The position numbers and the translations under genes were made by a program. A stretch of DNA of 64,000 bases, taken from contig PLJD01000112.1 in the NCBI GenBank assembly GCA_003140175.1, positions 61,322-125,321 on the forward strand. Direction: 5' to 3'. Position 1 is the stretch's first letter; every line of letters starts with the position of its first letter. Shown piece by piece: positions 1-64,000 of the stretch. The notes under the pieces are model-generated. The model saw nothing but the letters and a program-made list of their open reading frames with translations. It made no database searches and had not been told where the DNA came from. Source of the stretch: Actinomycetota bacterium. GTDB lineage: Bacteria; Actinomycetota; Acidimicrobiia; IMCC26256; PALSA-555.

Positions 1-186
1 TTCGGCGAGTTGGCGCTGTTCGATTCCTCGCAACGCAACGCGACGGTGACCGCGACGTCACCGACGACTCTGGTGTCCGTGTCACAGGGGACGTTCCGCG
101 AGTTGCTCGGGGAGGTCAGTTCGCTGCGGGACGCACTGCTCGAGGGCATGGCCCGGCGGCTCCATGAGCTCGAGGGCCGAGCCTGA
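1..186 (+). CDS. C-terminal part of a cyclic nucleotide-binding (CAP_ED) domain protein, truncated by window edge
   Basis: Frame 1 reads FGELALFDSSQRNATVTATSPTTLVSVSQGTFRELL...ELEGRA* (TGA 184-186); FGELALF...R.ATV is the cNMP-binding cassette motif. Confidence 0.75.
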   Translation, partial: FGELALFDSSQRNATVTATSPTTLVSVSQGTFRELLGEVSSLRDALLEGMARRLHELEGRA

Positions 187-257
187 CTCGGGTCGTCGTG
201 CGGCACGGTCGTGATCGGTCGAGCATCGCGGGTCGGGGGGGTGCCATCCCGCTTGGG

Positions 258-1442
258 CTAGGGGCGGAAGACGACCTTGATCGCGTGCGAGCTGCCTCGA
301 TCGATGGCCGTTTCAACCGCGGTGCGGTAGTCCCCAAGTGGGAACTCGTGGGTCACGACCGCGTCGTAGGGGAGAAGCCCGGCGGCGAGGACATCGAGGG
401 CCCGGTCGACCGAGTGACGGTCGGGGCCTCCGGCCAGCCCCGGCGCGGAGCCTGCGTCGACGGTGTGGTCGATCGAGCCGACCAGCGCGGCCTCCTTGTA
501 CCAGACCGGGGTCAGGTCGACCTCCGTCACACCGGCCGCCCCGAGGAGGAGGACGGTTCCACGATGGGCCACGGCACGAAGTGACTCGGTGACCGACTGC
601 GCCGCGCCGACGGCCTCCACGACGTAGGGGAAGCCGCCCATCAGCATCACGTGCGGTCTGCGGCCGACCACCCGCGCGCCCGTGATACGGGCCAGTTCCT
701 CGAAATGGGCGCCGGAGGGGTCGGTCTGCACGACGTGATCGGCGCCGCCGGCGACGGCAGCCTCGGCTTGGTGGGTGTGGCGAGCCAGGACCGTGACTGG
801 GCACCGAGGGAAGAGGCCTTTCAGCGCGGCCATCGTGGCAAGCCCGATGATTCCGGCGCCGACGACGAGCACCGGGTCGCCGTCGCGGGGCGGCGCGCGG
901 AGGAGGCCATGGCATGCGATCGAGACCGGCTCGTACAGGCTCGCGCCGCGGTCGGGAACCGCGTCGGGGATGGGGTGCAACATCGACGCGTGGGCCAGGG
1001 CCTGGTCGCCCCAGCCGCCGCCGAGGCCCTGGGTGAATCCGAGCGAACGTCCGCCACTGACGACTCGGCTGTCGAGGTTGAGACATGACGACGTCCATCC
1101 CCGCGCGCAGTTCGCGCACACCGGGTCGATCCCACGGGCCTCGCAAGGAATGCACGGGTTGATCGCCACCCGCGTCCCAACCGGAGTCGGGCACTCCGAT
1201 CCAGCCTCGATCACGTGCCCGGCGATCTCGTGCCCCAGCACGAAGGGAAACGCACCGCCCATCCCCATCAGGGTGGGCGACGGGCCCGTGTTATGGGCGA
1301 ACAGATGGAGGTCGCTGCCGCAGATCCCGCCCGTCGTCACGGCGACCCGCGCCCACGCCGCGCCCGGCAGCTCGGGTTCGGGGAGCTCAACCAGCGAAGC
1401 CGGGAACGCCGGATCGGCTAGGTCGAACTGCACCGCGCGCAT
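258..1442 (-). CDS. Zinc-binding alcohol dehydrogenase (MDR superfamily)
   Basis: GGICGSDLHLF, GHEIAGHV, cysteine cluster CIPCEARGIDPVCANC, VLVVGAGIIGLA; likely start MRAVQFDLADP at 1442 rather than the longer ORF. Confidence 0.85.
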   Translation of the reverse strand: MRAVQFDLADPAFPASLVELPEPELPGAAWARVAVTTGGICGSDLHLFAHNTGPSPTLMGMGGAFPFVLGHEIAGHVIEAGSECPTPVGTRVAINPCIPCEARGIDPVCANCARGWTSSCLNLDSRVVSGGRSLGFTQGLGGGWGDQALAHASMLHPIPDAVPDRGASLYEPVSIACHGLLRAPPRDGDPVLVVGAGIIGLATMAALKGLFPRCPVTVLARHTHQAEAAVAGGADHVVQTDPSGAHFEELARITGARVVGRRPHVMLMGGFPYVVEAVGAAQSVTESLRAVAHRGTVLLLGAAGVTEVDLTPVWYKEAALVGSIDHTVDAGSAPGLAGGPDRHSVDRALDVLAAGLLPYDAVVTHEFPLGDYRTAVETAIDRGSSHAIKVVFRP

Positions 1443-1518
1443 CCCGGCAGAATACGCGCCGACGCCACCCCACCCGGCGGCGAGACGCTGGTACACCTCA
1501 GGCGTACAGTCCCGAGCT

Positions 1519-2376
1519 GTGCGGGTTCCGGACGCTGCCCTCGATGAGCTACGCGAGCAGGGCTTCACACTCGTTGAGGGTTTCCTCGCACCCGACGAGC
1601 TGAAGGCCGCACAGCAGGCCCTCTGGCTGCACTTTCCGAAGCCCGAGGACTACTTCGCCGAACCGACGAAGTACCCCGAGTACTCCACCAGCCAGTTCGC
1701 CGGTGTTGAAGAGTTCCCATACCGGTCGTGGGATCTCAACCACCTCGCCTTCCATCCGGACCTCGTGGACGCCGCCGAGCGCTTCCTGGTCACGAGCGAG
1801 CTCCACCTGTACAAGGTCGAGCTCTGGGCCAAGTACGCCGACGCCGCCAACTACGAGCAGCCCCTCCACCGCGACTTCGGCAGCCACAGCCTCGTCGTCC
1901 CACGTGTCGACCACCGCTACCAGCAGCTCACCACCTTCATCTACCTCTCCGACGTCGAGGACGACAACGGACCGACCCGCATCGTGCCCTACGAGCGAGG
2001 CCAGGACGTCCCGTTCACGCCGCTGTACCTCGAGTTCGGCGCCCTCGCCGACGTCGAATTCTCCGCGACCGGACCCGCGGGCAGCCTCCTCGCGTACCGC
2101 ACCGACATCCTGCACCGAGGCTCGAACCTCGTCGGCGCCGCACAGTCACGCTTTTCGCTCCTGGCGGACTACCAGGCGAGAGGCACCACGTGGGGAGGGA
2201 AGATGGCGTGGCCCAAGCAAGCGCCGGAGCGATGGGCCAAGCTCATGCCGCAGTGCACCGTTCGGGAACGAGATCTGTTCGGCTTCCCGAGGCCCGGCGA
2301 CGCATATTGGAACGAACAGACGCTGGCCGACGTCGCCGCCCGCTATCCCGGGATCGACATGACGCCATATCGCTAG
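1519..2376 (+). CDS. Phytanoyl-CoA dioxygenase (PhyH) family protein
   Basis: GFTLVEGFLAPDEL, LHRDFGSH, TFIYLSDVEDDNGPTRIVP, LLAYRTDILHRGSN; GTG start at 1519 inside ORF 775-2376. Confidence 0.8.
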   Translation: MRVPDAALDELREQGFTLVEGFLAPDELKAAQQALWLHFPKPEDYFAEPTKYPEYSTSQFAGVEEFPYRSWDLNHLAFHPDLVDAAERFLVTSELHLYKVELWAKYADAANYEQPLHRDFGSHSLVVPRVDHRYQQLTTFIYLSDVEDDNGPTRIVPYERGQDVPFTPLYLEFGALADVEFSATGPAGSLLAYRTDILHRGSNLVGAAQSRFSLLADYQARGTTWGGKMAWPKQAPERWAKLMPQCTVRERDLFGFPRPGDAYWNEQTLADVAARYPGIDMTPYR

Positions 2377-2435
2377 ACCCATACATCCGGTTGCGACTGA
2401 GCAGGGCCTCCGTGCCTTCCGAACGGGCCTCCGGC

Positions 2436-2921
2436 TCAGTGCTCAGCGAGGTACCGCTCACGAGCTGCGGCGATCGTGCGGTCAGCCGCATCAGCACCGT
2501 CGAAGCCGCGCGTGTCGGACTGCTTGCCCGGCTCGAGCATCTTGTAGGAGTCGAAGAAATGTTCGATCTCCGCCACGAGGTGCGACCCGAGGTCGCTGAC
2601 ATCACGGATCTCTGACCAGCGAGGGTCACCCGCTGGCACGCACAGGACCTTGGTGTCCACGCCCGCCTCATCGGTCATCCAGATCACACCAACGGCGCGA
2701 ACGGAGATATGGCAGCCCGGGAACGTCGGATCCTCGAGCACGACGAGGGCGTCTAGCGGATCCCCGTCTTCGGCGAGGGTTTGCACGAAGTAGCCGTAGC
2801 CAGCGGGGTATTGCATCGAGGTGAAGAGGCGACGATCGAGCCAGACCGCCCCGCTGTCGTGGTCCACCTCATACTTGTTCCGAGATCCGCGAGGGATCTC
2901 CACGACGACATGGTGTTCCAT
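2436..2921 (-). CDS. ppa: Inorganic pyrophosphatase
   Basis: VVVEIPRGSRNKYEVDHDSGAVWLDR, YPAGYGYFVQTLAEDGDPLDALV; internal ATG (MEHHVVV) at 2921. Confidence 0.92.
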   Translation of the reverse strand: MEHHVVVEIPRGSRNKYEVDHDSGAVWLDRRLFTSMQYPAGYGYFVQTLAEDGDPLDALVVLEDPTFPGCHISVRAVGVIWMTDEAGVDTKVLCVPAGDPRWSEIRDVSDLGSHLVAEIEHFFDSYKMLEPGKQSDTRGFDGADAADRTIAAARERYLAEH

Positions 2922-3178
2922 GCCGACCATCCTGCCGCGGTGCGAGCGACCAGCCAGGGGTCGGACTCGACGGTCCCGCACCGATCCTGGCGTCGGGAAT
3001 GTCCCGAACCCCCTTGTGCGAACGGATCGCAAGGCAGAGGTTCCCCCGGGGGAGGTGATCAACGACCGTCCGACGGTCGCTCCTGGAGAGTTACCGGAGA
3101 ACGTGACGAGTCGGCCTGCCACCTCGCTCCTGCGGTGTGGTGGTCGAGCGGGGGCCCAAGCGACGAGGAGGAGCTGAC

Positions 3179-3559
3179 ATGCCCGACCCCGCATCGGTCG
3201 TGCGAGGCCTGATCGAAGCGTTCTCAGCGCAGCGCGAGGAGGACATGCGAGCGGCGCTGGCCGAAGACATGACTGCCTACGTGACAAACGCCGAGGGAGG
3301 CGTCGATCGGGTACACGGTCGCGACAGCTATGTGCGGCGTCTTTTGGCCCTGAAGGCTCCCGTTCTCAGCGTGACGGTGACGCAATCGGTGACCGTGTCG
3401 GCAGATCAGGGGCTCCTGATGGTCGAGATCCGAGCCGAGCGGAAGGGGAGGAGCCTGCACAATTTCTCGGCCTTCCTCGCCACGGTCCGCGACGACCAGG
3501 TGAGCGAGCTCTGGATGGTCGAGGCGCTTCCTGCGTACAGCGACGAGTTCTGGCAGTAA
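3179..3559 (+). CDS. SnoaL-like / NTF2-fold nuclear transport factor family protein
   Basis: Start MPDPASVVRGLIEAFSAQ preceded by GAGGAGG; nuclear transport factor-like pattern. Confidence 0.6.
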   Translation: MPDPASVVRGLIEAFSAQREEDMRAALAEDMTAYVTNAEGGVDRVHGRDSYVRRLLALKAPVLSVTVTQSVTVSADQGLLMVEIRAERKGRSLHNFSAFLATVRDDQVSELWMVEALPAYSDEFWQ

Positions 3560-3620
3560 CTCCTGTCGGGCACATCTGAGCTCTCTGCGTACACTGGCGC
3601 TACCTGACGCGGGAGTTGGC

Positions 3621-4163
3621 GTGCTGCACGTGTTCGGCTTCGAACGGATCGGCGTTGCCGTCGGCGATCTCTACTTCGTCGATCCCCGGCCAGGCCCCGG
3701 ACAAGAGGGCGCAGAACGAGGCGTGCGTCTCGAGGTGCGCTGGATGGACAGCCCCCTGGTCGAAGGGTCGATCTACGCGTCGCGGCCGATCCTCGTCGAC
3801 CGACCGATTTGGAGAGCTGATCTGCTCGAATCGGTCGCGGGCGGCCCGGGCACCTGGGACCGGACCCATCACCACCCCAACATGCGGGGATGGGAACCAA
3901 ACACCCGCCAGTTCGACGACGCCATGACCACCGATCCGCTGGCCTTTGTCGCAACGCAGCTCTGCGACTTGGGAGGTCTGATGCGCGGTGCGGGCATGGA
4001 CCCGTCCGACGTGCCCGACCGTGACGTAACCGACCTGCGAGCGGCGGTTCCCGAAATCCTCGAAACCACGCGCTCGTTACTCGGGGCCGTCCGGGAGGGC
4101 CGCCTCGCGACTGGGCCGATCGGCGCCGACGCGCCGGGCAGCGCCAGAGAGGGTTGGCTCTAA
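3621..4163 (+). CDS. Conserved hypothetical protein
   Basis: 180-aa ORF, GTG start, codon usage consistent; ends just before palindromic repeat. Confidence 0.6.
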   Translation: MLHVFGFERIGVAVGDLYFVDPRPGPGQEGAERGVRLEVRWMDSPLVEGSIYASRPILVDRPIWRADLLESVAGGPGTWDRTHHHPNMRGWEPNTRQFDDAMTTDPLAFVATQLCDLGGLMRGAGMDPSDVPDRDVTDLRAAVPEILETTRSLLGAVREGRLATGPIGADAPGSAREGWL

Positions 4164-4184
4164 CCGAACCAATCACGAGGGGCT

Positions 4185-4211
4185 GACTCGCGGTTCTCGA
4201 AACCGCGAGTC
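4185..4211. repeat. GACTCGCG palindrome copy
   Basis: gactcgcggttctcgaaaccgcgagtc. Confidence 0.95.
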
Positions 4212-4331
4212 GGAAGGTCGATGCAGCGGGACCAGTCCGAGGAGCCCGAACCGCTCGCCGCGAATGGTGCGCCCACCTCGAGCAACTCCGCGGTGCCGTG
4301 CGTATGCTACGTGCGCTCTGGGAGGTGGACC

Positions 4332-5159
4332 GTGAAGCAGCCGTTCCGATCGCGCCTCGGCATCGCCACCGCGATTGCCGCGGTGGCGGTCCTTGTCACC
4401 GGCGGGCTTGCCGTCGCGACCAACAATCGCAGCACCCTCTCGGCCATCCCGGGTGTGGACGGCGTGGTCCACGGTTGCGTCAAGAAGGGCGGCGGCGTCC
4501 TGCGGATTATCGATCCGTCGAAGGGCGCGCACTGCCGCACCAACGAACAGGCGCTGACCTTCAACGAGCACGGTCCGCAGGGCGTCCAGGGAGCGCAGGG
4601 CTCGGCCGGGTCGGTGGGGACCGCGGGCAGTGGGCAAGGCATCGAGGGTGAACCGGGCGCCAGCGGGGCGACGGGACAGCCCGGCCCGGCCGGCGTCGCC
4701 GGCGCAACTGGCGCAGCCGGGCCAGCCGGAGCGACTGGAACGACCGGCGCAACGGGACCCCCGGGCCCAGTCCTCGGCGGCTATGTCTCCGCGTACACCG
4801 TCAATCCGCCCGGCCCCTTCTTTGTTCCGTCGGGCGGAAGTGTCCCGTTCAGCTCCACCGGCCCGATCAACGGAATCATCGCGTCGACGTTCCAATTCCA
4901 GATCCAGACCGGTGGTACCTACCGGGTGACGTACTCGATGGCCACCTTCTCGGCCTGCCCCGCGGGCTTCTGCGCGTTCCGGGTGTCCGTCAATGGGATC
5001 TCACTCGCCGGATCGGACGCCATCGCCAGCTCGTCAACGGGGCTGGACCGCGATCTGCTGGCCACGTTCGCGGCGAACGATGTCGTGACCGTTACCAACG
5101 TGGGCCCAGCATCTGCGGCTCTCAGCGAGGACTCGATCGTCATCCAACGGATCGCCTGA
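4332..5159 (+). CDS. Secreted collagen-like (Gly-X-Y) repeat protein
   Basis: GGAGGT then GTG start; signal-type N-terminus, GPQGVQGAQGSAGSVG...GATGPPGP triplets, beta-rich C-terminal domain. Confidence 0.75.
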   Translation: MKQPFRSRLGIATAIAAVAVLVTGGLAVATNNRSTLSAIPGVDGVVHGCVKKGGGVLRIIDPSKGAHCRTNEQALTFNEHGPQGVQGAQGSAGSVGTAGSGQGIEGEPGASGATGQPGPAGVAGATGAAGPAGATGTTGATGPPGPVLGGYVSAYTVNPPGPFFVPSGGSVPFSSTGPINGIIASTFQFQIQTGGTYRVTYSMATFSACPAGFCAFRVSVNGISLAGSDAIASSSTGLDRDLLATFAANDVVTVTNVGPASAALSEDSIVIQRIA

Positions 5160-5257
5160 TCTGACTGCGCAGCAGCGGACCTCCGCCCAGCACAGAGCGG
5201 TGGATCAGACCCCCGCGCAGCGGAGGCCCCCGGACGGCAAGTTCTCCCCGGCGCGCG

Positions 5258-5433
5258 ATGTCGGCCAGCTTGGTCGTCGCCGCAGGGGCGAGGATCGTCA
5301 AGCCAGCCCAGGACGCCCGGCGTTCAACGGTTACCACGGCTACTTCGCTGACCCCGACAACTTCCTGTGGGAGATCGCCTACAACCCCGGCCTCGAGTTC
5401 GCCTCCAATGGCGACGTCACTTTCGGCGTGTGA
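5258..5433 (+). pseudogene. 3' remnant of a VOC/glyoxalase-family gene with a frameshift
   Basis: Frame of ORF 5258: LVVAAGARIVKPAQDA; then frame of ORF 5200: FNGYHGYFADPDNFLWEIAYNPG; together the C-terminal VOC signature split over two frames. Confidence 0.7.
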
Positions 5434-5546
5434 GGCCGTTTTCGGACCTGGAGTCATCGCACACTCCTGACATTTCCGTGACCCGTTTCCCGCCAGCCCG
5501 GATCAGCATCCGAGGTAGGAAGAGAGAACAAGGACAGGGGAGTGCG

Positions 5547-5765
5547 ATGAACGAGACAGATCGGATGCACGAGTTCCACCAGTCGAGGACCTCCAAGCGG
5601 CACATGCGCTGGGTTCTGGTCGGTCTGTCGGCACTGCTGGCGGTCGTCCTGATTGCGAGCGGCGTGGTTCTCATCGGCGCCATCATCGGCGTCATGGCGG
5701 CGGTCCGAGCCTTCATGATCGTGCGGTACCAGCATGACGGTGCCCGGTTCGGCCCCGGCCGCTGA
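5547..5765 (+). CDS. Small membrane protein
   Basis: MNETDRMHEFHQSRTSKRHMRWVLVGLSALLAVVLIASGVVLIGAIIGV...; two hydrophobic segments. Confidence 0.55.
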   Translation: MNETDRMHEFHQSRTSKRHMRWVLVGLSALLAVVLIASGVVLIGAIIGVMAAVRAFMIVRYQHDGARFGPGR

Positions 5766-5801
5766 CCCCGACTCCTACCGGATCCAACTCGGTTGCCTCG
5801 C

Positions 5802-5828
5802 GACTCGCGGCCTGAACGACCGCGAGTC
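5802..5828. repeat. GACTCGCG palindrome copy
   Basis: gactcgcggcctgaacgaccgcgagtc. Confidence 0.95.
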
Positions 5829-6074
5829 GCGCCATCGTCAGAGCTGATGTCACACGTCACCTCTAGCCTGTCAAGGTGCCGTCAGCGGCGGAGATCGCAT
5901 ACCCGGAGTGGGTTCGAGCGCTCGAGGGTGAAGCACAAGACCTAGAGAACATCCGATCCCATGTCAGCCGCGTCCTGTCCGCCGGCGGGTTGGTCGCCGC
6001 ATTCCTTGGACTGGCTCGCGGTCCCATAGCGAGAGAGGCCCGACTGGCTCCCGACGATCTGGCAGTCTGGCCAA

Positions 6075-6560
6075 ATGTCCGGCCACGCTTGCCGCGCTTG
6101 CCAGGAAAACCAGGATGCCGACCGCGGTGGCGATCCCTGGGCGATCGCGCTCCTCGCAACCGGATATGTGCGCCTCAGCCCAACTCAGTACTACCGCGGA
6201 GCCACGTTCTTCGTGTCCCGGATCTGCGTCGCCGAGCTCCAGGAGCTCCCCGCCGCAACCAGATCGACCCATCTCGATGAGATGGCGCTGGTCGCCCATG
6301 CGGTCTTCGAGGCCGTTCGACCCCGCAAGATGAATTACGAAGCCCTGGGCAATTCCGTACCGCACCTGCACTGGCGGCTGACACCCCGCCCCCACGACGA
6401 TCCGCGCCCCAGCGGACCGATCTGGGAAGACCCGGACTTCCTTCGAGCCCTGCAGAGCGGATCCGCCCGCCCGTCGGACGACGAGCGCGATGCACTGAGG
6501 CGAACGCTGCTCGACGAGCTTCAAAGGAGCGGTGTGACCATCGAGCGCACCTTCTGTTGA
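6075..6560 (+). CDS. HIT-family protein
   Basis: Histidine-triad-type PHLHWRLTPRPHDDP near C-terminus, preceded by VGH/VAHAVFEAVRPRKMNYEALGN. Confidence 0.75.
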   Translation: MSGHACRACQENQDADRGGDPWAIALLATGYVRLSPTQYYRGATFFVSRICVAELQELPAATRSTHLDEMALVAHAVFEAVRPRKMNYEALGNSVPHLHWRLTPRPHDDPRPSGPIWEDPDFLRALQSGSARPSDDERDALRRTLLDELQRSGVTIERTFC

Positions 6561-6572
6561 GGCACGTGTGCT

Positions 6573-6601
6573 GACTCGCGAATGTGCGAAACCCGCGAGT
6601 C
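6573..6601. repeat. GACTCGCG palindrome copy (29 nt)
   Basis: gactcgcgaatgtgcgaaacccgcgagtc. Confidence 0.85.
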
Positions 6602-6661
6602 CAGAAGCGGGTCGAGTGTCCTCGGTCCCGCCTACGAGCAGCGCGCCGGGGCCGTGCGTTC

Positions 6662-7003
6662 CTAACGGGGCAGGAAGAACGGCGGCCCGGGGGGATGCCC
6701 GCCCGCGACGCAGAATCGGCTCACGGCAGTTACGGCCTTCTGCTGAGAGGACGTGCTGGTGGCGGCTCGCACACGCCGGGCAAGTGGCCGCGCGCCGTTG
6801 GTCGTCGACCGCTCCAAAACCTGCGCCATGTAGGCAACCGCCGACCGCCTGCCGGAGCTTCCTGCCTTCTGTCCGTTATAGAACGCAACCTCAAAGCACG
6901 CCTGTTGAGCGCTTTGGTCGAGGTGAGGCCGGCTGGCGGCCGACGCCGCTGTCGGCGCCAACGCGGCGATGAAACAGAGAACCGTCAGCAGTGCCCGCGT
7001 CAT
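6662..7003 (-). CDS. Small secreted hypothetical protein
   Basis: Signal peptide MTRALLTVLCFIAALAPTAASAA. Confidence 0.5.
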   Translation of the reverse strand: MTRALLTVLCFIAALAPTAASAASRPHLDQSAQQACFEVAFYNGQKAGSSGRRSAVAYMAQVLERSTTNGARPLARRVRAATSTSSQQKAVTAVSRFCVAGGHPPGPPFFLPR

Positions 7004-7147
7004 CGTGTGATCCTGCCACCGTGCAGGTCAGTCATCACGTCAGACCCAAGAGAGCCACTCGATGCCGACGATTTCGGTTGCTAGCCGGGGTCTTGACAGG
7101 CAGCAGCGCCTCCTCGCGATCGACATGCCGGTACGATCCGTGGCGCT

Positions 7148-7981
7148 ATGGCCGAGCGGAAGACGCGATCACCCCAGCCGGCCGCCGAGGCTGGCCTCGT
7201 CTTCAGAGAGCCCGGAAAGCGGCGAGATCTCACGTTCGCTGTCCTTCCGACCTCGAGCCTGGAAGTCATCTCGCATCAGCGAAAAGCCAGCGATTCGCAC
7301 GTAAAGCGCCTCGTCAACTCGGTCGAGCGCGTCGGCTTTCTCGCGCCGTTGGTCGTTGTCGAGCGGGAAGACGGCGGAGGCTTCCTCATTATTGACGGCC
7401 AGCATCGATTTCTGGCTGCCCAGGAGCTCGGCCTCCGCCGCCTGCCGGCCGTGATTGCTCCCCGGTCGGTCGCTCGGCGAATGCTGACCCTGAATGTCGA
7501 GAAAGAGCCGAACATCCGCGAGCGCTCGGCGGTCGCCGTTTCGATCTACCGCGAGATGGTGGCGACGGAGCCGAAGATGACCGAGGACGACGCCGAGGTC
7601 GCCGACGCGGTGCAGTACGCCCATTACGTCACGCTCGGGCTGGCCTACGCGCAGTCTGGCCGTCTAGCCGGCAGCGCCTTCGAGCCGATCCTGCGAAAGT
7701 GTGACGGGTTTCTGGATCGGCTGCTCAGCGAGTGCTTGCCGACGCGAGAGGCCCGCGCTGAGAAAGTCGTCGAGGCGCACGGCCTGGTGCGGGCGGTCAC
7801 GGCTCAGCTCAAGGAGTTGGGGGCCTGGCACGAGTTCGTGGGTGCTCAGATCATCTCGTTCGCGAACCCTCTCAAGCGGGCGCGCAAGCAGCATTCCTTC
7901 GACGACACGTTCGACAAGATGATCGCGAAGCTGCACGAGCTCGAACAGGATCCGAAGAAGGCGCTTCGAGCCTCCGGGTGA
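7148..7981 (+). CDS. ParB N-terminal (sulfiredoxin-like) domain protein
   Basis: FLAPLVVVEREDGGGFLIIDGQHRFLAAQELGLRRLPAVI. Confidence 0.8.
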   Translation: MAERKTRSPQPAAEAGLVFREPGKRRDLTFAVLPTSSLEVISHQRKASDSHVKRLVNSVERVGFLAPLVVVEREDGGGFLIIDGQHRFLAAQELGLRRLPAVIAPRSVARRMLTLNVEKEPNIRERSAVAVSIYREMVATEPKMTEDDAEVADAVQYAHYVTLGLAYAQSGRLAGSAFEPILRKCDGFLDRLLSECLPTREARAEKVVEAHGLVRAVTAQLKELGAWHEFVGAQIISFANPLKRARKQHSFDDTFDKMIAKLHELEQDPKKALRASG

Positions 7982-8054
7982 GCGTGTAGCGCCTCGTCGA
8001 TTCCTGCCGGGACGGCCCGCGCCGTCCCAACGGCATCGTGTGTCCCGCTCGGTC

Positions 8055-9014
8055 TCAGATGGTTGGGTCCGCGGCACCCTCCCGCTCGTCCCGCGCCGCC
8101 CAGTCCAGCAGCGCGTCGAGCGAGTACACCGCGCGATCGATTCCGGCGTGGAGGTCGCCATACCGAGCGATTCGGCTCGGGACCGTCATGATCGTGCAAT
8201 CCCGGGGCTCGACGTCGTCCACCTCGTCCCAGCCGATCGGCGTCGAGACGGTGGCCTCGGGCACCCCCCGCACTGAGTAGGCGCTCGCGATCGTGTGGTC
8301 CCGGGCGTTCTGGTTGTAGTCGACGAAGAGCTTCGCCGGGTCACGGTCCTTCCGCCACCACGTCGTAGTGACGTCCCGAGGCGCTCGGCGCTCCACCTCG
8401 CGCGCGAACGCCAGGGCCGCCCGGCGCACATCGGCAAATCCCCACCGCGGTTCGATCCGGACGTAGATATGGATGCCCGACCCGCCCGACGTCTTCGGCC
8501 AACCAACGGCGTCGAGCTCGTTCAGCACGTCGTGAGCGACGTGCGCGACCCGGCGGACGGTCGCGAAATCGCACTGCGGCATGGGGTCTAAGTCGATCCG
8601 CCACTCGTCCGGGCGCTCGGTATCGCTCCGGCGAGAGTTCCATGGATGGAACTCCACGGTGGACATCTGAACTGCCCAAATGACGTCCGCGAGGTGCGTG
8701 ACGCAGAGCTCATCGGCATGGCGACCCGACGGAAAGTCGACACGAACCGTCTCGACCCAAGGCGGCGCACCGCGAGGCAGCCGCTTCTGATGGACCTTCT
8801 CCCCGCTGACTCCCTCCGGAAAGCGGTGCATCATGCAGGGGCGTTCACGCAGCGCTCGAACGATGCCGTCGCCGACACTGAGGTAGTAGCGGGCAAGGTC
8901 GAGCTTCGTCTCACCCCGAGCGGAGAAGTAGACCCGGTCCGGGTGTGAGAGCCGGACCGTGCGGTCCCCGACCTGCAGCTCAACGGCGGGCGTCTTATTG
9001 CCAGCTCCGGCCAA
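8055..9014 (-). CDS. LigD-type DNA polymerase/primase domain protein (stand-alone)
   Basis: LSHPDRVYF, MMHRFPEGV...HQKR, WAVQMSTVEFHPWNSR, RIDLDPMPQCDF, TSGGSGIHIYVRIEP, FVDYNQNARDHTIASAYSVR. Confidence 0.9.
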   Translation of the reverse strand: MAGAGNKTPAVELQVGDRTVRLSHPDRVYFSARGETKLDLARYYLSVGDGIVRALRERPCMMHRFPEGVSGEKVHQKRLPRGAPPWVETVRVDFPSGRHADELCVTHLADVIWAVQMSTVEFHPWNSRRSDTERPDEWRIDLDPMPQCDFATVRRVAHVAHDVLNELDAVGWPKTSGGSGIHIYVRIEPRWGFADVRRAALAFAREVERRAPRDVTTTWWRKDRDPAKLFVDYNQNARDHTIASAYSVRGVPEATVSTPIGWDEVDDVEPRDCTIMTVPSRIARYGDLHAGIDRAVYSLDALLDWAARDEREGAADPTI

Positions 9015-9183
9015 CGCCGTCTACCTCGCGATCTTCAGCTGCCCAGGGCGACTCGAGGTCGGGCGGACCGCGGGTCTAACGCTCAGCGGTGCGCAGCCTC
9101 GCCCAGCACCACGACAAGTCTGTCTCGCGGTCGCGTGGACCCAGCCCCGAAGACGCACTTTGCAGCTCCCGAGGCCGTTGTCG

Positions 9184-9351
9184 CTAGGAGGCCTTGGCGC
9201 GGTATTCGTCAACTGCACCGACGGGAACATGTGCGATGCCTTCGACCATGACATAACGGATCTTGCGCCCCTCGAGAAGACGAAGCAGCTCCCTTGTCGG
9301 CACTCCGAGCCGTCGGGCGGCCTCGGTTGCTCGCAGGACCTCGCTAGTCAT
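9184..9351 (-). CDS. Small excisionase/MerR-type helix-turn-helix protein (not in ORF track)
   Basis: Hand translation: MTSEVLRATEAARRLGVPTRELLRLLEGRKIRYVMVEGIAHVPVGAVDEYRAKAS*; 55 aa. Confidence 0.65.
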   Translation of the reverse strand: MTSEVLRATEAARRLGVPTRELLRLLEGRKIRYVMVEGIAHVPVGAVDEYRAKAS

Positions 9352-9407
9352 TCGAGCCCCTCGTCATCGAAATGGAGTCTACGGCTGAGATCCCCGATCT
9401 GATCTCC

Positions 9408-9434
9408 GACTCGCGATCTACTAGACCGCGAGTC
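9408..9434. repeat. GACTCGCG palindrome copy
   Basis: gactcgcgatctactagaccgcgagtc. Confidence 0.95.
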
Positions 9435-9506
9435 AGGTCGCACAATCGGTGAGCCCCCGCGTGCTGTATCGGCGCGATGCGACGTCACCGATCGCCATGT
9501 CAGTCG

Positions 9507-10361
9507 TCAGCTCGGGCGGCGTTTGAGCATCTGAGCCACAATCGGGCTCGGCTCGGTCGGCTGCCACGAGCGGTACGCCTCACGAACGGGAACGGGCCAC
9601 TCGACATCCAGATCGACGCGTGTTCCGGGTCCGCCGGCGCCCGCGAGCACCACGAGCGCGGCCTCGAGTACGCGCCGTTGCAGCCGGGAATCGCCCGGAA
9701 GCCCGAAAGGATGGCCAAAGGGGAACTCGACCCCGAGGACCCGCGGCGTCAGCAGCGAGTCAGCGACGTCCGGCATCATCGTCACGACAACCGTCGAGAT
9801 TCCCGCTGCCTCGATCCGACGCGCCAGCACGGGCACGTTTCGGCAACAGTCAGGTCAGACGGGTGCCAGCACCACACCGTCGACGCCGTCACCTCGCAGC
9901 ATCTCGATGATCTCGGGAGCGGTCGTGCCCCGCCAGGTGTGGAGTCCGACCTCCTGGTAGCCCATGACCGACACGTGGCGAAGCGCCGAGCGCCCAACGC
10001 TGCCCTCCGCGACCATCGTGTCCAGGGTTCGGATCGGAAGTGCGACCTCGTGGTCAGCGATCACGTCGGCGGGGTTGACGTGAAGATGCGTCATCCCTAA
10101 CTCGCCCTGGCTCGTCCCGCGAGGAATCGGTCGCCAGGACGGATCTCCCCAAGTCGGATCCCGTCGCTCACGATCGGCGTCGAACGGCTCTTGCTGGCCT
10201 TGAACGTAAAGGCCCGCCGAAGTCAGGAGTGCGATGGTCGCGTCGGCGAGCCGCTTCTCGAATGGGGAGAAGACAACCTCGGATTCACCGTCGAGGGGCT
10301 GAGGGTCCGCATACAGCGGCTGGAAGCTCCGAGGTAGGAATCGGAAGCTGTCGACGCGCAC
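9507..10361 (-). CDS. Putative selenoprotein: glycine/betaine/sarcosine/D-proline reductase (GrdB-like) family, in-frame UGA at 9855-9857
   Basis: ORF 9855-10361 ends ...GVDGVVLAPV-TGA; same frame continues PDCCRNVPVLARRIEAAGISTVVVTMMPDVADSLLTPRVLGVEFPFGHPFGLPGD to 9507; SECIS-like hairpin downstream of the TGA. Confidence 0.8.
9816..9843 (-). promoter_or_regulatory. Candidate bacterial SECIS element
   Basis: Sense strand after TGA: CCG-AA-ACGUGCC-[CGUGCU]-GGCGCGU-CGG; 10 bp (one G-U) with AA bulge; loop contains GU 25-26 nt after the UGA. Confidence 0.6.
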
Positions 10362-10570
10362 GCGCCCATCCTACGGGAGCGTCCCGTCGGTCTCCAGCAC
10401 GCTCGGCCTCACGTCATCGCGTGCGCCGCACGCGCGTCCAGTGACGCTTCCGCAGGTAACGGGTCGTCTCGGTGGCTGCTCGTGCACTCCCGTGCACTCG
10501 ATCGCGTCGGGTTCGCCGCCGGTTGATGGCGCGAGTGATCGCGAGACCGGGCCCGTCGGCCCGTCTTAGA

Positions 10571-11446
10571 TCAGCCGGTGAAGCTTGGGGTGACGGTGAT
10601 CGCGGCGGGCGCCGGTGGCGGCGGCGGGGGGTTCGGGAACGTGACGAGGGCGAGCCCGGTGAGGCCGGCGCTAGGGAGGAACCCCGACGCTCCGACGAGG
10701 GTCGCGGTGCCGGTGGTCTGGTTCACCCGGTACAGGTGTCCGCCGTCGGTGTTGTCGCCGCCTGCGTAGAGGTTCCCGTCCGGCCCGAACTGGAGGCTGC
10801 CAGCCCCCTCGATGCCGGTGGCCCCGACGAGCGTCGCGGCCCCGGTGCTCAGGTTGATCGTGTAGAGGTGGGCGCCGGGGGCCGAGTGGGTGGTGCCTTC
10901 GATGGCGTACATCGTCGTGCCGTTCCATGCCAGCCCGGTGATCGGACCGACCCCCGTGAGTCCGATGACGACCGACGCGCCGGTCACGGGGTTCAGCGTG
11001 CTGAGGGTCGACGGGCCCGCGAGGACTTGGGAGGCGCCGTACAGGGTGGATCCCACATAGGCGAGACCGTTGAACGGGGCGGCGCCGTCCGGGACAGGGG
11101 CGCCGATCGCGGCGCCGGTGCTGAGGTTGAACTGGCTGATCGCGTCCGGACGGGCCGAGCCCGAGGCCTGGGCGTAGCAGATCGCGGTCGCAGCCGAGGT
11201 GGGGTTCGGCTGACAGACGATCTCGGTCACCCCGACGCTGGGTGAGAACGGCAGCGTCCCGACTGGCGTGGCGCTGCCCGTCCCGACGTTGACGGTCGAG
11301 AGCGTGGACGTCGTTGGGTTGGGGGGCGGCGTGTTGTAGCTGCCGTAGAGGGTGCCGGCCGCGCCCGCCGCCTGCGCCGCGGCGACGAACACCAGAGAGG
11401 CCGCGAGGCCCGCCAGCGACACCCGCCGAATCAATGGCCCCCTCAC
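10571..11446 (-). CDS. Secreted beta-propeller-like repeat protein
   Basis: Signal peptide MRGPLIRRVSLAGLAASLVFVAAAQAAGA (GTG start 11446); repeated LYxIN..TGAATLVG blades. Confidence 0.65.
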   Translation of the reverse strand: MRGPLIRRVSLAGLAASLVFVAAAQAAGAAGTLYGSYNTPPPNPTTSTLSTVNVGTGSATPVGTLPFSPSVGVTEIVCQPNPTSAATAICYAQASGSARPDAISQFNLSTGAAIGAPVPDGAAPFNGLAYVGSTLYGASQVLAGPSTLSTLNPVTGASVVIGLTGVGPITGLAWNGTTMYAIEGTTHSAPGAHLYTINLSTGAATLVGATGIEGAGSLQFGPDGNLYAGGDNTDGGHLYRVNQTTGTATLVGASGFLPSAGLTGLALVTFPNPPPPPPAPAAITVTPSFTG

Positions 11447-11546
11447 GGGCCGAAACCTATCAGTCGTTCTGAGACCGACTCGGTCGTCACCGCGCCGCCG
11501 TCCTCGACGGCAGGGCGCAGGTTCCCGGAGCGAGATCGGGGAGGCT

Positions 11547-11573
11547 GACTCGCGATCTCCTGGACCGCGAGTC
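11547..11573. repeat. GACTCGCG palindrome copy (divergent intergenic)
   Basis: gactcgcgatctcctggaccgcgagtc. Confidence 0.95.
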
Positions 11574-11650
11574 AGCCCACTCGTCCCGCGGGCTGGGCTG
11601 GTCACCCTTGAGCGAGGCGCTTCATTGACTGAATGCGCGAAACTTCGGGA

Positions 11651-12283
11651 ATGGACGGCGTGCATGATCTCGGTGGTCTCGCCGGGTTTGGTCCTGTCGA
11701 GATCGAAGCGGACGAGCCGATCTTCCACGAGGATTGGGAGCGGCGGGTCTTTCGGATCAACACGGCCGCGATGACCGCCGGCCTCATCGGGGGCGGGAGG
11801 TTTCGGCACAGCATCGAGCGCATGGCGCCCGACCATTACCTCTCATCGTCGTACTACGAGCACTGGCTCACCGGGCTGGCGACCCTCCTGGTCGAGCGAG
11901 GGGTGGCAAGTCGTGACGACCTCGAGGCGCGGGCCGGCGGAAGGTTTCCGCTCTCCGGACCGGATCGGGGCAGCGCTCCCGGAGTGAGCGGTGGCGACCC
12001 CACTGAACCCCGGTTCGCGGTAGGACACCAGGTTCGGGTCCGGGAATGGCACGCGCCAGGGCATACCCGGGCGCCGCGGTACGTGCAGGGAAAGCGCGGC
12101 GTGGTCACCCGACACGATGGAGCATTCTCGGTGCCAGACATCGAGGCTCACAGCGACGCGAAGCACCTGGAGCCCACGTACTCGGTGCAGTTCGCCTCGC
12201 GTGAGCTTTGGGGAGAGGGAGGCTCGCCTGGCGAGACCGTGCAGGTAGACCTGTGGGAGAGCTACCTCGAGGATTCTCAATGA
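11651..12283 (+). CDS. nthB: Nitrile hydratase subunit beta
   Basis: [35 protein letters not shown]-terminal beta-barrel domain; stop overlaps alpha start. Confidence 0.92.
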
Positions 12284-12882
12284 GCCCGGATCACGCTCAC
12301 TCGCATCATCCGGAGCCGATCGCACCCGTCGAGGCGCGAGTCGCCGCACTCGAGACCGTCCTGGCGGAGAACGGGCTCCTCGACCGCACCGCTCTCGATG
12401 AGATCGTCGCCCACTTCGAGGACGATCTGAGCCCGCTCAACGGGGCAAAGGTCGTCGCTCACGCCTGGGTCGACCCGGACTACCGAGCGCGCTTACTCGA
12501 CGACGGCACCCCCGCCATCGCCGAGCTCGGATTCGGTGGCCCCGAAGGGGACCACATGGTCGTGGTTGAGAACACCTCGACAGTCCACAACCTGGTGGTG
12601 TGCACGCTGTGCTCCTGCTATCCGTGGCCGATACTTGGCCTGCCTCCTCGGTGGTACAAGGCCCCGGCGTACCGTTCACGCGCCGTGCGCGAGCCGCGCG
12701 CTCTCCTCCGAGAGATGGGAACGGCCGTCCCGGAGTCGGTGGAGATCCGGGTGTGGGACTCGAGCGCGGAAGTCCGGTACCTCGTTCTCCCGCGGCGGCC
12801 CGCCGGCACCGAGGAACTCACCGAGACTGCGCTCGCGGGCCTGGTGACACGCGACTCGATGATTGGCGTGGAGCGGCTTTGA
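12280..12882 (+). CDS. nthA: Nitrile hydratase subunit alpha, cobalt-type
   Basis: Metal-binding [23 protein letters not shown] in CTLCSC is the Co-type signature. Confidence 0.95.
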
Positions 12883-13190
12883 GCGAAGAATTCTCCGACG
12901 ACGTCGCCCTCATGATCGGGGCCGCATCACTTCCCCGCGAGAACGGCACCCTCGTGTTCACGGCACCTTGGGAGGGGCGAGCACTGGCCCTTGCCATCGT
13001 TCTGGTGGAGCGCCTCGGCGTTTCGTGGGACGAGTTCCGCAATCGGTTGGTCACGAGCATCGCCGACGATCCTCACCGTCCCTACTACGAGAGTTGGACC
13101 GCGGCGCTGGAACGGCTGGTTCTCGACTATCGGTTGGCCAACGCCGCGGCGCTGCACGCCGCCATGCCAACCGAGCGGCCATCGCTGTAG
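12879..13190 (+). CDS. Nitrile hydratase accessory/activator protein
   Basis: [43 protein letters not shown] start overlapping nthA stop. Confidence 0.8.
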
Positions 13191-13461
13191 CTCCACCTGG
13201 CATAGGTCACACAGCGGTCCAAATGAGCGGCGACCTGATCGACGCTGGCCGGTACGAGAAATCGCGCTCTACCGCGCCGTGAACTGCGGCGGTGAGTAGT
13301 GCACGCGACCGGAGTCCTTTCCTGAGTGCTCTCTCAGGTTCCATCCTCCCAGTAGGGAACCCAATCGCGCGACTCCACGTTTTGAGGTGCAGAGAGTTGA
13401 TCTTGTGGGTGTGCTCCGGCGGGGCGCGCCACGAGCAGTAGCGCACCAGGAGGGTGTTGAG

Positions 13462-14802
13462 ATGAGTTCGCTGAACGACACGATGCGCGAGGCCGGGGGC
13501 GGCTGGCGCCAATCACGAGCCCGGGTAGGCCATGGGCTGGCCGCGGTCGCGGTCACCGTAGGGTCCGTGGCGCTGGCCGGTCCCGCGCTCGCCGCCACAA
13601 CAGGGTCGTCACCGAGTGGTTCGGGCAGCGAGGTCGGGCTCAACGTCGGCTCGATCGCGGCGAACATCGACCCGGCTGTCGTCGACGTCAACACAACACT
13701 GGCTCAGGGTGCCGCCGCAGGGACGGGGATGGTGATCAGCTCCTCGGGTGAGGTGTTGACGAACAACCACGTGATCAACGGGGCGACCAGCATCAGCGTC
13801 ACCATCTCCGGTGGCAAGGCCTACCAGGGCAAGGTCGTGGGATACGACGCCACGGACGACATTGCGGTGCTGCAGCTCCAAGGTGCCCCGAAGCTCCCCA
13901 CCGCTAGCACCAGCACCTCCCAGCCCTCGGTTGGCGATCCGGTCGTGGCGATCGGAAATGCCCTCGGCCGTGGTGGTACCCCCGCCACCGCGCAGGGTTC
14001 AGTCACCGCGCTGAACCAAACGATCACGGCGACCGACGACGACGGCTCGAACCCCGAGACACTCAACGGAGTGATCCAGATGGACGCGAATATCCAGCCC
14101 GGTGACTCCGGTGGCCCGCTCGTCAACGCCAACGGTCAGGTCATCGGAATGGACAGCGCCGGTTCGCAAGGCCAGCAGACGTCATTTGGGACCGAGCCAT
14201 CGGGCTCGGGTTCTGGTTCTGGGTTCGGCACCGATCCGGGTTCTGGTTCTGCGTTTGGCACGGACCCGGGTTCTGGTTCTGGGTTTGGCACGGACCCGGG
14301 GTCCGGCTCCGGCTCCGGCTCTGGCTCTGGCTCCGGCTCCGGCTCCGGCTCGAACTCTGCCCCGGGTTCTGGCTCGACAGTCGGGTTCGCGATCCCGATC
14401 CAGAGCGCGCTCACCATCGCGCACCAGATCGAGTCGGGGACCTCCAATGGCGAGGTCAACACAGGGTCACGGGCGATCCTCGGCGTCGAGGTTCAAGCCA
14501 CGAACAACCAGTCTGGCTCCGCGGACCAGGGCGGGCTCGGGGACCAGAGCGGGTCCGGGGGCCAATCCACCTCGGGTGTCCAGATCAGTGGCGTCGAGTC
14601 CGGAACCTCAGCCGCATCGGCTGGTCTCACGGCAGGTGACGTGATCGTCTCGATCAACGGGAACTCCGTCCAATCAACATCGGACGTCAGCGCTGCGCTC
14701 GCCAACCACAAGCCTGGCGACAAGGTGCAGGTCGGCTGGATCGACACCTCGGGTCAGCAGCAGCAGGCCAGCGTCGCGCTCGTGGCCGGGCCTCCCACCT
14801 GA
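13462..14802 (+). CDS. HtrA/DegP-like trypsin-type serine protease with PDZ domain and Gly-Ser repeat insert
   Basis: [43 protein letters not shown]-terminal [26 protein letters not shown]. Confidence 0.9.
14209..14360 (+). repeat. In-frame tandem repeat encoding ([10 protein letters not shown])3 followed by (GS)n
   Basis: 30-bp unit ggttctggttctgggtttggcacggacccg repeated ~3 times then GGCTCC/GGCTCT run. Confidence 0.8.
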
Positions 14803-14855
14803 TCTGCTGAGGCTCCGCCGGCGAATGGAACGGTCCAGCGAATCAGGGTTGAGGT

Positions 14856-14882
14856 GACTCGCGGTCTACGAGATCGCAAGTC
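14856..14882. repeat. GACTCGCG palindrome copy
   Basis: gactcgcggtctacgagatcgcaagtc. Confidence 0.95.
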
Positions 14883-14969
14883 AGCGGAGTAGTCATCGTC
14901 GATCTCTGCACCGGCCAGCGGCGAAGGTTGACACGCCGGCTGCTTTCTCCCGACGGAGCGCCTACGGCG

Positions 14970-15146
14970 CTAGCGACGCCGCGGCAGCAGGGCACCGATG
15001 AGCCAGAAGAGCGGGATGAAGAGCCCGATTATGAACATGACCCAGTGGCCCTTGCGCAGGGACAGGATGCCGAGCGTGATGAGCAGAACGAAATAGATCA
15101 CTCCAAGAAGGAACGCTCCACCGCTAGCTGCGAGGGTGATCGGCAT
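14970..15146 (-). CDS. Small two-TM membrane protein (not in ORF track)
   Basis: Hand translation: MPITLAASGGAFLLGVIYFVLLITLGILSLRKGHWVMFIIGLFIPLFWLIGALLPRRR*; 58 aa. Confidence 0.65.
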   Translation of the reverse strand: MPITLAASGGAFLLGVIYFVLLITLGILSLRKGHWVMFIIGLFIPLFWLIGALLPRRR

Positions 15147-15335
15147 GCGAGGGACCTCCGGGGCGGGATGCGACGTGACCGCAAATTAGCCAGCGCGGAT
15201 GCCCCGAGAGACCTGCACGGACCCGACCACTATCGAGCGATCATGCCCTCGGTTACGCCCCACACCGGGCGCGACCTGGCGGGTAGTAGGTCGGCGTCCT
15301 CCTGGGCGGGGTAGGGCCGTCTGCGGTGCGGATCT

Positions 15336-15362
15336 GCCACGCGGTTTCGGGGACCGCGAGTC
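15336..15362. repeat. GACTCGCG palindrome copy, degenerate left arm
   Basis: gccacgcggtttcggggaccgcgagtc. Confidence 0.8.
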
Positions 15363-15398
15363 AGTGTCGCATCGCACCGAACCCGGGCCTGCAAGAAA

Positions 15399-16379
15399 CT
15401 AGAAGTGACCGAGCGCCGGGTGAGGAACGTACGGTTCCTCGAGTCCCTTGACCTCCTCATCCGTCAACGTCAGCTCTTCGGCGGCCAGGGCATCAGCCAA
15501 GTGGCTGGGTTTCGTCGCGCCCACGATCGGTGCTGTCACGCCGGGCCGTTGCAATAGCCAGGCGAGCGCGATCTGAGCGGCTGGAACGTCGCGCTCCGCA
15601 GCGACTTCGGCGACACGTTCGACCACGTCGAAATCGGTCGGCTGGCTGTAGAGGTAGTCGGTGAACCCGTCGGTCTCCGAGCGCGTCGTGCGCTTGTCGC
15701 CGTCGCGACTTCGGTTGCCGGCCAGCACACCGCGAGCGAGCGGGCTCCACGGGATTACACCGACCCCTTGGTCTACGCATTGGGGAATCATCTCGCGCTC
15801 TTCTTCGCGATAGATGAGGTTGTAGTGGTTTTGCATTGCCACGAACCTTGTCCAGTCGTTCTGCTCAGCGACGTGCTGCGCCTTGGCGAACTGCCAAGCG
15901 AACATGCTGCTCGCGCCGATGTAGCGTGCTTTCCCGGCTCGCACCACGTCGTGCAAGGCCTCCATGGTCTCCTCGATCGGGGTGTGGTCGTCCCAGCGGT
16001 GAATTTGGTATAGGTCGACATAGTCCATCTCGAGGCGACGTAGCGAAGCGTCGATGGCCGAGAGGATGTGCTTTCGGGAGAGGCCGCGGCCATTTTCGCC
16101 GGGAGTCATCGGCATGTAGACCTTGGTGGCGATTACGGCTTCGTCGCGGCTCAGGAGCTTGTCCACGAGTCGGCCCGTCGCCACCTCGCTGGCCCCGCCC
16201 GAGTATGTGTCGGCAGTGTCGAAGAAGGTGACACCGCCCTCGACAGCGGCCTTGACAATCGGCTCGGCTGCGTCCTCGTCAAGTACCCAGGGACGCTCGC
16301 TCTCGTTCCCAAAGCTCATCATGCCGAGGCACACTCTCGACACGCTGACGCCCGTCTTACCCAGGTTCGTGTATCTCAT
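15399..16379 (-). CDS. Aldo/keto reductase
   Basis: MRYTNLGKTGVSVSRVCLGMMSFG, DTADTYSGGASE, YVDLYQIHRWD, IPWSPLARGVLAG. Confidence 0.93.
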   Translation of the reverse strand: MRYTNLGKTGVSVSRVCLGMMSFGNESERPWVLDEDAAEPIVKAAVEGGVTFFDTADTYSGGASEVATGRLVDKLLSRDEAVIATKVYMPMTPGENGRGLSRKHILSAIDASLRRLEMDYVDLYQIHRWDDHTPIEETMEALHDVVRAGKARYIGASSMFAWQFAKAQHVAEQNDWTRFVAMQNHYNLIYREEEREMIPQCVDQGVGVIPWSPLARGVLAGNRSRDGDKRTTRSETDGFTDYLYSQPTDFDVVERVAEVAAERDVPAAQIALAWLLQRPGVTAPIVGATKPSHLADALAAEELTLTDEEVKGLEEPYVPHPALGHF

Positions 16380-16554
16380 CGCCTCACCTCACTCGTGGTC
16401 GCGGCGACCCTACTGGGCATGGGCGGCGATACCGCGAGCGAGATTTCAAGGTCACCCGTGAGGTGCTTCGGGGTGTCGGGACCTCTACCTACGACAGGAC
16501 CCGACCCGCGGCCTGACGATTGTCCTCGATCATTAAATGAGAGCCACCGGCGCT

Positions 16555-16579
16555 GCCTCGCGGTTTCGGACCGCGAGTC
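16555..16579. repeat. GACTCGCG palindrome copy, variant left arm
   Basis: gcctcgcggtttcggaccgcgagtc. Confidence 0.8.
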
Positions 16580-16710
16580 ACCAAGATGGCGAGCCGAGCC
16601 CATGTCTGTCGTCGGGACACGAGCGGCACGAAGCTGCTCGGGGTCGCGGCAGCCGAGCACGAGTTCGAGGTTGCCGCCCAAAAACCCATCGTCGCCAACG
16701 GGTCGGCGAG

Positions 16711-17715
16711 TCAGCCAGTCTGCATGCTGGCGACCCCGGCGACGGTGGCATCCCGAGACAGGCGGGCGAGCGCCTCCCGTTTGCCTTTCAGGTAGCGGTC
16801 GAGGAAGTCGGTGACTGATGCCACCACGACCGGTTCCCACGGCGGGGCCGGTTCCGCCGCGGTGGTGGCCTGACGGAACGACGTGTGGGGCGCCCCGTGG
16901 AGGGTCACGAAGTACTTGGGGCTGGGCGCGTCGGCGAAGATCCGTTGGCTGCTCGCATAGGGGATCGTCTGGTCCGCGTCGCCATGGAGGAGGAGCAGCG
17001 GGAGCGGCCGGCCTGTGAAGAACGTGCCAGTGCCGAAGGGCAGCTCGATCCCGTCGATCGATACGACGGCCCGTATGCGTGGGTCGGCGCAGCAGCTGTT
17101 CACCGCAACGCCAAGGGTCGTGATAGCCCCGAGCGAGTGACCGACGACTGCGACGTGCCTCGGGTCGATCGTGCCTCGGAAATGACTCGCCCGGTCACGG
17201 TTGAGGCGCAGCATGGCGGTGATCACGAAGCTGACATCCCCGGGCTGATTGGGGTAGTCGGCAATGGTGCTGCCGCCGGGCGCGTCCTGGCTCGAAAGAG
17301 GAAACGTTGGCGCTGCTACGACGTAACCGGCCGCAGCCCACTGGCGCAGAAGTGGCTCATACGTGGGCCCGTTCGAGTCGCTCCCATGGGAGAACACGAC
17401 CAGCGGGAATGATCCGCTCGCCGGCGGAGCATCGCGACGGTCAGACCCGCCTGGCTTGCCGCGCGCGGGATATAGGACGATCGTGGGGAGCGCCCGGCTC
17501 GGGCTGCCCGGGTACGCGCCGTTAGCGGGCGTTGGGCGCGCCCTATCGACAAAGGCCTCGGTGCGGACCCCAACCGCGAAGACGTGTGCGCGTGCGGCCG
17601 GGGAGAGCACCGATCGTGGGCTGGCGGCGACAGTTGACGCAGGGACGCCAACGGCGACCCCCACCACCGCCGCGATGGTGGCGATTCCGACCCGTCCTAC
17701 GCGCTTCACCGGCAT
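16711..17715 (-). CDS. Secreted alpha/beta hydrolase (dienelactone hydrolase / PAF acetylhydrolase-like)
   Basis: FPLVVFSHGSDSN, VAVVGHSLGAITTLG, LLLHGDADQTIPY, GAPHTSF. Confidence 0.85.
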   Translation of the reverse strand: MPVKRVGRVGIATIAAVVGVAVGVPASTVAASPRSVLSPAARAHVFAVGVRTEAFVDRARPTPANGAYPGSPSRALPTIVLYPARGKPGGSDRRDAPPASGSFPLVVFSHGSDSNGPTYEPLLRQWAAAGYVVAAPTFPLSSQDAPGGSTIADYPNQPGDVSFVITAMLRLNRDRASHFRGTIDPRHVAVVGHSLGAITTLGVAVNSCCADPRIRAVVSIDGIELPFGTGTFFTGRPLPLLLLHGDADQTIPYASSQRIFADAPSPKYFVTLHGAPHTSFRQATTAAEPAPPWEPVVVASVTDFLDRYLKGKREALARLSRDATVAGVASMQTG

Positions 17716-17878
17716 TCTCTCCTATCTCCGTCCGGGCTGGCCCGCCTCCCGCCATGGGTGCCTGATGCTCAGCGTCGCCCGCACGCGGGGCCGAGCGTCA
17801 TGGTACGCGGGGCTCCGTCCAGTCAGCTCCGGTCATTCAGGTCTGAAGGCGGGCCCGGGTGTAGCGACGGGTCCGGAT

Positions 17879-17905
17879 GACTCGCGATCTAGGGGATCGC
17901 GAGTC
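17879..17905. repeat. GACTCGCG palindrome copy (divergent intergenic)
   Basis: gactcgcgatctaggggatcgcgagtc. Confidence 0.95.
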
Positions 17906-18014
17906 GCTCAGCGTTTCGACTTCCTAGCCCCGATCGGGGCACCCTCCACGAGGTGCATGTCCTTACCAGCCGCGCAAGAATGCCCGCACCGAGCATGCCG
18001 ATGGCCGGAACGGG

Positions 18015-20753
18015 ATGAAGTTGGAGATCTGGGAGGTGCCCAGGAACGGAATTGACGGACACGACCGACGGGCGCGAACCGGTCTCCCGTCTAGCCCTGA
18101 TCCCTGGTCGGGAACCAACGAGCGGTCTCCAGATCTCGCGGGTCTCGAATCCGAGCACGCCGAGTTGCTCCTGCGCCTCACCGAGCTCGATCAGCAACGC
18201 AAGTGGAACAGTGCCCATCGCGCCGACCCGTGGGGGGAGGAGCTGCGGGCATGCTGGGATGGTCTTGCCGAGCTACACGGTCAGCTCGAGGCCATCCACC
18301 GTTCGGACTCCTGGCGCATCGGCAACGGCGTCATACGGGCAGTGAAAGCGACCATCCGTCCGGTGGCGACGGCCATCGCGCCGCTTCTGCGCGTATGGCG
18401 CACTCGAGCCGGGAAGCTGTCCCGTACGTACCGACAGGCAACGGCGGCGACCTCCCCGCTCGCGACGGTCGGTGCCTCCCCTGGAAGTCAGCCAAGCGAT
18501 GAGAACGACGGGTCGCTCCTCGCTTCCGCTGTACACGATCTCCGGCAGGCTCGCGCCGACGGGTGTCGTCTGCTCGAACCAGGCGAGCTCGATGCGCTTC
18601 GCAGAGCCACAGAAACCACGGACCACGACCCGGAGCTACGAGGTCGAGCGCGGGAGCTGCTCGCGCTGCTGGCGCCGGTTGACATGGTTGACACGGCGGA
18701 CCGCGGATCGGGATCGTTAGTTGTCGACGTGCGAGCGCTACAAATCCCGTTTGAGTGCGGAACGAAGACCCACGCTGAGCATGTTCTGCACGCCCTGCGA
18801 TCGGCCGTTACGTCAGATGTCCGGGTGCTAATGCTTAGATCACCCGCACTTCCTGACGTCGCTCCTCAGGTAGCTGCGATGTTCGATGGACAGTTCATCC
18901 CGCGAGTGACACCCATCGACGAGGTCTCTGCGTTCATCCAGCTGATGACCTCGATACACGGGAATTTCCGCTACGACATCGATTTGGTCCGCGCTCCGGA
19001 GGTCAGGCGCGCCGCGCTCTGGTTGGACGGGATCATGGGCGAGTATCCCTCTACCTTTCTTCAATCAGACACGGCTTTCCTTGACTACCAACTTGGGATC
19101 GAGCGGTTAGGACGCGCATCACATGTCGTCGCGCTTTCGGAGAGCTCCCTGACCGAATTGCCACCGAACCTCAACCGGTCGACGCGCATCAGCATCTCGG
19201 GTTCACGGCCTGGGTTCACGCCGGCCGATGCTGGGTTCAGTACCCTCACAAAGCCCGATGGACGGTACTGCGTCATCGTTGGGAACGCGCTGCCACACAA
19301 GAATGTGGCGGCCGGGATCGCAGCGTTTGCCGCGTCAAGTCGCGCCCGACGCGATCACCTGACATTGATGGTTGCAGCAGGAGGTCTCAACCACGAACAG
19401 CGGGGCGCGCTGAGTCACCTCGCTGCAGCGGCCGGGGGTGATGCGGGACGCCTTGTGTTTCTCCCCGAACTCGAGCGCTGCGACTTTGCCCGCCTCATTC
19501 AGGGAGCCGAGGCCGTCGTCTTGCCGTCGTTGCATGAGGGCTTTTCGCTGCCAGTCGTCGAGTCCATCGGGCTTGCAACGCCCGTCGTTGCGTCGGATAT
19601 CCCGGCACACCGTGAACTGCTCGGGGGTGACCCGGCACTCGCCCAGCCCTCCGACCCGTTCGCGCTCGCGAAAGCGCTCGACGCGGTCTTGGCACAGCGC
19701 AGCGAGGTCTTGGCGCGCCAACAGCGAGCGCTAGACAAGCATTACGACCCGGAACGCCTTGACCGAGCGATCGCGAACCTTACGAGCGAGCTGCTTGATG
19801 ATGAGACGCCGGGCGACGCCAACGCCCCGCGAGTGATCCGTCTCGGCAGCGATGAGTGGTCCGAATCTGCCGCCTACCCCGAGGCCGACCCGGCCGTGCC
19901 TCTCAGTCAGTCGAAGGTCTGCAATCTTGAGGACTTCTCACACCCAGACCTTATGGAGGAGTTACGACGGCATTTCCCGCACGAGGCGGCCCGTTTCGGT
20001 CCGGAGTTCCCGAAGGGCCGTGAGTGGCGCAAGTACTGGGAGATCGCCATGGCGATGCGAACATTCTCGGAGGCCGGACTGCTCGACGGGCGGCACGACT
20101 TCCTCGGGGTGGGCGCAGGGAACGAGCCGACGATCTTCATGCTCACCCGCTACGCGCGCCGACTCGTCGCGTCCGATCTCTACCTCGACGCGGAGTGGGG
20201 CGACACCGCAGCTGCCTCGATGCTGTCCGACCCTGGCTGGCATTGGCCTTTTGATTGGTACCCCAAACATCTTCGTGTCACCGACATGGACGCGCGCGAC
20301 CTTCAATTTCCCGACCAGTCTTTCCACGGGATCTTCTCGTCGAGCTCTATCGAGCACTTCGGAGGCCGCCGGTCGATCACCGGCGCCCTAGATGAAATGC
20401 ACCGCGTCCTCACGCCCGGTGGGACGCTCTCGATATCAAGCGAATACCGGATCGCCGGACCGGCCCCTGGCATGCCCGGCGTTGCCATGTTCGACACTCA
20501 GGACATCGAAGACCTCTTCGTTGGCGATCGCTCCTGGAAACTCGTCGATCCCTTCGACGACACCGTCTCGACCGTCACCCTGGAAAGCAAGGTGGACTAC
20601 GCGACCGCGGTCGAGGATCAGCGACGCCAAATCAACGATCTCGGTGGGTATTGGACCCACCTCATCGAGTTCGACTCATATCCGCACATCGTCCTGTCGC
20701 AGGCTCCGCACCTGTTCACCAGCTTCCACATCGCGCTTCGCAAGGATGACTAG
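18015..20753 (+). CDS. Glycosyltransferase (GT4-like) fused to a C-terminal class I methyltransferase
   Basis: GNALPHKNVAAGIAAF...AVVLPSLHEGFSLPVVESIGLATPVVASDIPAHRELLGG, then FLGVGAGNEPTIF...ARDLQFPDQSFHGIFSSSSIEHFG; exact start uncertain. Confidence 0.85.
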   Translation: MKLEIWEVPRNGIDGHDRRARTGLPSSPDPWSGTNERSPDLAGLESEHAELLLRLTELDQQRKWNSAHRADPWGEELRACWDGLAELHGQLEAIHRSDSWRIGNGVIRAVKATIRPVATAIAPLLRVWRTRAGKLSRTYRQATAATSPLATVGASPGSQPSDENDGSLLASAVHDLRQARADGCRLLEPGELDALRRATETTDHDPELRGRARELLALLAPVDMVDTADRGSGSLVVDVRALQIPFECGTKTHAEHVLHALRSAVTSDVRVLMLRSPALPDVAPQVAAMFDGQFIPRVTPIDEVSAFIQLMTSIHGNFRYDIDLVRAPEVRRAALWLDGIMGEYPSTFLQSDTAFLDYQLGIERLGRASHVVALSESSLTELPPNLNRSTRISISGSRPGFTPADAGFSTLTKPDGRYCVIVGNALPHKNVAAGIAAFAASSRARRDHLTLMVAAGGLNHEQRGALSHLAAAAGGDAGRLVFLPELERCDFARLIQGAEAVVLPSLHEGFSLPVVESIGLATPVVASDIPAHRELLGGDPALAQPSDPFALAKALDAVLAQRSEVLARQQRALDKHYDPERLDRAIANLTSELLDDETPGDANAPRVIRLGSDEWSESAAYPEADPAVPLSQSKVCNLEDFSHPDLMEELRRHFPHEAARFGPEFPKGREWRKYWEIAMAMRTFSEAGLLDGRHDFLGVGAGNEPTIFMLTRYARRLVASDLYLDAEWGDTAAASMLSDPGWHWPFDWYPKHLRVTDMDARDLQFPDQSFHGIFSSSSIEHFGGRRSITGALDEMHRVLTPGGTLSISSEYRIAGPAPGMPGVAMFDTQDIEDLFVGDRSWKLVDPFDDTVSTVTLESKVDYATAVEDQRRQINDLGGYWTHLIEFDSYPHIVLSQAPHLFTSFHIALRKDD

Positions 20754-20885
20754 CGCTTGGAACCGAGCGGTCTTTGTCGCGATGCCCCCGACGACGGACC
20801 TCTCTTCTAGTCGAAACAGACACCGCACCGGCCTCGAGCATGCGTCGGTCATCACGATTGCGGTGGCCGAACGAGACTCCAGCTG

Positions 20886-21803
20886 ATGCCCCACGGTGCA
20901 CGGCCATCGGTTTCGGTCGTTGTACCGACACGCGGCGAGTGGCCGTTGGTCAAACCGGTGGTGGACGCGCTCTGTTCACAGATCGTCGCAGTAGGTGGCG
21001 AGGTCGTGATCATCGACGGCACGAGGCACGGCGCGGCGTTCGATCGTCGGCAAGCCGAGATCCCTGCCCACGTCGTACGAGTGATTTGCTCCCCGGGGTC
21101 GGACGTCTACGAACTGAGAGCGCTTGGATTGGTCGAGGGGAGAGGGCAGGTGGTTGCAATGATCGAGGACCATTGCATACCCGCACCCGACTACGTTGCC
21201 GCGGTTCTACGGGCCCACGATGAGCACGCCGAGCAAGCCATTGCCGGGGCCGTTACCAACGGTTCGACAGACCGAGCGATCGACCGCGCCAACTTTCTTC
21301 TCGTCCATGCGCGCAACCTGCCGCCGCGCGACACACTTCCAGAGGCGGGGTGGATCCCTACATCCAGCAACATCTCCTACAAAGGCGACTCGGTTCCCAC
21401 CGCCAGACCCGACCGAGGTTGGCTGGAGACCGTTCACAACGTCGAGCTTCTCTTCGCAGAGGAGGTCGTGTTCGACGATCGGATTGTCGTACGGCACATC
21501 CAGAGCACGGGCCGGATGGGGACCTTCCAGAACCACTTCCACGCGGGGAAGAGCATGGGTGGGCTGGCGCGGACCGCCATCGGGAGCCGTCCTGCGCAAT
21601 TGCGCTGGGCGTGCCGATTGGCCCTCAAGATCCCTATCGAACTCGTACGGCCCGTATGGCAGCTTGAGCGACGGTCGGCCGCAGACCGACGTGCGGTACT
21701 TCCGCTGCTGCCACTCGCCGTCACGATCAGTGCTGCCGATGCCATCGGGTTCGCTTGCGGCGTGATCGCGGGCCCGGGCCGCAGCCCCGATCTGCTGCGT
21801 TAG
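20886..21803 (+). CDS. Glycosyltransferase family 2-like protein
   Basis: VSVVVPTRGEWPLVKPVVDAL, VVAMIEDHCIPAPDYVAAVL. Confidence 0.75.
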   Translation: MPHGARPSVSVVVPTRGEWPLVKPVVDALCSQIVAVGGEVVIIDGTRHGAAFDRRQAEIPAHVVRVICSPGSDVYELRALGLVEGRGQVVAMIEDHCIPAPDYVAAVLRAHDEHAEQAIAGAVTNGSTDRAIDRANFLLVHARNLPPRDTLPEAGWIPTSSNISYKGDSVPTARPDRGWLETVHNVELLFAEEVVFDDRIVVRHIQSTGRMGTFQNHFHAGKSMGGLARTAIGSRPAQLRWACRLALKIPIELVRPVWQLERRSAADRRAVLPLLPLAVTISAADAIGFACGVIAGPGRSPDLLR

Positions 21804-21825
21804 ATCGGTGAGGGGAGCAGCCGGT

Positions 21826-21852
21826 GACTCGCGGTTCGGCGGTACCGCGACT
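21826..21852. repeat. GACTCGCG palindrome copy, right arm ends GACTC
   Basis: gactcgcggttcggcggtaccgcgactc. Confidence 0.85.
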
Positions 21853-21961
21853 CGCAAGCGAGTTGATGGCCGCGACTCGGCAGCATGAGCTGCCCCCTTG
21901 CTGACCTGACGGATCCGATCCGGCGCTTCGAAACACGGCGACGGCGGGTCTCTCGGATGCC

Positions 21962-21989
21962 GACTCGCGCTTCTAGCAGACCGCGAGTC
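21962..21989. repeat. GACTCGCG palindrome copy, doublet member
   Basis: gactcgcgcttctagcagaccgcgagtc. Confidence 0.9.
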
Positions 21990-22003
21990 CAAGGTTCGTC
22001 AGC

Positions 22004-22030
22004 GACTCGCGATCTACGGGATCGTGAGTC
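22004..22030. repeat. GACTCGCG palindrome copy, doublet member
   Basis: gactcgcgatctacgggatcgtgagtc. Confidence 0.95.
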
Positions 22031-22206
22031 CGAAACTCCAGCGCTGCGCAGGCCTTCCGGAGCAGCCTGCCTGCGGTTTCGTTACATTCGCCCTGTGGGT
22101 TATGCGAGGACCCATCGCCGGCGGCCGCGAAATGACAGCGAATTAGAGTAGGTCCATCGTGGCGGGCCGACCGGCGTGCCCGATGTGTATAGGCGAGGGG
22201 ACCGGT

Positions 22207-23226
22207 ATGGAGCTCTGGGCGATGCGGATCCCGGAGGCCGGGACTGTCGTCGCCCAGGCGGAGCGCGCTGAGCGCCTCGGGTGGGACGGCATCACGTTCA
22301 CCGATTCGCAGAACCTGGTGGCCGATCCGTTCGTCGCGGTGGCTCTCGCCGGGGCGGCGACGGAACGCCTCCGGTTCGCCACTGGTGTGACCAACGCGCA
22401 CACTCGACACCCCGCGGCTCTGGCCACCATCGCAGCCACCGTGCAGGAGGCCACCGGTGGCCGCTTCGTGCTGGGGATCGGCCGGGGTGATACGGCGCTG
22501 TTCCACCTGGGGCTTGAGCCCATGCGGGTGGTCCGCTTCGCTGAGCTCGTCACCGAGTTGCAGATCTACCTCGCCGGTGGGACCGTCGACTGCGACGGTC
22601 GTCCGAGCCGACTCCGCTGGCTCGACCGGGCCCGACAGCCCAAAGTCCCGCTCGACGTCGCCGCGTCCGGGCCACGGGTCATCGACTTCGCGGCGCGCAC
22701 CGCTGAACGCGTCACGCTCGCGGTGGGCGCCGATCCCGACCGGATCGTCTGGGCGCTCGACCTTGCGCGGAAGGCAGCGGCGGACGCGGGACGCGATCCC
22801 TCCGAGATCTCGTTTGGCGCCTACGTGTCCGTGGGGTGCCATCCCGATCTCGACGTCGCGCGTGAGCTGATCAGCGGCGCCGTGGCGGCGTTCGCGCACT
22901 TCTCATCCATGCCGGGATCCACGGGGGCCGGGCTGGCCGAGGCGGACCGCGCGGTGGTGGCGGAGGTGGGTCGCCGCTACGACAGCAACGAGCACCTGAG
23001 CAACGATGCCGCGCACACGGAGGCACTTCGGCCGGAGTTCGTCGATCGCTTCGCCGTCGTCGGGCCCCCCGACGTCTGCGCGCAACGACTCCGCGCGCTC
23101 GCCGACCTCGGGCTTGAGCGGTTCGTGATCACCAGCGCGAGCTTCGGAGCCGACCCCGATCTCGCCCGCGCGTCCCAGCAGTTGCTCGAGCACGAGCTTC
23201 TCCCGGCCCTGCGAGAAGGAGATTAG
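22207..23226 (+). CDS. LLM-class flavin/F420-dependent oxidoreductase
   Basis: AERLGWDGITFTDSQ, ATGVTNAHTRHPAALATIAATVQEATGGRFVLGIGRGD. Confidence 0.88.
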   Translation: MELWAMRIPEAGTVVAQAERAERLGWDGITFTDSQNLVADPFVAVALAGAATERLRFATGVTNAHTRHPAALATIAATVQEATGGRFVLGIGRGDTALFHLGLEPMRVVRFAELVTELQIYLAGGTVDCDGRPSRLRWLDRARQPKVPLDVAASGPRVIDFAARTAERVTLAVGADPDRIVWALDLARKAAADAGRDPSEISFGAYVSVGCHPDLDVARELISGAVAAFAHFSSMPGSTGAGLAEADRAVVAEVGRRYDSNEHLSNDAAHTEALRPEFVDRFAVVGPPDVCAQRLRALADLGLERFVITSASFGADPDLARASQQLLEHELLPALREGD

Positions 23227-23228
23227 GC

Positions 23229-24962
23229 ATGAGCGTGCACCAGTTGATCATCCGCGGTGGGACCGTGATCGACGGTACGGGCGCACCGGCCCATACCGCG
23301 GACGTCGCGATCGACGACGGCGTGATCACCGACGTCGGCTCTGTCGATGTCGCCGCCCAACGCACGATCGACGCCGACGGCTTGCTCGTCACCCCGGGCT
23401 TTGTCGATATTCACACGCACTACGACGGCCAGGCCTCGTGGGGTGAGCGCATGATCCCGTCGTCCTGGCATGGCGTCACCACCGTCGTTGCCGGCAACTG
23501 TGGCGTCGGCTTCGCTCCCGTGCGCGACGCGGACCACGACCGACTCATCGAACTCATGGAGGGCGTCGAAGACATCCCGGGCATCACGCTGCACGAAGGC
23601 CTGGCATGGAACTGGCGCTCCTTTCCCCAGTTCATGGATGCCCTCGACCGGCCCGGCTTCGACGTCGATGTCGCGTTGCAGGTCCCGCATGGCGCGTTGC
23701 GGCTGCACGTAATGGGTGAGCGCGGCGCGCGACGCGAAGCCGCGACCGCTGACGACATCGCGACGATGGCGGACCTCGCTCGCGAGGCCATCGAGGCCGG
23801 AGCCCTCGGCTTTTCCACATCCCGAACGCTCAACCACCGCACCAGCAAGGGTGAGCTGACGCCCACCCTCACAGCCGAAGCCGACGAGTTGGTGGGCATC
23901 GCTGCGGCGATCGGAACGACCGGCCGTGGTGTGTTGCAAGTGGTGTCCGACTTCGCCGATGTCGACGCGGAGTTCGCGATCTTCCGTCGCATGGCGGAGG
24001 CGTCGGGCCGACCGTTGTCGTTCTCGCTCCTCCAGGCGCGGGGCGGCACCTGGCGCCGACAGCTCGATCTCCTCACGGCCGCGAATGCCGCTGGTGTCGT
24101 CATGACTGGCCAGGTCGCGCCGCGAGCCGTCGGTCTGGTCCTCGGGTTGCAGTGCACCTTGCACCCGTTCCTGACGAACTCTCTCTACCGCGACATTGCC
24201 GAGCTGCCTCTCGCTGAGCGAGTGTCGGTTATGCGGGATCCGGACTTAAAGGCAAGGATCGTCGCGGAGGCGGTCGCCCGCCGCGACACCGACCGGTCTC
24301 CCGGTGGCATCCTCAACGGGTTCGATCGCATGTTCGAACTTGCCGATCCCCCGGACTACGAGCCGGTGCCGGCCGCGAGCGTCGCGAGTCGTGCGTACCG
24401 CGAGGGCCGTGATCCCGTCGACCTCGCGTACGACCTCCTGCTCGCGGACAACGGCCGAGCGTTCCTATATCTGCCAGTCCTGAACTACGACGATGGAAAC
24501 CTCGACGCGGCGGGCGAGATGCTCGCGCACCCGTACACAGTGCCCGGTCTCGGTGACGGCGGCGCGCACGTAGGAACCATCTGCGACGCCAGCTTCCCGA
24601 CAACGCTCTTCGCGCTCTGGGGGAGGGACCGGGCACGCGCCCGCCTCGACCTCCCGTTCCTCGTCCAGCGTCACACGCGCGACACAGCTCGCACGGTGGG
24701 CCTCTGCGACCGCGGCGTGCTCGCCGAGGGCTACCGCGCCGATGTAAATGTCATCGACTTTGAGCACCTCGCGGCTCGTCGCCCCGAGATGCACTACGAC
24801 CTCCCTGCAGGCGGCAAGCGACTCGTGCAGGCAGCCGACGGGTACATCGCCACAGTGGTGTCCGGTCAGGTCACCTACGAGAACGGCGAGGCCATGGGAC
24901 CGCTTCCGGGTCGGCTCGTGCGAGGCCCACGATCACAGCCCGTCCCGGGAGGAATTCGATGA
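23229..24962 (+). CDS. D-aminoacylase / N-acyl-D-amino-acid deacylase family amidohydrolase
   Basis: LIIRGGTVIDGTGAPAHTADVAI, VTPGFVDIHTHYDGQASW, GNCGVGFAPVR, GDGGAHVGTICDAS. Confidence 0.9.
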   Translation: MSVHQLIIRGGTVIDGTGAPAHTADVAIDDGVITDVGSVDVAAQRTIDADGLLVTPGFVDIHTHYDGQASWGERMIPSSWHGVTTVVAGNCGVGFAPVRDADHDRLIELMEGVEDIPGITLHEGLAWNWRSFPQFMDALDRPGFDVDVALQVPHGALRLHVMGERGARREAATADDIATMADLAREAIEAGALGFSTSRTLNHRTSKGELTPTLTAEADELVGIAAAIGTTGRGVLQVVSDFADVDAEFAIFRRMAEASGRPLSFSLLQARGGTWRRQLDLLTAANAAGVVMTGQVAPRAVGLVLGLQCTLHPFLTNSLYRDIAELPLAERVSVMRDPDLKARIVAEAVARRDTDRSPGGILNGFDRMFELADPPDYEPVPAASVASRAYREGRDPVDLAYDLLLADNGRAFLYLPVLNYDDGNLDAAGEMLAHPYTVPGLGDGGAHVGTICDASFPTTLFALWGRDRARARLDLPFLVQRHTRDTARTVGLCDRGVLAEGYRADVNVIDFEHLAARRPEMHYDLPAGGKRLVQAADGYIATVVSGQVTYENGEAMGPLPGRLVRGPRSQPVPGGIR

Positions 24963-26017
24963 GCGCGCCCGATGTGACCGCACCCGTGAGTCCGTCCAAC
25001 CTGACAACACTCGAGCTGAACTGTGAGTGGCGCAGCGACGACCTGGGCGACAGCTACGTGTACCACCTGACCGACGGGCACCTCGCCGAGATCGACGCCG
25101 CGCTGCAGCGAGCCGAGGCCGAGTCGGATGACCTGCTCGGCATCACCCGCGAGTCGTTCCCGCTGCCGACCCTCGGTCCCGAGCTGACACGCATCACCCG
25201 CGAGCTCATCGAAGGACCCGGGGTAGTGCTCATCCGCGGTGTTCCGGCCGATCGGTACGGCAAAGCGCGCGCGTCCGCCATTTACTGGGGTATCGGACTG
25301 CATCTCGGCCGCCCGTGGCCACAGAACGCGAAGGGCCACCTCCTTGGCGACGTCACCGATCAGGGACGCGCGGCAGGAGACCCAACCTCCCGGGGAAACG
25401 AGATCGGTGGCATACCGTTCCCATTCCACTCGGACGGTTCCGACCTCGTCGGGCTCTTCTGCCTCGATCCCGGCGCGAGTGGGGGCGAGAGCCTCATCGC
25501 CAATGTCGTCACGATCCACAACGAGCTTGTCCGCACCAAGCCTGAGCTCGCGGCCGAGCTGTACGCACCATTCGCGTACGACCTGCGCGGGGAGCACGCA
25601 CCAGGCACCCGACCGTGGTACACGATGCCGATCTTCACGCGCCGAGCCGACCGACTCTTCGTCCGATACATCAGGCCGTACATCGAATCGGCACGTCGAC
25701 ACGAGAGTGCACCGCGACCGTCGAGTACTGCCCGCGAGGCTATGGACTGCCTCGATGAGATGTGCGCGGATCCGCAATACCACGCCTCGATGATGATGGA
25801 ACCCGGCGACATGCAGTTCATCAACAACTACCACGTGCTCCACGCCCGTCGTGCCTACGAAGACGATCGAGAGGGTCACCGGATCCGGCACCTCAAGCGG
25901 CTCTGGTTGGAAACCGACGTCCTCGCCGCCAACGACAAACCGCAGCACTTCCGCCTGGGTCTCACCGATAACTGGTGGGCGCAGCAGGGGCGCACGAAAA
26001 GCGAGCTGAACGTCTGA
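24959..26017 (+). CDS. TauD/TfdA family Fe(II)/2-oxoglutarate dioxygenase
   Basis: GVVLIRGVP, PFHSDGSDLVGLFCL, MQFINNYHVLHARRAYED; ATGA overlap with upstream gene. Confidence 0.88.
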   Translation: MSAPDVTAPVSPSNLTTLELNCEWRSDDLGDSYVYHLTDGHLAEIDAALQRAEAESDDLLGITRESFPLPTLGPELTRITRELIEGPGVVLIRGVPADRYGKARASAIYWGIGLHLGRPWPQNAKGHLLGDVTDQGRAAGDPTSRGNEIGGIPFPFHSDGSDLVGLFCLDPGASGGESLIANVVTIHNELVRTKPELAAELYAPFAYDLRGEHAPGTRPWYTMPIFTRRADRLFVRYIRPYIESARRHESAPRPSSTAREAMDCLDEMCADPQYHASMMMEPGDMQFINNYHVLHARRAYEDDREGHRIRHLKRLWLETDVLAANDKPQHFRLGLTDNWWAQQGRTKSELNV

Positions 26018-26097
26018 CGCGCCCGGCGGGGAACCCGGAATCGGATGGGTGCGCGACGCCTTCTCGCGTAGTCGTCAGCGGTCGCGAATCAACCCAA

Positions 26098-27660
26098 TCA
26101 CGAGAGCCGATAGGCGACGAGGCTCGGCGACTTTCCGATGCCGATGGGCCACACGATGGTGTTGTGCGTTGCCGCCGGCCATCCGTTTATCCCGCCGGGT
26201 GCCGTCATGGTGCGCACGATCTTCCCCGTACTGCGGTTAAGGGCGATGATCGTGCCCTGGAACGTGCCGGTGAGGACGAGATCACCGAGTACCAGGGTCC
26301 CGCCCAGTGGGTCACCGTCGACGGGGGTGTCCCAGAGAACCCGGCCGCTGCGGGCGTCGACGGCTTCGATCTGTCCTGGTAGTTGCCCGAGCGTCGCCCC
26401 GGCGAAGAAGTCCGTCTTGTTCGGATAGTAGGTAGACGGCGCGTTCACGGCGGCGACGTAGATGGTGCCATCCGCGACCGCAGGTGGTGTGAGGACACCG
26501 CCGAACTCTCCTGGGAGGACGTTCGTGGGGCTGGTCAGCCGCTTGAGGTTGTCGTTTTGGTGCATGCCGACGGGTGTGTCGATGAGCTTCTTGCCATTGA
26601 TGGGATCGAGCGCCACGACATGACCGGCTTTGCCGGTGCCAATGACGCGCTGTGTCAAGTTGCCACCGGGAGTGTTGGCGATGGCGGTTAGGACGAAGTC
26701 ATAGTCGAACAGGTCGTGGGGTGTTTCCTGGTAGAACCACGCGAGTTTCCCCGTCCGGAGATGCAAGGCGACCAACGAGTCCGTGTAGAGGTTCGGCCCG
26801 GGGCGACTCGAGCCGTTCGGGAACTCCGCAGTCCCAGAAAAGGGTGCCGGGTTGGCAATCCCCCAGTACACGAGTCCGCGCTTGAGATCGACAGCAGGCG
26901 GATACCAGGCGCCACCACCGGAATTGATCTCTGGATGACCCCACAGTGTCTTGCTCTGCACGGTGTCGAAGGTCCAAACGCGCTTCCCCGTGCGGGCATC
27001 GAGCGCCCAGAGCACCCCGCGGTCCCCGCCCTTGTACTGGTCGCGCACGCTGATCGGCGTCGTGCTGGCCAGCACAAGACCCGCAACGACCGTGGGCTGG
27101 ATGTCGATCCCATCGGTCTTGGTCAGCGTCAGGCGGGTGGACCAAATCTCTCGGCCCGTCTTCGCATCGAGAGCCGCGATTTCCTGTGAGTTCTTCTGGA
27201 CGTAGACGCGCCCGTAGCCGACGGCGACGCCGTCCGGGCCGACCTCGAAGGTGTTGTAGTTATGTATCCAGAGCACCTTGCCGCTCGACAAGTCGATTGC
27301 GCGGACGTTGCTCTGCAGGTCTTGCACGTAGACGGTGTTGCCGACGATCAGAGGCGTTGTCGACGCGTTCCCGTATCCAGCCGAGCCCGGCAGCGGCACT
27401 GACCATGCAACCTGAAGGCGAGAGACGCTCTCGGTCGTGATCGCGGAAGGGACAACCGCGCGGCTGTTGTCGTAGTCCCGCCCCGGCAGCGGCCAATCGT
27501 TACCGTGCTGGGCAACCTCGGGCGGAACTGTCGGTAGCGGCGGTGGCCGCGCTCCGACGCTGGCACTCGCCACCGCTGTGGACACCGATAGGGTCACACA
27601 CGCGATCCCGACAACAAGTCGACTACCCCAGCCTCGAGCGAACAACCATCCAGATTGCAT
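26098..27660 (-). CDS. Secreted PQQ-type beta-propeller protein (quinoprotein dehydrogenase-like)
   Basis: NDWPLPGRDYDNSRAV, repeated LDAKTGREIWS / LDARTGKRVWTFD blades; likely start MQSGWLFARGWG at 27660. Confidence 0.85.
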   Translation of the reverse strand: MQSGWLFARGWGSRLVVGIACVTLSVSTAVASASVGARPPPLPTVPPEVAQHGNDWPLPGRDYDNSRAVVPSAITTESVSRLQVAWSVPLPGSAGYGNASTTPLIVGNTVYVQDLQSNVRAIDLSSGKVLWIHNYNTFEVGPDGVAVGYGRVYVQKNSQEIAALDAKTGREIWSTRLTLTKTDGIDIQPTVVAGLVLASTTPISVRDQYKGGDRGVLWALDARTGKRVWTFDTVQSKTLWGHPEINSGGGAWYPPAVDLKRGLVYWGIANPAPFSGTAEFPNGSSRPGPNLYTDSLVALHLRTGKLAWFYQETPHDLFDYDFVLTAIANTPGGNLTQRVIGTGKAGHVVALDPINGKKLIDTPVGMHQNDNLKRLTSPTNVLPGEFGGVLTPPAVADGTIYVAAVNAPSTYYPNKTDFFAGATLGQLPGQIEAVDARSGRVLWDTPVDGDPLGGTLVLGDLVLTGTFQGTIIALNRSTGKIVRTMTAPGGINGWPAATHNTIVWPIGIGKSPSLVAYRLS

Positions 27661-27869
27661 GTAACTCTGTTTGGCGCCGGTGGAAAGGCCGGCTCCCCAA
27701 GCACGGAGGCCACCCGCAGACCTGTCGATGAGCGACGCTATACGCGCAGGATATCTGGCCGCGACGATCGAGGGCTGTCCTCGCCCTTGCCGCGGCGGGG
27801 CCGGAGTCCGCAAGGCAGGTCATAGTCGGGTTCACGGAGTCTTTCTGCTAGGAGTTGGGCTTCATGCGT

Positions 27870-27896
27870 GACTCGCGGTCTACAGAACCGCGAGTC
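27870..27896. repeat. GACTCGCG palindrome copy (divergent intergenic)
   Basis: gactcgcggtctacagaaccgcgagtc. Confidence 0.95.
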
Positions 27897-27929
27897 ATCT
27901 CGTACTCCCCACGGCCGAGTCGATCAGCC

Positions 27930-27956
27930 GACCGGCGATCTGGGAGACCGCGAGTC
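27930..27956. repeat. GACTCGCG palindrome copy, degenerate left arm
   Basis: gaccggcgatctgggagaccgcgagtc. Confidence 0.8.
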
Positions 27957-28012
27957 AGGAGCTAGCGCGCTCGTGTGAACATTGTCTCAGGGTGTAGTTA
28001 GCGTGTTGAACC

Positions 28013-28304
28013 GTGTCGGACGGTCTCCTGGCAGCCACCTTCGATCCGGACGGCCGAGCTGTCGCCCTCACAGCAGAGCGCTGGGCTCACATCACGGAAG
28101 GGCACCCGGAGCTGGCGCTATCAGAACGAGATCCTTGAAACCGTGCGGGCGCCGTCTCGCCGGCGGCCGGGCCCGACCCTCGGGGAGTACTGGTTCTACG
28201 GTGAGAACGTCGGGCCCAGTCACTGGCTCAAGGTTGTCGTACGCTTTGAGTCGATCGACCGTGGCATTATTCTGACTGCGTTCGCTCGGAGATCAATGCC
28301 ATGA
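28013..28304 (+). pseudogene. Frameshifted toxin-like gene upstream of DUF2283 gene
   Basis: Frame 1 VSDGLLAATFDPDGRAVALTAERWAHITEGHPEL...*(28138), frame 2 YQNEILETVRAPSRRRPGPTLGEYWFYGENVGPSHWLKVVVRFESIDRGIILTAFARRSMP* (28304); hand translated. Confidence 0.6.
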
Positions 28305-28582
28305 AGATCAAGGTGGGCAATACAACCTTCGACCGCGTCGAATACGACGCGGAGGCCGATGTGCTGTACCTCCACGTCGGCAGTCCCGATCTAGCGGCCG
28401 ACTTCGACGAGTCGCCCGAAGGCCACGCCTTGCGCTACGACCACGGCGGCAGGCTGGTAGGACTCACCATCGTGAACGCGAAGAGGTTGCTCGACGAGGC
28501 GGAGCCGATCATCGTCACCATCCCCGAACGGGTGACAATCGATCCCGCGCTAATTGCGCCAGCCGTGCAGCCTGCTGCGTAA
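28301..28582 (+). CDS. DUF2283 domain protein (probable antitoxin partner)
   Basis: VEYDAEADVLYLHVGSP...FDESPEGHALRYDHGGRLVGLTIVNAKRLL. Confidence 0.85.
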   Translation: MKIKVGNTTFDRVEYDAEADVLYLHVGSPDLAADFDESPEGHALRYDHGGRLVGLTIVNAKRLLDEAEPIIVTIPERVTIDPALIAPAVQPAA

Positions 28583-28690
28583 GAGAGGATCGTGCGCCGG
28601 CGGGGCAGCCGGCCATGGGCGGCGGCCAAGAACCTCGCCGTGCCTGGTCAGTAGACCCGCCCGCGAGGTGACGTCGACGTGAGGTCGGTT

Positions 28691-28717
28691 GACTCGCGGT
28701 CTGATGGACCGCGAGTC
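28691..28717. repeat. GACTCGCG palindrome copy
   Basis: gactcgcggtctgatggaccgcgagtc. Confidence 0.95.
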
Positions 28718-28978
28718 AGCAGACCACGACCGCTTGCGGCCGCCACGAGGTTGGTGGCACCAACGGGTCGGATGCCAGCTCGAGAAGTTGTTCGGGGGTT
28801 CACTCGATCGTCTTCGTCGCCGGGTCGACCTTCTGCATTAACGCCGAGAGCCGAGAGACGGGCGCCGCGGTCGCCAAGCGGCTCCGCGGCAATTTGCACC
28901 AGATCATCTGTCACTAGGCTTCGACCATGGGTGGTAAAGGCGCGCTGACCTCGAAGAACTCCTACTGAGGGAAGTCCA

Positions 28979-29194
28979 ATGGCCACGATCGAGGTCCACT
29001 TCGTCGGCGGGAGCGTCGTGACGATCGAAGACGATGCTTCTGTCGAGCAGGCCTGGGAGAGCGCCTCCGCCTCGGTGGCCAGCAGTGGCGCTCTGTCGGG
29101 GCCCACTCCAGATGGCAGCCATGTCGTGATCCCCCTCGACAATGTCACCTTCATCGAAGTCAGCGCCTCCGGCCCCGGTCCCGCCCTCGGCTGA
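28979..29194 (+). CDS. Small hypothetical protein
   Basis: MATIEVHFVGGSVVTIEDDASVEQAWE..., 71 aa. Confidence 0.5.
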   Translation: MATIEVHFVGGSVVTIEDDASVEQAWESASASVASSGALSGPTPDGSHVVIPLDNVTFIEVSASGPGPALG

Positions 29195-29223
29195 GAGGCG
29201 AAGCCGCCCGCGATCCCCCGCGC

Positions 29224-29448
29224 TCAGGCGTCACTCGGTCCCGTGGCGCGCCAAGCGTGGCGGACGCGAGCCCATAAGGACTGTCCGTGCTGCGAGGGCG
29301 CCCGGGAAGGTTGGGCGCCCTGCAACTTCCCGTCGGCGTCAAGACAGTGCTCTTCCTGCGACCCCGAGTGAATCCACCCTTCGTTCACGGCGTCGCATTC
29401 TTCGATCGGCGCTCCGCAATGGCGACACACGATGGAAATGCTCGGCAT
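29224..29448 (-). CDS. Small zinc-ribbon-like hypothetical protein
   Basis: MPSISIVCRHCGAPIEECDAVNEGWIHSGS...HC. Confidence 0.55.
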   Translation of the reverse strand: MPSISIVCRHCGAPIEECDAVNEGWIHSGSQEEHCLDADGKLQGAQPSRAPSQHGQSLWARVRHAWRATGPSDA

Positions 29449-29546
29449 CGACCCACTGTAGGTCCATGCGGAGCCGTCGACTCCGTGATGTCTCGACGAG
29501 GACGTCCGACTGCGTCTTTGAGCATCGGCGCAAGTGTCCGCCCGCG

Positions 29547-29573
29547 CGCTCGCGGTTCGGTGGATCGCGAGTC
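29547..29573. repeat. GACTCGCG palindrome copy, variant left end
   Basis: gcgctcgcggttcggtggatcgcgagtc (approx.). Confidence 0.85.
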
Positions 29574-29636
29574 AGCGGTCTTCCTTCGGGTTATAGCCCG
29601 GGCGTCATCGACCGGGAGACGCGGCGGCCGGATTGC

Positions 29637-30221
29637 TCAGTGGCGGGAGCGGGCCTCACGCCAACGATCTTCGACGCCCCATTCCCGAGCCCAGCGTTCG
29701 ACGTATTCCTCGTCGAAGGCGAGCCTGGTGGAGAGAATCGAGCTGATGTCATCCTGGTCACGAGGCCGCCAAGCGATGAGCTTATGAACGAACACATCCT
29801 CCACGGTCAGCACGTGATCGATCGCGCGCTCGACCGCGATCCGTTGATACTCAGTTGTCGCCATGACGAGATCCACCCGTCCATCACTGCGCTGGGCACG
29901 GATGAGGTGGGGCTCTCCCTTGTCCTCAAAAACCCGTACGTCAAAGCCAGCATCGATTAGGCCAGGGACAAGCCGTTGGTCCCAAATGACTAGATAGTCG
30001 ACGTCAGCGGTGGGACGCTGCGCAGCCCGATACGACGCCGCAGCCACCGCCCCGATCAGCGTCCAGCTCGCGTGTAGCTGTTCGAGCAGCGCGTTAACGG
30101 CGCGGAAGCATGCCGCGCTCTCGGGCCCGTTCGAAGAACTCGAGCTCGGGGATCTCGTCATTGTCATCGTCCTGGAGCGGCGGGAGGCCGATCGCCGCTC
30201 TTCTGGGGTTGCTGAACTCAC
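29637..30221 (-). CDS. Nucleotidyltransferase AbiEii/DUF6036-like toxin family
   Basis: WTLIGAVAAASYRAAQRPTADVDYLVIWD...VDLVMATTEYQRIAVERA; start uncertain, overlaps upstream partner. Confidence 0.65.
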   Translation of the reverse strand: MSSATPEERRSASRRSRTMTMTRSPSSSSSNGPESAACFRAVNALLEQLHASWTLIGAVAAASYRAAQRPTADVDYLVIWDQRLVPGLIDAGFDVRVFEDKGEPHLIRAQRSDGRVDLVMATTEYQRIAVERAIDHVLTVEDVFVHKLIAWRPRDQDDISSILSTRLAFDEEYVERWAREWGVEDRWREARSRH

Positions 30222-30327
30222 GTATCCAGCGTCGCTGCGCCGTCGTGGCCGGCTCGTGGCTCTCTGACTCGCTCAGCAACTGGGCCAACGTCGCCATTCG
30301 GGCCCGGTCGTGTTCGCTAACAGTCAC
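30094..30327 (-). CDS. Small partner (putative antitoxin) of nucleotidyltransferase
   Basis: GTG start: VTVSEHDRARMATLAQLLSESESHEPATTAQRRWIREFSNPRRAAIGL...LEFFERARERGMLPRR*. Confidence 0.55.
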   Translation of the reverse strand: MTVSEHDRARMATLAQLLSESESHEPATTAQRRWIREFSNPRRAAIGLPPLQDDDNDEIPELEFFERARERGMLPRR

Positions 30328-30461
30328 AATGCCATCGTAGGTCAGGATCTGAGCGCCATAGGGGCCTGTCGCCCGGATCAACAGCCTGGCGCAACGGTGG
30401 GCTTCCGCTCCTGGCCTCAGTTCGCCAAGCGAGACGTCGCTACATGGGAGGATCCCCCGAC

Positions 30462-30488
30462 AGCTCGCGGTCTCTGGACCCGCGACTC
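30462..30488. repeat. GACTCGCG palindrome copy, fused to next copy
   Basis: agctcgcggtctctggacccgcgactc; shares GACTC 30484-30488 with the next copy. Confidence 0.8.
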
Positions 30489-30510
30489 GCGATTCGGTGG
30501 ACCGCGAGTC
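30484..30510. repeat. GACTCGCG palindrome copy
   Basis: gactcgcgattcggtggaccgcgagtc. Confidence 0.95.
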
Positions 30511-30554
30511 GCTGCCTGTCGAATTCTCGATCGGTGCGCCGGGTAAGGGCTCGC

Positions 30555-31112
30555 TTAGACCTTGCGGCCTAGGAAGGCAGCGAGCTGGTTGGCGTTGCAC
30601 GCTCCCGCCGGCGCTGGCTGCTCGGCGCCGAACGGGTTTCCCTCCGGAGAGCGAAACGCTGGCTGGATCGCCTGCCGCGCGCCGACGAGCAGTTGCGCAG
30701 CGAGCTCGGGCGACAGGTCAGTGCCCTGGCCGGTGGCCTTGGCGAGATCCCAACCGTGCGTGAACGTGTCCGTCGCCGCGAGACCCATGAACGCCGCGCC
30801 TGGCATCTGCCCGAACGGCAACGTCAGCATCCTCTCCATGACTCCGTCGGCACCGAACGCAGCGAGGCAGCGTTGAGAAGCGTCGTCGAAGGCAGAAACA
30901 AAGTCGGTCGCGGAGAAGTCAGCATCGCCCGCCACCGGCGGCTCACCCTTTGCGCCGGTCGCAAAGAACGACTGCCCACCCACGATGTGATTGATGAGGT
31001 CACTGACCTTCCATGCCGCACACGGCGTGTCGTCGCCGAGCTGATCCTTCGACACTCCAGTGAGGACCACACGGGTGGATGCGATTGCTTGCTCGAGGGG
31101 CTCGGTCGCCAC
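30555..31112 (-). CDS. TIGR03086-type / mycothiol-dependent maleylpyruvate isomerase-like metal-binding protein
   Basis: DDTPCAAWKVSDLINHIVGGQSFFA...DTFTHGWDLAKATGQ. Confidence 0.88.
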   Translation of the reverse strand: MATEPLEQAIASTRVVLTGVSKDQLGDDTPCAAWKVSDLINHIVGGQSFFATGAKGEPPVAGDADFSATDFVSAFDDASQRCLAAFGADGVMERMLTLPFGQMPGAAFMGLAATDTFTHGWDLAKATGQGTDLSPELAAQLLVGARQAIQPAFRSPEGNPFGAEQPAPAGACNANQLAAFLGRKV

Positions 31113-31189
31113 GGCGATCTCCTTTTCGTCCGTTGAGTTAGCGGCACCTTACGTCGTGGGCCGTGCCTTCGGTCGCTGTATGGCGCCGC

Positions 31190-31216
31190 GACTCGCGGTT
31201 TCGGGGACCGCGAGTC
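31190..31216. repeat. GACTCGCG palindrome copy (divergent intergenic)
   Basis: gactcgcggtttcggggaccgcgagtc. Confidence 0.95.
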
Positions 31217-31380
31217 AGGGCGCGGCGCATGACTGGCGACCTATCGAACCGCAGGGTGGTGTGCGGGTCGTCCCACGATGGCGCTCAGCCCTCTTCGTTC
31301 CGGCTTGCCCGTCCACAGGGCCCACAGGGATAGACGTTTGTTCCTATTCGCATCGGTTCTGCGATGGTGAGTCCGATCGC

Positions 31381-31407
31381 GACTCGCGGTTCGACAGATC
31401 GCGAGTC
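31381..31407. repeat. GACTCGCG palindrome copy, doublet (divergent intergenic)
   Basis: gactcgcggttcgacagatcgcgagtc. Confidence 0.95.
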
Positions 31408-31422
31408 CATGGGTCGCCTTCT

Positions 31423-31449
31423 GACTCGCGGTCTTGCTGATCGCGAGTC
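31423..31449. repeat. GACTCGCG palindrome copy, doublet (divergent intergenic)
   Basis: gactcgcggtcttgctgatcgcgagtc. Confidence 0.95.
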
Positions 31450-31581
31450 ATGTCGGAGCGACCAGACCCCAGGGCTGATGAGAACGGTCTCGCAGCACCT
31501 GACCCGTTCCTCGTGACGAAAGCCGTATGGTTGGCCACGAGCGGGGCGACTCGGGATCCGTTCGTGATCGGGTAGGTCGAG

Positions 31582-32826
31582 ATGACAGAGTCGAATCTCG
31601 CCGACATCTGGCACCGGATCACGGATCTCGATGTCGTGTCGGGAGCCGGCTCGTGGGTGACTGCAGCCGACGGGACGGAGTATTTGGATTTCACCGCCGG
31701 TATCGCCGTGACGTCGACGGGCCATTGCCATCCGCATGTGGTGCGGGCGGTCCAGGACCAAGCGGCTCGATTTCTGCATGCCCAACCGAACGTCTATCGC
31801 CACGATCTGCTAGAGCCGCTAGCCGGGCGGTTGGCTGACCTTGTCCCGGGTGCTATCGACACGTTCTTTTTCGCGAACTCTGGTGCCGAAGCCGTTGAGG
31901 CGGCCATAAAGCTCGCCAAGCAAACGACTGGTCGACCGAACGTCATCGTGTTCGAGGGCTCGTTCCACGGGCGGACACATCTCGCGATGGCGATGACGAC
32001 ATCGAAGATCCTCTACCGCGCCGGATATGCGCCACTCCCCTCTGGCGTCTTCGTCGCCCCGTTCCCCGATCGCCGTCGCGGGCTTGGTCGAGAGCCTGAC
32101 GCGGTCGTCGACGACTGCCTCGACGGGCTGAAATCCGTGCTGCAGACGCAGACAGCACCGAAGGAGACGGCCGCAGTCGTGCTTGAGCCCGTACTCGGCG
32201 AAGGCGGCTATATCCCCTGCCCGAAGCGCTTCCTGCGAGGCGTGGCCGAGATCTGCCGTGAGCGCGGAGTCCCGTTCGTCGCTGACGAAGTGCAAACCGG
32301 CTTCGGACGGACCGGCGCCATGTTCGCAGTTGAGCACTTCGACATCGAGCCCGACATCATCGTGCTGGGCAAGGGCATGGGATCTGGCTTTCCAATCTCG
32401 GCGATCGGCGCCCCCCGATCTCGCATGCAACAGTGGCCGGTTGGGTCACACGGCGGCACCTACGGCGGCAACCCGATGGGATGCGCAGCAGCTCTCGCCA
32501 CCCTCGACATCCTCACCCAACCAGGATTCCTCGAGCGTGTTCGGCAGCTCGGGTCCCGACTCACGCGTTCGCTGTCCGCAATGCAGCACGGCGATCCTCG
32601 CATCGTCGATGTTCGTGGACCTGGCCTCATGATCGGCGTCGAGTTCGCAGATCCGGCAGATGCTCAACAGGTGCAAGCACACTGTCTGGACCATGACCGG
32701 CTCATATTGATGACGGCCGGTCCCACAAATTCGGTGATTCGCTGGATGCCTCCGCTTGTGGTCTCCGAAGCCGACATCGAGCTCGCAACACAAGCGTTCG
32801 GTTGCGCCCTGACTGAGACGCGATAG
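31582..32826 (+). CDS. Class III (4-aminobutyrate-type) aminotransferase
   Basis: YLDFTAGIAVTSTGHCHPHVV, FFANSGAEAVEAAIKLAK, FVADEVQTGFGRTG, VLGKGMGSGFPISAIGA. Confidence 0.93.
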   Translation: MTESNLADIWHRITDLDVVSGAGSWVTAADGTEYLDFTAGIAVTSTGHCHPHVVRAVQDQAARFLHAQPNVYRHDLLEPLAGRLADLVPGAIDTFFFANSGAEAVEAAIKLAKQTTGRPNVIVFEGSFHGRTHLAMAMTTSKILYRAGYAPLPSGVFVAPFPDRRRGLGREPDAVVDDCLDGLKSVLQTQTAPKETAAVVLEPVLGEGGYIPCPKRFLRGVAEICRERGVPFVADEVQTGFGRTGAMFAVEHFDIEPDIIVLGKGMGSGFPISAIGAPRSRMQQWPVGSHGGTYGGNPMGCAAALATLDILTQPGFLERVRQLGSRLTRSLSAMQHGDPRIVDVRGPGLMIGVEFADPADAQQVQAHCLDHDRLILMTAGPTNSVIRWMPPLVVSEADIELATQAFGCALTETR

Positions 32827-32967
32827 CCGCGCGTTCGGTGGTCCTGGGGATCCCCATCGAATCCGCCACTAGGGATGCGCTGCATATCGGCAGGGATGGA
32901 AGCGCTCCTTTCGAACCCAATATGGGGGCCCAGGCTCGCCAAGCCTTCGCCACTCTGTCAGCCGAGT

Positions 32968-32994
32968 GACTCGCGATGAGCATGATCGCGAGTC
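32968..32994. repeat. GACTCGCG palindrome copy, doublet
   Basis: gactcgcgatgagcatgatcgcgagtc. Confidence 0.95.
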
Positions 32995-33003
32995 ACCGGC
33001 CGC

Positions 33004-33030
33004 GATTCGCGGTTCAGCACATCGCGAGTC
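33004..33030. repeat. GACTCGCG palindrome copy, doublet
   Basis: gattcgcggttcagcacatcgcgagtc. Confidence 0.92.
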
Positions 33031-33310
33031 ACGTACTGAGTGGATGCCGCGACTCGGGATAGCCACGAACGCGAACCAGAAGAACCAAGTCTGGGCCCAG
33101 GCAATCGAGGACCCCATACACACGGATCTCTTGGTTCGCTCCGAGCGTGCCGGGCTCCGGCTGTCGGTGGGGCCCGGCGGTCACGAGCAGGCGACAGTTG
33201 TTTAGTGGTCTTCCCCCGAAGTGCTGCTGCTTAACCGACGGTTTGTGAGGTCTGCGGGTCCGGGTTAAGAAGACTTTGGAGCTTGACCGGTGGGAGAGCA
33301 TGCTGGTCAC

Positions 33311-34669
33311 ATGCGGATCGCGGTCGCGGGTGCTACGGGCTTTGTCGGGCGAGCCTTGGTCCGTGCGCTGCTGAGTGAGGGGCACAAGCCCGTGGCGCTC
33401 GCGCGTCACCTGGCCGTCATTGCTGGCGCAACAAGTCTCAAGGTCGACATCGGTGATGAGGAGGCGGTCCGGCTTGCGCTCACTGGTTGTGGCGCCGCCT
33501 ATTACCTTGTGCACTCGCTTGAGCGAAGCGACTTTCGCTCGCGTGATCGGGAATTGGCAGAGATTTTCGGCCGAGCGGCAGCCTCCGTTGGCGTCCAGCG
33601 CATTGTCTACGTCGGCGGACTTGGGGAGCACCCGACGTCTGAGCATCTCAAGAGCCGCCAGGAAACTGGCCGGGCATTGGCTCGCGCGGGTGTCCCCTTG
33701 GTCGAGCTTCGCGCCGCCGTCGTGCTCGGGGCCGGAAGCATCTCCTTCGAGATGCTGCGGTACCTGACCGAGCGGCTGCCGTTCATGGTGTGCCCGCGAT
33801 GGGTCCGGACCCGGATCCAACCCGTCGCTTTGCGAGACATGCTGAGCTATTTGGTCGAGGCGCTCAGGGTGGAGCCCGGCACCTATGACATCGGTGGCGC
33901 CGACGTCACGACCTACCGAGACATGATCGCCACCTTTGCCTCGGTACGTGGGCTGTGGCCGCGACGAATTGTCGACGTCCCGTACCTCACGCCCCACCTC
34001 TCGTCCTATTGGGTGGATCTGGTCACTCCGGTTGATCGGCGAGTGAGCCATGCGCTGATCGAGAGTTTGGGCACAGAGGTCATCGTCGAGGACGCCGCTC
34101 GGACAGAGGCTGCCTTCACCGTGCGGCCGATTGGCGTGCGCGATGCAATCATCCAGGCTCTCGACGAGCAGGCAGTTGACGTCGGATCCAACTTGCTGGA
34201 TCGAGCGTCGGGGCTCGTGGACGGTATCTACTCTGAGCGGGTTTCCGTACCGATCAAGTCGGATCAAGCAGCTGCAGCGGCCGCCGACTTCGAGCGCGTC
34301 GGAGGTAGCTACGAGTGGTACGGCTTGGCGTTCGCCTGGCGGATTCGGCGGGGCATCGGTTTCATCCTTGGCGAGCGTTGGCGTCTTCACCGCGCACCGG
34401 CGATTCGTGCTGGGGAGCACGTCGACTGGTGGAATGTGGTGCACCGACGGTCCCGGGAGCTCGTGTTGCGAGGGGACGGCTGGCATCCGGGGGATGCGTG
34501 GCTGGGGTGGCGAGTCGACGAGCGAGAGCTTGTTCAGGTCGGAGCGTTACGGCCAAAGGGCGTTCCGGGTCTTGTGTACTGGAACCTGTTGCAACCAGTA
34601 CATAGGCGCGTCTTCCTGACTCTGGCTCGGTATCGCCGCGACAGGGCGGCAAGTCCGACGGGCAGCTGA
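33311..34669 (+). CDS. NAD(P)-binding SDR-type protein with DUF2867-like C-terminus
   Basis: MRIAVAGATGFVGRALVRALLSEGHKPVALARH; C-terminal WRLHRAPAIRAGEHVDWWNVV...LRPKGVPGLVYWNLLQPVHRRVF. Confidence 0.85.
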   Translation: MRIAVAGATGFVGRALVRALLSEGHKPVALARHLAVIAGATSLKVDIGDEEAVRLALTGCGAAYYLVHSLERSDFRSRDRELAEIFGRAAASVGVQRIVYVGGLGEHPTSEHLKSRQETGRALARAGVPLVELRAAVVLGAGSISFEMLRYLTERLPFMVCPRWVRTRIQPVALRDMLSYLVEALRVEPGTYDIGGADVTTYRDMIATFASVRGLWPRRIVDVPYLTPHLSSYWVDLVTPVDRRVSHALIESLGTEVIVEDAARTEAAFTVRPIGVRDAIIQALDEQAVDVGSNLLDRASGLVDGIYSERVSVPIKSDQAAAAAADFERVGGSYEWYGLAFAWRIRRGIGFILGERWRLHRAPAIRAGEHVDWWNVVHRRSRELVLRGDGWHPGDAWLGWRVDERELVQVGALRPKGVPGLVYWNLLQPVHRRVFLTLARYRRDRAASPTGS

Positions 34670-34670
34670 C

Positions 34671-34793
34671 GATCGCGAAAGCCAACGAGACCTCGAACGC
34701 ATGGCCCGCAGCCTCAACGACCGGCCTCGCAAGACCCTCGGATACCTGAAACGATCAGAGAAACTCGCCGAGCTCCTGGCGCACACCGGTTGA
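34671..34793 (+). mobile_element. 3' remnant of an IS30-family transposase
   Basis: Frame reads DRESQRDLERMARSLNDRPRKTLGYLKRSEKLAELLAHTG*; LN.RPRKTLG...A.LL is the IS30 transposase C-terminus; no upstream catalytic part. Confidence 0.75.
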
Positions 34794-34998
34794 GCCCGCC
34801 GTCATTCCACGGACTTGGCACGGACCTGAGAGGTGCCGACAGCTGCTCACGACGGGGTGATTGGGCGGATTTGGGACCGCCGCCAAGCGGCAAGCGTGCA
34901 GCGACTTGCTCCCGAGGCATCGCAGAAATCGGGCTGCGCGGCTGACAGAATGCGGCGTCGGCGCCCCCATCGGCGACTTCAACCTCGAAAGGAGCATC

Positions 34999-35640
34999 GT
35001 GGGAACTCGTGGGACTCGGCTAGCAGCTTTGACCGGAGTGGTGTTCGTGGTGCTTCTCGTACCGGCTGTCCTGGTGACCTCGGGCTCGCCAAATTCCAAT
35101 GCCACAGCGGCCAAGGTTCAGCACTACGTGCTGACCAACAAGAACCACTACTCGATCGGAGGTCTACTGTCCGTCCTGGCGGTCGTGTTCGGGTTGTTCT
35201 TCTACGGGTACCTGCGGGCCTACTTCCGAGGTCTACCGGGCCTGGAGTGGCTGGCTTCACTCTTCTTCGGCGGCGCGATCGTCTTCGGAGTCGGCGGTGC
35301 ATTGGCCGCTGGCCTGGACCTCACCCTCGGCGATCACCCCAGTTCGTTGAGCGCTGCTTCCCTTCAGCTCCTCAATACCATGTCCATGGATCTCAACGCG
35401 GCGGCGGTCGCCATCGGGCTCGGAGTGTTGTACATCTGCGCCGGTTTTATTATCTACAAGTCACGGGCTCTGCCCGTGTGGCTGGCTTGGGCATCGTGGC
35501 TGCTGGGCCTGTTGGGCGCCACCTTCTTCCTGTCGTTTGTAGCCCTAGTCCTCACCCCCCTGTGGGTGTTGTACGTGAGCATCCTCTTGGCCACCCGCAA
35601 CCCGACGCTCAACCCCGCCTCCGGCCCGAGCGGCGCGTAA
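34999..35640 (+). CDS. Multi-pass membrane protein, hypothetical
   Basis: GTG start after AAAGGAG; hydrophobic segments GVVFVVLLVPAVLV, IGGLLSVLAVVFGLFFYGY, GLLGATFFLSFVALV. Confidence 0.7.
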   Translation: MGTRGTRLAALTGVVFVVLLVPAVLVTSGSPNSNATAAKVQHYVLTNKNHYSIGGLLSVLAVVFGLFFYGYLRAYFRGLPGLEWLASLFFGGAIVFGVGGALAAGLDLTLGDHPSSLSAASLQLLNTMSMDLNAAAVAIGLGVLYICAGFIIYKSRALPVWLAWASWLLGLLGATFFLSFVALVLTPLWVLYVSILLATRNPTLNPASGPSGA

Positions 35641-35820
35641 GGGTGAACGAGCCCTGCCGAACAAATCCGCTCGTCGCGTTCATTGAGGGCCTGCGATAGT
35701 CCGTCGAGGATCACACCATCGCCCAATTTCGACACCTGTTCCGCTCGGACTGACGCACGTCCGCTGCCTACCCGCGACCTAGCCAGGCGTTTGGGCCACG
35801 GCGCGATCGACGGCGGGGTC

Positions 35821-35847
35821 GACTCGCGGTCTACGGGATCGCGAGTC
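35821..35847. repeat. GACTCGCG palindrome copy
   Basis: gactcgcggtctacgggatcgcgagtc. Confidence 0.95.
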
Positions 35848-35872
35848 AGATGGGCTGAAGCCGAGCTGTTTG

Positions 35873-36748
35873 TCACGTCAGTGCTTGCCGGCGAGCTTCG
35901 GCTAGGGCCGGCTGAGCGGTTTGTAACAGATACGGCCGTGTGAGCTTGTCGCCCCAGGCGAAGCGACCGCTTGGCGCTGACGGATGAGTGAGCCGGCAGA
36001 TGATTATCGGGACGCCTGCGATCCGAATCCGCGAGACCAATCCGTCTGGGAGAACCGGCTGCTCGTCCTCGATGATCGGAGCAATCGCATGACCGACACC
36101 CTTGCCCTCAACGACGAGGACAGTGGGTTCGAGGGCCCGAACCGTCGCGCAGAAATGGCGGAGGCAATTACGTCGCATCGTCGTTGATGACCGGCCGACG
36201 CCGCCCGACTCGGGTACGGCTAGTTGCTCCTTGCCAGGCTCAACAGCTGAGCAGAGCAAGAGGTTGATGAGGGCGAAGGCCTCGAAGATGTGCGCACGTT
36301 CGCCTGCTAGGTCGAGGAACTCCTCGTCCCACGACGTTCCAAGACCGAGGCCAAACAGCACTCGGAGCGCCGATGTTGTTCCCCTCATATGGGGATTGCG
36401 AGCGTGGTGACCTTCCTCGGCGTAGTAGCGGCGATCAAGGCCACTCACGTTCTCGACGACATCTCGTCTGTCGTCGAAACCACAGTGCGAGGGTCCATGA
36501 CCGTACTCCTGTCCGAGAATCATGACCCGGAACGGCTGGCCATCAACGCTGAGGTCATAGTGCGGACCAACATGCGACATTTGGCCCTCGAAATAGTCCA
36601 GCGTTGGGGGTACCGAGCTACGGCACGCCTGACACGATGTGCAGACGAACTCCCCACTCGCGGAGAGGACCTCGCGCTCCATATATCGCTTGAGCTCACT
36701 GAACCTGGCACGCGTTCCAGCGGCGTCGGAGGCGAAGAGGGCAGACAT
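35873..36748 (-). CDS. Conserved hypothetical, CxxCxxC motif, possibly uracil-DNA glycosylase-fold related
   Basis: CTSCQAC, FRVMILGQEYGHG, PTVLVVEGKGVGHAI, ICRLTHPSAP; true start probably MSALFASDAAG at 36748. Confidence 0.6.
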   Translation of the reverse strand: MSALFASDAAGTRARFSELKRYMEREVLSASGEFVCTSCQACRSSVPPTLDYFEGQMSHVGPHYDLSVDGQPFRVMILGQEYGHGPSHCGFDDRRDVVENVSGLDRRYYAEEGHHARNPHMRGTTSALRVLFGLGLGTSWDEEFLDLAGERAHIFEAFALINLLLCSAVEPGKEQLAVPESGGVGRSSTTMRRNCLRHFCATVRALEPTVLVVEGKGVGHAIAPIIEDEQPVLPDGLVSRIRIAGVPIIICRLTHPSAPSGRFAWGDKLTRPYLLQTAQPALAEARRQALT

Positions 36749-36827
36749 CTCACCGCCAAAGTCGCATGCCGGAGGCCCGGTTCGCAAGGGAGCAGACCCT
36801 GTGACCTTCGTGGAGCTGCGGGGAACT

Positions 36828-36854
36828 GACTCGCGATCTATGGAACCGCGAGTC
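36828..36854. repeat. GACTCGCG palindrome copy (divergent intergenic)
   Basis: gactcgcgatctatggaaccgcgagtc. Confidence 0.95.
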
Positions 36855-36976
36855 GCGCCGCGGACTGCTCTCTCCCTGCGAGGAGCACGGGCATCCGACA
36901 TACCGAACGGGTGGACAGGGAATGTATCCGCTAGCGCGTAGCCAAGAGATTGGTGTCACGGTCTAGAATTATCCCG

Positions 36977-37492
36977 ATGGTGCTGCCGATCTCATGCCCA
37001 CCGAGTGTCATCGGCGGTGCATTCGATTGGAGCCTCGATTGGGGTAAGGCAGCCGCCGTCGTGGGTGTGGGTGTGAGCGTCGTGGCGCTCTGGCTTCTGT
37101 ACAGGCAGGTACTAGAGGCACGACGTACGTTTGAAGGGCAGACGTTTCTAGCTCTAACACTCCAGATTCAAGATGAGCGTGTTCGAGCGGCTCGAGGACG
37201 GCTGTATGAGCTGGTCGAAGGCGGAGCGTCGGGCAACGCGCTCCTTCAGCATGCGGCGGAGATCGAACCAGCGCTACAGATTCTCGATGTTCTAGCCACG
37301 ATGCTCGACGCACAGATGCTGCCGCGGCAGCCCTTGATGTCGAACTGGGGTGGGATGATCGCGCGGTGCTGGCAGGCGGGTGAGCCCTTCGTGCGCGCTC
37401 GACGGGCACGTGAGGGCAGGGCCGATCTTTGGCAAGGCTTCGAGCGACTCGCCCTCGAAGCCGTTCGTCTCGAAGACGCTAAGAGGAAGTGA
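36977..37492 (+). CDS. DUF4760-like hypothetical membrane-anchored protein
   Basis: WGKAAAVVGVGVSVVALWLLYRQVLEARRTFEGQTFLALTLQIQDERVRAARGRLYEL. Confidence 0.6.
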   Translation: MVLPISCPPSVIGGAFDWSLDWGKAAAVVGVGVSVVALWLLYRQVLEARRTFEGQTFLALTLQIQDERVRAARGRLYELVEGGASGNALLQHAAEIEPALQILDVLATMLDAQMLPRQPLMSNWGGMIARCWQAGEPFVRARRAREGRADLWQGFERLALEAVRLEDAKRK

Positions 37493-37572
37493 AGTCGATG
37501 GGCCATCGTGACCGAGCGCAGTTCCGGGACGAGCGATCTCGTGACCGGGACCTGGTCGGCAGGCGTTTTGCT

Positions 37573-37599
37573 GACTCGCGATCGTGGGAACCGCGAGTC
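37573..37599. repeat. GACTCGCG palindrome copy
   Basis: gactcgcgatcgtgggaaccgcgagtc. Confidence 0.95.
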
Positions 37600-37856
37600 A
37601 GCGACGGCAAGTAGCCGCTCGGCTCCGTCGCCCACGGCGCCTTCGAGTTGAGTCGCTAGCAGGCCGCCTGGTGGGAGGGGGCCCGGCAGTCTTGTCCCAC
37701 CAGAGCGCGAGACTCTGAGGGTGGGAATGGCGAGTAGCCACCGACCAACTAGTGGAGAGAGAGATGACGACTGCCTTGGGACTTCGCCAGCTCTCAACAG
37801 GTCGCGACGGTGAAGGATCAAAGCGTGTTGGTCGCCCACGAAGAACGGCGTGACCT

Positions 37857-38336
37857 TTGACAGTTTTTGCACAGGCTGCGCTCTTCCTCGCATCGTATGC
37901 TCCCCTCTTTGGAGTCTTCGCACTGCTCGACACCTTCGGGAAGGGCCTCCCAACCCTCATTTGCGGGGCACTGGCGATACTCGGCGCTGCGTTGCCGGCG
38001 CTCGTATTCGGCATTGCACGAAGTGTGCGGAGCCAGCCTCTCCACATAGCAACGGCTCGGTCACGAGATGGAGACGTCTTGGCTTATGTCGCGAGCTATC
38101 TAGTCCCGTTTGCGGCAATGGCAGCAAATACCGACCGTCAACGGGCCGCCTTAGCATTATTCGTCGTGCTCGTGGCGGTCCTCTACATTCGAGCGGAGCT
38201 CTTCTATGTGAATCCGCTGATGGCGCTCGCTGGGTATCGCCTTTTCGACGTGGACACGAAGGGGGGCCAGCCCGCCGTGCTGCCTGCCGTAGGCGCTTTG
38301 TCCAGCGGAATAGCACCATCGCGGCTCGGAGACTGA
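37857..38336 (+). CDS. KwaA-like membrane protein of a putative Kiwa defence system
   Basis: Four-TM small protein (MTVFAQAALFLASYAPLFGVFALLD...) directly upstream, same strand, of a DUF4868/KwaB-like gene. Confidence 0.6.
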   Translation: MTVFAQAALFLASYAPLFGVFALLDTFGKGLPTLICGALAILGAALPALVFGIARSVRSQPLHIATARSRDGDVLAYVASYLVPFAAMAANTDRQRAALALFVVLVAVLYIRAELFYVNPLMALAGYRLFDVDTKGGQPAVLPAVGALSSGIAPSRLGD

Positions 38337-38366
38337 GCGACTACGTGTTTTGGGAGGTTTCATCAG

Positions 38367-39383
38367 ATGCCGGACTCGAATGACGTCGGACCGGCCCAAG
38401 TCCTGACCTCCGAGGGTGCACAGGGAGCATTGGACGGGCTCAATTCGATCACGCAAGCGACGCTGCCGACCGGTGTCGTTCTCATAGAACAGCCGATGGG
38501 GCAGCCGGTAGAAGTCTCTCAACTTCGCCCGACCGACAAGTCGGCCCCCAAACTAGGCGAACTGATACAAGCCGCCGCCAAGAAGTTCTCGGCGCTCGAA
38601 GCGATCGATTACGGACCGTCCGCAGAGCCGGCGGGCGGTCAAGTGATGTGGCGCAGCATCGCTGACGTACCCCTCCTTGCGCCTCTCTCCGAACAGCTTG
38701 GCGACCTCGCGGAACTGCCGCTGTTCGACCCTCGTCCCAGCCGACTTCGGGAGGTCCAACTCGTTGGTACCCAAGCCCAAGCCGCCCGTGACGTCGATGT
38801 CGCGCTTTACCAGTCTCTCGGCGGATCCCAAGTACTAGCGGAGTCGAGCCGAATCGGTGTCGTGATGAGGAAAGGCGTACTCGACGTACCGCGCCAGCGA
38901 GGTCAGCTCGTGATCCTTGACCGAGGCGTGGATGCGATTGGCGTCGGTCAATATGTCTTCTTTACGCGACGCGCTGCATTCGATCGGCTTTTCGGATTCC
39001 TTGAGGAGTTGCGAGACCGAGCCCAGCAGACCTTCAACGATGTGACTTCAGTTCTTAAGATCGTCGGCAGAACCGAAATGATTGCTGCGGTAACTGGGGC
39101 GCCAGCGATGCTTGGGAAGATGGCGAGCATTCAACGGAAGCTGGACAAGTATCCGTCGTACAAGGCAGCCCTAACAATGCCGAACCTCCTCAGCTTCGCG
39201 CGGTCTCACCCAGAATGCGGCGTTGAGCTGTCGGGTCAAGGCGACGAGGCGCAGCTCGTATTTCAGAGCGATCCGCGAAACCGCTTCAAGATCTTGAAGT
39301 TGCTCGACGACGATTTCCTTCGATCCGAACTGACAAAATTCGAGTACGAGGCAAATTCCAAAAGCTCACCGATCGGCACTTGA
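38367..39383 (+). CDS. KwaB-like DUF4868 protein of a putative Kiwa defence system
   Basis: C-terminal FKILKLLDDDFLRSELTKFEYEANSKS matches the DUF4868 end motif; overall size and gene order fit KwaB. Confidence 0.68.
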   Translation: MPDSNDVGPAQVLTSEGAQGALDGLNSITQATLPTGVVLIEQPMGQPVEVSQLRPTDKSAPKLGELIQAAAKKFSALEAIDYGPSAEPAGGQVMWRSIADVPLLAPLSEQLGDLAELPLFDPRPSRLREVQLVGTQAQAARDVDVALYQSLGGSQVLAESSRIGVVMRKGVLDVPRQRGQLVILDRGVDAIGVGQYVFFTRRAAFDRLFGFLEELRDRAQQTFNDVTSVLKIVGRTEMIAAVTGAPAMLGKMASIQRKLDKYPSYKAALTMPNLLSFARSHPECGVELSGQGDEAQLVFQSDPRNRFKILKLLDDDFLRSELTKFEYEANSKSSPIGT

Positions 39384-39593
39384 GGCGCTCGATCTGACTG
39401 GTGCGGCTGAGCGTCCGGTTAGAGAGTCGCGTTTCGCGCTCCTTCCGGTGCTTGGAATCAACCGGGGCTGAAGCTGACGGACGCCGCAGCATCGTGGCGC
39501 AATCCGGAGTCTCCACCACGACCCGCTTGATGACTGCTCCCCGCTCCCCGTCTGACGATTTCGGCACCAAAAAAGGGCCCGCAGCCCGACCGC

Positions 39594-39620
39594 GACTCGC
39601 GATCAAGATGACCGCGAGTC
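39594..39620. repeat. GACTCGCG palindrome copy (between kwaB-like and AbiTii genes)
   Basis: gactcgcgatcaagatgaccgcgagtc. Confidence 0.95.
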
Positions 39621-39667
39621 ACCCGGCTGCATGGGGAGCCGGGTCCATCTCGAAGAGCACTCCTTCG

Positions 39668-40605
39668 CTATACGCCGGGTAGACCAAAGTGCGCAGCTAA
39701 TGCCTTTGCGGCCATGGTTCCGAGCGCACCCGCCCCGGCGGTTCCAGCAACAGCCGTTGCCCTAAGCATGAGTCGTCCGAGCCACGCGGTTGCTCGTGGC
39801 CCCATTGCCACGCCCAGCTTCGACTCTTCCGTAGTGCGATCTCCATCGAGGGCGCTCTGCAGATCGCTCAAGTCCTGATCGTCGATACCCAGTTCCCGCA
39901 GAAACTGGAGAAGCCCCGGCTGATCCCCGGCCGACGGGAAGACGATTGACTGCTCAGGATGTGAACTCGCGACTGCAACATTTGCAGTCCCGCCGAAGAT
40001 GTTGGTGATGATCGGTTGAAGCTGTTCCCTCATCGGCGTAGGAGCATCGAGCTGTCCGGCCTCCGGTAGTACATCTTCGAGCGATAGCGCGAGGTTCAGG
40101 ATTCTCGTTCGCACGGTGTCAACAACTCCTCCGAGTTGCCTTGGGGACAAGACGCGCCACGCTTGTTGGAGGCCCATCCCCTGATACAGCCGGACCGTTC
40201 CCCGCTGGATCATTGTGTTAGTCAAGGCGACTGCGTCGGCAGGCCATGCGGCCTCGAGCTGGTCCTCACGTGACAGCCGCTCGAGTTCTGCGATCGGCTC
40301 GCGGTACTCAACATTGAAAAGATAGCCACGTCGCATTTCGTCAGGGAAGCCAACCGACGGGATCGGAGCATTTCGATATGCGCTCCCAAACGAGCCGCCA
40401 AAGTGACCAAGTACCTCTGTCTGGAACGGACCCGGTACTCGGGAAGTTCTGCGTCGGGCGGATATCCGGCTAGCTCGTGATCGACCCAGGACTCCAACTC
40501 GCCTACCTTCAATCGACTCGCAATCACTTTCACTTTTCGAAGCAAGGTAGAAACGGGAACTGCGTCACCGCTGGCTGCATCGACGAGTTCCGTCAGAGGA
40601 GTCAT
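39668..40605 (-). pseudogene. AbiTii-family abortive infection gene, interrupted by one frameshift at ~40401-40430
   Basis: N-part MTPLTELVDAASGDAVPVSTLLRKVKVIASRLKVGELESWVDHELAGYPPDAELPEYRV (ORF 40222-40695); C-part GHFGGSFGSAYRNAPIPSVGFPDEMRRGYLFNVEYREPIAELERL...LSPRQLGGVVDTVRTRIL (ORF 39668-40336). Confidence 0.75.
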
Positions 40606-40804
40606 TCGCTCGCAATCTTCTAGGATCGTATGAGCGGTGTTCGATCGAGCAGGTGCCCGAAGTCTTCCGATCCGCAGGCTCGTGTTCAAGTCCAATGCCG
40701 CCGAAGGACCCAGGTGTCTCCTTCGGCACCGTAAGGGCGACCCAAGGATCTAGACCCCCCTGAGGCGTCCGTCGTTCGCGGTCGAGGCACGGCGGCGACA
40801 GTCC

Positions 40805-40831
40805 GACTCGCGATCCGTCCGACCGCGAGTC
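40805..40831. repeat. GACTCGCG palindrome copy
   Basis: gactcgcgatccgtccgaccgcgagtc. Confidence 0.95.
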
Positions 40832-40887
40832 ATCTCGGGCGCCGGCGCCTCGCCCGGTATCACCGATAGTCTGCAACCGATTGACTC

Positions 40888-40914
40888 GACTCGCGGTTCG
40901 TGGGATCGCGAGTC
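40888..40914. repeat. GACTCGCG palindrome copy, preceded by an extra GACTC
   Basis: gactcgcggttcgtgggatcgcgagtc. Confidence 0.95.
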
Positions 40915-41010
40915 GCGACCAAGATCAGGGCTTGTGACCCGCCGACAGCCGGCGCCGGCATCACCAGGATGTAGTTGCGGAGTCGGTCGTATCGACGGCG
41001 CGGATCAGCC

Positions 41011-41400
41011 TCAGCGATCCGGTGGGAACTCGCGGGGGACCAGCCTGACGCCTTCCGCGGTCCTTCTCGCCAACAGAAGGGCTGGCCACGACGGGGTGTC
41101 GTGCCCGAACCGATCACGTGCCCGCCACAGTTGAGTTTCGGTGGGCTCCGGAGCGGATCCCTGCTTCCGCCGAGTGGTCTCCGCGATACGCGGCGGCGCG
41201 GGGGGCTTGGGGTCGGGCGCGGGGCAGATGGTGCGATGGGGCATGTCGGCTACCACGCCCGGTGGGGCACTGATGGACGAGGTGCCGGGCTCGATCTCTA
41301 GCCACGCGGCGGGGCGGGCGCCGCTCAGGTCCCACACGGTGTGCAGCGAGATGGGCGAGCGTCTGAAGTGCATCAGACGACGCAGTCGATCAAGGGCCAT
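41011..41400 (-). CDS. Hypothetical protein
   Basis: MALDRLRRLMHFRRSPISLHTVWDLSGARPAAWLEIEP...; 129 aa. Confidence 0.45.
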   Translation of the reverse strand: MALDRLRRLMHFRRSPISLHTVWDLSGARPAAWLEIEPGTSSISAPPGVVADMPHRTICPAPDPKPPAPPRIAETTRRKQGSAPEPTETQLWRARDRFGHDTPSWPALLLARRTAEGVRLVPREFPPDR

Positions 41401-41556
41401 GAGTCGACCCTAATCCCGAGATGGTGGAAACGCCATGAGTGGGCGCGCACCCACCACCGAGCTCGTGCCCACCCGCGGCGTTGGGGGATCGAGACGATCT
41501 GTTTCATACCCTGCTAGGCGCGACACCCGGTTGCTTCTCCGTGGTAAAGACTCCTT

Positions 41557-42009
41557 GTGAGCAGCGACGCCACAGCCCGACGTCGGCATTTGGTGGCCCG
41601 GCCTCCATGCAGCGTCTGTGGCGCCCCCGCGACCTCGGTTGAGCTGGTACCTCCCGGTGAAGTTCCGTCGGACTGGCAGAAATGGTCCGTTGAGCTTCGG
41701 CGGGTGTACGAGCAGTTTCACGATCCGATGGAATGGCGATTCCTCTACAGCGGAATCGCAGCCGGAAACCCACTCGGCGGAGACATCTCTGCCGACCGCG
41801 CCACGCGCTATGCCACCGCCTTCTCAGAGCCGCTCGAATATAACAACGTGCGTACGGCGGGTCTCTATGACGAAGCCGGCTTTTGCGCAGAGTGCAGGCT
41901 TCCGTACTGCTCTAGTCACTGGAGCGTCGATCGGGGCGGCTACGGGACCTGCCCGCGAGGCCACGGCAAGAGCCTCGATCCGCACTGGAGTCCGGAGAAC
42001 TACGACTAG
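41557..42009 (+). CDS. Hypothetical protein with cysteine pairs
   Basis: CSVCGAPATSVELVPPGE...FCAECRLPYCSSHW...CPRGHG; stop codon lies in a palindromic repeat copy. Confidence 0.65.
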   Translation: MSSDATARRRHLVARPPCSVCGAPATSVELVPPGEVPSDWQKWSVELRRVYEQFHDPMEWRFLYSGIAAGNPLGGDISADRATRYATAFSEPLEYNNVRTAGLYDEAGFCAECRLPYCSSHWSVDRGGYGTCPRGHGKSLDPHWSPENYD

Positions 42010-42027
42010 CGATATGGATCGCGAGTC
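42004..42027. repeat. GACTCGCG palindrome copy, degenerate; overlaps CDS stop codon
   Basis: gactagcgatatggatcgcgagtc. Confidence 0.75.
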
Positions 42028-42041
42028 AGGCGTTGTCTTCT

Positions 42042-42068
42042 GACTCGCGGTTGGCCAAACCGCGAGTC
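42042..42068. repeat. GACTCGCG palindrome copy, doublet
   Basis: gactcgcggttggccaaaccgcgagtc. Confidence 0.95.
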
Positions 42069-42214
42069 CCGAAACAAATCGATGCTTGCTCCGAGTCGCT
42101 GGGAGCTACGGTGGGTTGGACTCATCCAGAAGCCACGAGAGACCCGGCTCGTTGACGGGCTGGCAACCGGCCATACGGCACGGTGCCTCTGCCGGGAGCG
42201 ATGAGGAGGCTGCC

Positions 42215-42643
42215 ATGCTGCCTGATGCACTTGGGTGGGACGAGATACCCCGCGTGCGCAACTGCGGGAGCTACACACTTGGACACGACGTCCACTTCAT
42301 CCAGGCGAGACTCTCGCTTCGTGACGGTCTGGGCGAATACCAATCTGTGAAGGGAGTCGCGTCGGATGGAACGATCACCTTCGCTGATGGATCGTCAGTG
42401 TGGCATCACAATCCGATGCGCCTGAGAGCAGCGCTGCGCCGTGCGGACAATCTTGCTCGTCTGGGAACTCACGGTGTACTGCGTGTGGCGAGCGATGAGC
42501 ACTCGGACTACTGCTTTAGCGTCTCGCTCGCGAGGGATCCCTGCAGGCCAGAGACAGCTGAAGATCGGCCCGGAGAAACCTTGTTCGACGAGTTGCTCCG
42601 TCGCGGTGGCGGCTTACGCTCCGTCCGGGACGTGCTGAAATGA
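42215..42643 (+). CDS. Hypothetical protein
   Basis: MLPDALGWDEIPRVRNCGSYTLGHDVHFIQARLSLRDG...; ATG after GAGGAGG. Confidence 0.6.
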   Translation: MLPDALGWDEIPRVRNCGSYTLGHDVHFIQARLSLRDGLGEYQSVKGVASDGTITFADGSSVWHHNPMRLRAALRRADNLARLGTHGVLRVASDEHSDYCFSVSLARDPCRPETAEDRPGETLFDELLRRGGGLRSVRDVLK

Positions 42644-42886
42644 ACTCGGAATCATCCAAGCGTACCGCGGGGGTGCGCCATCACTCCGAAGTTCCGAATC
42701 CGACCGAACGAGGCTCATGGGCTCGCGAGTCGCGCGCGGGACGACCGATGCGACTGACGGCCTCCCGAGTTTTTGTGCATGCTGCTGGTGACTATCGTGC
42801 CCAAACGACCACCTACAAGGACGTGTCCGAGAAGTCGGCGTCGCCCACAACCAAAGCCTTGAATGGCTAGGAAGGGAGCTCCGGGC

Positions 42887-43846
42887 ATGGAACCACGCCG
42901 CTTGATCGTTGAGGACGCCATCGCGGAGATGCTCCCAGAGGCAAATCCGACAAAGGCGGCCCTGTCTGACGCCATCAGTCACGCGGCCTGCCTGCTTGAG
43001 GATGACGAGTCCATCCTGCGCCTCTATCAGTGGCCCACCCTCCCACGACGGGAGCGTGGCGCTGGCTTGGTGCTTGTCACGGACCGCGCCTTGATGTCCG
43101 TCGATTCTCGCCCACCAGATGCAGCTCGCTGCCACCGAATTCCGGTCAGCGAGCTTCGCGCAATCACAGTTATCCCGGTCGGTGGTCGGCATCTGACTGG
43201 GGTTGCTGCGCTTGGCGAGCACGACACGGTCGAGTTCTTCATCGGATATCGATACAACGCCGAGAGTTTTGTCGAGGAGCTACGCGGCTGCGCACCGGAT
43301 GCGGTTGGTGCTGATCCCGCTGCGGTGGTTGCTCACTGGTGGGACGATCCACGAATCGCTTGGCCACGCCCCCTTTCGCTTGGCGCCAGATGGGAGTACG
43401 TCAGCGGTTTGGCGGAATTCCCAGGAGGACAGAGCGGCCTGAGAATGGACCTGTCAAGTACTGGAATCGCGGCGACGAGGCTCGGCGCCGGTGGCGTATT
43501 CCGCATCGCCCTGCCCTGGGAGCGCGTACAGGCCCTCCGCGTCGAGGGCGCGCGACAGATGGAACGCCGACCGACGCTCACTCGGATGCTTCCCGTTGGC
43601 TTGATCGGTGCAAAGCGGAGAAAGAACCTGACCCTGGGGTTGGTTGTCGCCGAGCTGAATGATGGGGACGAGGTGATCTTTGCGAGTCCCCGCCACACGG
43701 AGTCTGAGCTGCGTAGCGCATTGTCCAGCATCCTTGCCGCTGCAGGCTCGAGCACGCTCGCGCTACAGCCACCTGGTGCCCGGCGGCTTACTCCCCGAGG
43801 CGACGCCTTCCGCTTGATCGGATCGCCTACGACTCGCGGTTCCTGA
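42887..43846 (+). CDS. Hypothetical PH-like domain protein
   Basis: MEPRRLIVEDAIAEMLPEANPTK...; last codons (TTRGS*) are encoded by repeat copy 43831-43857. Confidence 0.6.
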   Translation: MEPRRLIVEDAIAEMLPEANPTKAALSDAISHAACLLEDDESILRLYQWPTLPRRERGAGLVLVTDRALMSVDSRPPDAARCHRIPVSELRAITVIPVGGRHLTGVAALGEHDTVEFFIGYRYNAESFVEELRGCAPDAVGADPAAVVAHWWDDPRIAWPRPLSLGARWEYVSGLAEFPGGQSGLRMDLSSTGIAATRLGAGGVFRIALPWERVQALRVEGARQMERRPTLTRMLPVGLIGAKRRKNLTLGLVVAELNDGDEVIFASPRHTESELRSALSSILAAAGSSTLALQPPGARRLTPRGDAFRLIGSPTTRGS

Positions 43847-43857
43847 GATCGCGAGTC
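43831..43857. repeat. GACTCGCG palindrome copy, triplet; contains CDS stop codon
   Basis: gactcgcggttcctgagatcgcgagtc. Confidence 0.95.
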
Positions 43858-43880
43858 ACGTACCTGGCCGAAGGCTCTGA

Positions 43881-43908
43881 GACTCACGACTCACGACTCA
43901 CGACTCAC
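43881..43908. repeat. Tandem heptamer (GACTCAC)x4 abutting a palindrome copy
   Basis: gactcacgactcacgactcacgactcac. Confidence 0.95.
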
Positions 43909-43935
43909 GACTCGCGGTTCGACGGATCGCGAGTC
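43909..43935. repeat. GACTCGCG palindrome copy, triplet
   Basis: gactcgcggttcgacggatcgcgagtc. Confidence 0.95.
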
Positions 43936-43950
43936 ATCGGTGACCTTCCC

Positions 43951-43977
43951 GACTCGCGGTTGAGCAGGCCTCGAGTC
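43951..43977. repeat. GACTCGCG palindrome copy, triplet
   Basis: gactcgcggttgagcaggcctcgagtc. Confidence 0.9.
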
Positions 43978-43983
43978 CGGTCA

Positions 43984-45522
43984 TCAGGACCGAGCTGAGA
44001 TTGGCTCACTGACCGGAGGCATCCCTGAGGTTCGTCGGGCGTGTTTCATGGCCGCACCAGCCAGGCCGGCTGCCGCGACCGCAAGGAACCGCCGACGCGA
44101 GCTTCGCCAGACTGGTCGCCGGTACAGGGTCGCCGTCGCCGGTGCGCCGATACAGAGACTGTCGGCCCGTCCGGCGTCGTCGGCCCCAAACGCTACTGGG
44201 ACAACAAGCCCCTCGATGCAGACAGCGAAGAGGAACGGGTCGGCGGCGTCGGTCGGGTGGAGCTCAGTCCCGTGCCGCAGTTGCCCAAGAGGTGACAGGG
44301 CCCGAATAAGCAGGCGCCTGCCTCTGATGAACACCTCGACCTCTCCACAGAGCACTTGCCACACGCGAAAGTTCGTGAGGAACCCGGGCCTTGGTGCGTA
44401 ATAGCCGGTGAGTTCGGACCACGTGTGAGGGCGCGCAGGTACATCGCTTCGCGGGAGCATGCTGGCGGGGTCGGGCACACCTAACACCGACCGGAGTACG
44501 GATGCCGGCAGGAGATGCGCGCCGATGAACGTACTCGTATTGCTCAGGACAACGACGCCGACACCGTCATCTGGAGCCACCAACAACGCTGAGGCGAAAC
44601 CGGGCATGTTGCCATCATGACCGCAGACGCGATGTCTTCCGAGGTAGTCGAGGAAGAAAGCTAGACCCATCGCGGTCGTGATCCGAGGATCGACGCTGAA
44701 CTGTGGCGACATCATTTCGCTCAGCGTTCTGGGCGCGAGCACGTCGCCGTTCCGATCTCCGCCGTCAAGCAGCCACGCGGCGTAACTGATCATGTCGCGC
44801 AGGGATGACAGCACCGATCCGGGGCCAAGCAGGATGAGGTCGTAGTCCTTCACCGGGCGGAACCTGTTGAGGATCCAGTGGTAACCGACAGCCAATTCGT
44901 CGGCAACACGCTCCGTCCGCAAGTAGTCGGTGTGGGCCATCCCGAGCGGCTGCAGGACGCGCTCCCGCATGTGATCCGGGAATGAGTCGCCAGCGAGGTC
45001 CTCGACTAGCTGCCCGAGGACCGCGAAACCGTGGTTCGCGTACGCCCACTTGGAGCCGGCAGCGACATCGGATCGCAACGTGCCGCCGTAGAGCTCAGCC
45101 AGATCCGCGGCCGGCGCCATCGGTCCCCCAGCTCCCCATGCCTCACGGCGAACCACGTCCGAAACCTTGGGAAGCTCTCCTATACCGGCGGTATGGGTCA
45201 GCAGGTGACGGAACGTCACTTCCGGCGCACCCCGTGGAGCCTTGATCTGAAACCTCTTCAGGTAGCCATTCACAGCATCGTCGAGGTTGAACAGCCCTTC
45301 GTCGCGCAGCTGCATCAGGCCGATTGCCGTCAGGGTCTTCGAGACCGACGCAATCCGAAACACCGTGTCGGCGGCCACCGGGCGGCCACCGGCCCGATCC
45401 GCAAGTCCAAGGCACTCAATCGCGGTTTGCTCACCCGTCCCGACGACCGCTACCGCAACGCCGCCCAGAGAATGGCGCCGGCTGGAGTCGACCACCAGCG
45501 CACGAAGATCGGTCATCCGCAA
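43984..45522 (-). CDS. Serine hydrolase (beta-lactamase / class C family)
   Basis: VFRIASVSKTLTAIGLMQLRDEGLFNLDD, GSKWAYANHGFAVLGQLVEDLAG, VCGHDGNMPGF. Confidence 0.9.
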   Translation of the reverse strand: MRMTDLRALVVDSSRRHSLGGVAVAVVGTGEQTAIECLGLADRAGGRPVAADTVFRIASVSKTLTAIGLMQLRDEGLFNLDDAVNGYLKRFQIKAPRGAPEVTFRHLLTHTAGIGELPKVSDVVRREAWGAGGPMAPAADLAELYGGTLRSDVAAGSKWAYANHGFAVLGQLVEDLAGDSFPDHMRERVLQPLGMAHTDYLRTERVADELAVGYHWILNRFRPVKDYDLILLGPGSVLSSLRDMISYAAWLLDGGDRNGDVLAPRTLSEMMSPQFSVDPRITTAMGLAFFLDYLGRHRVCGHDGNMPGFASALLVAPDDGVGVVVLSNTSTFIGAHLLPASVLRSVLGVPDPASMLPRSDVPARPHTWSELTGYYAPRPGFLTNFRVWQVLCGEVEVFIRGRRLLIRALSPLGQLRHGTELHPTDAADPFLFAVCIEGLVVPVAFGADDAGRADSLCIGAPATATLYRRPVWRSSRRRFLAVAAAGLAGAAMKHARRTSGMPPVSEPISARS

Positions 45523-45825
45523 CCCAACAAGTCGCCACCCACCAGCCGCAAGTTTACCGGGTCAGCTGGGCCTCCGGGTCGGCGAGGCGCTGCTCTCGTA
45601 CGAACTCCTGAAGGCCGAGCACGACGTCCTCGAAGACCGCGTCCATCGACCCGGACCGGTCAAGGAGAAACCAGATGTGAGCGGGATGTGTCGCTGCTTC
45701 GCTGTGATGTGACTCACTCATCCCTGAATTATGAGCGCTCGGTGAGACATTGCGCGTGGGAGTTGCGAACTACACACGTGTCATCAACTGGGCGGGGAGC
45801 TCATCGGGTCGTCCAAGAACTCTGT

Positions 45826-45852
45826 GACTCGCGGATGGTCTGACCGCGAGTC
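45826..45852. repeat. GACTCGCG palindrome copy
   Basis: gactcgcggatggtctgaccgcgagtc. Confidence 0.95.
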
Positions 45853-46053
45853 GCGACCAGGGCGCGCGCGGGCGCCGATCGGGTTCGCGTAATGGTGCCG
45901 GACGTCGGCGACTCCAAGTGGTTGCTGATGTAGACGTGACTGCCTGTGCGCCCCAGCTCGTCTCGGCATGCTGGAACAGGAGTTGCCAGCCGATGGGGAT
46001 CCCTCCGGTGAGGATCATGATCTCGCAGCCCTTGCGCGTGAAGCCTCAAATGA

Positions 46054-49000
46054 TCAGTTCGTATCCGTGGTTTGGCTGTACTCGACGAACGCGCAGAGTG
46101 TCGAGATCAGGCGGATCTCGGGGATATCGCGGGCGCGGCTGTTGAGCAGTTCTTCGGTGCAGACCAGATAGGCGAGACACCGGGCCCTGCTAATCGCAAC
46201 GTTGAGTCGGTTTCGGGAGAACAGGAAGTCCGCGGACCGGGTCATATCAATTCCAGCCGATGTCGCCATCGTGAAGAGTACGATTGCGGCTTGTCGTCCC
46301 TGGAACTTGTCGACAGTTCCGACTGGGATAGCGCGGGTGCGTTCGTCTCGATCGAGCCGAGCTCGGATGAGGTTGACCTGGTCGTTGTAGGGTGCCACCA
46401 CCATGAAGTCGTCGACGGTGAGTGGCCGCTCCTCGCCGCGTTGGTTGGTCCACATGGTGGCGATCATTCGGTCGATCTGGGCTGCGACGATGTCGGCTTC
46501 TTCTGGTGACTCGGTGGTTCTGTCCGCGTGGTGTGCCTGGAGCCAGCGCAGGCCGGTTCCGAACTCGGTGGTCTGCTGTTCGCAGCTCGCGTGGCTGAAG
46601 AGCCTCCCCTCGTAGATTTCCTTGGAAATGAAGGAGCAGACATCGGGGTGCATCCGTCGCGTCTGGGTCAGGAACACTCCTCGATCGGCCGGCATCGTTA
46701 CATCGTGACCGAGCACGTGCTCGAGGACGCTGCGACCGCCCCCACCGGGATGTGTGGCCTGGGCGACTTGGGGCAGCTGGAGCGGGTCGCCGAGCAGGAC
46801 GAGGTTGTCGGCGGCGCGGGAGGCGGCGAGCGCGTCGGCTAGGGCCAATTGGCCGGCTTCGTCGATAAGCAGGACATCGACCGGTGCGTTCTTCATGTCT
46901 TGGCTGGCGAACAACCAGGTCGTCCCGGCCACCAGGTTGAACTCGTCCCGAGCGCACTGGCTGTTGCCGCCCGCGTACTTCACACCGGGAAGGCCACCCG
47001 AAGCAGGTTCCTTCGCGCGCCGTACCGCGCGTAGACGGTCGAGGCCTCCTTCGGTGGTGAAGACGTCGATGACTTCGTTGAGGAGGTTGTCGATGGCGTG
47101 GTGGCTCATGGCGGTGATGCCTACCCGCATGTCGGCCAGGATCAGCGTCCGGACGAGGTGCGCGGCCCGGAAGGTCTTTCCCGTTCCGGGTGGTCCTTGG
47201 ATGGCCAGGAAGCTGTGGTCGAGTTGGGTTGCCCATGCCGTCATCTCGTCGAGGTCGTCGCTGAACTTCCCTCCGGGCGGGCCACCACCGGGGGTGAATG
47301 CCGGCAGGTCCCGTCTTAGTAGTGCCATCGAGACCCGGTGGGGTGGGGGTGCTGTCGGGTCGAGGATCCGAGATGCCATCTCCGAGAGCGCTTCGGGTTT
47401 AGGTCGCGGCGAGACCCAGTCGTTGAGCACGACGACCCCGGGGAAGGTGTCCAGCTCCTCGCACTTCTCGGACCACACCAGGTCGAGCTCGCCGGCGTTG
47501 CGGTCGAGACGGTCGAGACGGTCGATGGAGGCGTACCCGACTCTGCCCTCCGATGTCGTGTATACGACCCGATCGCCGCGGGTCCCGAAGGCGTCAGTTG
47601 CCTGGTTGGGGAACGCGAAGCGCATCCCGGGTTGGAGGATGTTGCCGTTCTTCCCCACGCGCTCGACCAATCCCACGGCGGTGAGACCAGCCAGAGCTTT
47701 GGAATCATCAAGGAGCGTCGTCGGATCGGCCTGGCACAGGGCGAGCGTGGGGGCCAGATGGGCCAGCCACTCGCGCCGCCAATAACCGAGGACGTCACCC
47801 AACAGATACTCGGGCGTATCGACGCCGAACGCGTGGAGCTCGGCCACGTGGGCGTCGAGGTCGGGGGCGTCTTCATCAGGCTCGAGTACGGCCGCCCGCC
47901 ACTCGGTGCTTTCGGGCCGATGAGCCACCAACCAGTCGCGCAGGGCATGTGTGGCGCGGACGTCGTCTTCGTTGTATGACGCGATGTGATCCAGCGCGAC
48001 CGGGTCGCGCTCGGCCATGTAGTGCTCGTACTCGACGACCGCGTCGGCGCCCCGCGCGAGGTCATGGCCTCGTTCGAACGTCGTCAATTGCTCCAGGTAC
48101 TTCAAGCCGTAGGACTCGGTTCCGACCTGCATCGCGTTGCGGGCAACGACGAGCAGGTCGACGAACAGCCCCGTCTCCACCAACGCGTGCAGCGTGACTT
48201 CGCCGACGCCGTGGTCCGTGGCCAGTCGCTCGAGCGCCGATCGCTCGGTGTGGTTGTAGTGGTACACGTGCATGCCCGGGTGCGTCGAGCGTCGCTCGGC
48301 GAGGAAGTCGATGAGCGACGCCGCGGCGGCCGCTTCCTCCTCGAGATTGTGAGCCCACCAGGCGCGGTAGCGCCAGGCGCCATCGGCGTCCCGCAGGATC
48401 AGCCCGAACAGGAAGAACAGCCCAGTGTCGGCCCGCCAGAAGGGGTGACCCTCAAAGTCGAGGAACACGTCGCCGCCATCGGGCTTGGGCATCAGTCCGA
48501 AGCCGCGGCCCCATACTGGGTCCTCGGTCGGCTCGATCATCCGGTGCGGCGGGGGCTCCTCGGCGCGGAGCCGGGCAACGGCCTGCAGGGTCGCCTGATC
48601 GACCAGGCGGGCCAACCGTTCGACGCGGATCCCGCCGATCGCCCGGTCGCACGCAGCCAAGGCACCCAAGGTCGACACGCCCTCGGCTTCGAGTAACGCA
48701 CGTTCGGTGCGGCGGATACCGGCGACGTAGATGAGTGAGTCCTCGGTCCTCCACTGCTCGGTGCAGAGGTCGAAGAACTCGCAGAACGCGCAGTGGTCGC
48801 ATGGTTCCGGGACAGTCGCCTGATTGGCCGGGCTATCTGTGAGCACCTTGGCGAGTTGCCTCCGGATCCGATTCCAGTAGGGGCGGAACTCGCCGACTGT
48901 CAGCGTCTCGACCCGCCCCGATCCCAGCCAGAGGTGCATGCGGCGGGGCCGTGCGCCGGTGAGCGCCTCGATCGCATCCGCATAGAAACAGAGTTGGAGC

Positions 49001-49431
49001 ACATGGCCCGGCTTGGCCTCAACCCGGGCGAGCTTCGCGTCGACCGGTTCATAGGCCTCGCCGGTGTCCGCGTCTTCCATCCGCACCAAGAAGTCAGCGA
49101 TCCCCCGTACACCTTCATGGACGAACGGCATCTGGTAGATGACATCCCACCCCTGACCGAAAGGATCGCCGACGCGATCGACCCAGTCCGTGAACGCCTC
49201 GCCCGACCTCCGGGCCGGGACCTCCAAGATGGTCTTGCCCTGCCGCGTGTACTCGGCCAGGCAGTCGGCCTCATGCTGAAGCCCCCTCTTGGTCAGGAGC
49301 TGCGCGAATGAGCCAAACGATCCGCCCGGAGTCGCGAGCAGGCCGTCCTCCACCTGGTGTTTCAACGTGAGGAAATGGGCGCAGTCCAGCCACGCCGTGA
49401 TCTTCGAGGGGGTGAGTAGGCGATCCGTCAT
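46054..49431 (-). CDS. RecB-like nuclease (TM0106-type) fused to UvrD/Dna2-like AAA helicase
   Basis: MTDRLLTPSKITAWLDCAHFLTLK, CDHCAFCEFFDLC, IQGPPGTGKT, LLIDEAGQLALADALA, VGTVDKFQGRQAAIVLFTM...NRLNVAISRAR. Confidence 0.9.
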   Translation of the reverse strand: MTDRLLTPSKITAWLDCAHFLTLKHQVEDGLLATPGGSFGSFAQLLTKRGLQHEADCLAEYTRQGKTILEVPARRSGEAFTDWVDRVGDPFGQGWDVIYQMPFVHEGVRGIADFLVRMEDADTGEAYEPVDAKLARVEAKPGHVLQLCFYADAIEALTGARPRRMHLWLGSGRVETLTVGEFRPYWNRIRRQLAKVLTDSPANQATVPEPCDHCAFCEFFDLCTEQWRTEDSLIYVAGIRRTERALLEAEGVSTLGALAACDRAIGGIRVERLARLVDQATLQAVARLRAEEPPPHRMIEPTEDPVWGRGFGLMPKPDGGDVFLDFEGHPFWRADTGLFFLFGLILRDADGAWRYRAWWAHNLEEEAAAAASLIDFLAERRSTHPGMHVYHYNHTERSALERLATDHGVGEVTLHALVETGLFVDLLVVARNAMQVGTESYGLKYLEQLTTFERGHDLARGADAVVEYEHYMAERDPVALDHIASYNEDDVRATHALRDWLVAHRPESTEWRAAVLEPDEDAPDLDAHVAELHAFGVDTPEYLLGDVLGYWRREWLAHLAPTLALCQADPTTLLDDSKALAGLTAVGLVERVGKNGNILQPGMRFAFPNQATDAFGTRGDRVVYTTSEGRVGYASIDRLDRLDRNAGELDLVWSEKCEELDTFPGVVVLNDWVSPRPKPEALSEMASRILDPTAPPPHRVSMALLRRDLPAFTPGGGPPGGKFSDDLDEMTAWATQLDHSFLAIQGPPGTGKTFRAAHLVRTLILADMRVGITAMSHHAIDNLLNEVIDVFTTEGGLDRLRAVRRAKEPASGGLPGVKYAGGNSQCARDEFNLVAGTTWLFASQDMKNAPVDVLLIDEAGQLALADALAASRAADNLVLLGDPLQLPQVAQATHPGGGGRSVLEHVLGHDVTMPADRGVFLTQTRRMHPDVCSFISKEIYEGRLFSHASCEQQTTEFGTGLRWLQAHHADRTTESPEEADIVAAQIDRMIATMWTNQRGEERPLTVDDFMVVAPYNDQVNLIRARLDRDERTRAIPVGTVDKFQGRQAAIVLFTMATSAGIDMTRSADFLFSRNRLNVAISRARCLAYLVCTEELLNSRARDIPEIRLISTLCAFVEYSQTTDTN

Positions 49432-49874
49432 AGGACCGGCGTCAGCCGAGGCGCTGCGGGGAACTCCATCTGGACGGGATCGTAAGCGAACCCGGGGGAC
49501 CCTCGAGCGTCTCGGTGTGACAGCCTCGGGAAGCCACGGGCCGGCCGCCGAGGGCTCCTCTTGGCGGAACTCGAAATCGACAACGAAGTGGCCCACTACT
49601 TCGGGGGTCGGAACCCCGGCAGCCGGCACGTCTCCTTCGACTAGCTCCAACTACCTCGAGGAGTACCGCGAGAGGAACGCGTCCCGGCGTCGGCTGATCC
49701 GAGCAACATGCGGGCGTCGTGTCTCCAACTCGGCTCTTACCTTGCGAGCTGGGAGATGCTGGGGGGCTGGTCCGAACTACTCCAGCGGAGCGTGAGGTCA
49801 TCCGTGCCGGTGGTCGAGGCGATCGCCGCAGCGGCGGACGAGATGTCGACACGAGATCCAACCATCAGATCGAC

Positions 49875-49901
49875 GACTCGCGGTCACCACAACCGCGACT
49901 C
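49875..49901. repeat. GACTCGCG palindrome copy, fused (divergent intergenic)
   Basis: gactcgcggtcaccacaaccgcgactc; shares GACTC with the next copy. Confidence 0.9.
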
Positions 49902-49923
49902 GCGATCCAGGAACCCGCGAGTC
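49897..49923. repeat. GACTCGCG palindrome copy, fused (divergent intergenic)
   Basis: gactcgcgatccaggaacccgcgagtc. Confidence 0.92.
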
Positions 49924-50040
49924 GAGCGATCAACCGGCGTGAACCGTCTCGACTGGCTGGAAAAAGTCGTCTCGGAGCATCTCGTGGGCAAGGATGCCGG
50001 GCCGCCGGAACCTTCTCTTCAACGTGCCTAGGTTGGACTC

Positions 50041-50505
50041 ATGAGCGACATCCAGCAGCGAAATACCGAGATTCTTGCGCAGATACGGATCAAACGAGAT
50101 GAGCTGTACAGCTCCATCCTGGGCCTCGAGCGCGATCTGAGTACTCCTGCACGGGGGCGGGTACCGGAATGGGCCCACGGTCTGTCGGAGCGACTGGGGC
50201 TGGTCCGGCGCGCACTGGACAGTCACATTGTGGTCACAGAAGGCCACGGAGGGTTGTTCGACGACGTGATGGACCGGGCCCCTCGACTCGCTCATGCCAT
50301 CGCCGCACTTCGCGAGGAGCACCATTCCCTGCAGTCCCAGTTGGACGAAGCAGCTCGGGCTGTCGAGGCTGTCGAAGACCTTGATGGCGTCGAGGGAGTC
50401 CGAGTCCGATTGCTCGATCTGATCCGCGAACTGCTGGCGCATCGTCACCGTGGGTCCGAGCTCATCTATGACGCCTACAACCTCGACATTGGGGTGGGGG
50501 ACTGA
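50041..50505 (+). CDS. Hypothetical coiled-coil protein
   Basis: MSDIQQRNTEILAQIRIKRDELYSSILGLERDL... Confidence 0.6.
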   Translation: MSDIQQRNTEILAQIRIKRDELYSSILGLERDLSTPARGRVPEWAHGLSERLGLVRRALDSHIVVTEGHGGLFDDVMDRAPRLAHAIAALREEHHSLQSQLDEAARAVEAVEDLDGVEGVRVRLLDLIRELLAHRHRGSELIYDAYNLDIGVGD

Positions 50506-50637
50506 ACGCGTTGCACCTCTGCCAATTCGGAGGCCACCAGTTACCGTCGAGGCTTGCTTAGTGCTGTCCGCCATCACTGAGCGGTTCCGAGGTAGGTCGG
50601 TTTCGCTCGGCGATCGGCTCCCGCCTCCGCCCAGACT

Positions 50638-50664
50638 GCCTCGCGGTGAGCATGACCGCGAGTC
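50638..50664. repeat. GACTCGCG palindrome copy, variant left arm
   Basis: gcctcgcggtgagcatgaccgcgagtc. Confidence 0.85.
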
Positions 50665-50795
50665 AGCTAACGCGAGGCTTTGACACCGCGCCCAGTGTCT
50701 CGGCGAAACATGGATCAAGCCCACAACTTGCCCGTATCTCCGTACGGGCAGGTCCCGCGGCGACGGCCCGGAGGCAAGCGACTTGGGCTGGGGAA

Positions 50796-51266
50796 CTAGG
50801 CGGGTGATGGGTTGCCCGGCTGCGCTGGGCCGAGGGTGCGTTCGATTTCTGAAATCAGGCGCATGGCGTCAGCACGGCACTTACCCCGGTCGTGACCCAA
50901 CTTCGGTTGGACTCTTACTCTGACCAGGCTTCGGCCCTCGGGTTGGACGACCACATCGATTTCGACATCCTCGGCCTCGACGTGTTTGGACGACATCCCA
51001 ATTGAGCCCCCTACGACGTGGTCGACGGCGTCAGTCGCCGTCACGCGCCACCCCAGCGCCACCATCGCCGGAGCCACGCGTTCGAAAACTGCGCCGGGAT
51101 CCTGGGGAAACGTCCGAGTCTCAATGAGGGCCCAGCTCGAGGAGAACGTCCGGTCCGGCAGCCCCGGCAGCGGGCCGGTCGGAGCGTCCGTGACAAGGGC
51201 AACGTCGCAGTCCGAACAGCGAGTGAAACCCGTCTGGTATTCGCTCCCGCAGACTGGGCACCACAT
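50796..51266 (-). CDS. Zinc-ribbon hypothetical protein
   Basis: MWCPVCGSEYQTGFTRCSDCDVALV. Confidence 0.65.
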   Translation of the reverse strand: MWCPVCGSEYQTGFTRCSDCDVALVTDAPTGPLPGLPDRTFSSSWALIETRTFPQDPGAVFERVAPAMVALGWRVTATDAVDHVVGGSIGMSSKHVEAEDVEIDVVVQPEGRSLVRVRVQPKLGHDRGKCRADAMRLISEIERTLGPAQPGNPSPA

Positions 51267-51644
51267 AGCGGCGCAGGGTAGCCCCTTGAGTACCTACGGC
51301 GCGAAGCCCAGGCCTATCTCGGGATAGGTCAACGTGTGGCCCTCTTCATTGTGTGTGACCCGCTTCTTGTGCCGCAAGCACGGCACGATCGAGGGTTCGA
51401 TGACGAGGCCATCGCTGGGTCCGAGAATGTTTGCGTGAGCCGTCCAGGGGACCCAGCATCTGCGGCGCTCAAGTTGAGCCCAAACTCAGGCGCTTGCACG
51501 GCTCAGCATCCGATCAGATCAAGCGCGGGTCTCGCGATGACCGTGTCCTTCACTTCGCTTCCATGGCCGCGCTTGCGCGCAAACATCCCGGCATGGCCAA
51601 GCTTCTGTGAGCCGTTCATCGGAGGGCCTGGGTATCGTGCAGCC

Positions 51645-52469
51645 ATGGACGCGGTCGGAATCCTGCACCCCGGTGAAATGGGAGCTGCAATCGCCGCCGG
51701 GCTCGTGGGCACGACGGAGGTCGTGTGGGCCGGAGAGGCTCGGAGCCCGGCCTCCCGAGCCCGCGCGGACGCGGCGGACCTCCGAGACGTCGGAAGCCTG
51801 GCGGCCTTGGCAGACACCGCGGCGGTCCTGATCGCCGTCTGCCCGCCGGACGCGGCGGCGCAGGTCGCTGCGTCGGTGGCCACCCTGGGCTTCGGCGGCC
51901 TTTACGTCGACGCGAACGCGATCTCGCCGACCACCGCCCGAACGATCGACAGATCCGTGACCACCGCCGGCGCCACGTACGTCGACGGCGGCATCATCGG
52001 AGGTCCGGGTGCGCCCCGGTTGTTCCTCAGCGGAGAGGGAGCCGCCGTCTTGGCTGCCCGCTTCGGACCACCCGTCGAACCGGTCATTCTTGACTGCGGA
52101 ACCTACGCCGCGTCGGCACTCAAAATGACCTACGCCGGTTGGACGAAGGGCACTACGGCCCTGCTGCTCGCACTCAACGCCGCCGCTCGCGGGCTCGGCA
52201 TCGAAGACGCGCTGCTTGCCGAATGGGAGCGATCACAACCGGCCCTTTCCGGCCGGATCAAGGGAAGTGTTCGGAGCACCCGGAAGGCGTGGCGCTGGAG
52301 TGGTGAGATGCGCGAGATCGCACAAACACTGGCCGACGTCGGTATCCCGGCCGGCTTCTACTCGAGCGCGGCCGACGTCTATGACCGGCTCCACTCCCTC
52401 AAGGACGATGGCGAGACCACGCTCGAGGAAATCCTCGGCCTCCTGCTACGACCAGACGGGGAGCACTAA
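51645..52469 (+). CDS. NAD(P)-dependent oxidoreductase, 6PGDH-like with DUF1932 C-terminus
   Basis: MDAVGILHPGEMGAAIAAGL, ILDCGTYAASALKMTYAGWTKGTTALLLA. Confidence 0.8.
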   Translation: MDAVGILHPGEMGAAIAAGLVGTTEVVWAGEARSPASRARADAADLRDVGSLAALADTAAVLIAVCPPDAAAQVAASVATLGFGGLYVDANAISPTTARTIDRSVTTAGATYVDGGIIGGPGAPRLFLSGEGAAVLAARFGPPVEPVILDCGTYAASALKMTYAGWTKGTTALLLALNAAARGLGIEDALLAEWERSQPALSGRIKGSVRSTRKAWRWSGEMREIAQTLADVGIPAGFYSSAADVYDRLHSLKDDGETTLEEILGLLLRPDGEH

Positions 52470-52658
52470 CCATCCCTACCTTGCTACCGGAGTAGGACCA
52501 CCGGAGCAACCAGTAGCCGAGTCGCAGCTCTGTCGGCCAGAGTCCGGTCCCAATCCGTTGAGGCCTCATTTCACAAGTTGAGGCCGGTAGGTGTTGACTG
52601 GGCCTGAGAATTGGAGATCACGTAGCGACGTGGCCTGCAGTCGATGAGAGGAGAGGGC

Positions 52659-52874
52659 ATGACCGAGAGCGTGTACAAGGTCATTGAACTGGTGGGCACG
52701 AGCACGGACTCGTGGGAGAAGGCAGCTGCGGCTGCAGTCACCCGGGCTGGTGAGTCCCTGCGGGAACTGCGGATCGCCGAGGTTGTGGAACTCGACATGA
52801 CCATCGACAATGGTTCGGTGGCGACTTATCGCGCGAAGGTGCGGGTGTCCTTCAAGTACGAGGGCGGCAGCTAG
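52659..52874 (+). CDS. Dodecin family flavoprotein
   Basis: MTESVYKVIELVGTSTDSWEKAAAAAVTRAGESLRELRIAEVVELDMTIDNGSVATYRAKVRVSFKYEG. Confidence 0.9.
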   Translation: MTESVYKVIELVGTSTDSWEKAAAAAVTRAGESLRELRIAEVVELDMTIDNGSVATYRAKVRVSFKYEGGS

Positions 52875-53006
52875 CCCGCCATCAACGCAGAGCCAGTGCA
52901 AGTCCGCGACGGGCGTAGCCAATCCACGGCTAGGTGGAGACGCCCATCGACCGCTCGCGGTTCCCGAAACCTCCCCCCGCCAGATGCAATCAGCTATCCG
53001 CCAAGT

Positions 53007-53033
53007 GACTCGTGGTCACCGCAATCTCGGGTC
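53007..53033. repeat. Degenerate GACTCGCG palindrome copy
   Basis: gactcgtggtcaccgcaatctcgggtc. Confidence 0.6.
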
Positions 53034-53058
53034 GGCGCGGGAGCCCGCTCCAACATGC

Positions 53059-53085
53059 GACTCGCGATCTATGGATCCGCGAGTC
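53059..53085. repeat. GACTCGCG palindrome copy
   Basis: gactcgcgatctatggatccgcgagtc. Confidence 0.95.
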
Positions 53086-53288
53086 AATACGTAGCGCGTC
53101 CAAAACTCAGTCGTAGTGTGCCGACACCCACGACGCGAGCGCACCGGGGCGAACCAGCAGCGGTCGGCAGGAAGACCCAAGTCTCACAGCCCGTGAGCGC
53201 ATCTCGCTTCGCAGTTCTCTGTTGCCCTCAAGTCAGGTAGGCGTCCGTAGCCGTTCGTCGCTCCTCTACGGAAGCCGCAGAGAGACCT

Positions 53289-54377
53289 TTACTGCGTAGG
53301 CGTATGACAGACAATCGCATCAAAAGAGCAGTGATCCATGATCCTTCTACGGATCGTCATTGGGACCTGTTCCAGGAGTGGCTCGACGATCCACTTGAGC
53401 GACTCGGCGACGAAGCCACCACGCGGCCGCTTCTTTGGAAACGCTCGCATCGGACTTCGGAACCGTTGGAAGCCGGCGCGTTTGAGCAGCGCTCGGAGCT
53501 CTCGATGTGAGTACTCGCGGAGATGCAGGCCCATTGCTTGCTCCCCGGCAGGAATCACGAACCTGCTCACGTCGTGCGGTCCCGTCAGGCGATTCGGGGT
53601 ACAAGTTATGAGGCGACCGCCCGGCTTCAGCATTCGCCGGATAGCTGCTAGATACTGGTCAGCGACTGATCTCGGCAAGTGCTCTATGACGTCGTTCCAA
53701 AATACGATATCGAAGGCATCCATCTGTTCGTAGTGGCCTGCGAGATCGAGCAACTCTCCCTCGCGCAGCTCCACCAAGTCGACCCCACACTGACCGTTGC
53801 CTTGGCACGAAGCAGCATGTCGGGGAACGAGTGACGCGCCGTCGATCACCAGGTCGCAACCCCAGCACTCAACTCTGCCGAGCGGTGCCTTTCGTGACCC
53901 GGAGAACGACTCCTGGTGCTTCCGGAACGACCCACAGAGAAACGGATAGAGCTCGCCACGTCCTACACCGATCTCGAGCAAGCGTAAGACGGGCGTTCGT
54001 CCGGCTTCGCTCTTTCGGCCCTTCGCGTGTAGCGCGCCGACGCATTGGTCGCTCAGAAGCCGACCATGGGACTGCCGGAAGCCAAACGATATGGGACGAT
54101 GCAGTCGGCGATCGTAAGCGCTACTCAACTCGTGAATGCACGAGTACGCCTCGCGCTGCAGCGACCGGCTAGCCTGCAAATCCCAGGGCATGCTTAATAG
54201 GCGCGCGGCATATTCGTGTTCCTCTCGGAACCAGAGCGCGAGCAACTCGGAGGACTCCAAGTCGGCTGTATCTAGATATGACCCGTTACTGAGAAGAATC
54301 GGGTGCGGAACGTCCTCTCGGTGGCCTGCTTCCCCATCTGATTCCCCGGGATTCGCGAAACGGGATGTCTTGGACAC
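53289..54377 (-). CDS. Class I SAM-dependent methyltransferase
   Basis: VLRLLEIGVGRGELYPFL, FDIVFWNDVIEHLPRSVADQYLAAIRRMLKPGGRLITCTPN. Confidence 0.88.
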   Translation of the reverse strand: MSKTSRFANPGESDGEAGHREDVPHPILLSNGSYLDTADLESSELLALWFREEHEYAARLLSMPWDLQASRSLQREAYSCIHELSSAYDRRLHRPISFGFRQSHGRLLSDQCVGALHAKGRKSEAGRTPVLRLLEIGVGRGELYPFLCGSFRKHQESFSGSRKAPLGRVECWGCDLVIDGASLVPRHAASCQGNGQCGVDLVELREGELLDLAGHYEQMDAFDIVFWNDVIEHLPRSVADQYLAAIRRMLKPGGRLITCTPNRLTGPHDVSRFVIPAGEQAMGLHLREYSHRELRALLKRAGFQRFRSPMRAFPKKRPRGGFVAESLKWIVEPLLEQVPMTIRRRIMDHCSFDAIVCHTPTQ

Positions 54378-54537
54378 ACGGGGACACTAATGCCGCGGCA
54401 AACGCCGGTTCGGCGGTAGCTGGCATGACGACCGCGCTTGGCGAGCGCTCGATTTGCATGTCGGGTTGGGGCAATGCTCGTGCCCGCGGCGGTCTGCGGG
54501 TGCCGAGGCGCATACCCGTGGCGGAGTGGCTCCGGTC

Positions 54538-54564
54538 GAGTCGCGGTCGTGGGAACCGCGAGTC
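54538..54564. repeat. GACTCGCG palindrome copy (divergent intergenic)
   Basis: gagtcgcggtcgtgggaaccgcgagtc. Confidence 0.9.
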
Positions 54565-54914
54565 GCGTATCGCTGCGCTCGGTCCGGGCCGGCCAGCGCA
54601 CCGCGTGTGGAGCTGCCACATGGCATCTCGAGATGCTCTTGATCGGGGGGAGATACCGGCGCTGCACCTCCCGTCAGACACGTGTTCGAAGCGAATGCGA
54701 CCGTAGACCACCTCTCCTTGGCTGCTCCGTCGTCCTCTATCCGTTACCGAGTTGGCCCCTTCGGTAGACAACCGCAAGGATCTCGCTCCGCGGTCTGCGT
54801 CGCCGCCCCTTCTGGAGTGGTATTGGCTGTGGACGACAGAGGCTTCGAATGCGATGAAAGGGGGCAGGGACGGATCGTCTCCGAGAGCAGGTCGAGGCCT
54901 GGATCGGCAGGCCG

Positions 54915-55871
54915 ATGAGCGCGTCGGGACCCTCGGTGGCACCCGATGTCGTGAACCTTCCGATGATCCGCCACTGGGTGGATGCCCTCGACGACCGCGA
55001 CCCGGTGTATCTGGACGAGGCCTTCGCCGCGACGACCCGGTTCGGGGGGATCGTGGCCCCTCCGGCGATGCTGCAGACGTGGACGATGGCTCGTCCCCGG
55101 ATCGAGGGAATCGCGGCCCGGGGTGGTGCGGCAGGCGAAATTGATGCGGACAGCACGCTGGGTTTGCTCATCGCTGGCGGTTTCACGGGCACGCTGGCGA
55201 CGAACTCCGAGCTCGAGTTCGTTCGGTACCTGCGGTTGGGGGATCGACTGCAGTCGTCAACCGCGTTGGAGTCGGTGTCGGAGCGCAAGGGCACCACACT
55301 CGGTCTGGGGTACTTCGTCACCTGGGTCACTACCTACAGCGATGACGAGGGAGCGGTCGTGGGTCGGCAGCACTTCCGCATCTACAAGTTCGAGCCCCGG
55401 AGCGTAGCCTCGGTCGAGTCGGCCAAGAGAGCTCGCCCGCGGTCGCGCCATGAGGCTGGCGCTGGGGGGGAGTTGGTGCCCTTCGACCTCGACGTGACGG
55501 CGACCTTGATTGTTGCAGGCGCGATCGCGTCGCGAGACTTCATGCCGGCGCACCATGATCGCGCCTTCGCCACTGCACAGGGGGCACCAGATATCTTCAT
55601 GAACATCCTCACCACCAACGGATACGTCTCCCGGTTCGTAACCGATTGGGCGGGTCCAGAGGCGATGCTGCGCAGTATCTCGATACGCCTGGGTGCCCCG
55701 GCGGTGCCTGGGCACACGCTGCGATTCACCGGGCAAGTCACCGAAGAACGCGGCGAGGGATCTGAGCGAGTAGTCCAGGTGGCGATCCGAGCCACCAATG
55801 ACCTCGGTGACCACGCGACCGGCACCGTCGTCCTCACGCTGCCATCCGACGACGTGCTAGGTGACCCGTGA
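54915..55871 (+). CDS. MaoC-like/FAS1-type dehydratase domain protein
   Basis: IRHWVDALDDRDPVYLDEAFAATTRFGGIVAPPAMLQTW...TNGYVSRFVTDWAGPEAMLRSISIRLGAPAVPGHTLRFTGQV. Confidence 0.85.
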   Translation: MSASGPSVAPDVVNLPMIRHWVDALDDRDPVYLDEAFAATTRFGGIVAPPAMLQTWTMARPRIEGIAARGGAAGEIDADSTLGLLIAGGFTGTLATNSELEFVRYLRLGDRLQSSTALESVSERKGTTLGLGYFVTWVTTYSDDEGAVVGRQHFRIYKFEPRSVASVESAKRARPRSRHEAGAGGELVPFDLDVTATLIVAGAIASRDFMPAHHDRAFATAQGAPDIFMNILTTNGYVSRFVTDWAGPEAMLRSISIRLGAPAVPGHTLRFTGQVTEERGEGSERVVQVAIRATNDLGDHATGTVVLTLPSDDVLGDP

Positions 55872-56737
55872 CCGAACCTTCAAGGCTGCTGACGGGAGAG
55901 AACGAGCCGATGTCCGAAGTGCCGACACTCATGGCAGTGCATGCACATCCGGATGACGAATCCTCCAGCACTGGCGGCATCCTGGCCCGATATGCCGATG
56001 AGGGTGTGCGGACCGTCGTCGTCACCTGCACGAACGGGGAATATGGGGATGCGCCTGGCGGCATCAAGCCCGGAGCGAAGGGTCACGATCCCGAAGTCGT
56101 TGCGCGCATCCGCCGCGGCGAGCTTGAGCGTGCCTGTGCCCTCCTCGGCGTGTACCGCGTCGAGCTGCTCGACTACCACGACTCGGGCATGGCCGATTGG
56201 GAATACCGCACCAGTACTGACGCCTTCTGCAACGTACCGATCGGCGAAGCAGCTAGCCGGCTCGTCCGACTGTTCGAGAAGTACCGTTCCGACGTCGTCG
56301 TCACCTACGCCGACGATGCGGGCTACGACCATCCCGACCACGTGCACACGACCCGCGTGACGATGGCCGCCATCGAGCGCTCCGAAATCCCGAAGAAGGC
56401 GTACTGGTCAGTGATCCGCGCCAGCTCGTTCGCCCGGTTCCGCGAACTCCTCGTGGAACGGGGTGTCGAGATTGACTTTCCGCAACCCAACCCCGAAATC
56501 GTTCGGCGGATGAGGGAGCTCGAGGAGCGCATCACGACCACGATCGATGTCAGCCGCTTCGTTGAGCGCAAGCGCGCAGCCCTTCAGCTCCACGCCAGTC
56601 AGATCGAGGAGTCGTTCTTCGCAAAGCTTCCCGCTGACGCATTCCGTACCATCTTCGCCGACGAGGACTACATCCGCGTTCACGACACGACTGGTGCGGT
56701 CGTGCCTGAGAGCGACCTGTTCGATGGAATGCGCTGA
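55868..56737 (+). CDS. PIG-L family deacetylase (MshB/Mca-like)
   Basis: LMAVHAHPDDESSSTGGILARYADEGVRTVVVTCTNGEYGD, YDHPDHVHTTRVT. Confidence 0.92.
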   Translation: MTEPSRLLTGENEPMSEVPTLMAVHAHPDDESSSTGGILARYADEGVRTVVVTCTNGEYGDAPGGIKPGAKGHDPEVVARIRRGELERACALLGVYRVELLDYHDSGMADWEYRTSTDAFCNVPIGEAASRLVRLFEKYRSDVVVTYADDAGYDHPDHVHTTRVTMAAIERSEIPKKAYWSVIRASSFARFRELLVERGVEIDFPQPNPEIVRRMRELEERITTTIDVSRFVERKRAALQLHASQIEESFFAKLPADAFRTIFADEDYIRVHDTTGAVVPESDLFDGMR

Positions 56738-56851
56738 GGGCCACGACACTGTTATCCGAGTCGCGCGTTGGAACGCATGCGCGGACCCCTCTGCGGCCTG
56801 CTGCGAGGCTTCCGACAGTCTGTGGCCAACGCGACCCGCAGCGGGCCCGCC

Positions 56852-56878
56852 GACTCGCGGTTCCGGGAACCGCGAGTC
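56852..56878. repeat. GACTCGCG palindrome copy
   Basis: gactcgcggttccgggaaccgcgagtc. Confidence 0.95.
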
Positions 56879-57181
56879 AGGCGAGCCTCGATGTGCTCGG
56901 GAGAGCGCCAGGGTGCGCCGGAGTCGTGCGTGAGCAATGCGGTCGAGCCATCCCGGATCGTGAGCATCTCGGGGAGTTGACTCCTACGGCACGCTGGGTT
57001 GGGCGACCCCGGTATGGGGCCAGATCACCGCGCAGGTCCCAACTCCGAAGGCGGTGCGGCACTCGGGGAACGCTTGGGTGAGCCAGTGGTCTTGGACTGC
57101 TCTGGACTGGGCCCATGGCCCGCCGGTGGTCAAGGGGCGGAACGCGCGTCATTCTTGGGGTTCGCAAACCGCGTGGGGCGC

Positions 57182-57625
57182 ATGGTGAGACCAAATGGGC
57201 AGACCGACAGCACGGGGCCGGACGGGGAGATCCGCCAGCTCCGGGCGATGGCGGCGGCGCTCCGCGCCGAGCTCGAGGCGGCCGCCGACGCCCAAGCCCA
57301 CGCGGGCCGGCAGGTCATCGTGGAACGCGAGCAGGATCGCCGGGAGGCCCGGCAGTCGGTCGAGGCTCTGCGCTCGGCGCTCGAGGGCCTTCGGTTTGAG
57401 CACGACACCGCCATCGCCGCTGCGAACCGAGCCGCCGAGGATACGTTGAGTCAGGCTCGGCTCACCGTGGAGACGCTCCGAGCGGAGCTCGAGCGGCAAG
57501 CCGCCGACCACACGGCGGCGCTCGCCGACCAGGACCGCGAGTTCCGGGACGAGCGCAAACAGCTCACCAACATGATCACTGCGTTACGAGCCCAGTTGGA
57601 GGAGTGCCGTGGCCGTCAACGATGA
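57182..57625 (+). CDS. Coiled-coil hypothetical protein overlapping cyclase gene
   Basis: Heptad-rich REQDRREARQSVEALRSALEGLRFEHD...; 17-nt overlap with downstream cyclase start. Confidence 0.6.
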   Translation: MVRPNGQTDSTGPDGEIRQLRAMAAALRAELEAAADAQAHAGRQVIVEREQDRREARQSVEALRSALEGLRFEHDTAIAAANRAAEDTLSQARLTVETLRAELERQAADHTAALADQDREFRDERKQLTNMITALRAQLEECRGRQR

Positions 57626-59900
57626 GCCGATCCCACCGCAAAACGCCCTCTCACCGACCGAGCAGGCCAAGCGGCTCCGGCTAGCCGAGACGCTAGTCAC
57701 CGTGTCGCGGACCGTCGCGTCCATGGAGACGTTGGATGAGGTCCTCGCCACCCTGGTCGAGCTGACCACACGGGAGACGGACGCTGACCGTGGCACGTTG
57801 TTTCTCAACGACCCGGCCACCGGCGAGCTGTACTCGCGGGTGGCGCAAGGCCAGCGATCTCGTGAGATTCGCTTCCCAAACGATGTCGGAATCGCGGGTC
57901 ATGTCTTCCACACTGGGTCCGGCCTCATCGTCAATGACGCGTACCGGCATCCACACTTCAATCCAGACATCGACGAGCAGACCGGCTACCGGACCGAGCG
58001 GCTTGCGTGCGCCCCCGTGCGGACCATGAAGGGTTCGATCATCGGCGTCGCCCAGGTTCTGAACAAGCGGAAGGGCGATTTCACGAGTGAAGAACTGTCG
58101 CTGCTGGAGGAGATGACGACCCAAGCCGCCGTCGCGCTCATGAACAGCCAGTACGTCGAGAGCATGGAACGCAAGCGGTCGGAGGAGCTGCAGTTCCTCG
58201 AACTGGTCTCGGACATTACCTCCGAGCTCGACCTCGGGGCCCTGCTGCAGCGAATCATGGGCGAGGCCACCCGCCTGCTCAAGGCCGACCGGTCAACCCT
58301 ATTCCTGAACGACATTCGCTCCGGGCAGCTCTTCGCTCGCGTTGCCGACGGCGATTCGGTTGACGAGATTCGGTTTCCGAACAACACCGGCATCGCCGGG
58401 ACCGTGTTCACGACCGGAGAATCGATCAACATCCCATACGCGTACGCAGATCTTCGGTTCAATCCGGATTTCGACAAGCAGACTGGGTACTTCACCCGGT
58501 CAATCCTGTGCGTCCCGGTCGTCAGCAAGACCGGAGAGACAATCGGAGTGACCCAGATCCTCAACAAGCGCGGTGGACCGTTCACGGGCGAAGACGAGCA
58601 GCGCCTCAAAGCCTTCACCGCGCAGGTGTCGATCGCGCTGCAGAACGCCAAGCTCTTCGATGACGTCCAGACCATGAAGAACTACAACGAAGCGATGTTG
58701 GAGAGCATGTCCAACGGCGTCCTCACGTTGGATGAGGACCGGATCGCGACCTGCAACGCCGCCGCCGCGGGCATTCTGCGGTCGAACGAAGCCGCGGTGA
58801 TCGGCCAAGCGACCGAGACGGTCCTGGGGACCGCCAATCCACTGCTCATCGGCATGATCGAGCGTGTGCAAGAGACTCAGAGCCCCGAACTGGCCATGGA
58901 TGTCGATCTGACCGTCGGCGAGGAGACAGAGACCGTCTCGGTCAACGCCACGGTGCTGCCGTTGATCAGCGCCGACGCGAAGCGCCTCGGAACGATGGTG
59001 ATGCTCGAAGACATCAGCGGCGAGAAGCGGGTCAGGTCCACGATGGCCCGCTATATGGATCCCGGGCTCGCCGATCAGCTAGTGCGAAAGGACGAAGAGC
59101 TCCTGGGCGGCAAAAGCGTCGAGGTAACCATCATGTTTTCCGACGTCCGACGCTTTACCACAGTCGCCGAAGAGCTTGGAGCGCAGGGCACGGTCGCGCT
59201 GCTGAACGACTACTTCACCATCATGGTCGAGTGCATCCAGCAACAGGGCGGCATGCTCGACAAGTTCATCGGTGACGCGATCATGGCCGCCTTCGGCCTC
59301 CCCGTCTCACACGGCGACGACGCCGACAGGGGCGTCCGCGCCGCGATCGACATGATCACATCCCTGTTCGAGTGGAATCAGAGGCGCGTCTCTGACGGTC
59401 GAGCCCCGATCGACATGGGTATCGGGCTCAATACCGACCTCGTGGTCGCCGGCAACATCGGCAGCCCAAAACGCATGGACTTCACCATCATCGGCGACGG
59501 CGTCAACCTCGCTTCCCGCCTCGAGAGCGCATGCAAGCAGTACAGCGCCCGGATCCTGATCAGCGAGCACACCTACGGTCGACTGAAGGGCGTCTACCGG
59601 ACCCGGGAGGTCGATCACGTGATCGTGAAGGGGAAGACGGAGCCCGTCGGTATCTACGAGGTCCTCGACTACCACTCGAAAGAGACCTTCCCGAACCTGA
59701 TGGACGCGGTGAACTGCTTCCGGGACGGCTTTGAGAAGTACCGGCGCGGCGACTGGGACCAGGCGGTGACCGCGTTCGGCGAAGCCCTCAAGGCCAATCC
59801 CGATGACGAGCTGTCCCGGACCTACGTCGAGCGCTGCGAGCAGCTGCTCGCGAGCCCCCCCGAGGCGTGGGACGGCGTCTGGGCCATGACCTCGAAATAG
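57609..59900 (+). CDS. GAF-GAF-PAS-adenylate/guanylate cyclase
   Basis: Two GAF repeats (RGTLFLNDPATGELYSRVAQG / RSTLFLNDIRSGQLFARVADG), then VTIMFSDVRRFTTVAEELG...IGDAIMAAFGLP...GIGLNTDLVVAGNIGSPKRMDFTIIGDGVNLASRLE. Confidence 0.93.
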   Translation: MAVNDEPIPPQNALSPTEQAKRLRLAETLVTVSRTVASMETLDEVLATLVELTTRETDADRGTLFLNDPATGELYSRVAQGQRSREIRFPNDVGIAGHVFHTGSGLIVNDAYRHPHFNPDIDEQTGYRTERLACAPVRTMKGSIIGVAQVLNKRKGDFTSEELSLLEEMTTQAAVALMNSQYVESMERKRSEELQFLELVSDITSELDLGALLQRIMGEATRLLKADRSTLFLNDIRSGQLFARVADGDSVDEIRFPNNTGIAGTVFTTGESINIPYAYADLRFNPDFDKQTGYFTRSILCVPVVSKTGETIGVTQILNKRGGPFTGEDEQRLKAFTAQVSIALQNAKLFDDVQTMKNYNEAMLESMSNGVLTLDEDRIATCNAAAAGILRSNEAAVIGQATETVLGTANPLLIGMIERVQETQSPELAMDVDLTVGEETETVSVNATVLPLISADAKRLGTMVMLEDISGEKRVRSTMARYMDPGLADQLVRKDEELLGGKSVEVTIMFSDVRRFTTVAEELGAQGTVALLNDYFTIMVECIQQQGGMLDKFIGDAIMAAFGLPVSHGDDADRGVRAAIDMITSLFEWNQRRVSDGRAPIDMGIGLNTDLVVAGNIGSPKRMDFTIIGDGVNLASRLESACKQYSARILISEHTYGRLKGVYRTREVDHVIVKGKTEPVGIYEVLDYHSKETFPNLMDAVNCFRDGFEKYRRGDWDQAVTAFGEALKANPDDELSRTYVERCEQLLASPPEAWDGVWAMTSK

Positions 59901-59964
59901 TCCCGAGACCGCAAGGCGCCGTCGACAGATCTTGCCTATCTCCTCGGCGATACTCCCATCAACG

Positions 59965-59991
59965 GACTCGCGGTCCTCGAGACCGCGAGTC
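59965..59991. repeat. GACTCGCG palindrome copy
   Basis: gactcgcggtcctcgagaccgcgagtc. Confidence 0.95.
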
Positions 59992-60154
59992 GAGCCGATC
60001 GCGGCGTGGGTCGGAGCGCCAGCCCGCGGGAGCCAGAAACGACCCGCGCACGCTCGGAGAAGTCTTAGCCTGATTCGCGCCTCTCGAGCCCATTCCCTTT
60101 CCAAGCGGTCGCAGCAGAATCGAAAATCTGGCCCACTCGATACTGTGACCATCG

Positions 60155-61357
60155 ATGGACCTCGACCCACCCGGTGAGGACGATCCACGGCGACTCGCGA
60201 TCCGTGAATGGTTGTCCCAACATGCGAATCCGACTGGCCGGCAGCTGGCCGTTGCGGGCTACGTCGCTCCGCATTGGCCACCGCCATACGGCCTCAACGC
60301 CGATCCGGTCCATCAGCTCGTCATCGACGAGGAGCTCGCCCGAGCAGGCGTGAGCCGACCGCTCAACCCCATTGGGATCGGGTGGGCCGGCCCAACCATC
60401 CTGCTGGCCGGAACCCTTGCTCAACAAGACCGGTACCTCCTCCCCGCGCTCGCAGGCGAAGAGCTCTGGTGTCAGCTGTTTAGCGAACCAGAAGCAGGCT
60501 CTGACCTGGCGGCGCTCACTACCAGCGCTGTCCGCGACGGCGACACCTACGTCGTGAACGGCTCGAAGATCTGGACGACGCTGGCTCACGCCGCGTCGTT
60601 CGGAATCCTGATCGCACGCACGAATCCCGACGTCCCCAAGCATCTCGGCATCTCGTATTTCATCTGTCCGATGAATCTCTCCGGCATCACCGTCCGCCCG
60701 ATCGTCGACATGACCACGGCTCACTCGTTCAACGAGGTCTTCTTCGACAACGTCCGGATCCCTGCAGATCTTCTCGTCGGCCAAGAAGGCGAAGGCTGGC
60801 GGCTCGCGCGGGTCACGCTCGGCAACGAGCGGGTCTCGCTATCCAGCGGCGGCGCGCTATGGGGTAGCGGGCCGTCAGTTGATGATCTGATCGCACTGGT
60901 CCGCGCAAGTGATCAACTCGACGACGCGCTGCTTCGCCAGCGTGCTGCCCAGCTCTACATCGAAGGTGAAGTGCTTCGGCTAATTCGGCTACGAACGCTG
61001 ACATCTCGGATCGCAGGACGGGAACCGGGCCCGGAAGCGTCAGTCCAGAAGCTCTTTGCCGACGAGCAGGGCCAGCGAGTGTTTGCGCTCGCCAAGGATC
61101 TGGCCGGCGCCTATGGGATGCTCGCCGGATCCGGGCCAACCGGGAGGCCGCCGGTGGGGGCGCGCCGCGGTCCATCGGAGATCAACTTCGCCACCGATCT
61201 CTGCCCCGGTGTGGATCCCATCTGGCACTATGGGTTCTTGTTCTCACCGGCGCTGACGATTGGTGGTGGAACGTGGGCAGTCCAACGCAACATCGTCGCC
61301 GAGCGTGTCCTCGGGCTCCCTCGAGACTCACCGCCGCCGGCTCCACGCGCCAAATAG
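60155..61357 (+). CDS. Acyl-CoA dehydrogenase family protein
   Basis: WCQLFSEPEAGSDLAALTTSAVRDGDTYVVNGSKIWTT, GISYFICPMN. Confidence 0.92.
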   Translation: MDLDPPGEDDPRRLAIREWLSQHANPTGRQLAVAGYVAPHWPPPYGLNADPVHQLVIDEELARAGVSRPLNPIGIGWAGPTILLAGTLAQQDRYLLPALAGEELWCQLFSEPEAGSDLAALTTSAVRDGDTYVVNGSKIWTTLAHAASFGILIARTNPDVPKHLGISYFICPMNLSGITVRPIVDMTTAHSFNEVFFDNVRIPADLLVGQEGEGWRLARVTLGNERVSLSSGGALWGSGPSVDDLIALVRASDQLDDALLRQRAAQLYIEGEVLRLIRLRTLTSRIAGREPGPEASVQKLFADEQGQRVFALAKDLAGAYGMLAGSGPTGRPPVGARRGPSEINFATDLCPGVDPIWHYGFLFSPALTIGGGTWAVQRNIVAERVLGLPRDSPPPAPRAK

Positions 61358-61490
61358 TTCGGAACTAACTCCGGTGGACCGAGCGCACGGCATCCCCACG
61401 CAACTCAACGAGCGCGGTGCCGGCCACGGTTGCTCAACACGCGCTGGGTAGGCTGACGCTCGCGTGTCGATTGCGCATCCGCCGACCGAC

Positions 61491-61550
61491 GGCTTCGCGG
61501 TCCGGATTGACAACGCCCTCACCATCGCGCACCAGATCGAGGCCGGGAAG
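61491..61550 (+). pseudogene. Fragment of an HtrA-like protease gene
   Basis: [20 protein letters not shown] vs [20 protein letters not shown] at ~14383-14442; 24-nt exact match ctcaccatcgcgcaccagatcgag. Confidence 0.6.
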
Positions 61551-61677
61551 GTCCGACGACACGATCCCGGTCGCTGAGTCTTCAGCGAACGCGGGGGCGA
61601 CGCGACCCAAAGCGGCGCAGAAGCGCCCGTTCGGCACCGGAAGGCTGTCCGTCGCAGTTGGATTCCCTCCAACACTC

Positions 61678-61704
61678 GGCTCGCGGTTCAGCAGACCGCG
61701 AGGC
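61678..61704. repeat. GACTCGCG palindrome copy, degenerate outer arms
   Basis: ggctcgcggttcagcagaccgcgaggc. Confidence 0.75.
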
Positions 61705-61844
61705 GCGCGTCCATAGAGATGGGCGGAGGACGCGGAGTTGGGACTGCCCGCGGGTCACAGCGCAACGCCCGGGGTCTCCAGACCGTGGACGGCAGACAGG
61801 TCGGGCCGGTTGAGCCCTGAGCGACTATGTGCTACAAATAGCAC

Positions 61845-62120
61845 ATGACTCGTGTGGGCGTACGTGAGCTTCGGCAACGAGCGAGCGAGCTGCTCCGTCG
61901 CGTCGAGAATGGAGAGAGCTTCGAAGTTACTGACCGGGGACGACCAGTAGCGGTGCTGGCTCCGCTGCCTGACCAGAGCCCCCTTGATCGCTTGCGCACC
62001 GCGGGTGACTTGGTGCCCGCTCAAGAGGACCTCACCGACCTTCCAGATCCCTTGCCCCTCGCCTCCGGCCAGGAGCCGCCGTCAAACGTGCTGGCCCGGC
62101 TCCGCCGCGATGAGCGCTAG
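61845..62120 (+). CDS. Phd/YefM-type (VapB-like) antitoxin
   Basis: MTRVGVRELRQRASELLRRVENGESFEVTDRGRPVAVLAPL. Confidence 0.92.
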   Translation: MTRVGVRELRQRASELLRRVENGESFEVTDRGRPVAVLAPLPDQSPLDRLRTAGDLVPAQEDLTDLPDPLPLASGQEPPSNVLARLRRDER

Positions 62121-62511
62121 GCGAGCGACGTACCTCGATTCGTCGGCGATCGTGAAACTTGCAGTGGCGGAACGAGAGTCGACGGCCCTGCGTAGGTACC
62201 TCAGCCGCCGCCGCCCGCTCGTGTCCAGCGCACTCAGCCGGACAGAAGTGGTGAGGGCGCTGCTGCCACTGGGCACCGAGGCGGTCAGGCGCGCGCAGGA
62301 GGTGCTGAGTCGGATCGACCTGGCACGGGTGAACGACCGAGTCCTCTTGGCTGCTGGCACTCTGTCACCGATCGAGATGCGCTCTCTTGACGCCATCCAT
62401 CTGGCCACCGCCCTGGACCTCGGCAGCGATCTCGCACGGGTCGTGACCTACGACGAGCGTATGGCTGGCGCGGCTGAGTCTCTCGGCCTCACAGTGACCT
62501 CGCCAGGCTGA
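62110..62511 (+). CDS. vapC: PIN-domain toxin (VapC family)
   Basis: ATYLDSSAIVKLAVAERES...SSALSRTEVVRAL...SLDAIHLATALDLG; overlaps antitoxin stop. Confidence 0.92.
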   Translation: MSARRATYLDSSAIVKLAVAERESTALRRYLSRRRPLVSSALSRTEVVRALLPLGTEAVRRAQEVLSRIDLARVNDRVLLAAGTLSPIEMRSLDAIHLATALDLGSDLARVVTYDERMAGAAESLGLTVTSPG

Positions 62512-62528
62512 CAGCTCATCGTGGGCGC

Positions 62529-62554
62529 GACTCGCGATCCCGGAACCGCGAGTC
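62529..62554. repeat. GACTCGCG palindrome copy (26 nt)
   Basis: gactcgcgatcccggaaccgcgagtc. Confidence 0.95.
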
Positions 62555-62626
62555 GGAGGCGAGCCCGCGGCGCTGGTGCGGTGACACCGGCTCACGACGG
62601 GAACAGGCTGCTCCGGGCTTTGCCGC

Positions 62627-63076
62627 TCACGACGGTTCCGGGGGTCGGTCGCTGAGCAGCTCCATGACGCGAGCCCGGACCTCTGGCTCCACGCCTGCTC
62701 GCACCAGCACCTGAGCGGCGACCTCGCCTTCGTCAAGGAGCCCCAACAAGAGGTGCTCGGTGCCGATGTAGTCGTGCCCGAGGGCCTGCGCCTCCCGCAG
62801 CGACAGCTCGAGTGCTTTCTTGGCGCCCGCCGTAAAGCTCAGCTGCTGTCCCGGGGGCACGCTCTCACCTCGACCCGCGACTGCCTCGACCGTGCTTCGC
62901 AGCCCCTCGAGCGACAAGCCCAGCGACACGAGGGCCCGAGCGGCCACCCCGTCGGCCTCGCACACCAGTCCCAACAGGATGTGCTCGGTGCCGATGTCGT
63001 CGTGGCCGAGGAGACGCGCCTCGTCCAGGGTCAACACCAGGGTCCGGCGAGCCGGCTCGGTGAAGCGCTCAAACAC
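62627..63076 (-). CDS. Clp N-terminal (Clp repeat) domain protein, stand-alone
   Basis: MFERFTEPARRTLVLTLDEARLLGHDDIGTEHILLGLV...ALGHDYIGTEHLLLGLLDEGEVAAQVL; lacks ATPase modules. Confidence 0.9.
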   Translation of the reverse strand: MFERFTEPARRTLVLTLDEARLLGHDDIGTEHILLGLVCEADGVAARALVSLGLSLEGLRSTVEAVAGRGESVPPGQQLSFTAGAKKALELSLREAQALGHDYIGTEHLLLGLLDEGEVAAQVLVRAGVEPEVRARVMELLSDRPPEPS

Positions 63077-63431
63077 GCGCTCAGGCTACGACCTGGCCCG
63101 GAGCCTTTCCGCCGCGGCGCCAACAGCCACGACCGGCTCAATGCTTGGCCCGCATTGCCTCTTCGCGGTCACGCTGAACGCGGGGTTCGGCGACGGACGC
63201 TGGTTGCGCGTGCAACCAACCAGCGGCGGGGCCAGGGGTGTGATCGCCCGCTCCGAAAGACGAGACGGATGCCGAGGGTCTCGGCTGCTTGAGGTAATGA
63301 TCCGCCGCGCCGCAAGGATCGTCAGCCTGCTCGGCGAGGCGCAGGGGGCCGCCCGCCCCGGGTTTTTATCCTTGACATCAACGCGGGGCCGCTACATTGC
63401 TCCTGGTCGTTGGCAACCCGAGGAGCTGAGG

Positions 63432-63599
63432 ATGCAAGGCCAGGGTCTCAACGCACCGATGACGGATCTGATCGACAACGCCCTCGAGAGCTACCGCGGT
63501 CGCGACCTGGTGGCCGCTGCTGAGGTCACCGACCTGCTCTTGGACCTGCGCGTCATGCTCCTCGCCGCCGACGAGGCCCCCGCGACCCCAGCCCGCTGA
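63432..63599 (+). CDS. Small hypothetical protein
   Basis: MQGQGLNAPMTDLIDNALESYRGRDLVAAAEVTDLLLDLRVMLLAADEAPATPAR* preceded by GAGGAGCTGAGG. Confidence 0.55.
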   Translation: MQGQGLNAPMTDLIDNALESYRGRDLVAAAEVTDLLLDLRVMLLAADEAPATPAR

Positions 63600-64000
63600 G
63601 GCGCGCCGCGCCGGAGATCAACGAGACACGTTGACCGCCGGGAAAGTCCGACGGCACGCCTGCTGCCGGCTACGCCCATGGGGTGCACAAACTCGATCCA
63701 GGGCTGACCAGCACGTTCGTCTCAGCCTGAACCGAGGGGTGACGGATCTCTCCGGGATCACGACATTCACGAACCGTCGCTGGGCCGGGCCACCCGCGGG
63801 AGCGGCAACGTCGCCCGCCGTGGCTTGAGACGGCATCTTCGCTTTGGGCAGGGTCCGAGGCGCCCGCCGGCCGTCCCCGTGCGAAGCGCCGGCCGGCGTG
63901 GCGGTCTGGGCTTTGACACCCGACAGGTCGACCTGAGAGCGAGTCCGTCGACGAGGACGGGGAAGCCGAAGACCACCCAACTAGTGCCCTGACCGGCAAC

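What the first reader, a model, noticed from the sequence alone, without database searches (positions are those of the whole stretch)
4185..62554. Massively dispersed ~27-nt intergenic palindrome family (GACTCGCGRT-N7-AYCGCGAGTC), ~45 copies in 64 kb
Seen directly: about 45 copies with near-constant arms and fixed 27-nt length, only two or so differing by 1-2 nt. The ~9-nt centre differs in almost every copy. They sit between genes, and only touch coding sequence at extreme 3' ends. Density approaches one per non-operonic gap. Constant arms with variable loops imply selection on, or recent spread of, the arms. I do not recognise this as a named repeat family. Candidate roles (inference): REP/MITE-like element mobilised in trans, binding site for a nucleoid or segregation protein, DNA-uptake-type signal, or a structural RNA/DNA hairpin.
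Basis: seen in the sequence. Interest (0 to 1): 0.93.

Follow-up and report, generated by a model that had tools for sequence, protein, structure and literature searches.

The report
Palindromes that bound swapping gene modules
A 29-base palindrome sits between genes about a hundred times in one accessory region of a soil-type actinobacterial genome, and comparison with a related contig shows that the pieces of DNA between neighbouring palindromes have changed places, as if the palindromes were the joints of a modular gene array.

Summary
The window has 38 sites of the 27-nt form with at most 2 arm mismatches, one with 3, and about six length variants, roughly 45 in all, against 0-2 in simulations. 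The full element is 29 bp, YGACTCGCGRTYYN5RRAYCGCGAGTCR, with nothing conserved outside it. Genome-wide there are 108 copies, but 97 lie on two contigs (C25 with the window, and the last 88 kb of C68). That region is AT-richer and heterogeneous in GC3. The first 120 kb of C68 has no half-site at all. Only a same-genus genome (8 copies) and one stray palsa_740 contig (7 exact copies) share the element.

New finding: modules between palindromes have been rearranged. Two palsa_740 modules (96.5% and 84% identical to C68) are in swapped order, their homology stopping at the palindrome edge. A third is inverted. In eight pairs of palindromes sharing one flank, none was found to share the other.

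The palindromes therefore look like recombination joints of a gene-module array, working like integron cassettes or dif modules but belonging to neither. No recombinase is identified, and the comparison rests mainly on one contig. REP/RAYT membership is not supported; an RNA hairpin is disfavoured.

The parts
4185..4211 (.). palindromic site, perfect arms
5802..5828 (.). palindromic site, perfect arms
6573..6601 (.). site, length variant (13-nt centre), perfect arms
9050..9076 (.). palindromic site, 2 arm mismatches
9408..9434 (.). palindromic site, perfect arms
11547..11573 (.). palindromic site, perfect arms (inside called gene 10571-11836)
14856..14882 (.). palindromic site, 1 mismatch; its left flank is shared with C68:154368 (80% over 210 bp)
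15336..15362 (.). palindromic site, 2 mismatches
16555..16579 (.). site, length variant (9-nt centre)
17879..17905 (.). palindromic site, perfect arms
21826..21853 (.). site, length variant (12-nt centre)
21962..21989 (.). site, length variant (12-nt centre), perfect arms
22004..22030 (.). palindromic site, 1 mismatch
27870..27896 (.). palindromic site, perfect arms
27930..27956 (.). palindromic site, 2 mismatches; its right flank is shared with C68:163450 (96% over 46 bp) from the first base after the site, left flank is not
28691..28717 (.). palindromic site, perfect arms; same centre as palsa_740 site L063:1818
29547..29573 (.). palindromic site, 2 mismatches; centre class ATCCACCGAAC, also found in G001 and L063
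30484..30510 (.). palindromic site, perfect arms; overlaps a degenerate copy at about 30463
31190..31216 (.). palindromic site, perfect arms
31381..31407 (.). palindromic site, perfect arms
31423..31449 (.). palindromic site, perfect arms
32968..32994 (.). palindromic site, perfect arms
33004..33030 (.). palindromic site, 1 mismatch
35821..35847 (.). palindromic site, perfect arms
36828..36854 (.). palindromic site, perfect arms
37573..37599 (.). palindromic site, perfect arms; centre class ATCGTGGGAAC (5 copies)
39594..39620 (.). palindromic site, perfect arms
40805..40831 (.). palindromic site, perfect arms
40888..40914 (.). palindromic site, perfect arms
42004..42027 (.). site, length variant (8-nt centre), 1 mismatch
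42042..42068 (.). palindromic site, perfect arms
43831..43857 (.). palindromic site, perfect arms
43909..43935 (.). palindromic site, perfect arms
43951..43977 (.). palindromic site, 1 mismatch
45826..45852 (.). palindromic site, perfect arms
49875..49901 (.). palindromic site, 1 mismatch, overlaps the next by 5 nt
49897..49923 (.). palindromic site, perfect arms
50638..50664 (.). palindromic site, 1 mismatch
53007..53033 (.). palindromic site, 3 mismatches (degenerate)
53059..53085 (.). palindromic site, perfect arms
54538..54564 (.). palindromic site, 1 mismatch
56852..56878 (.). palindromic site, perfect arms
59965..59991 (.). palindromic site, perfect arms
61678..61704 (.). palindromic site, 2 mismatches
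62529..62554 (.). site, length variant (10-nt centre), perfect arms

Best explanation
The 29-bp palindromes are the joints of a large modular accessory-gene array of at least about 190 kb. A symmetric DNA-binding dimer, most likely a tyrosine-type site-specific recombinase, binds the two 11-bp half-sites (YGACTCGCGRT / AYCGCGAGTCR) around a centre of about 7 bp. Strand exchange at two such sites excises, inserts, inverts or re-orders the gene or two between them. Shown here: the sites, their confinement to one atypical region, and module boundaries that fall at the sites with order and orientation differing between genomes. Inferred: that one dedicated enzyme does this, that it is a tyrosine recombinase (29 = 11+7+11, an odd-length dyad), and that it tolerates differing centres. 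The enzyme is not identified; the only recombinase gene found inside the array is C68:211561-212499, next to three tandem sites.
For: Module boundaries: a palsa_740 contig (L063) matches C68 in blocks whose homology starts or ends within 1-2 bp of a palindrome edge: module A L063:5772-6666 = C68:159554-160448 (96.5%), and module B right end L063:5799 = C68:161139. Order is B-A in L063 and A-B in C68, which are circular permutations of each other. Module C is inverted and its right end falls at the L063:7302 site. Neighbouring modules have different identities (97, 84, 80-87%), as expected if they moved independently. Inside the own genome three more pairs share one flank from the site edge: C25:89251/C68:163450 (96% over 46 bp), C58:14275/16510 (80% over 101 bp), C68:190682/191990 (81% over 53 bp). 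In none of the eight palindrome pairs examined was the opposite flank reported as homologous. Spacing is about one gene or two per site. Half-sites are symmetric and vary independently, and the centre is 11 nt in about 39 of 45 window copies, as for a dimer with a phasing constraint. The region has lower and more variable GC3 (0.774 sd 0.068, against 0.880 sd 0.035 for the first 120 kb of C68), with defence and varied metabolic genes. A tyrosine recombinase lies within it.
Against: The between-genome comparison rests on one 8.7-kb contig of unknown source, probably misbinned since it is the only one of its 6.9-Mb MAG with sites. Two of the six module ends there (L063:5276 and 6802) do not reach a palindrome. 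The crossover point is unresolved: at A's left end neither half of the site is conserved (near half 10/14, P=0.72), at its right end the whole site is (27/29); a lox-like crossover in the centre predicts that the near half travels. The array recombinase has no close relative in G001, which also has sites (28% best). Centres differ among most sites, whereas Cre/Xer-type enzymes need matching overlaps. No empty site or circular form was seen.
Confidence: 0.5

Rival explanations
1. A REP-like miniature element that copies itself as a bare 29-bp palindrome into intergenic DNA, mobilised in trans by an enzyme not yet known. The module boundaries would be secondary, from chance or homology-driven rearrangement between copies.
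For: Size, intergenic placement, nearness to gene 3' ends (24 sites within 60 bp of a 3' end, 5 of a 5' end), clusters of overlapping copies, and identical centres in unrelated contexts and in three genomes (29 identical pairs against 1.75 expected).
Against: No Y1/RAYT transposase, no GTAG/CGTC tag, no conserved dimer linker, confinement to one region, and synteny that breaks at the sites instead of running across them.
Confidence: 0.22
2. Binding sites for a nucleoid, segregation or silencing protein that marks one chromosomal domain or island, like MatP-matS or phage stoperators. Recombination at the sites would be incidental.
For: Perfect dyad with independently varying half-sites, regional confinement in an AT-richer domain, and conservation of the site above its flank in C68:190682/191990 (28/29 against 81%). 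A ParB_N-domain protein is encoded at window 7148-7981.
Against: Does not explain module boundaries exactly at the sites. GC skew is near zero throughout and shows no ori or ter. Density (one per 1-2 kb) far exceeds matS.
Confidence: 0.15
3. Bidirectional transcription terminators or mRNA 3'-end hairpins.
For: 10-bp stem with a short loop; highest density in convergent gaps (26 sites in 7.5 kb) compared with divergent gaps (15 in 10.4 kb).
Against: No T-run on either side. Position 9/19 pairs do not covary (G-C 44, A-C 35, G-T 22, A-T 6). The sense-strand preference for G-U over A-C at 9/19 (14:5) is not repeated at 11/17 (9:12). 15 sites lie between divergent genes. The rest of the genome does without them.
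Confidence: 0.08
4. Rearrangement by homologous, microhomology or Ku/LigD end-joining at repeated GC-rich palindromes, without any dedicated enzyme.
For: Some sites are identical over 29 bp; a LigD-type primase-polymerase gene is in the window (8055-9014).
Against: Most recombined sites differ in the centre, leaving only about 10 bp of identity per arm. It does not explain why the arms are kept intact.
Confidence: 0.05

Closest known systems
Acinetobacter pdif / dif modules (XerCD-dependent)
   Same: Short sites of 28-29 bp with two 11-bp arms flank genes that occur in different contexts (PMC6449649).
   Different: dif sites are 28 bp with unlike XerC and XerD arms and a 6-bp centre (PMC6449649). 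Here the arms are identical and GC-rich, the dyad is odd in length, and there are about 100 sites in one chromosomal array.
Integrons and chromosomal superintegrons (IntI, attC)
   Same: Large array of mostly one-gene modules, each bounded by an imperfect palindrome with conserved ends and variable centre; modules reorder.
   Different: No integron integrase (best TIGR02249 score 102.7 against cut-off 265); the 29-bp arms lack the RYYYAAC/GTTRRRY boxes; modules lie in either orientation. Actinobacteria were reported to lack complete integrons (PMC9024848).
REP/REPIN elements with RAYT (GTAG and CGTC superfamilies)
   Same: 20-40-bp extragenic palindromes, many copies, near gene 3' ends.
   Different: No Y1 transposase and no GTAG/CGTC tag; regional instead of genome-wide; synteny breaks at the elements (PMC3733652 for the family features).
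matS/MatP (Ter macrodomain)
   Same: Palindromic protein-site repeated only within one chromosomal domain.
   Different: matS is 13 bp, 23 copies in 800 kb (PMC3330122); here 29 bp, about 97 copies in about 200 kb.

Membership tests
REP/REPIN (RAYT-mobilised) | RAYT/TnpA-Y1 transposase in the genome | tested here: not met
   PF01797: no match in G000 (94.5% complete); found in 5 of 14 control genomes
REP/REPIN (RAYT-mobilised) | GTAG or CGTC tag at one end of the palindrome | tested here: not met
   Flanks beyond the Y/R base are unconserved; feature from PMC3733652
REP/REPIN (RAYT-mobilised) | high-copy extragenic palindrome of 20-40 bp | tested here: met
Integron | integron integrase (IntI) | tested here: not met
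   11 tyrosine recombinases of the genome scanned, all below the TIGR02249 cut-off; shorter fragments were not scanned and the genome is a draft
Integron | attC sites with R boxes RYYYAAC / GTTRRRY | tested here: not met
   29-bp consensus lacks them and nothing is conserved outside; an attC covariance model was not run
Integron | mobile one-gene modules bounded by the sites | tested here: inconclusive
   three modules compared with one outside contig; two clearly palindrome-bounded
dif / pdif modules | 28-bp sites, unlike XerC and XerD arms, 6-bp centre | tested here: not met
   identical arms, odd-length dyad; feature from PMC6449649
dif / pdif modules | recombination by host XerC/XerD | not testable with these tools
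   four Xer-like recombinases are encoded (C80, C97, C55, C3), none linked to the array
matS/MatP-type domain marker | sites confined to one chromosomal domain | tested here: met
   97 of 108 copies on two contigs; that the two contigs adjoin is not shown
matS/MatP-type domain marker | domain is the replication terminus | tested here: inconclusive
   GC skew flat; draft assembly
Intrinsic terminator | stem followed by T-run | tested here: not met
   no T enrichment in flanks
Structural RNA | compensatory pairs in the stem | tested here: not met
   9/19 counts G-C 44, A-C 35, G-T 22, A-T 6: no covariation

The most novel reading that the evidence does not exclude
A previously undescribed gene-module recombination system of Actinobacteria, functionally parallel to the integron but with symmetric 29-bp double-stranded sites and an unidentified recombinase, maintaining a shuffling array of about 100 accessory modules in one chromosomal region.
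Probability: 0.4. Interest if true: 0.86.

Novelty: new variant of a known kind. Interest (0 to 1): 0.64.

Why it matters
Integrons are nearly absent from Actinobacteria (PMC9024848 reports no complete integron there), although their accessory genomes are large. A palindrome-jointed module array would show a separate route to storing and reshuffling single genes, and would provide a compact symmetric recombination site of possible use as a tool. It also gives a simple, cheap test: sequence a few relatives and see whether gene order changes exactly at the palindromes.

Tried and rejected
(1) Order-wide family: the core CGCGRTYN5RAYCGCG looked enriched across the order (up to 60 per genome against 0-3 for the reversed pattern), but the loci lack the arms and are scattered GATC/CGCG-rich sequence; rejected, and the reversed-pattern control is inadequate here. 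(2) Single hits in Microbacterium, erpe_2018 bin.37 and an IMG/VR contig: the latter two lie inside ORFs and about one chance match is expected in a scan of this size by my estimate; treated as chance. The UBA5176 hit is intergenic and undecided. (3) Composite dimer (REPIN or BIME): linkers between close sites share no sequence. (4) Sense-strand hairpin: bias at 9/19 not repeated at 11/17. (5) G001/G000 comparison around G1C23:53374: the flank beyond the gene is too diverged to decide insertion against junction. (6) Serine recombinase: one only, on C5, away from the array. (7) tRNA-Ala call next to L063:5773: not reproduced on homologous C68, taken as spurious. (8) Literature: no described match found.
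Full report
WHAT IS THERE. The window is the right half of contig C25 (61322-125321 of 125321) of a 4.25-Mb, 128-contig draft genome, G000. It holds 39 palindromes of the 27-nt form with at most 3 mismatches in the 16 arm bases, 26 of them perfect, plus about six with near-perfect arms and a centre of 8-13 nt instead of 11. Shuffles and Markov simulations give 0-2. Aligned, 108 copies from G000 contigs and G001 give YGACTCGCGRTYYN5RRAYCGCGAGTCR, 29 bp; outside it every column has background composition. The copies avoid genes: 7 of 39 in a window that is 76% coding. Over the whole array they lie on average nearer to gene 3' ends (median 110 bp) than 5' ends (185 bp) and are densest in convergent gaps.

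WHERE IT IS. Of 108 genome copies with up to 2 mismatches, 49 are on C25 and 48 on C68; C58 has 3 and C43 one. On C68 they start at 128.8 kb and run to the contig end at 216.5 kb; the first 120 kb contains not one half-site. Their region is AT-richer and compositionally mixed: GC3 0.774 (sd 0.068) against 0.880 (sd 0.035) for the first 120 kb of C68, the drop starting at about 122 kb on the same contig. So this is not a genome-wide repeat but a mark of one accessory region of roughly 200 kb, if C25 and C68 adjoin (not shown). Genes there include aminotransferase, nitrile hydratase, luciferase-like and aldo-keto enzymes, wax-ester synthases, a type II restriction set (TdeIII-like, C5 methylase), an Mrr nuclease, KwaB-like and AbiTii proteins and a tyrosine recombinase.

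WHO HAS IT. A second genome of the genus (G001) has 8 copies; a family member (G003) has two copies of a symmetric variant, GACGCGCGRT-N7-AYCGCGCGTC. A scan of one genome for each of about 85,000 species finds one dense relative, an 8.7-kb contig (PMLV01000001.1, MAG palsa_740, labelled Acidimicrobiaceae) with 7 exact copies, the only site-bearing contig of that MAG.

THE KEY EVIDENCE. Comparing that contig (L063) with C68 shows palindrome-bounded modules. Module A: L063:5772-6666 against C68:159554-160448, 96.5% identical; identity begins 1-2 bp after the left palindrome and ends at the outer edge of the right one, with unrelated DNA on either side. Module B: 84% identical and ending at the palindrome at L063:5799 / C68:161139. 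In L063 the order is B then A; in C68 it is A then B. Module C (80-87%) is inverted, and its homology ends at the L063:7302 palindrome. Within G000 three more pairs of sites share one flank starting at or within a few bases of the site. For the eight palindrome pairs with one shared flank listed, no homology of the opposite flank was reported. A repeat that merely inserts into gaps should leave both flanks homologous. Assembly chimerism is unlikely, because each site has its own centre and only about 10 identical bases per arm.

HOW IT MIGHT WORK. The half-sites vary independently: at 9/19 the counts are G-C 44, A-C 35, G-T 22 and A-T 6, so an RNA or hairpin stem is not being preserved, while a protein dimer reading YGACTCGCGRT on each side fits. 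The centre length is held at 11 nt between the 8-bp arms in most copies. 29 = 11+7+11 with an odd dyad resembles tyrosine-recombinase core sites (general knowledge). The centres are not random: 29 pairs of sites share an identical centre against 1.75 expected, with one class in G000, G001 and L063. The array holds one tyrosine recombinase, C68:211561-212499, with three tandem sites upstream; it is not an integron integrase. The genome also has four Xer-like recombinases elsewhere.

WEAK POINTS. One outside contig carries most of the argument. Two of its six module ends do not reach a palindrome. The crossover point is unclear: at A's left end the near half-site is not conserved, at its right end the whole site is. 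The array recombinase has no close relative in G001, which may mean that G001 holds relics, or that the enzyme is another one. No empty site or circle was found. Gene calls come from a simple codon-score caller of my own, so context counts are approximate.

COMPARISON. It works most like integron cassettes or dif modules, but tested defining features of both are not met: no IntI, no attC boxes; arms identical and length odd, unlike dif (PMC6449649). It is not a RAYT-type REP: no Y1 transposase, no GTAG/CGTC tag (PMC3733652). A published survey reports no complete integron in Actinobacteria (PMC9024848).

VERDICT. Real, unusual and localised. Best reading: recombination joints of a modular accessory array (0.5). 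Main rival: a REP-like element with an unknown mobiliser (0.22).

Noticed in passing
42119-42207 (+): SAM riboswitch (RF00162, 47.5 bits) just upstream of a short gene at 42215 and 51 bp after a palindrome.
   Followed up: no
38367-39383 (+) and 39668-40336 (-): KwaB-like and AbiTii-domain proteins, possible phage-defence genes in neighbouring modules.
   Followed up: no
46054-49596 (-): 1180-aa fusion of a TM0106-type RecB-like nuclease and an IGHMBP2-type helicase.
   Followed up: no
4332-5159 (+): Collagen-repeat protein with a BclA C-terminal domain.
   Followed up: no
43858-43908: Tandem GACTCAC units run directly into the left arm of the palindrome at 43909, as if the arm had slipped or been copied.
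   Followed up: no
C25:40000-125321 and C68:128000-216524: 14 solitary half-sites (GACTCGCGRT) against about 2 expected; none in C68 0-120 kb. They may be decayed or recombined remnants.
   Followed up: partly
G003 C91:2970-2996 and C289:2536-2562: Symmetric arm variant GACGCGCGRT-N7-AYCGCGCGTC in another genus of the family, suggesting co-evolving site specificity.
   Followed up: partly
C68:212943-213037: Three sites in tandem 33-35 bp apart upstream of the array's tyrosine recombinase; two have near-identical centres (GTATGAG-), so recently duplicated.
   Followed up: no
7148-7981 (+) and 8055-9014 (-): ParB_N-domain protein and LigD-type primase-polymerase side by side.
   Followed up: no
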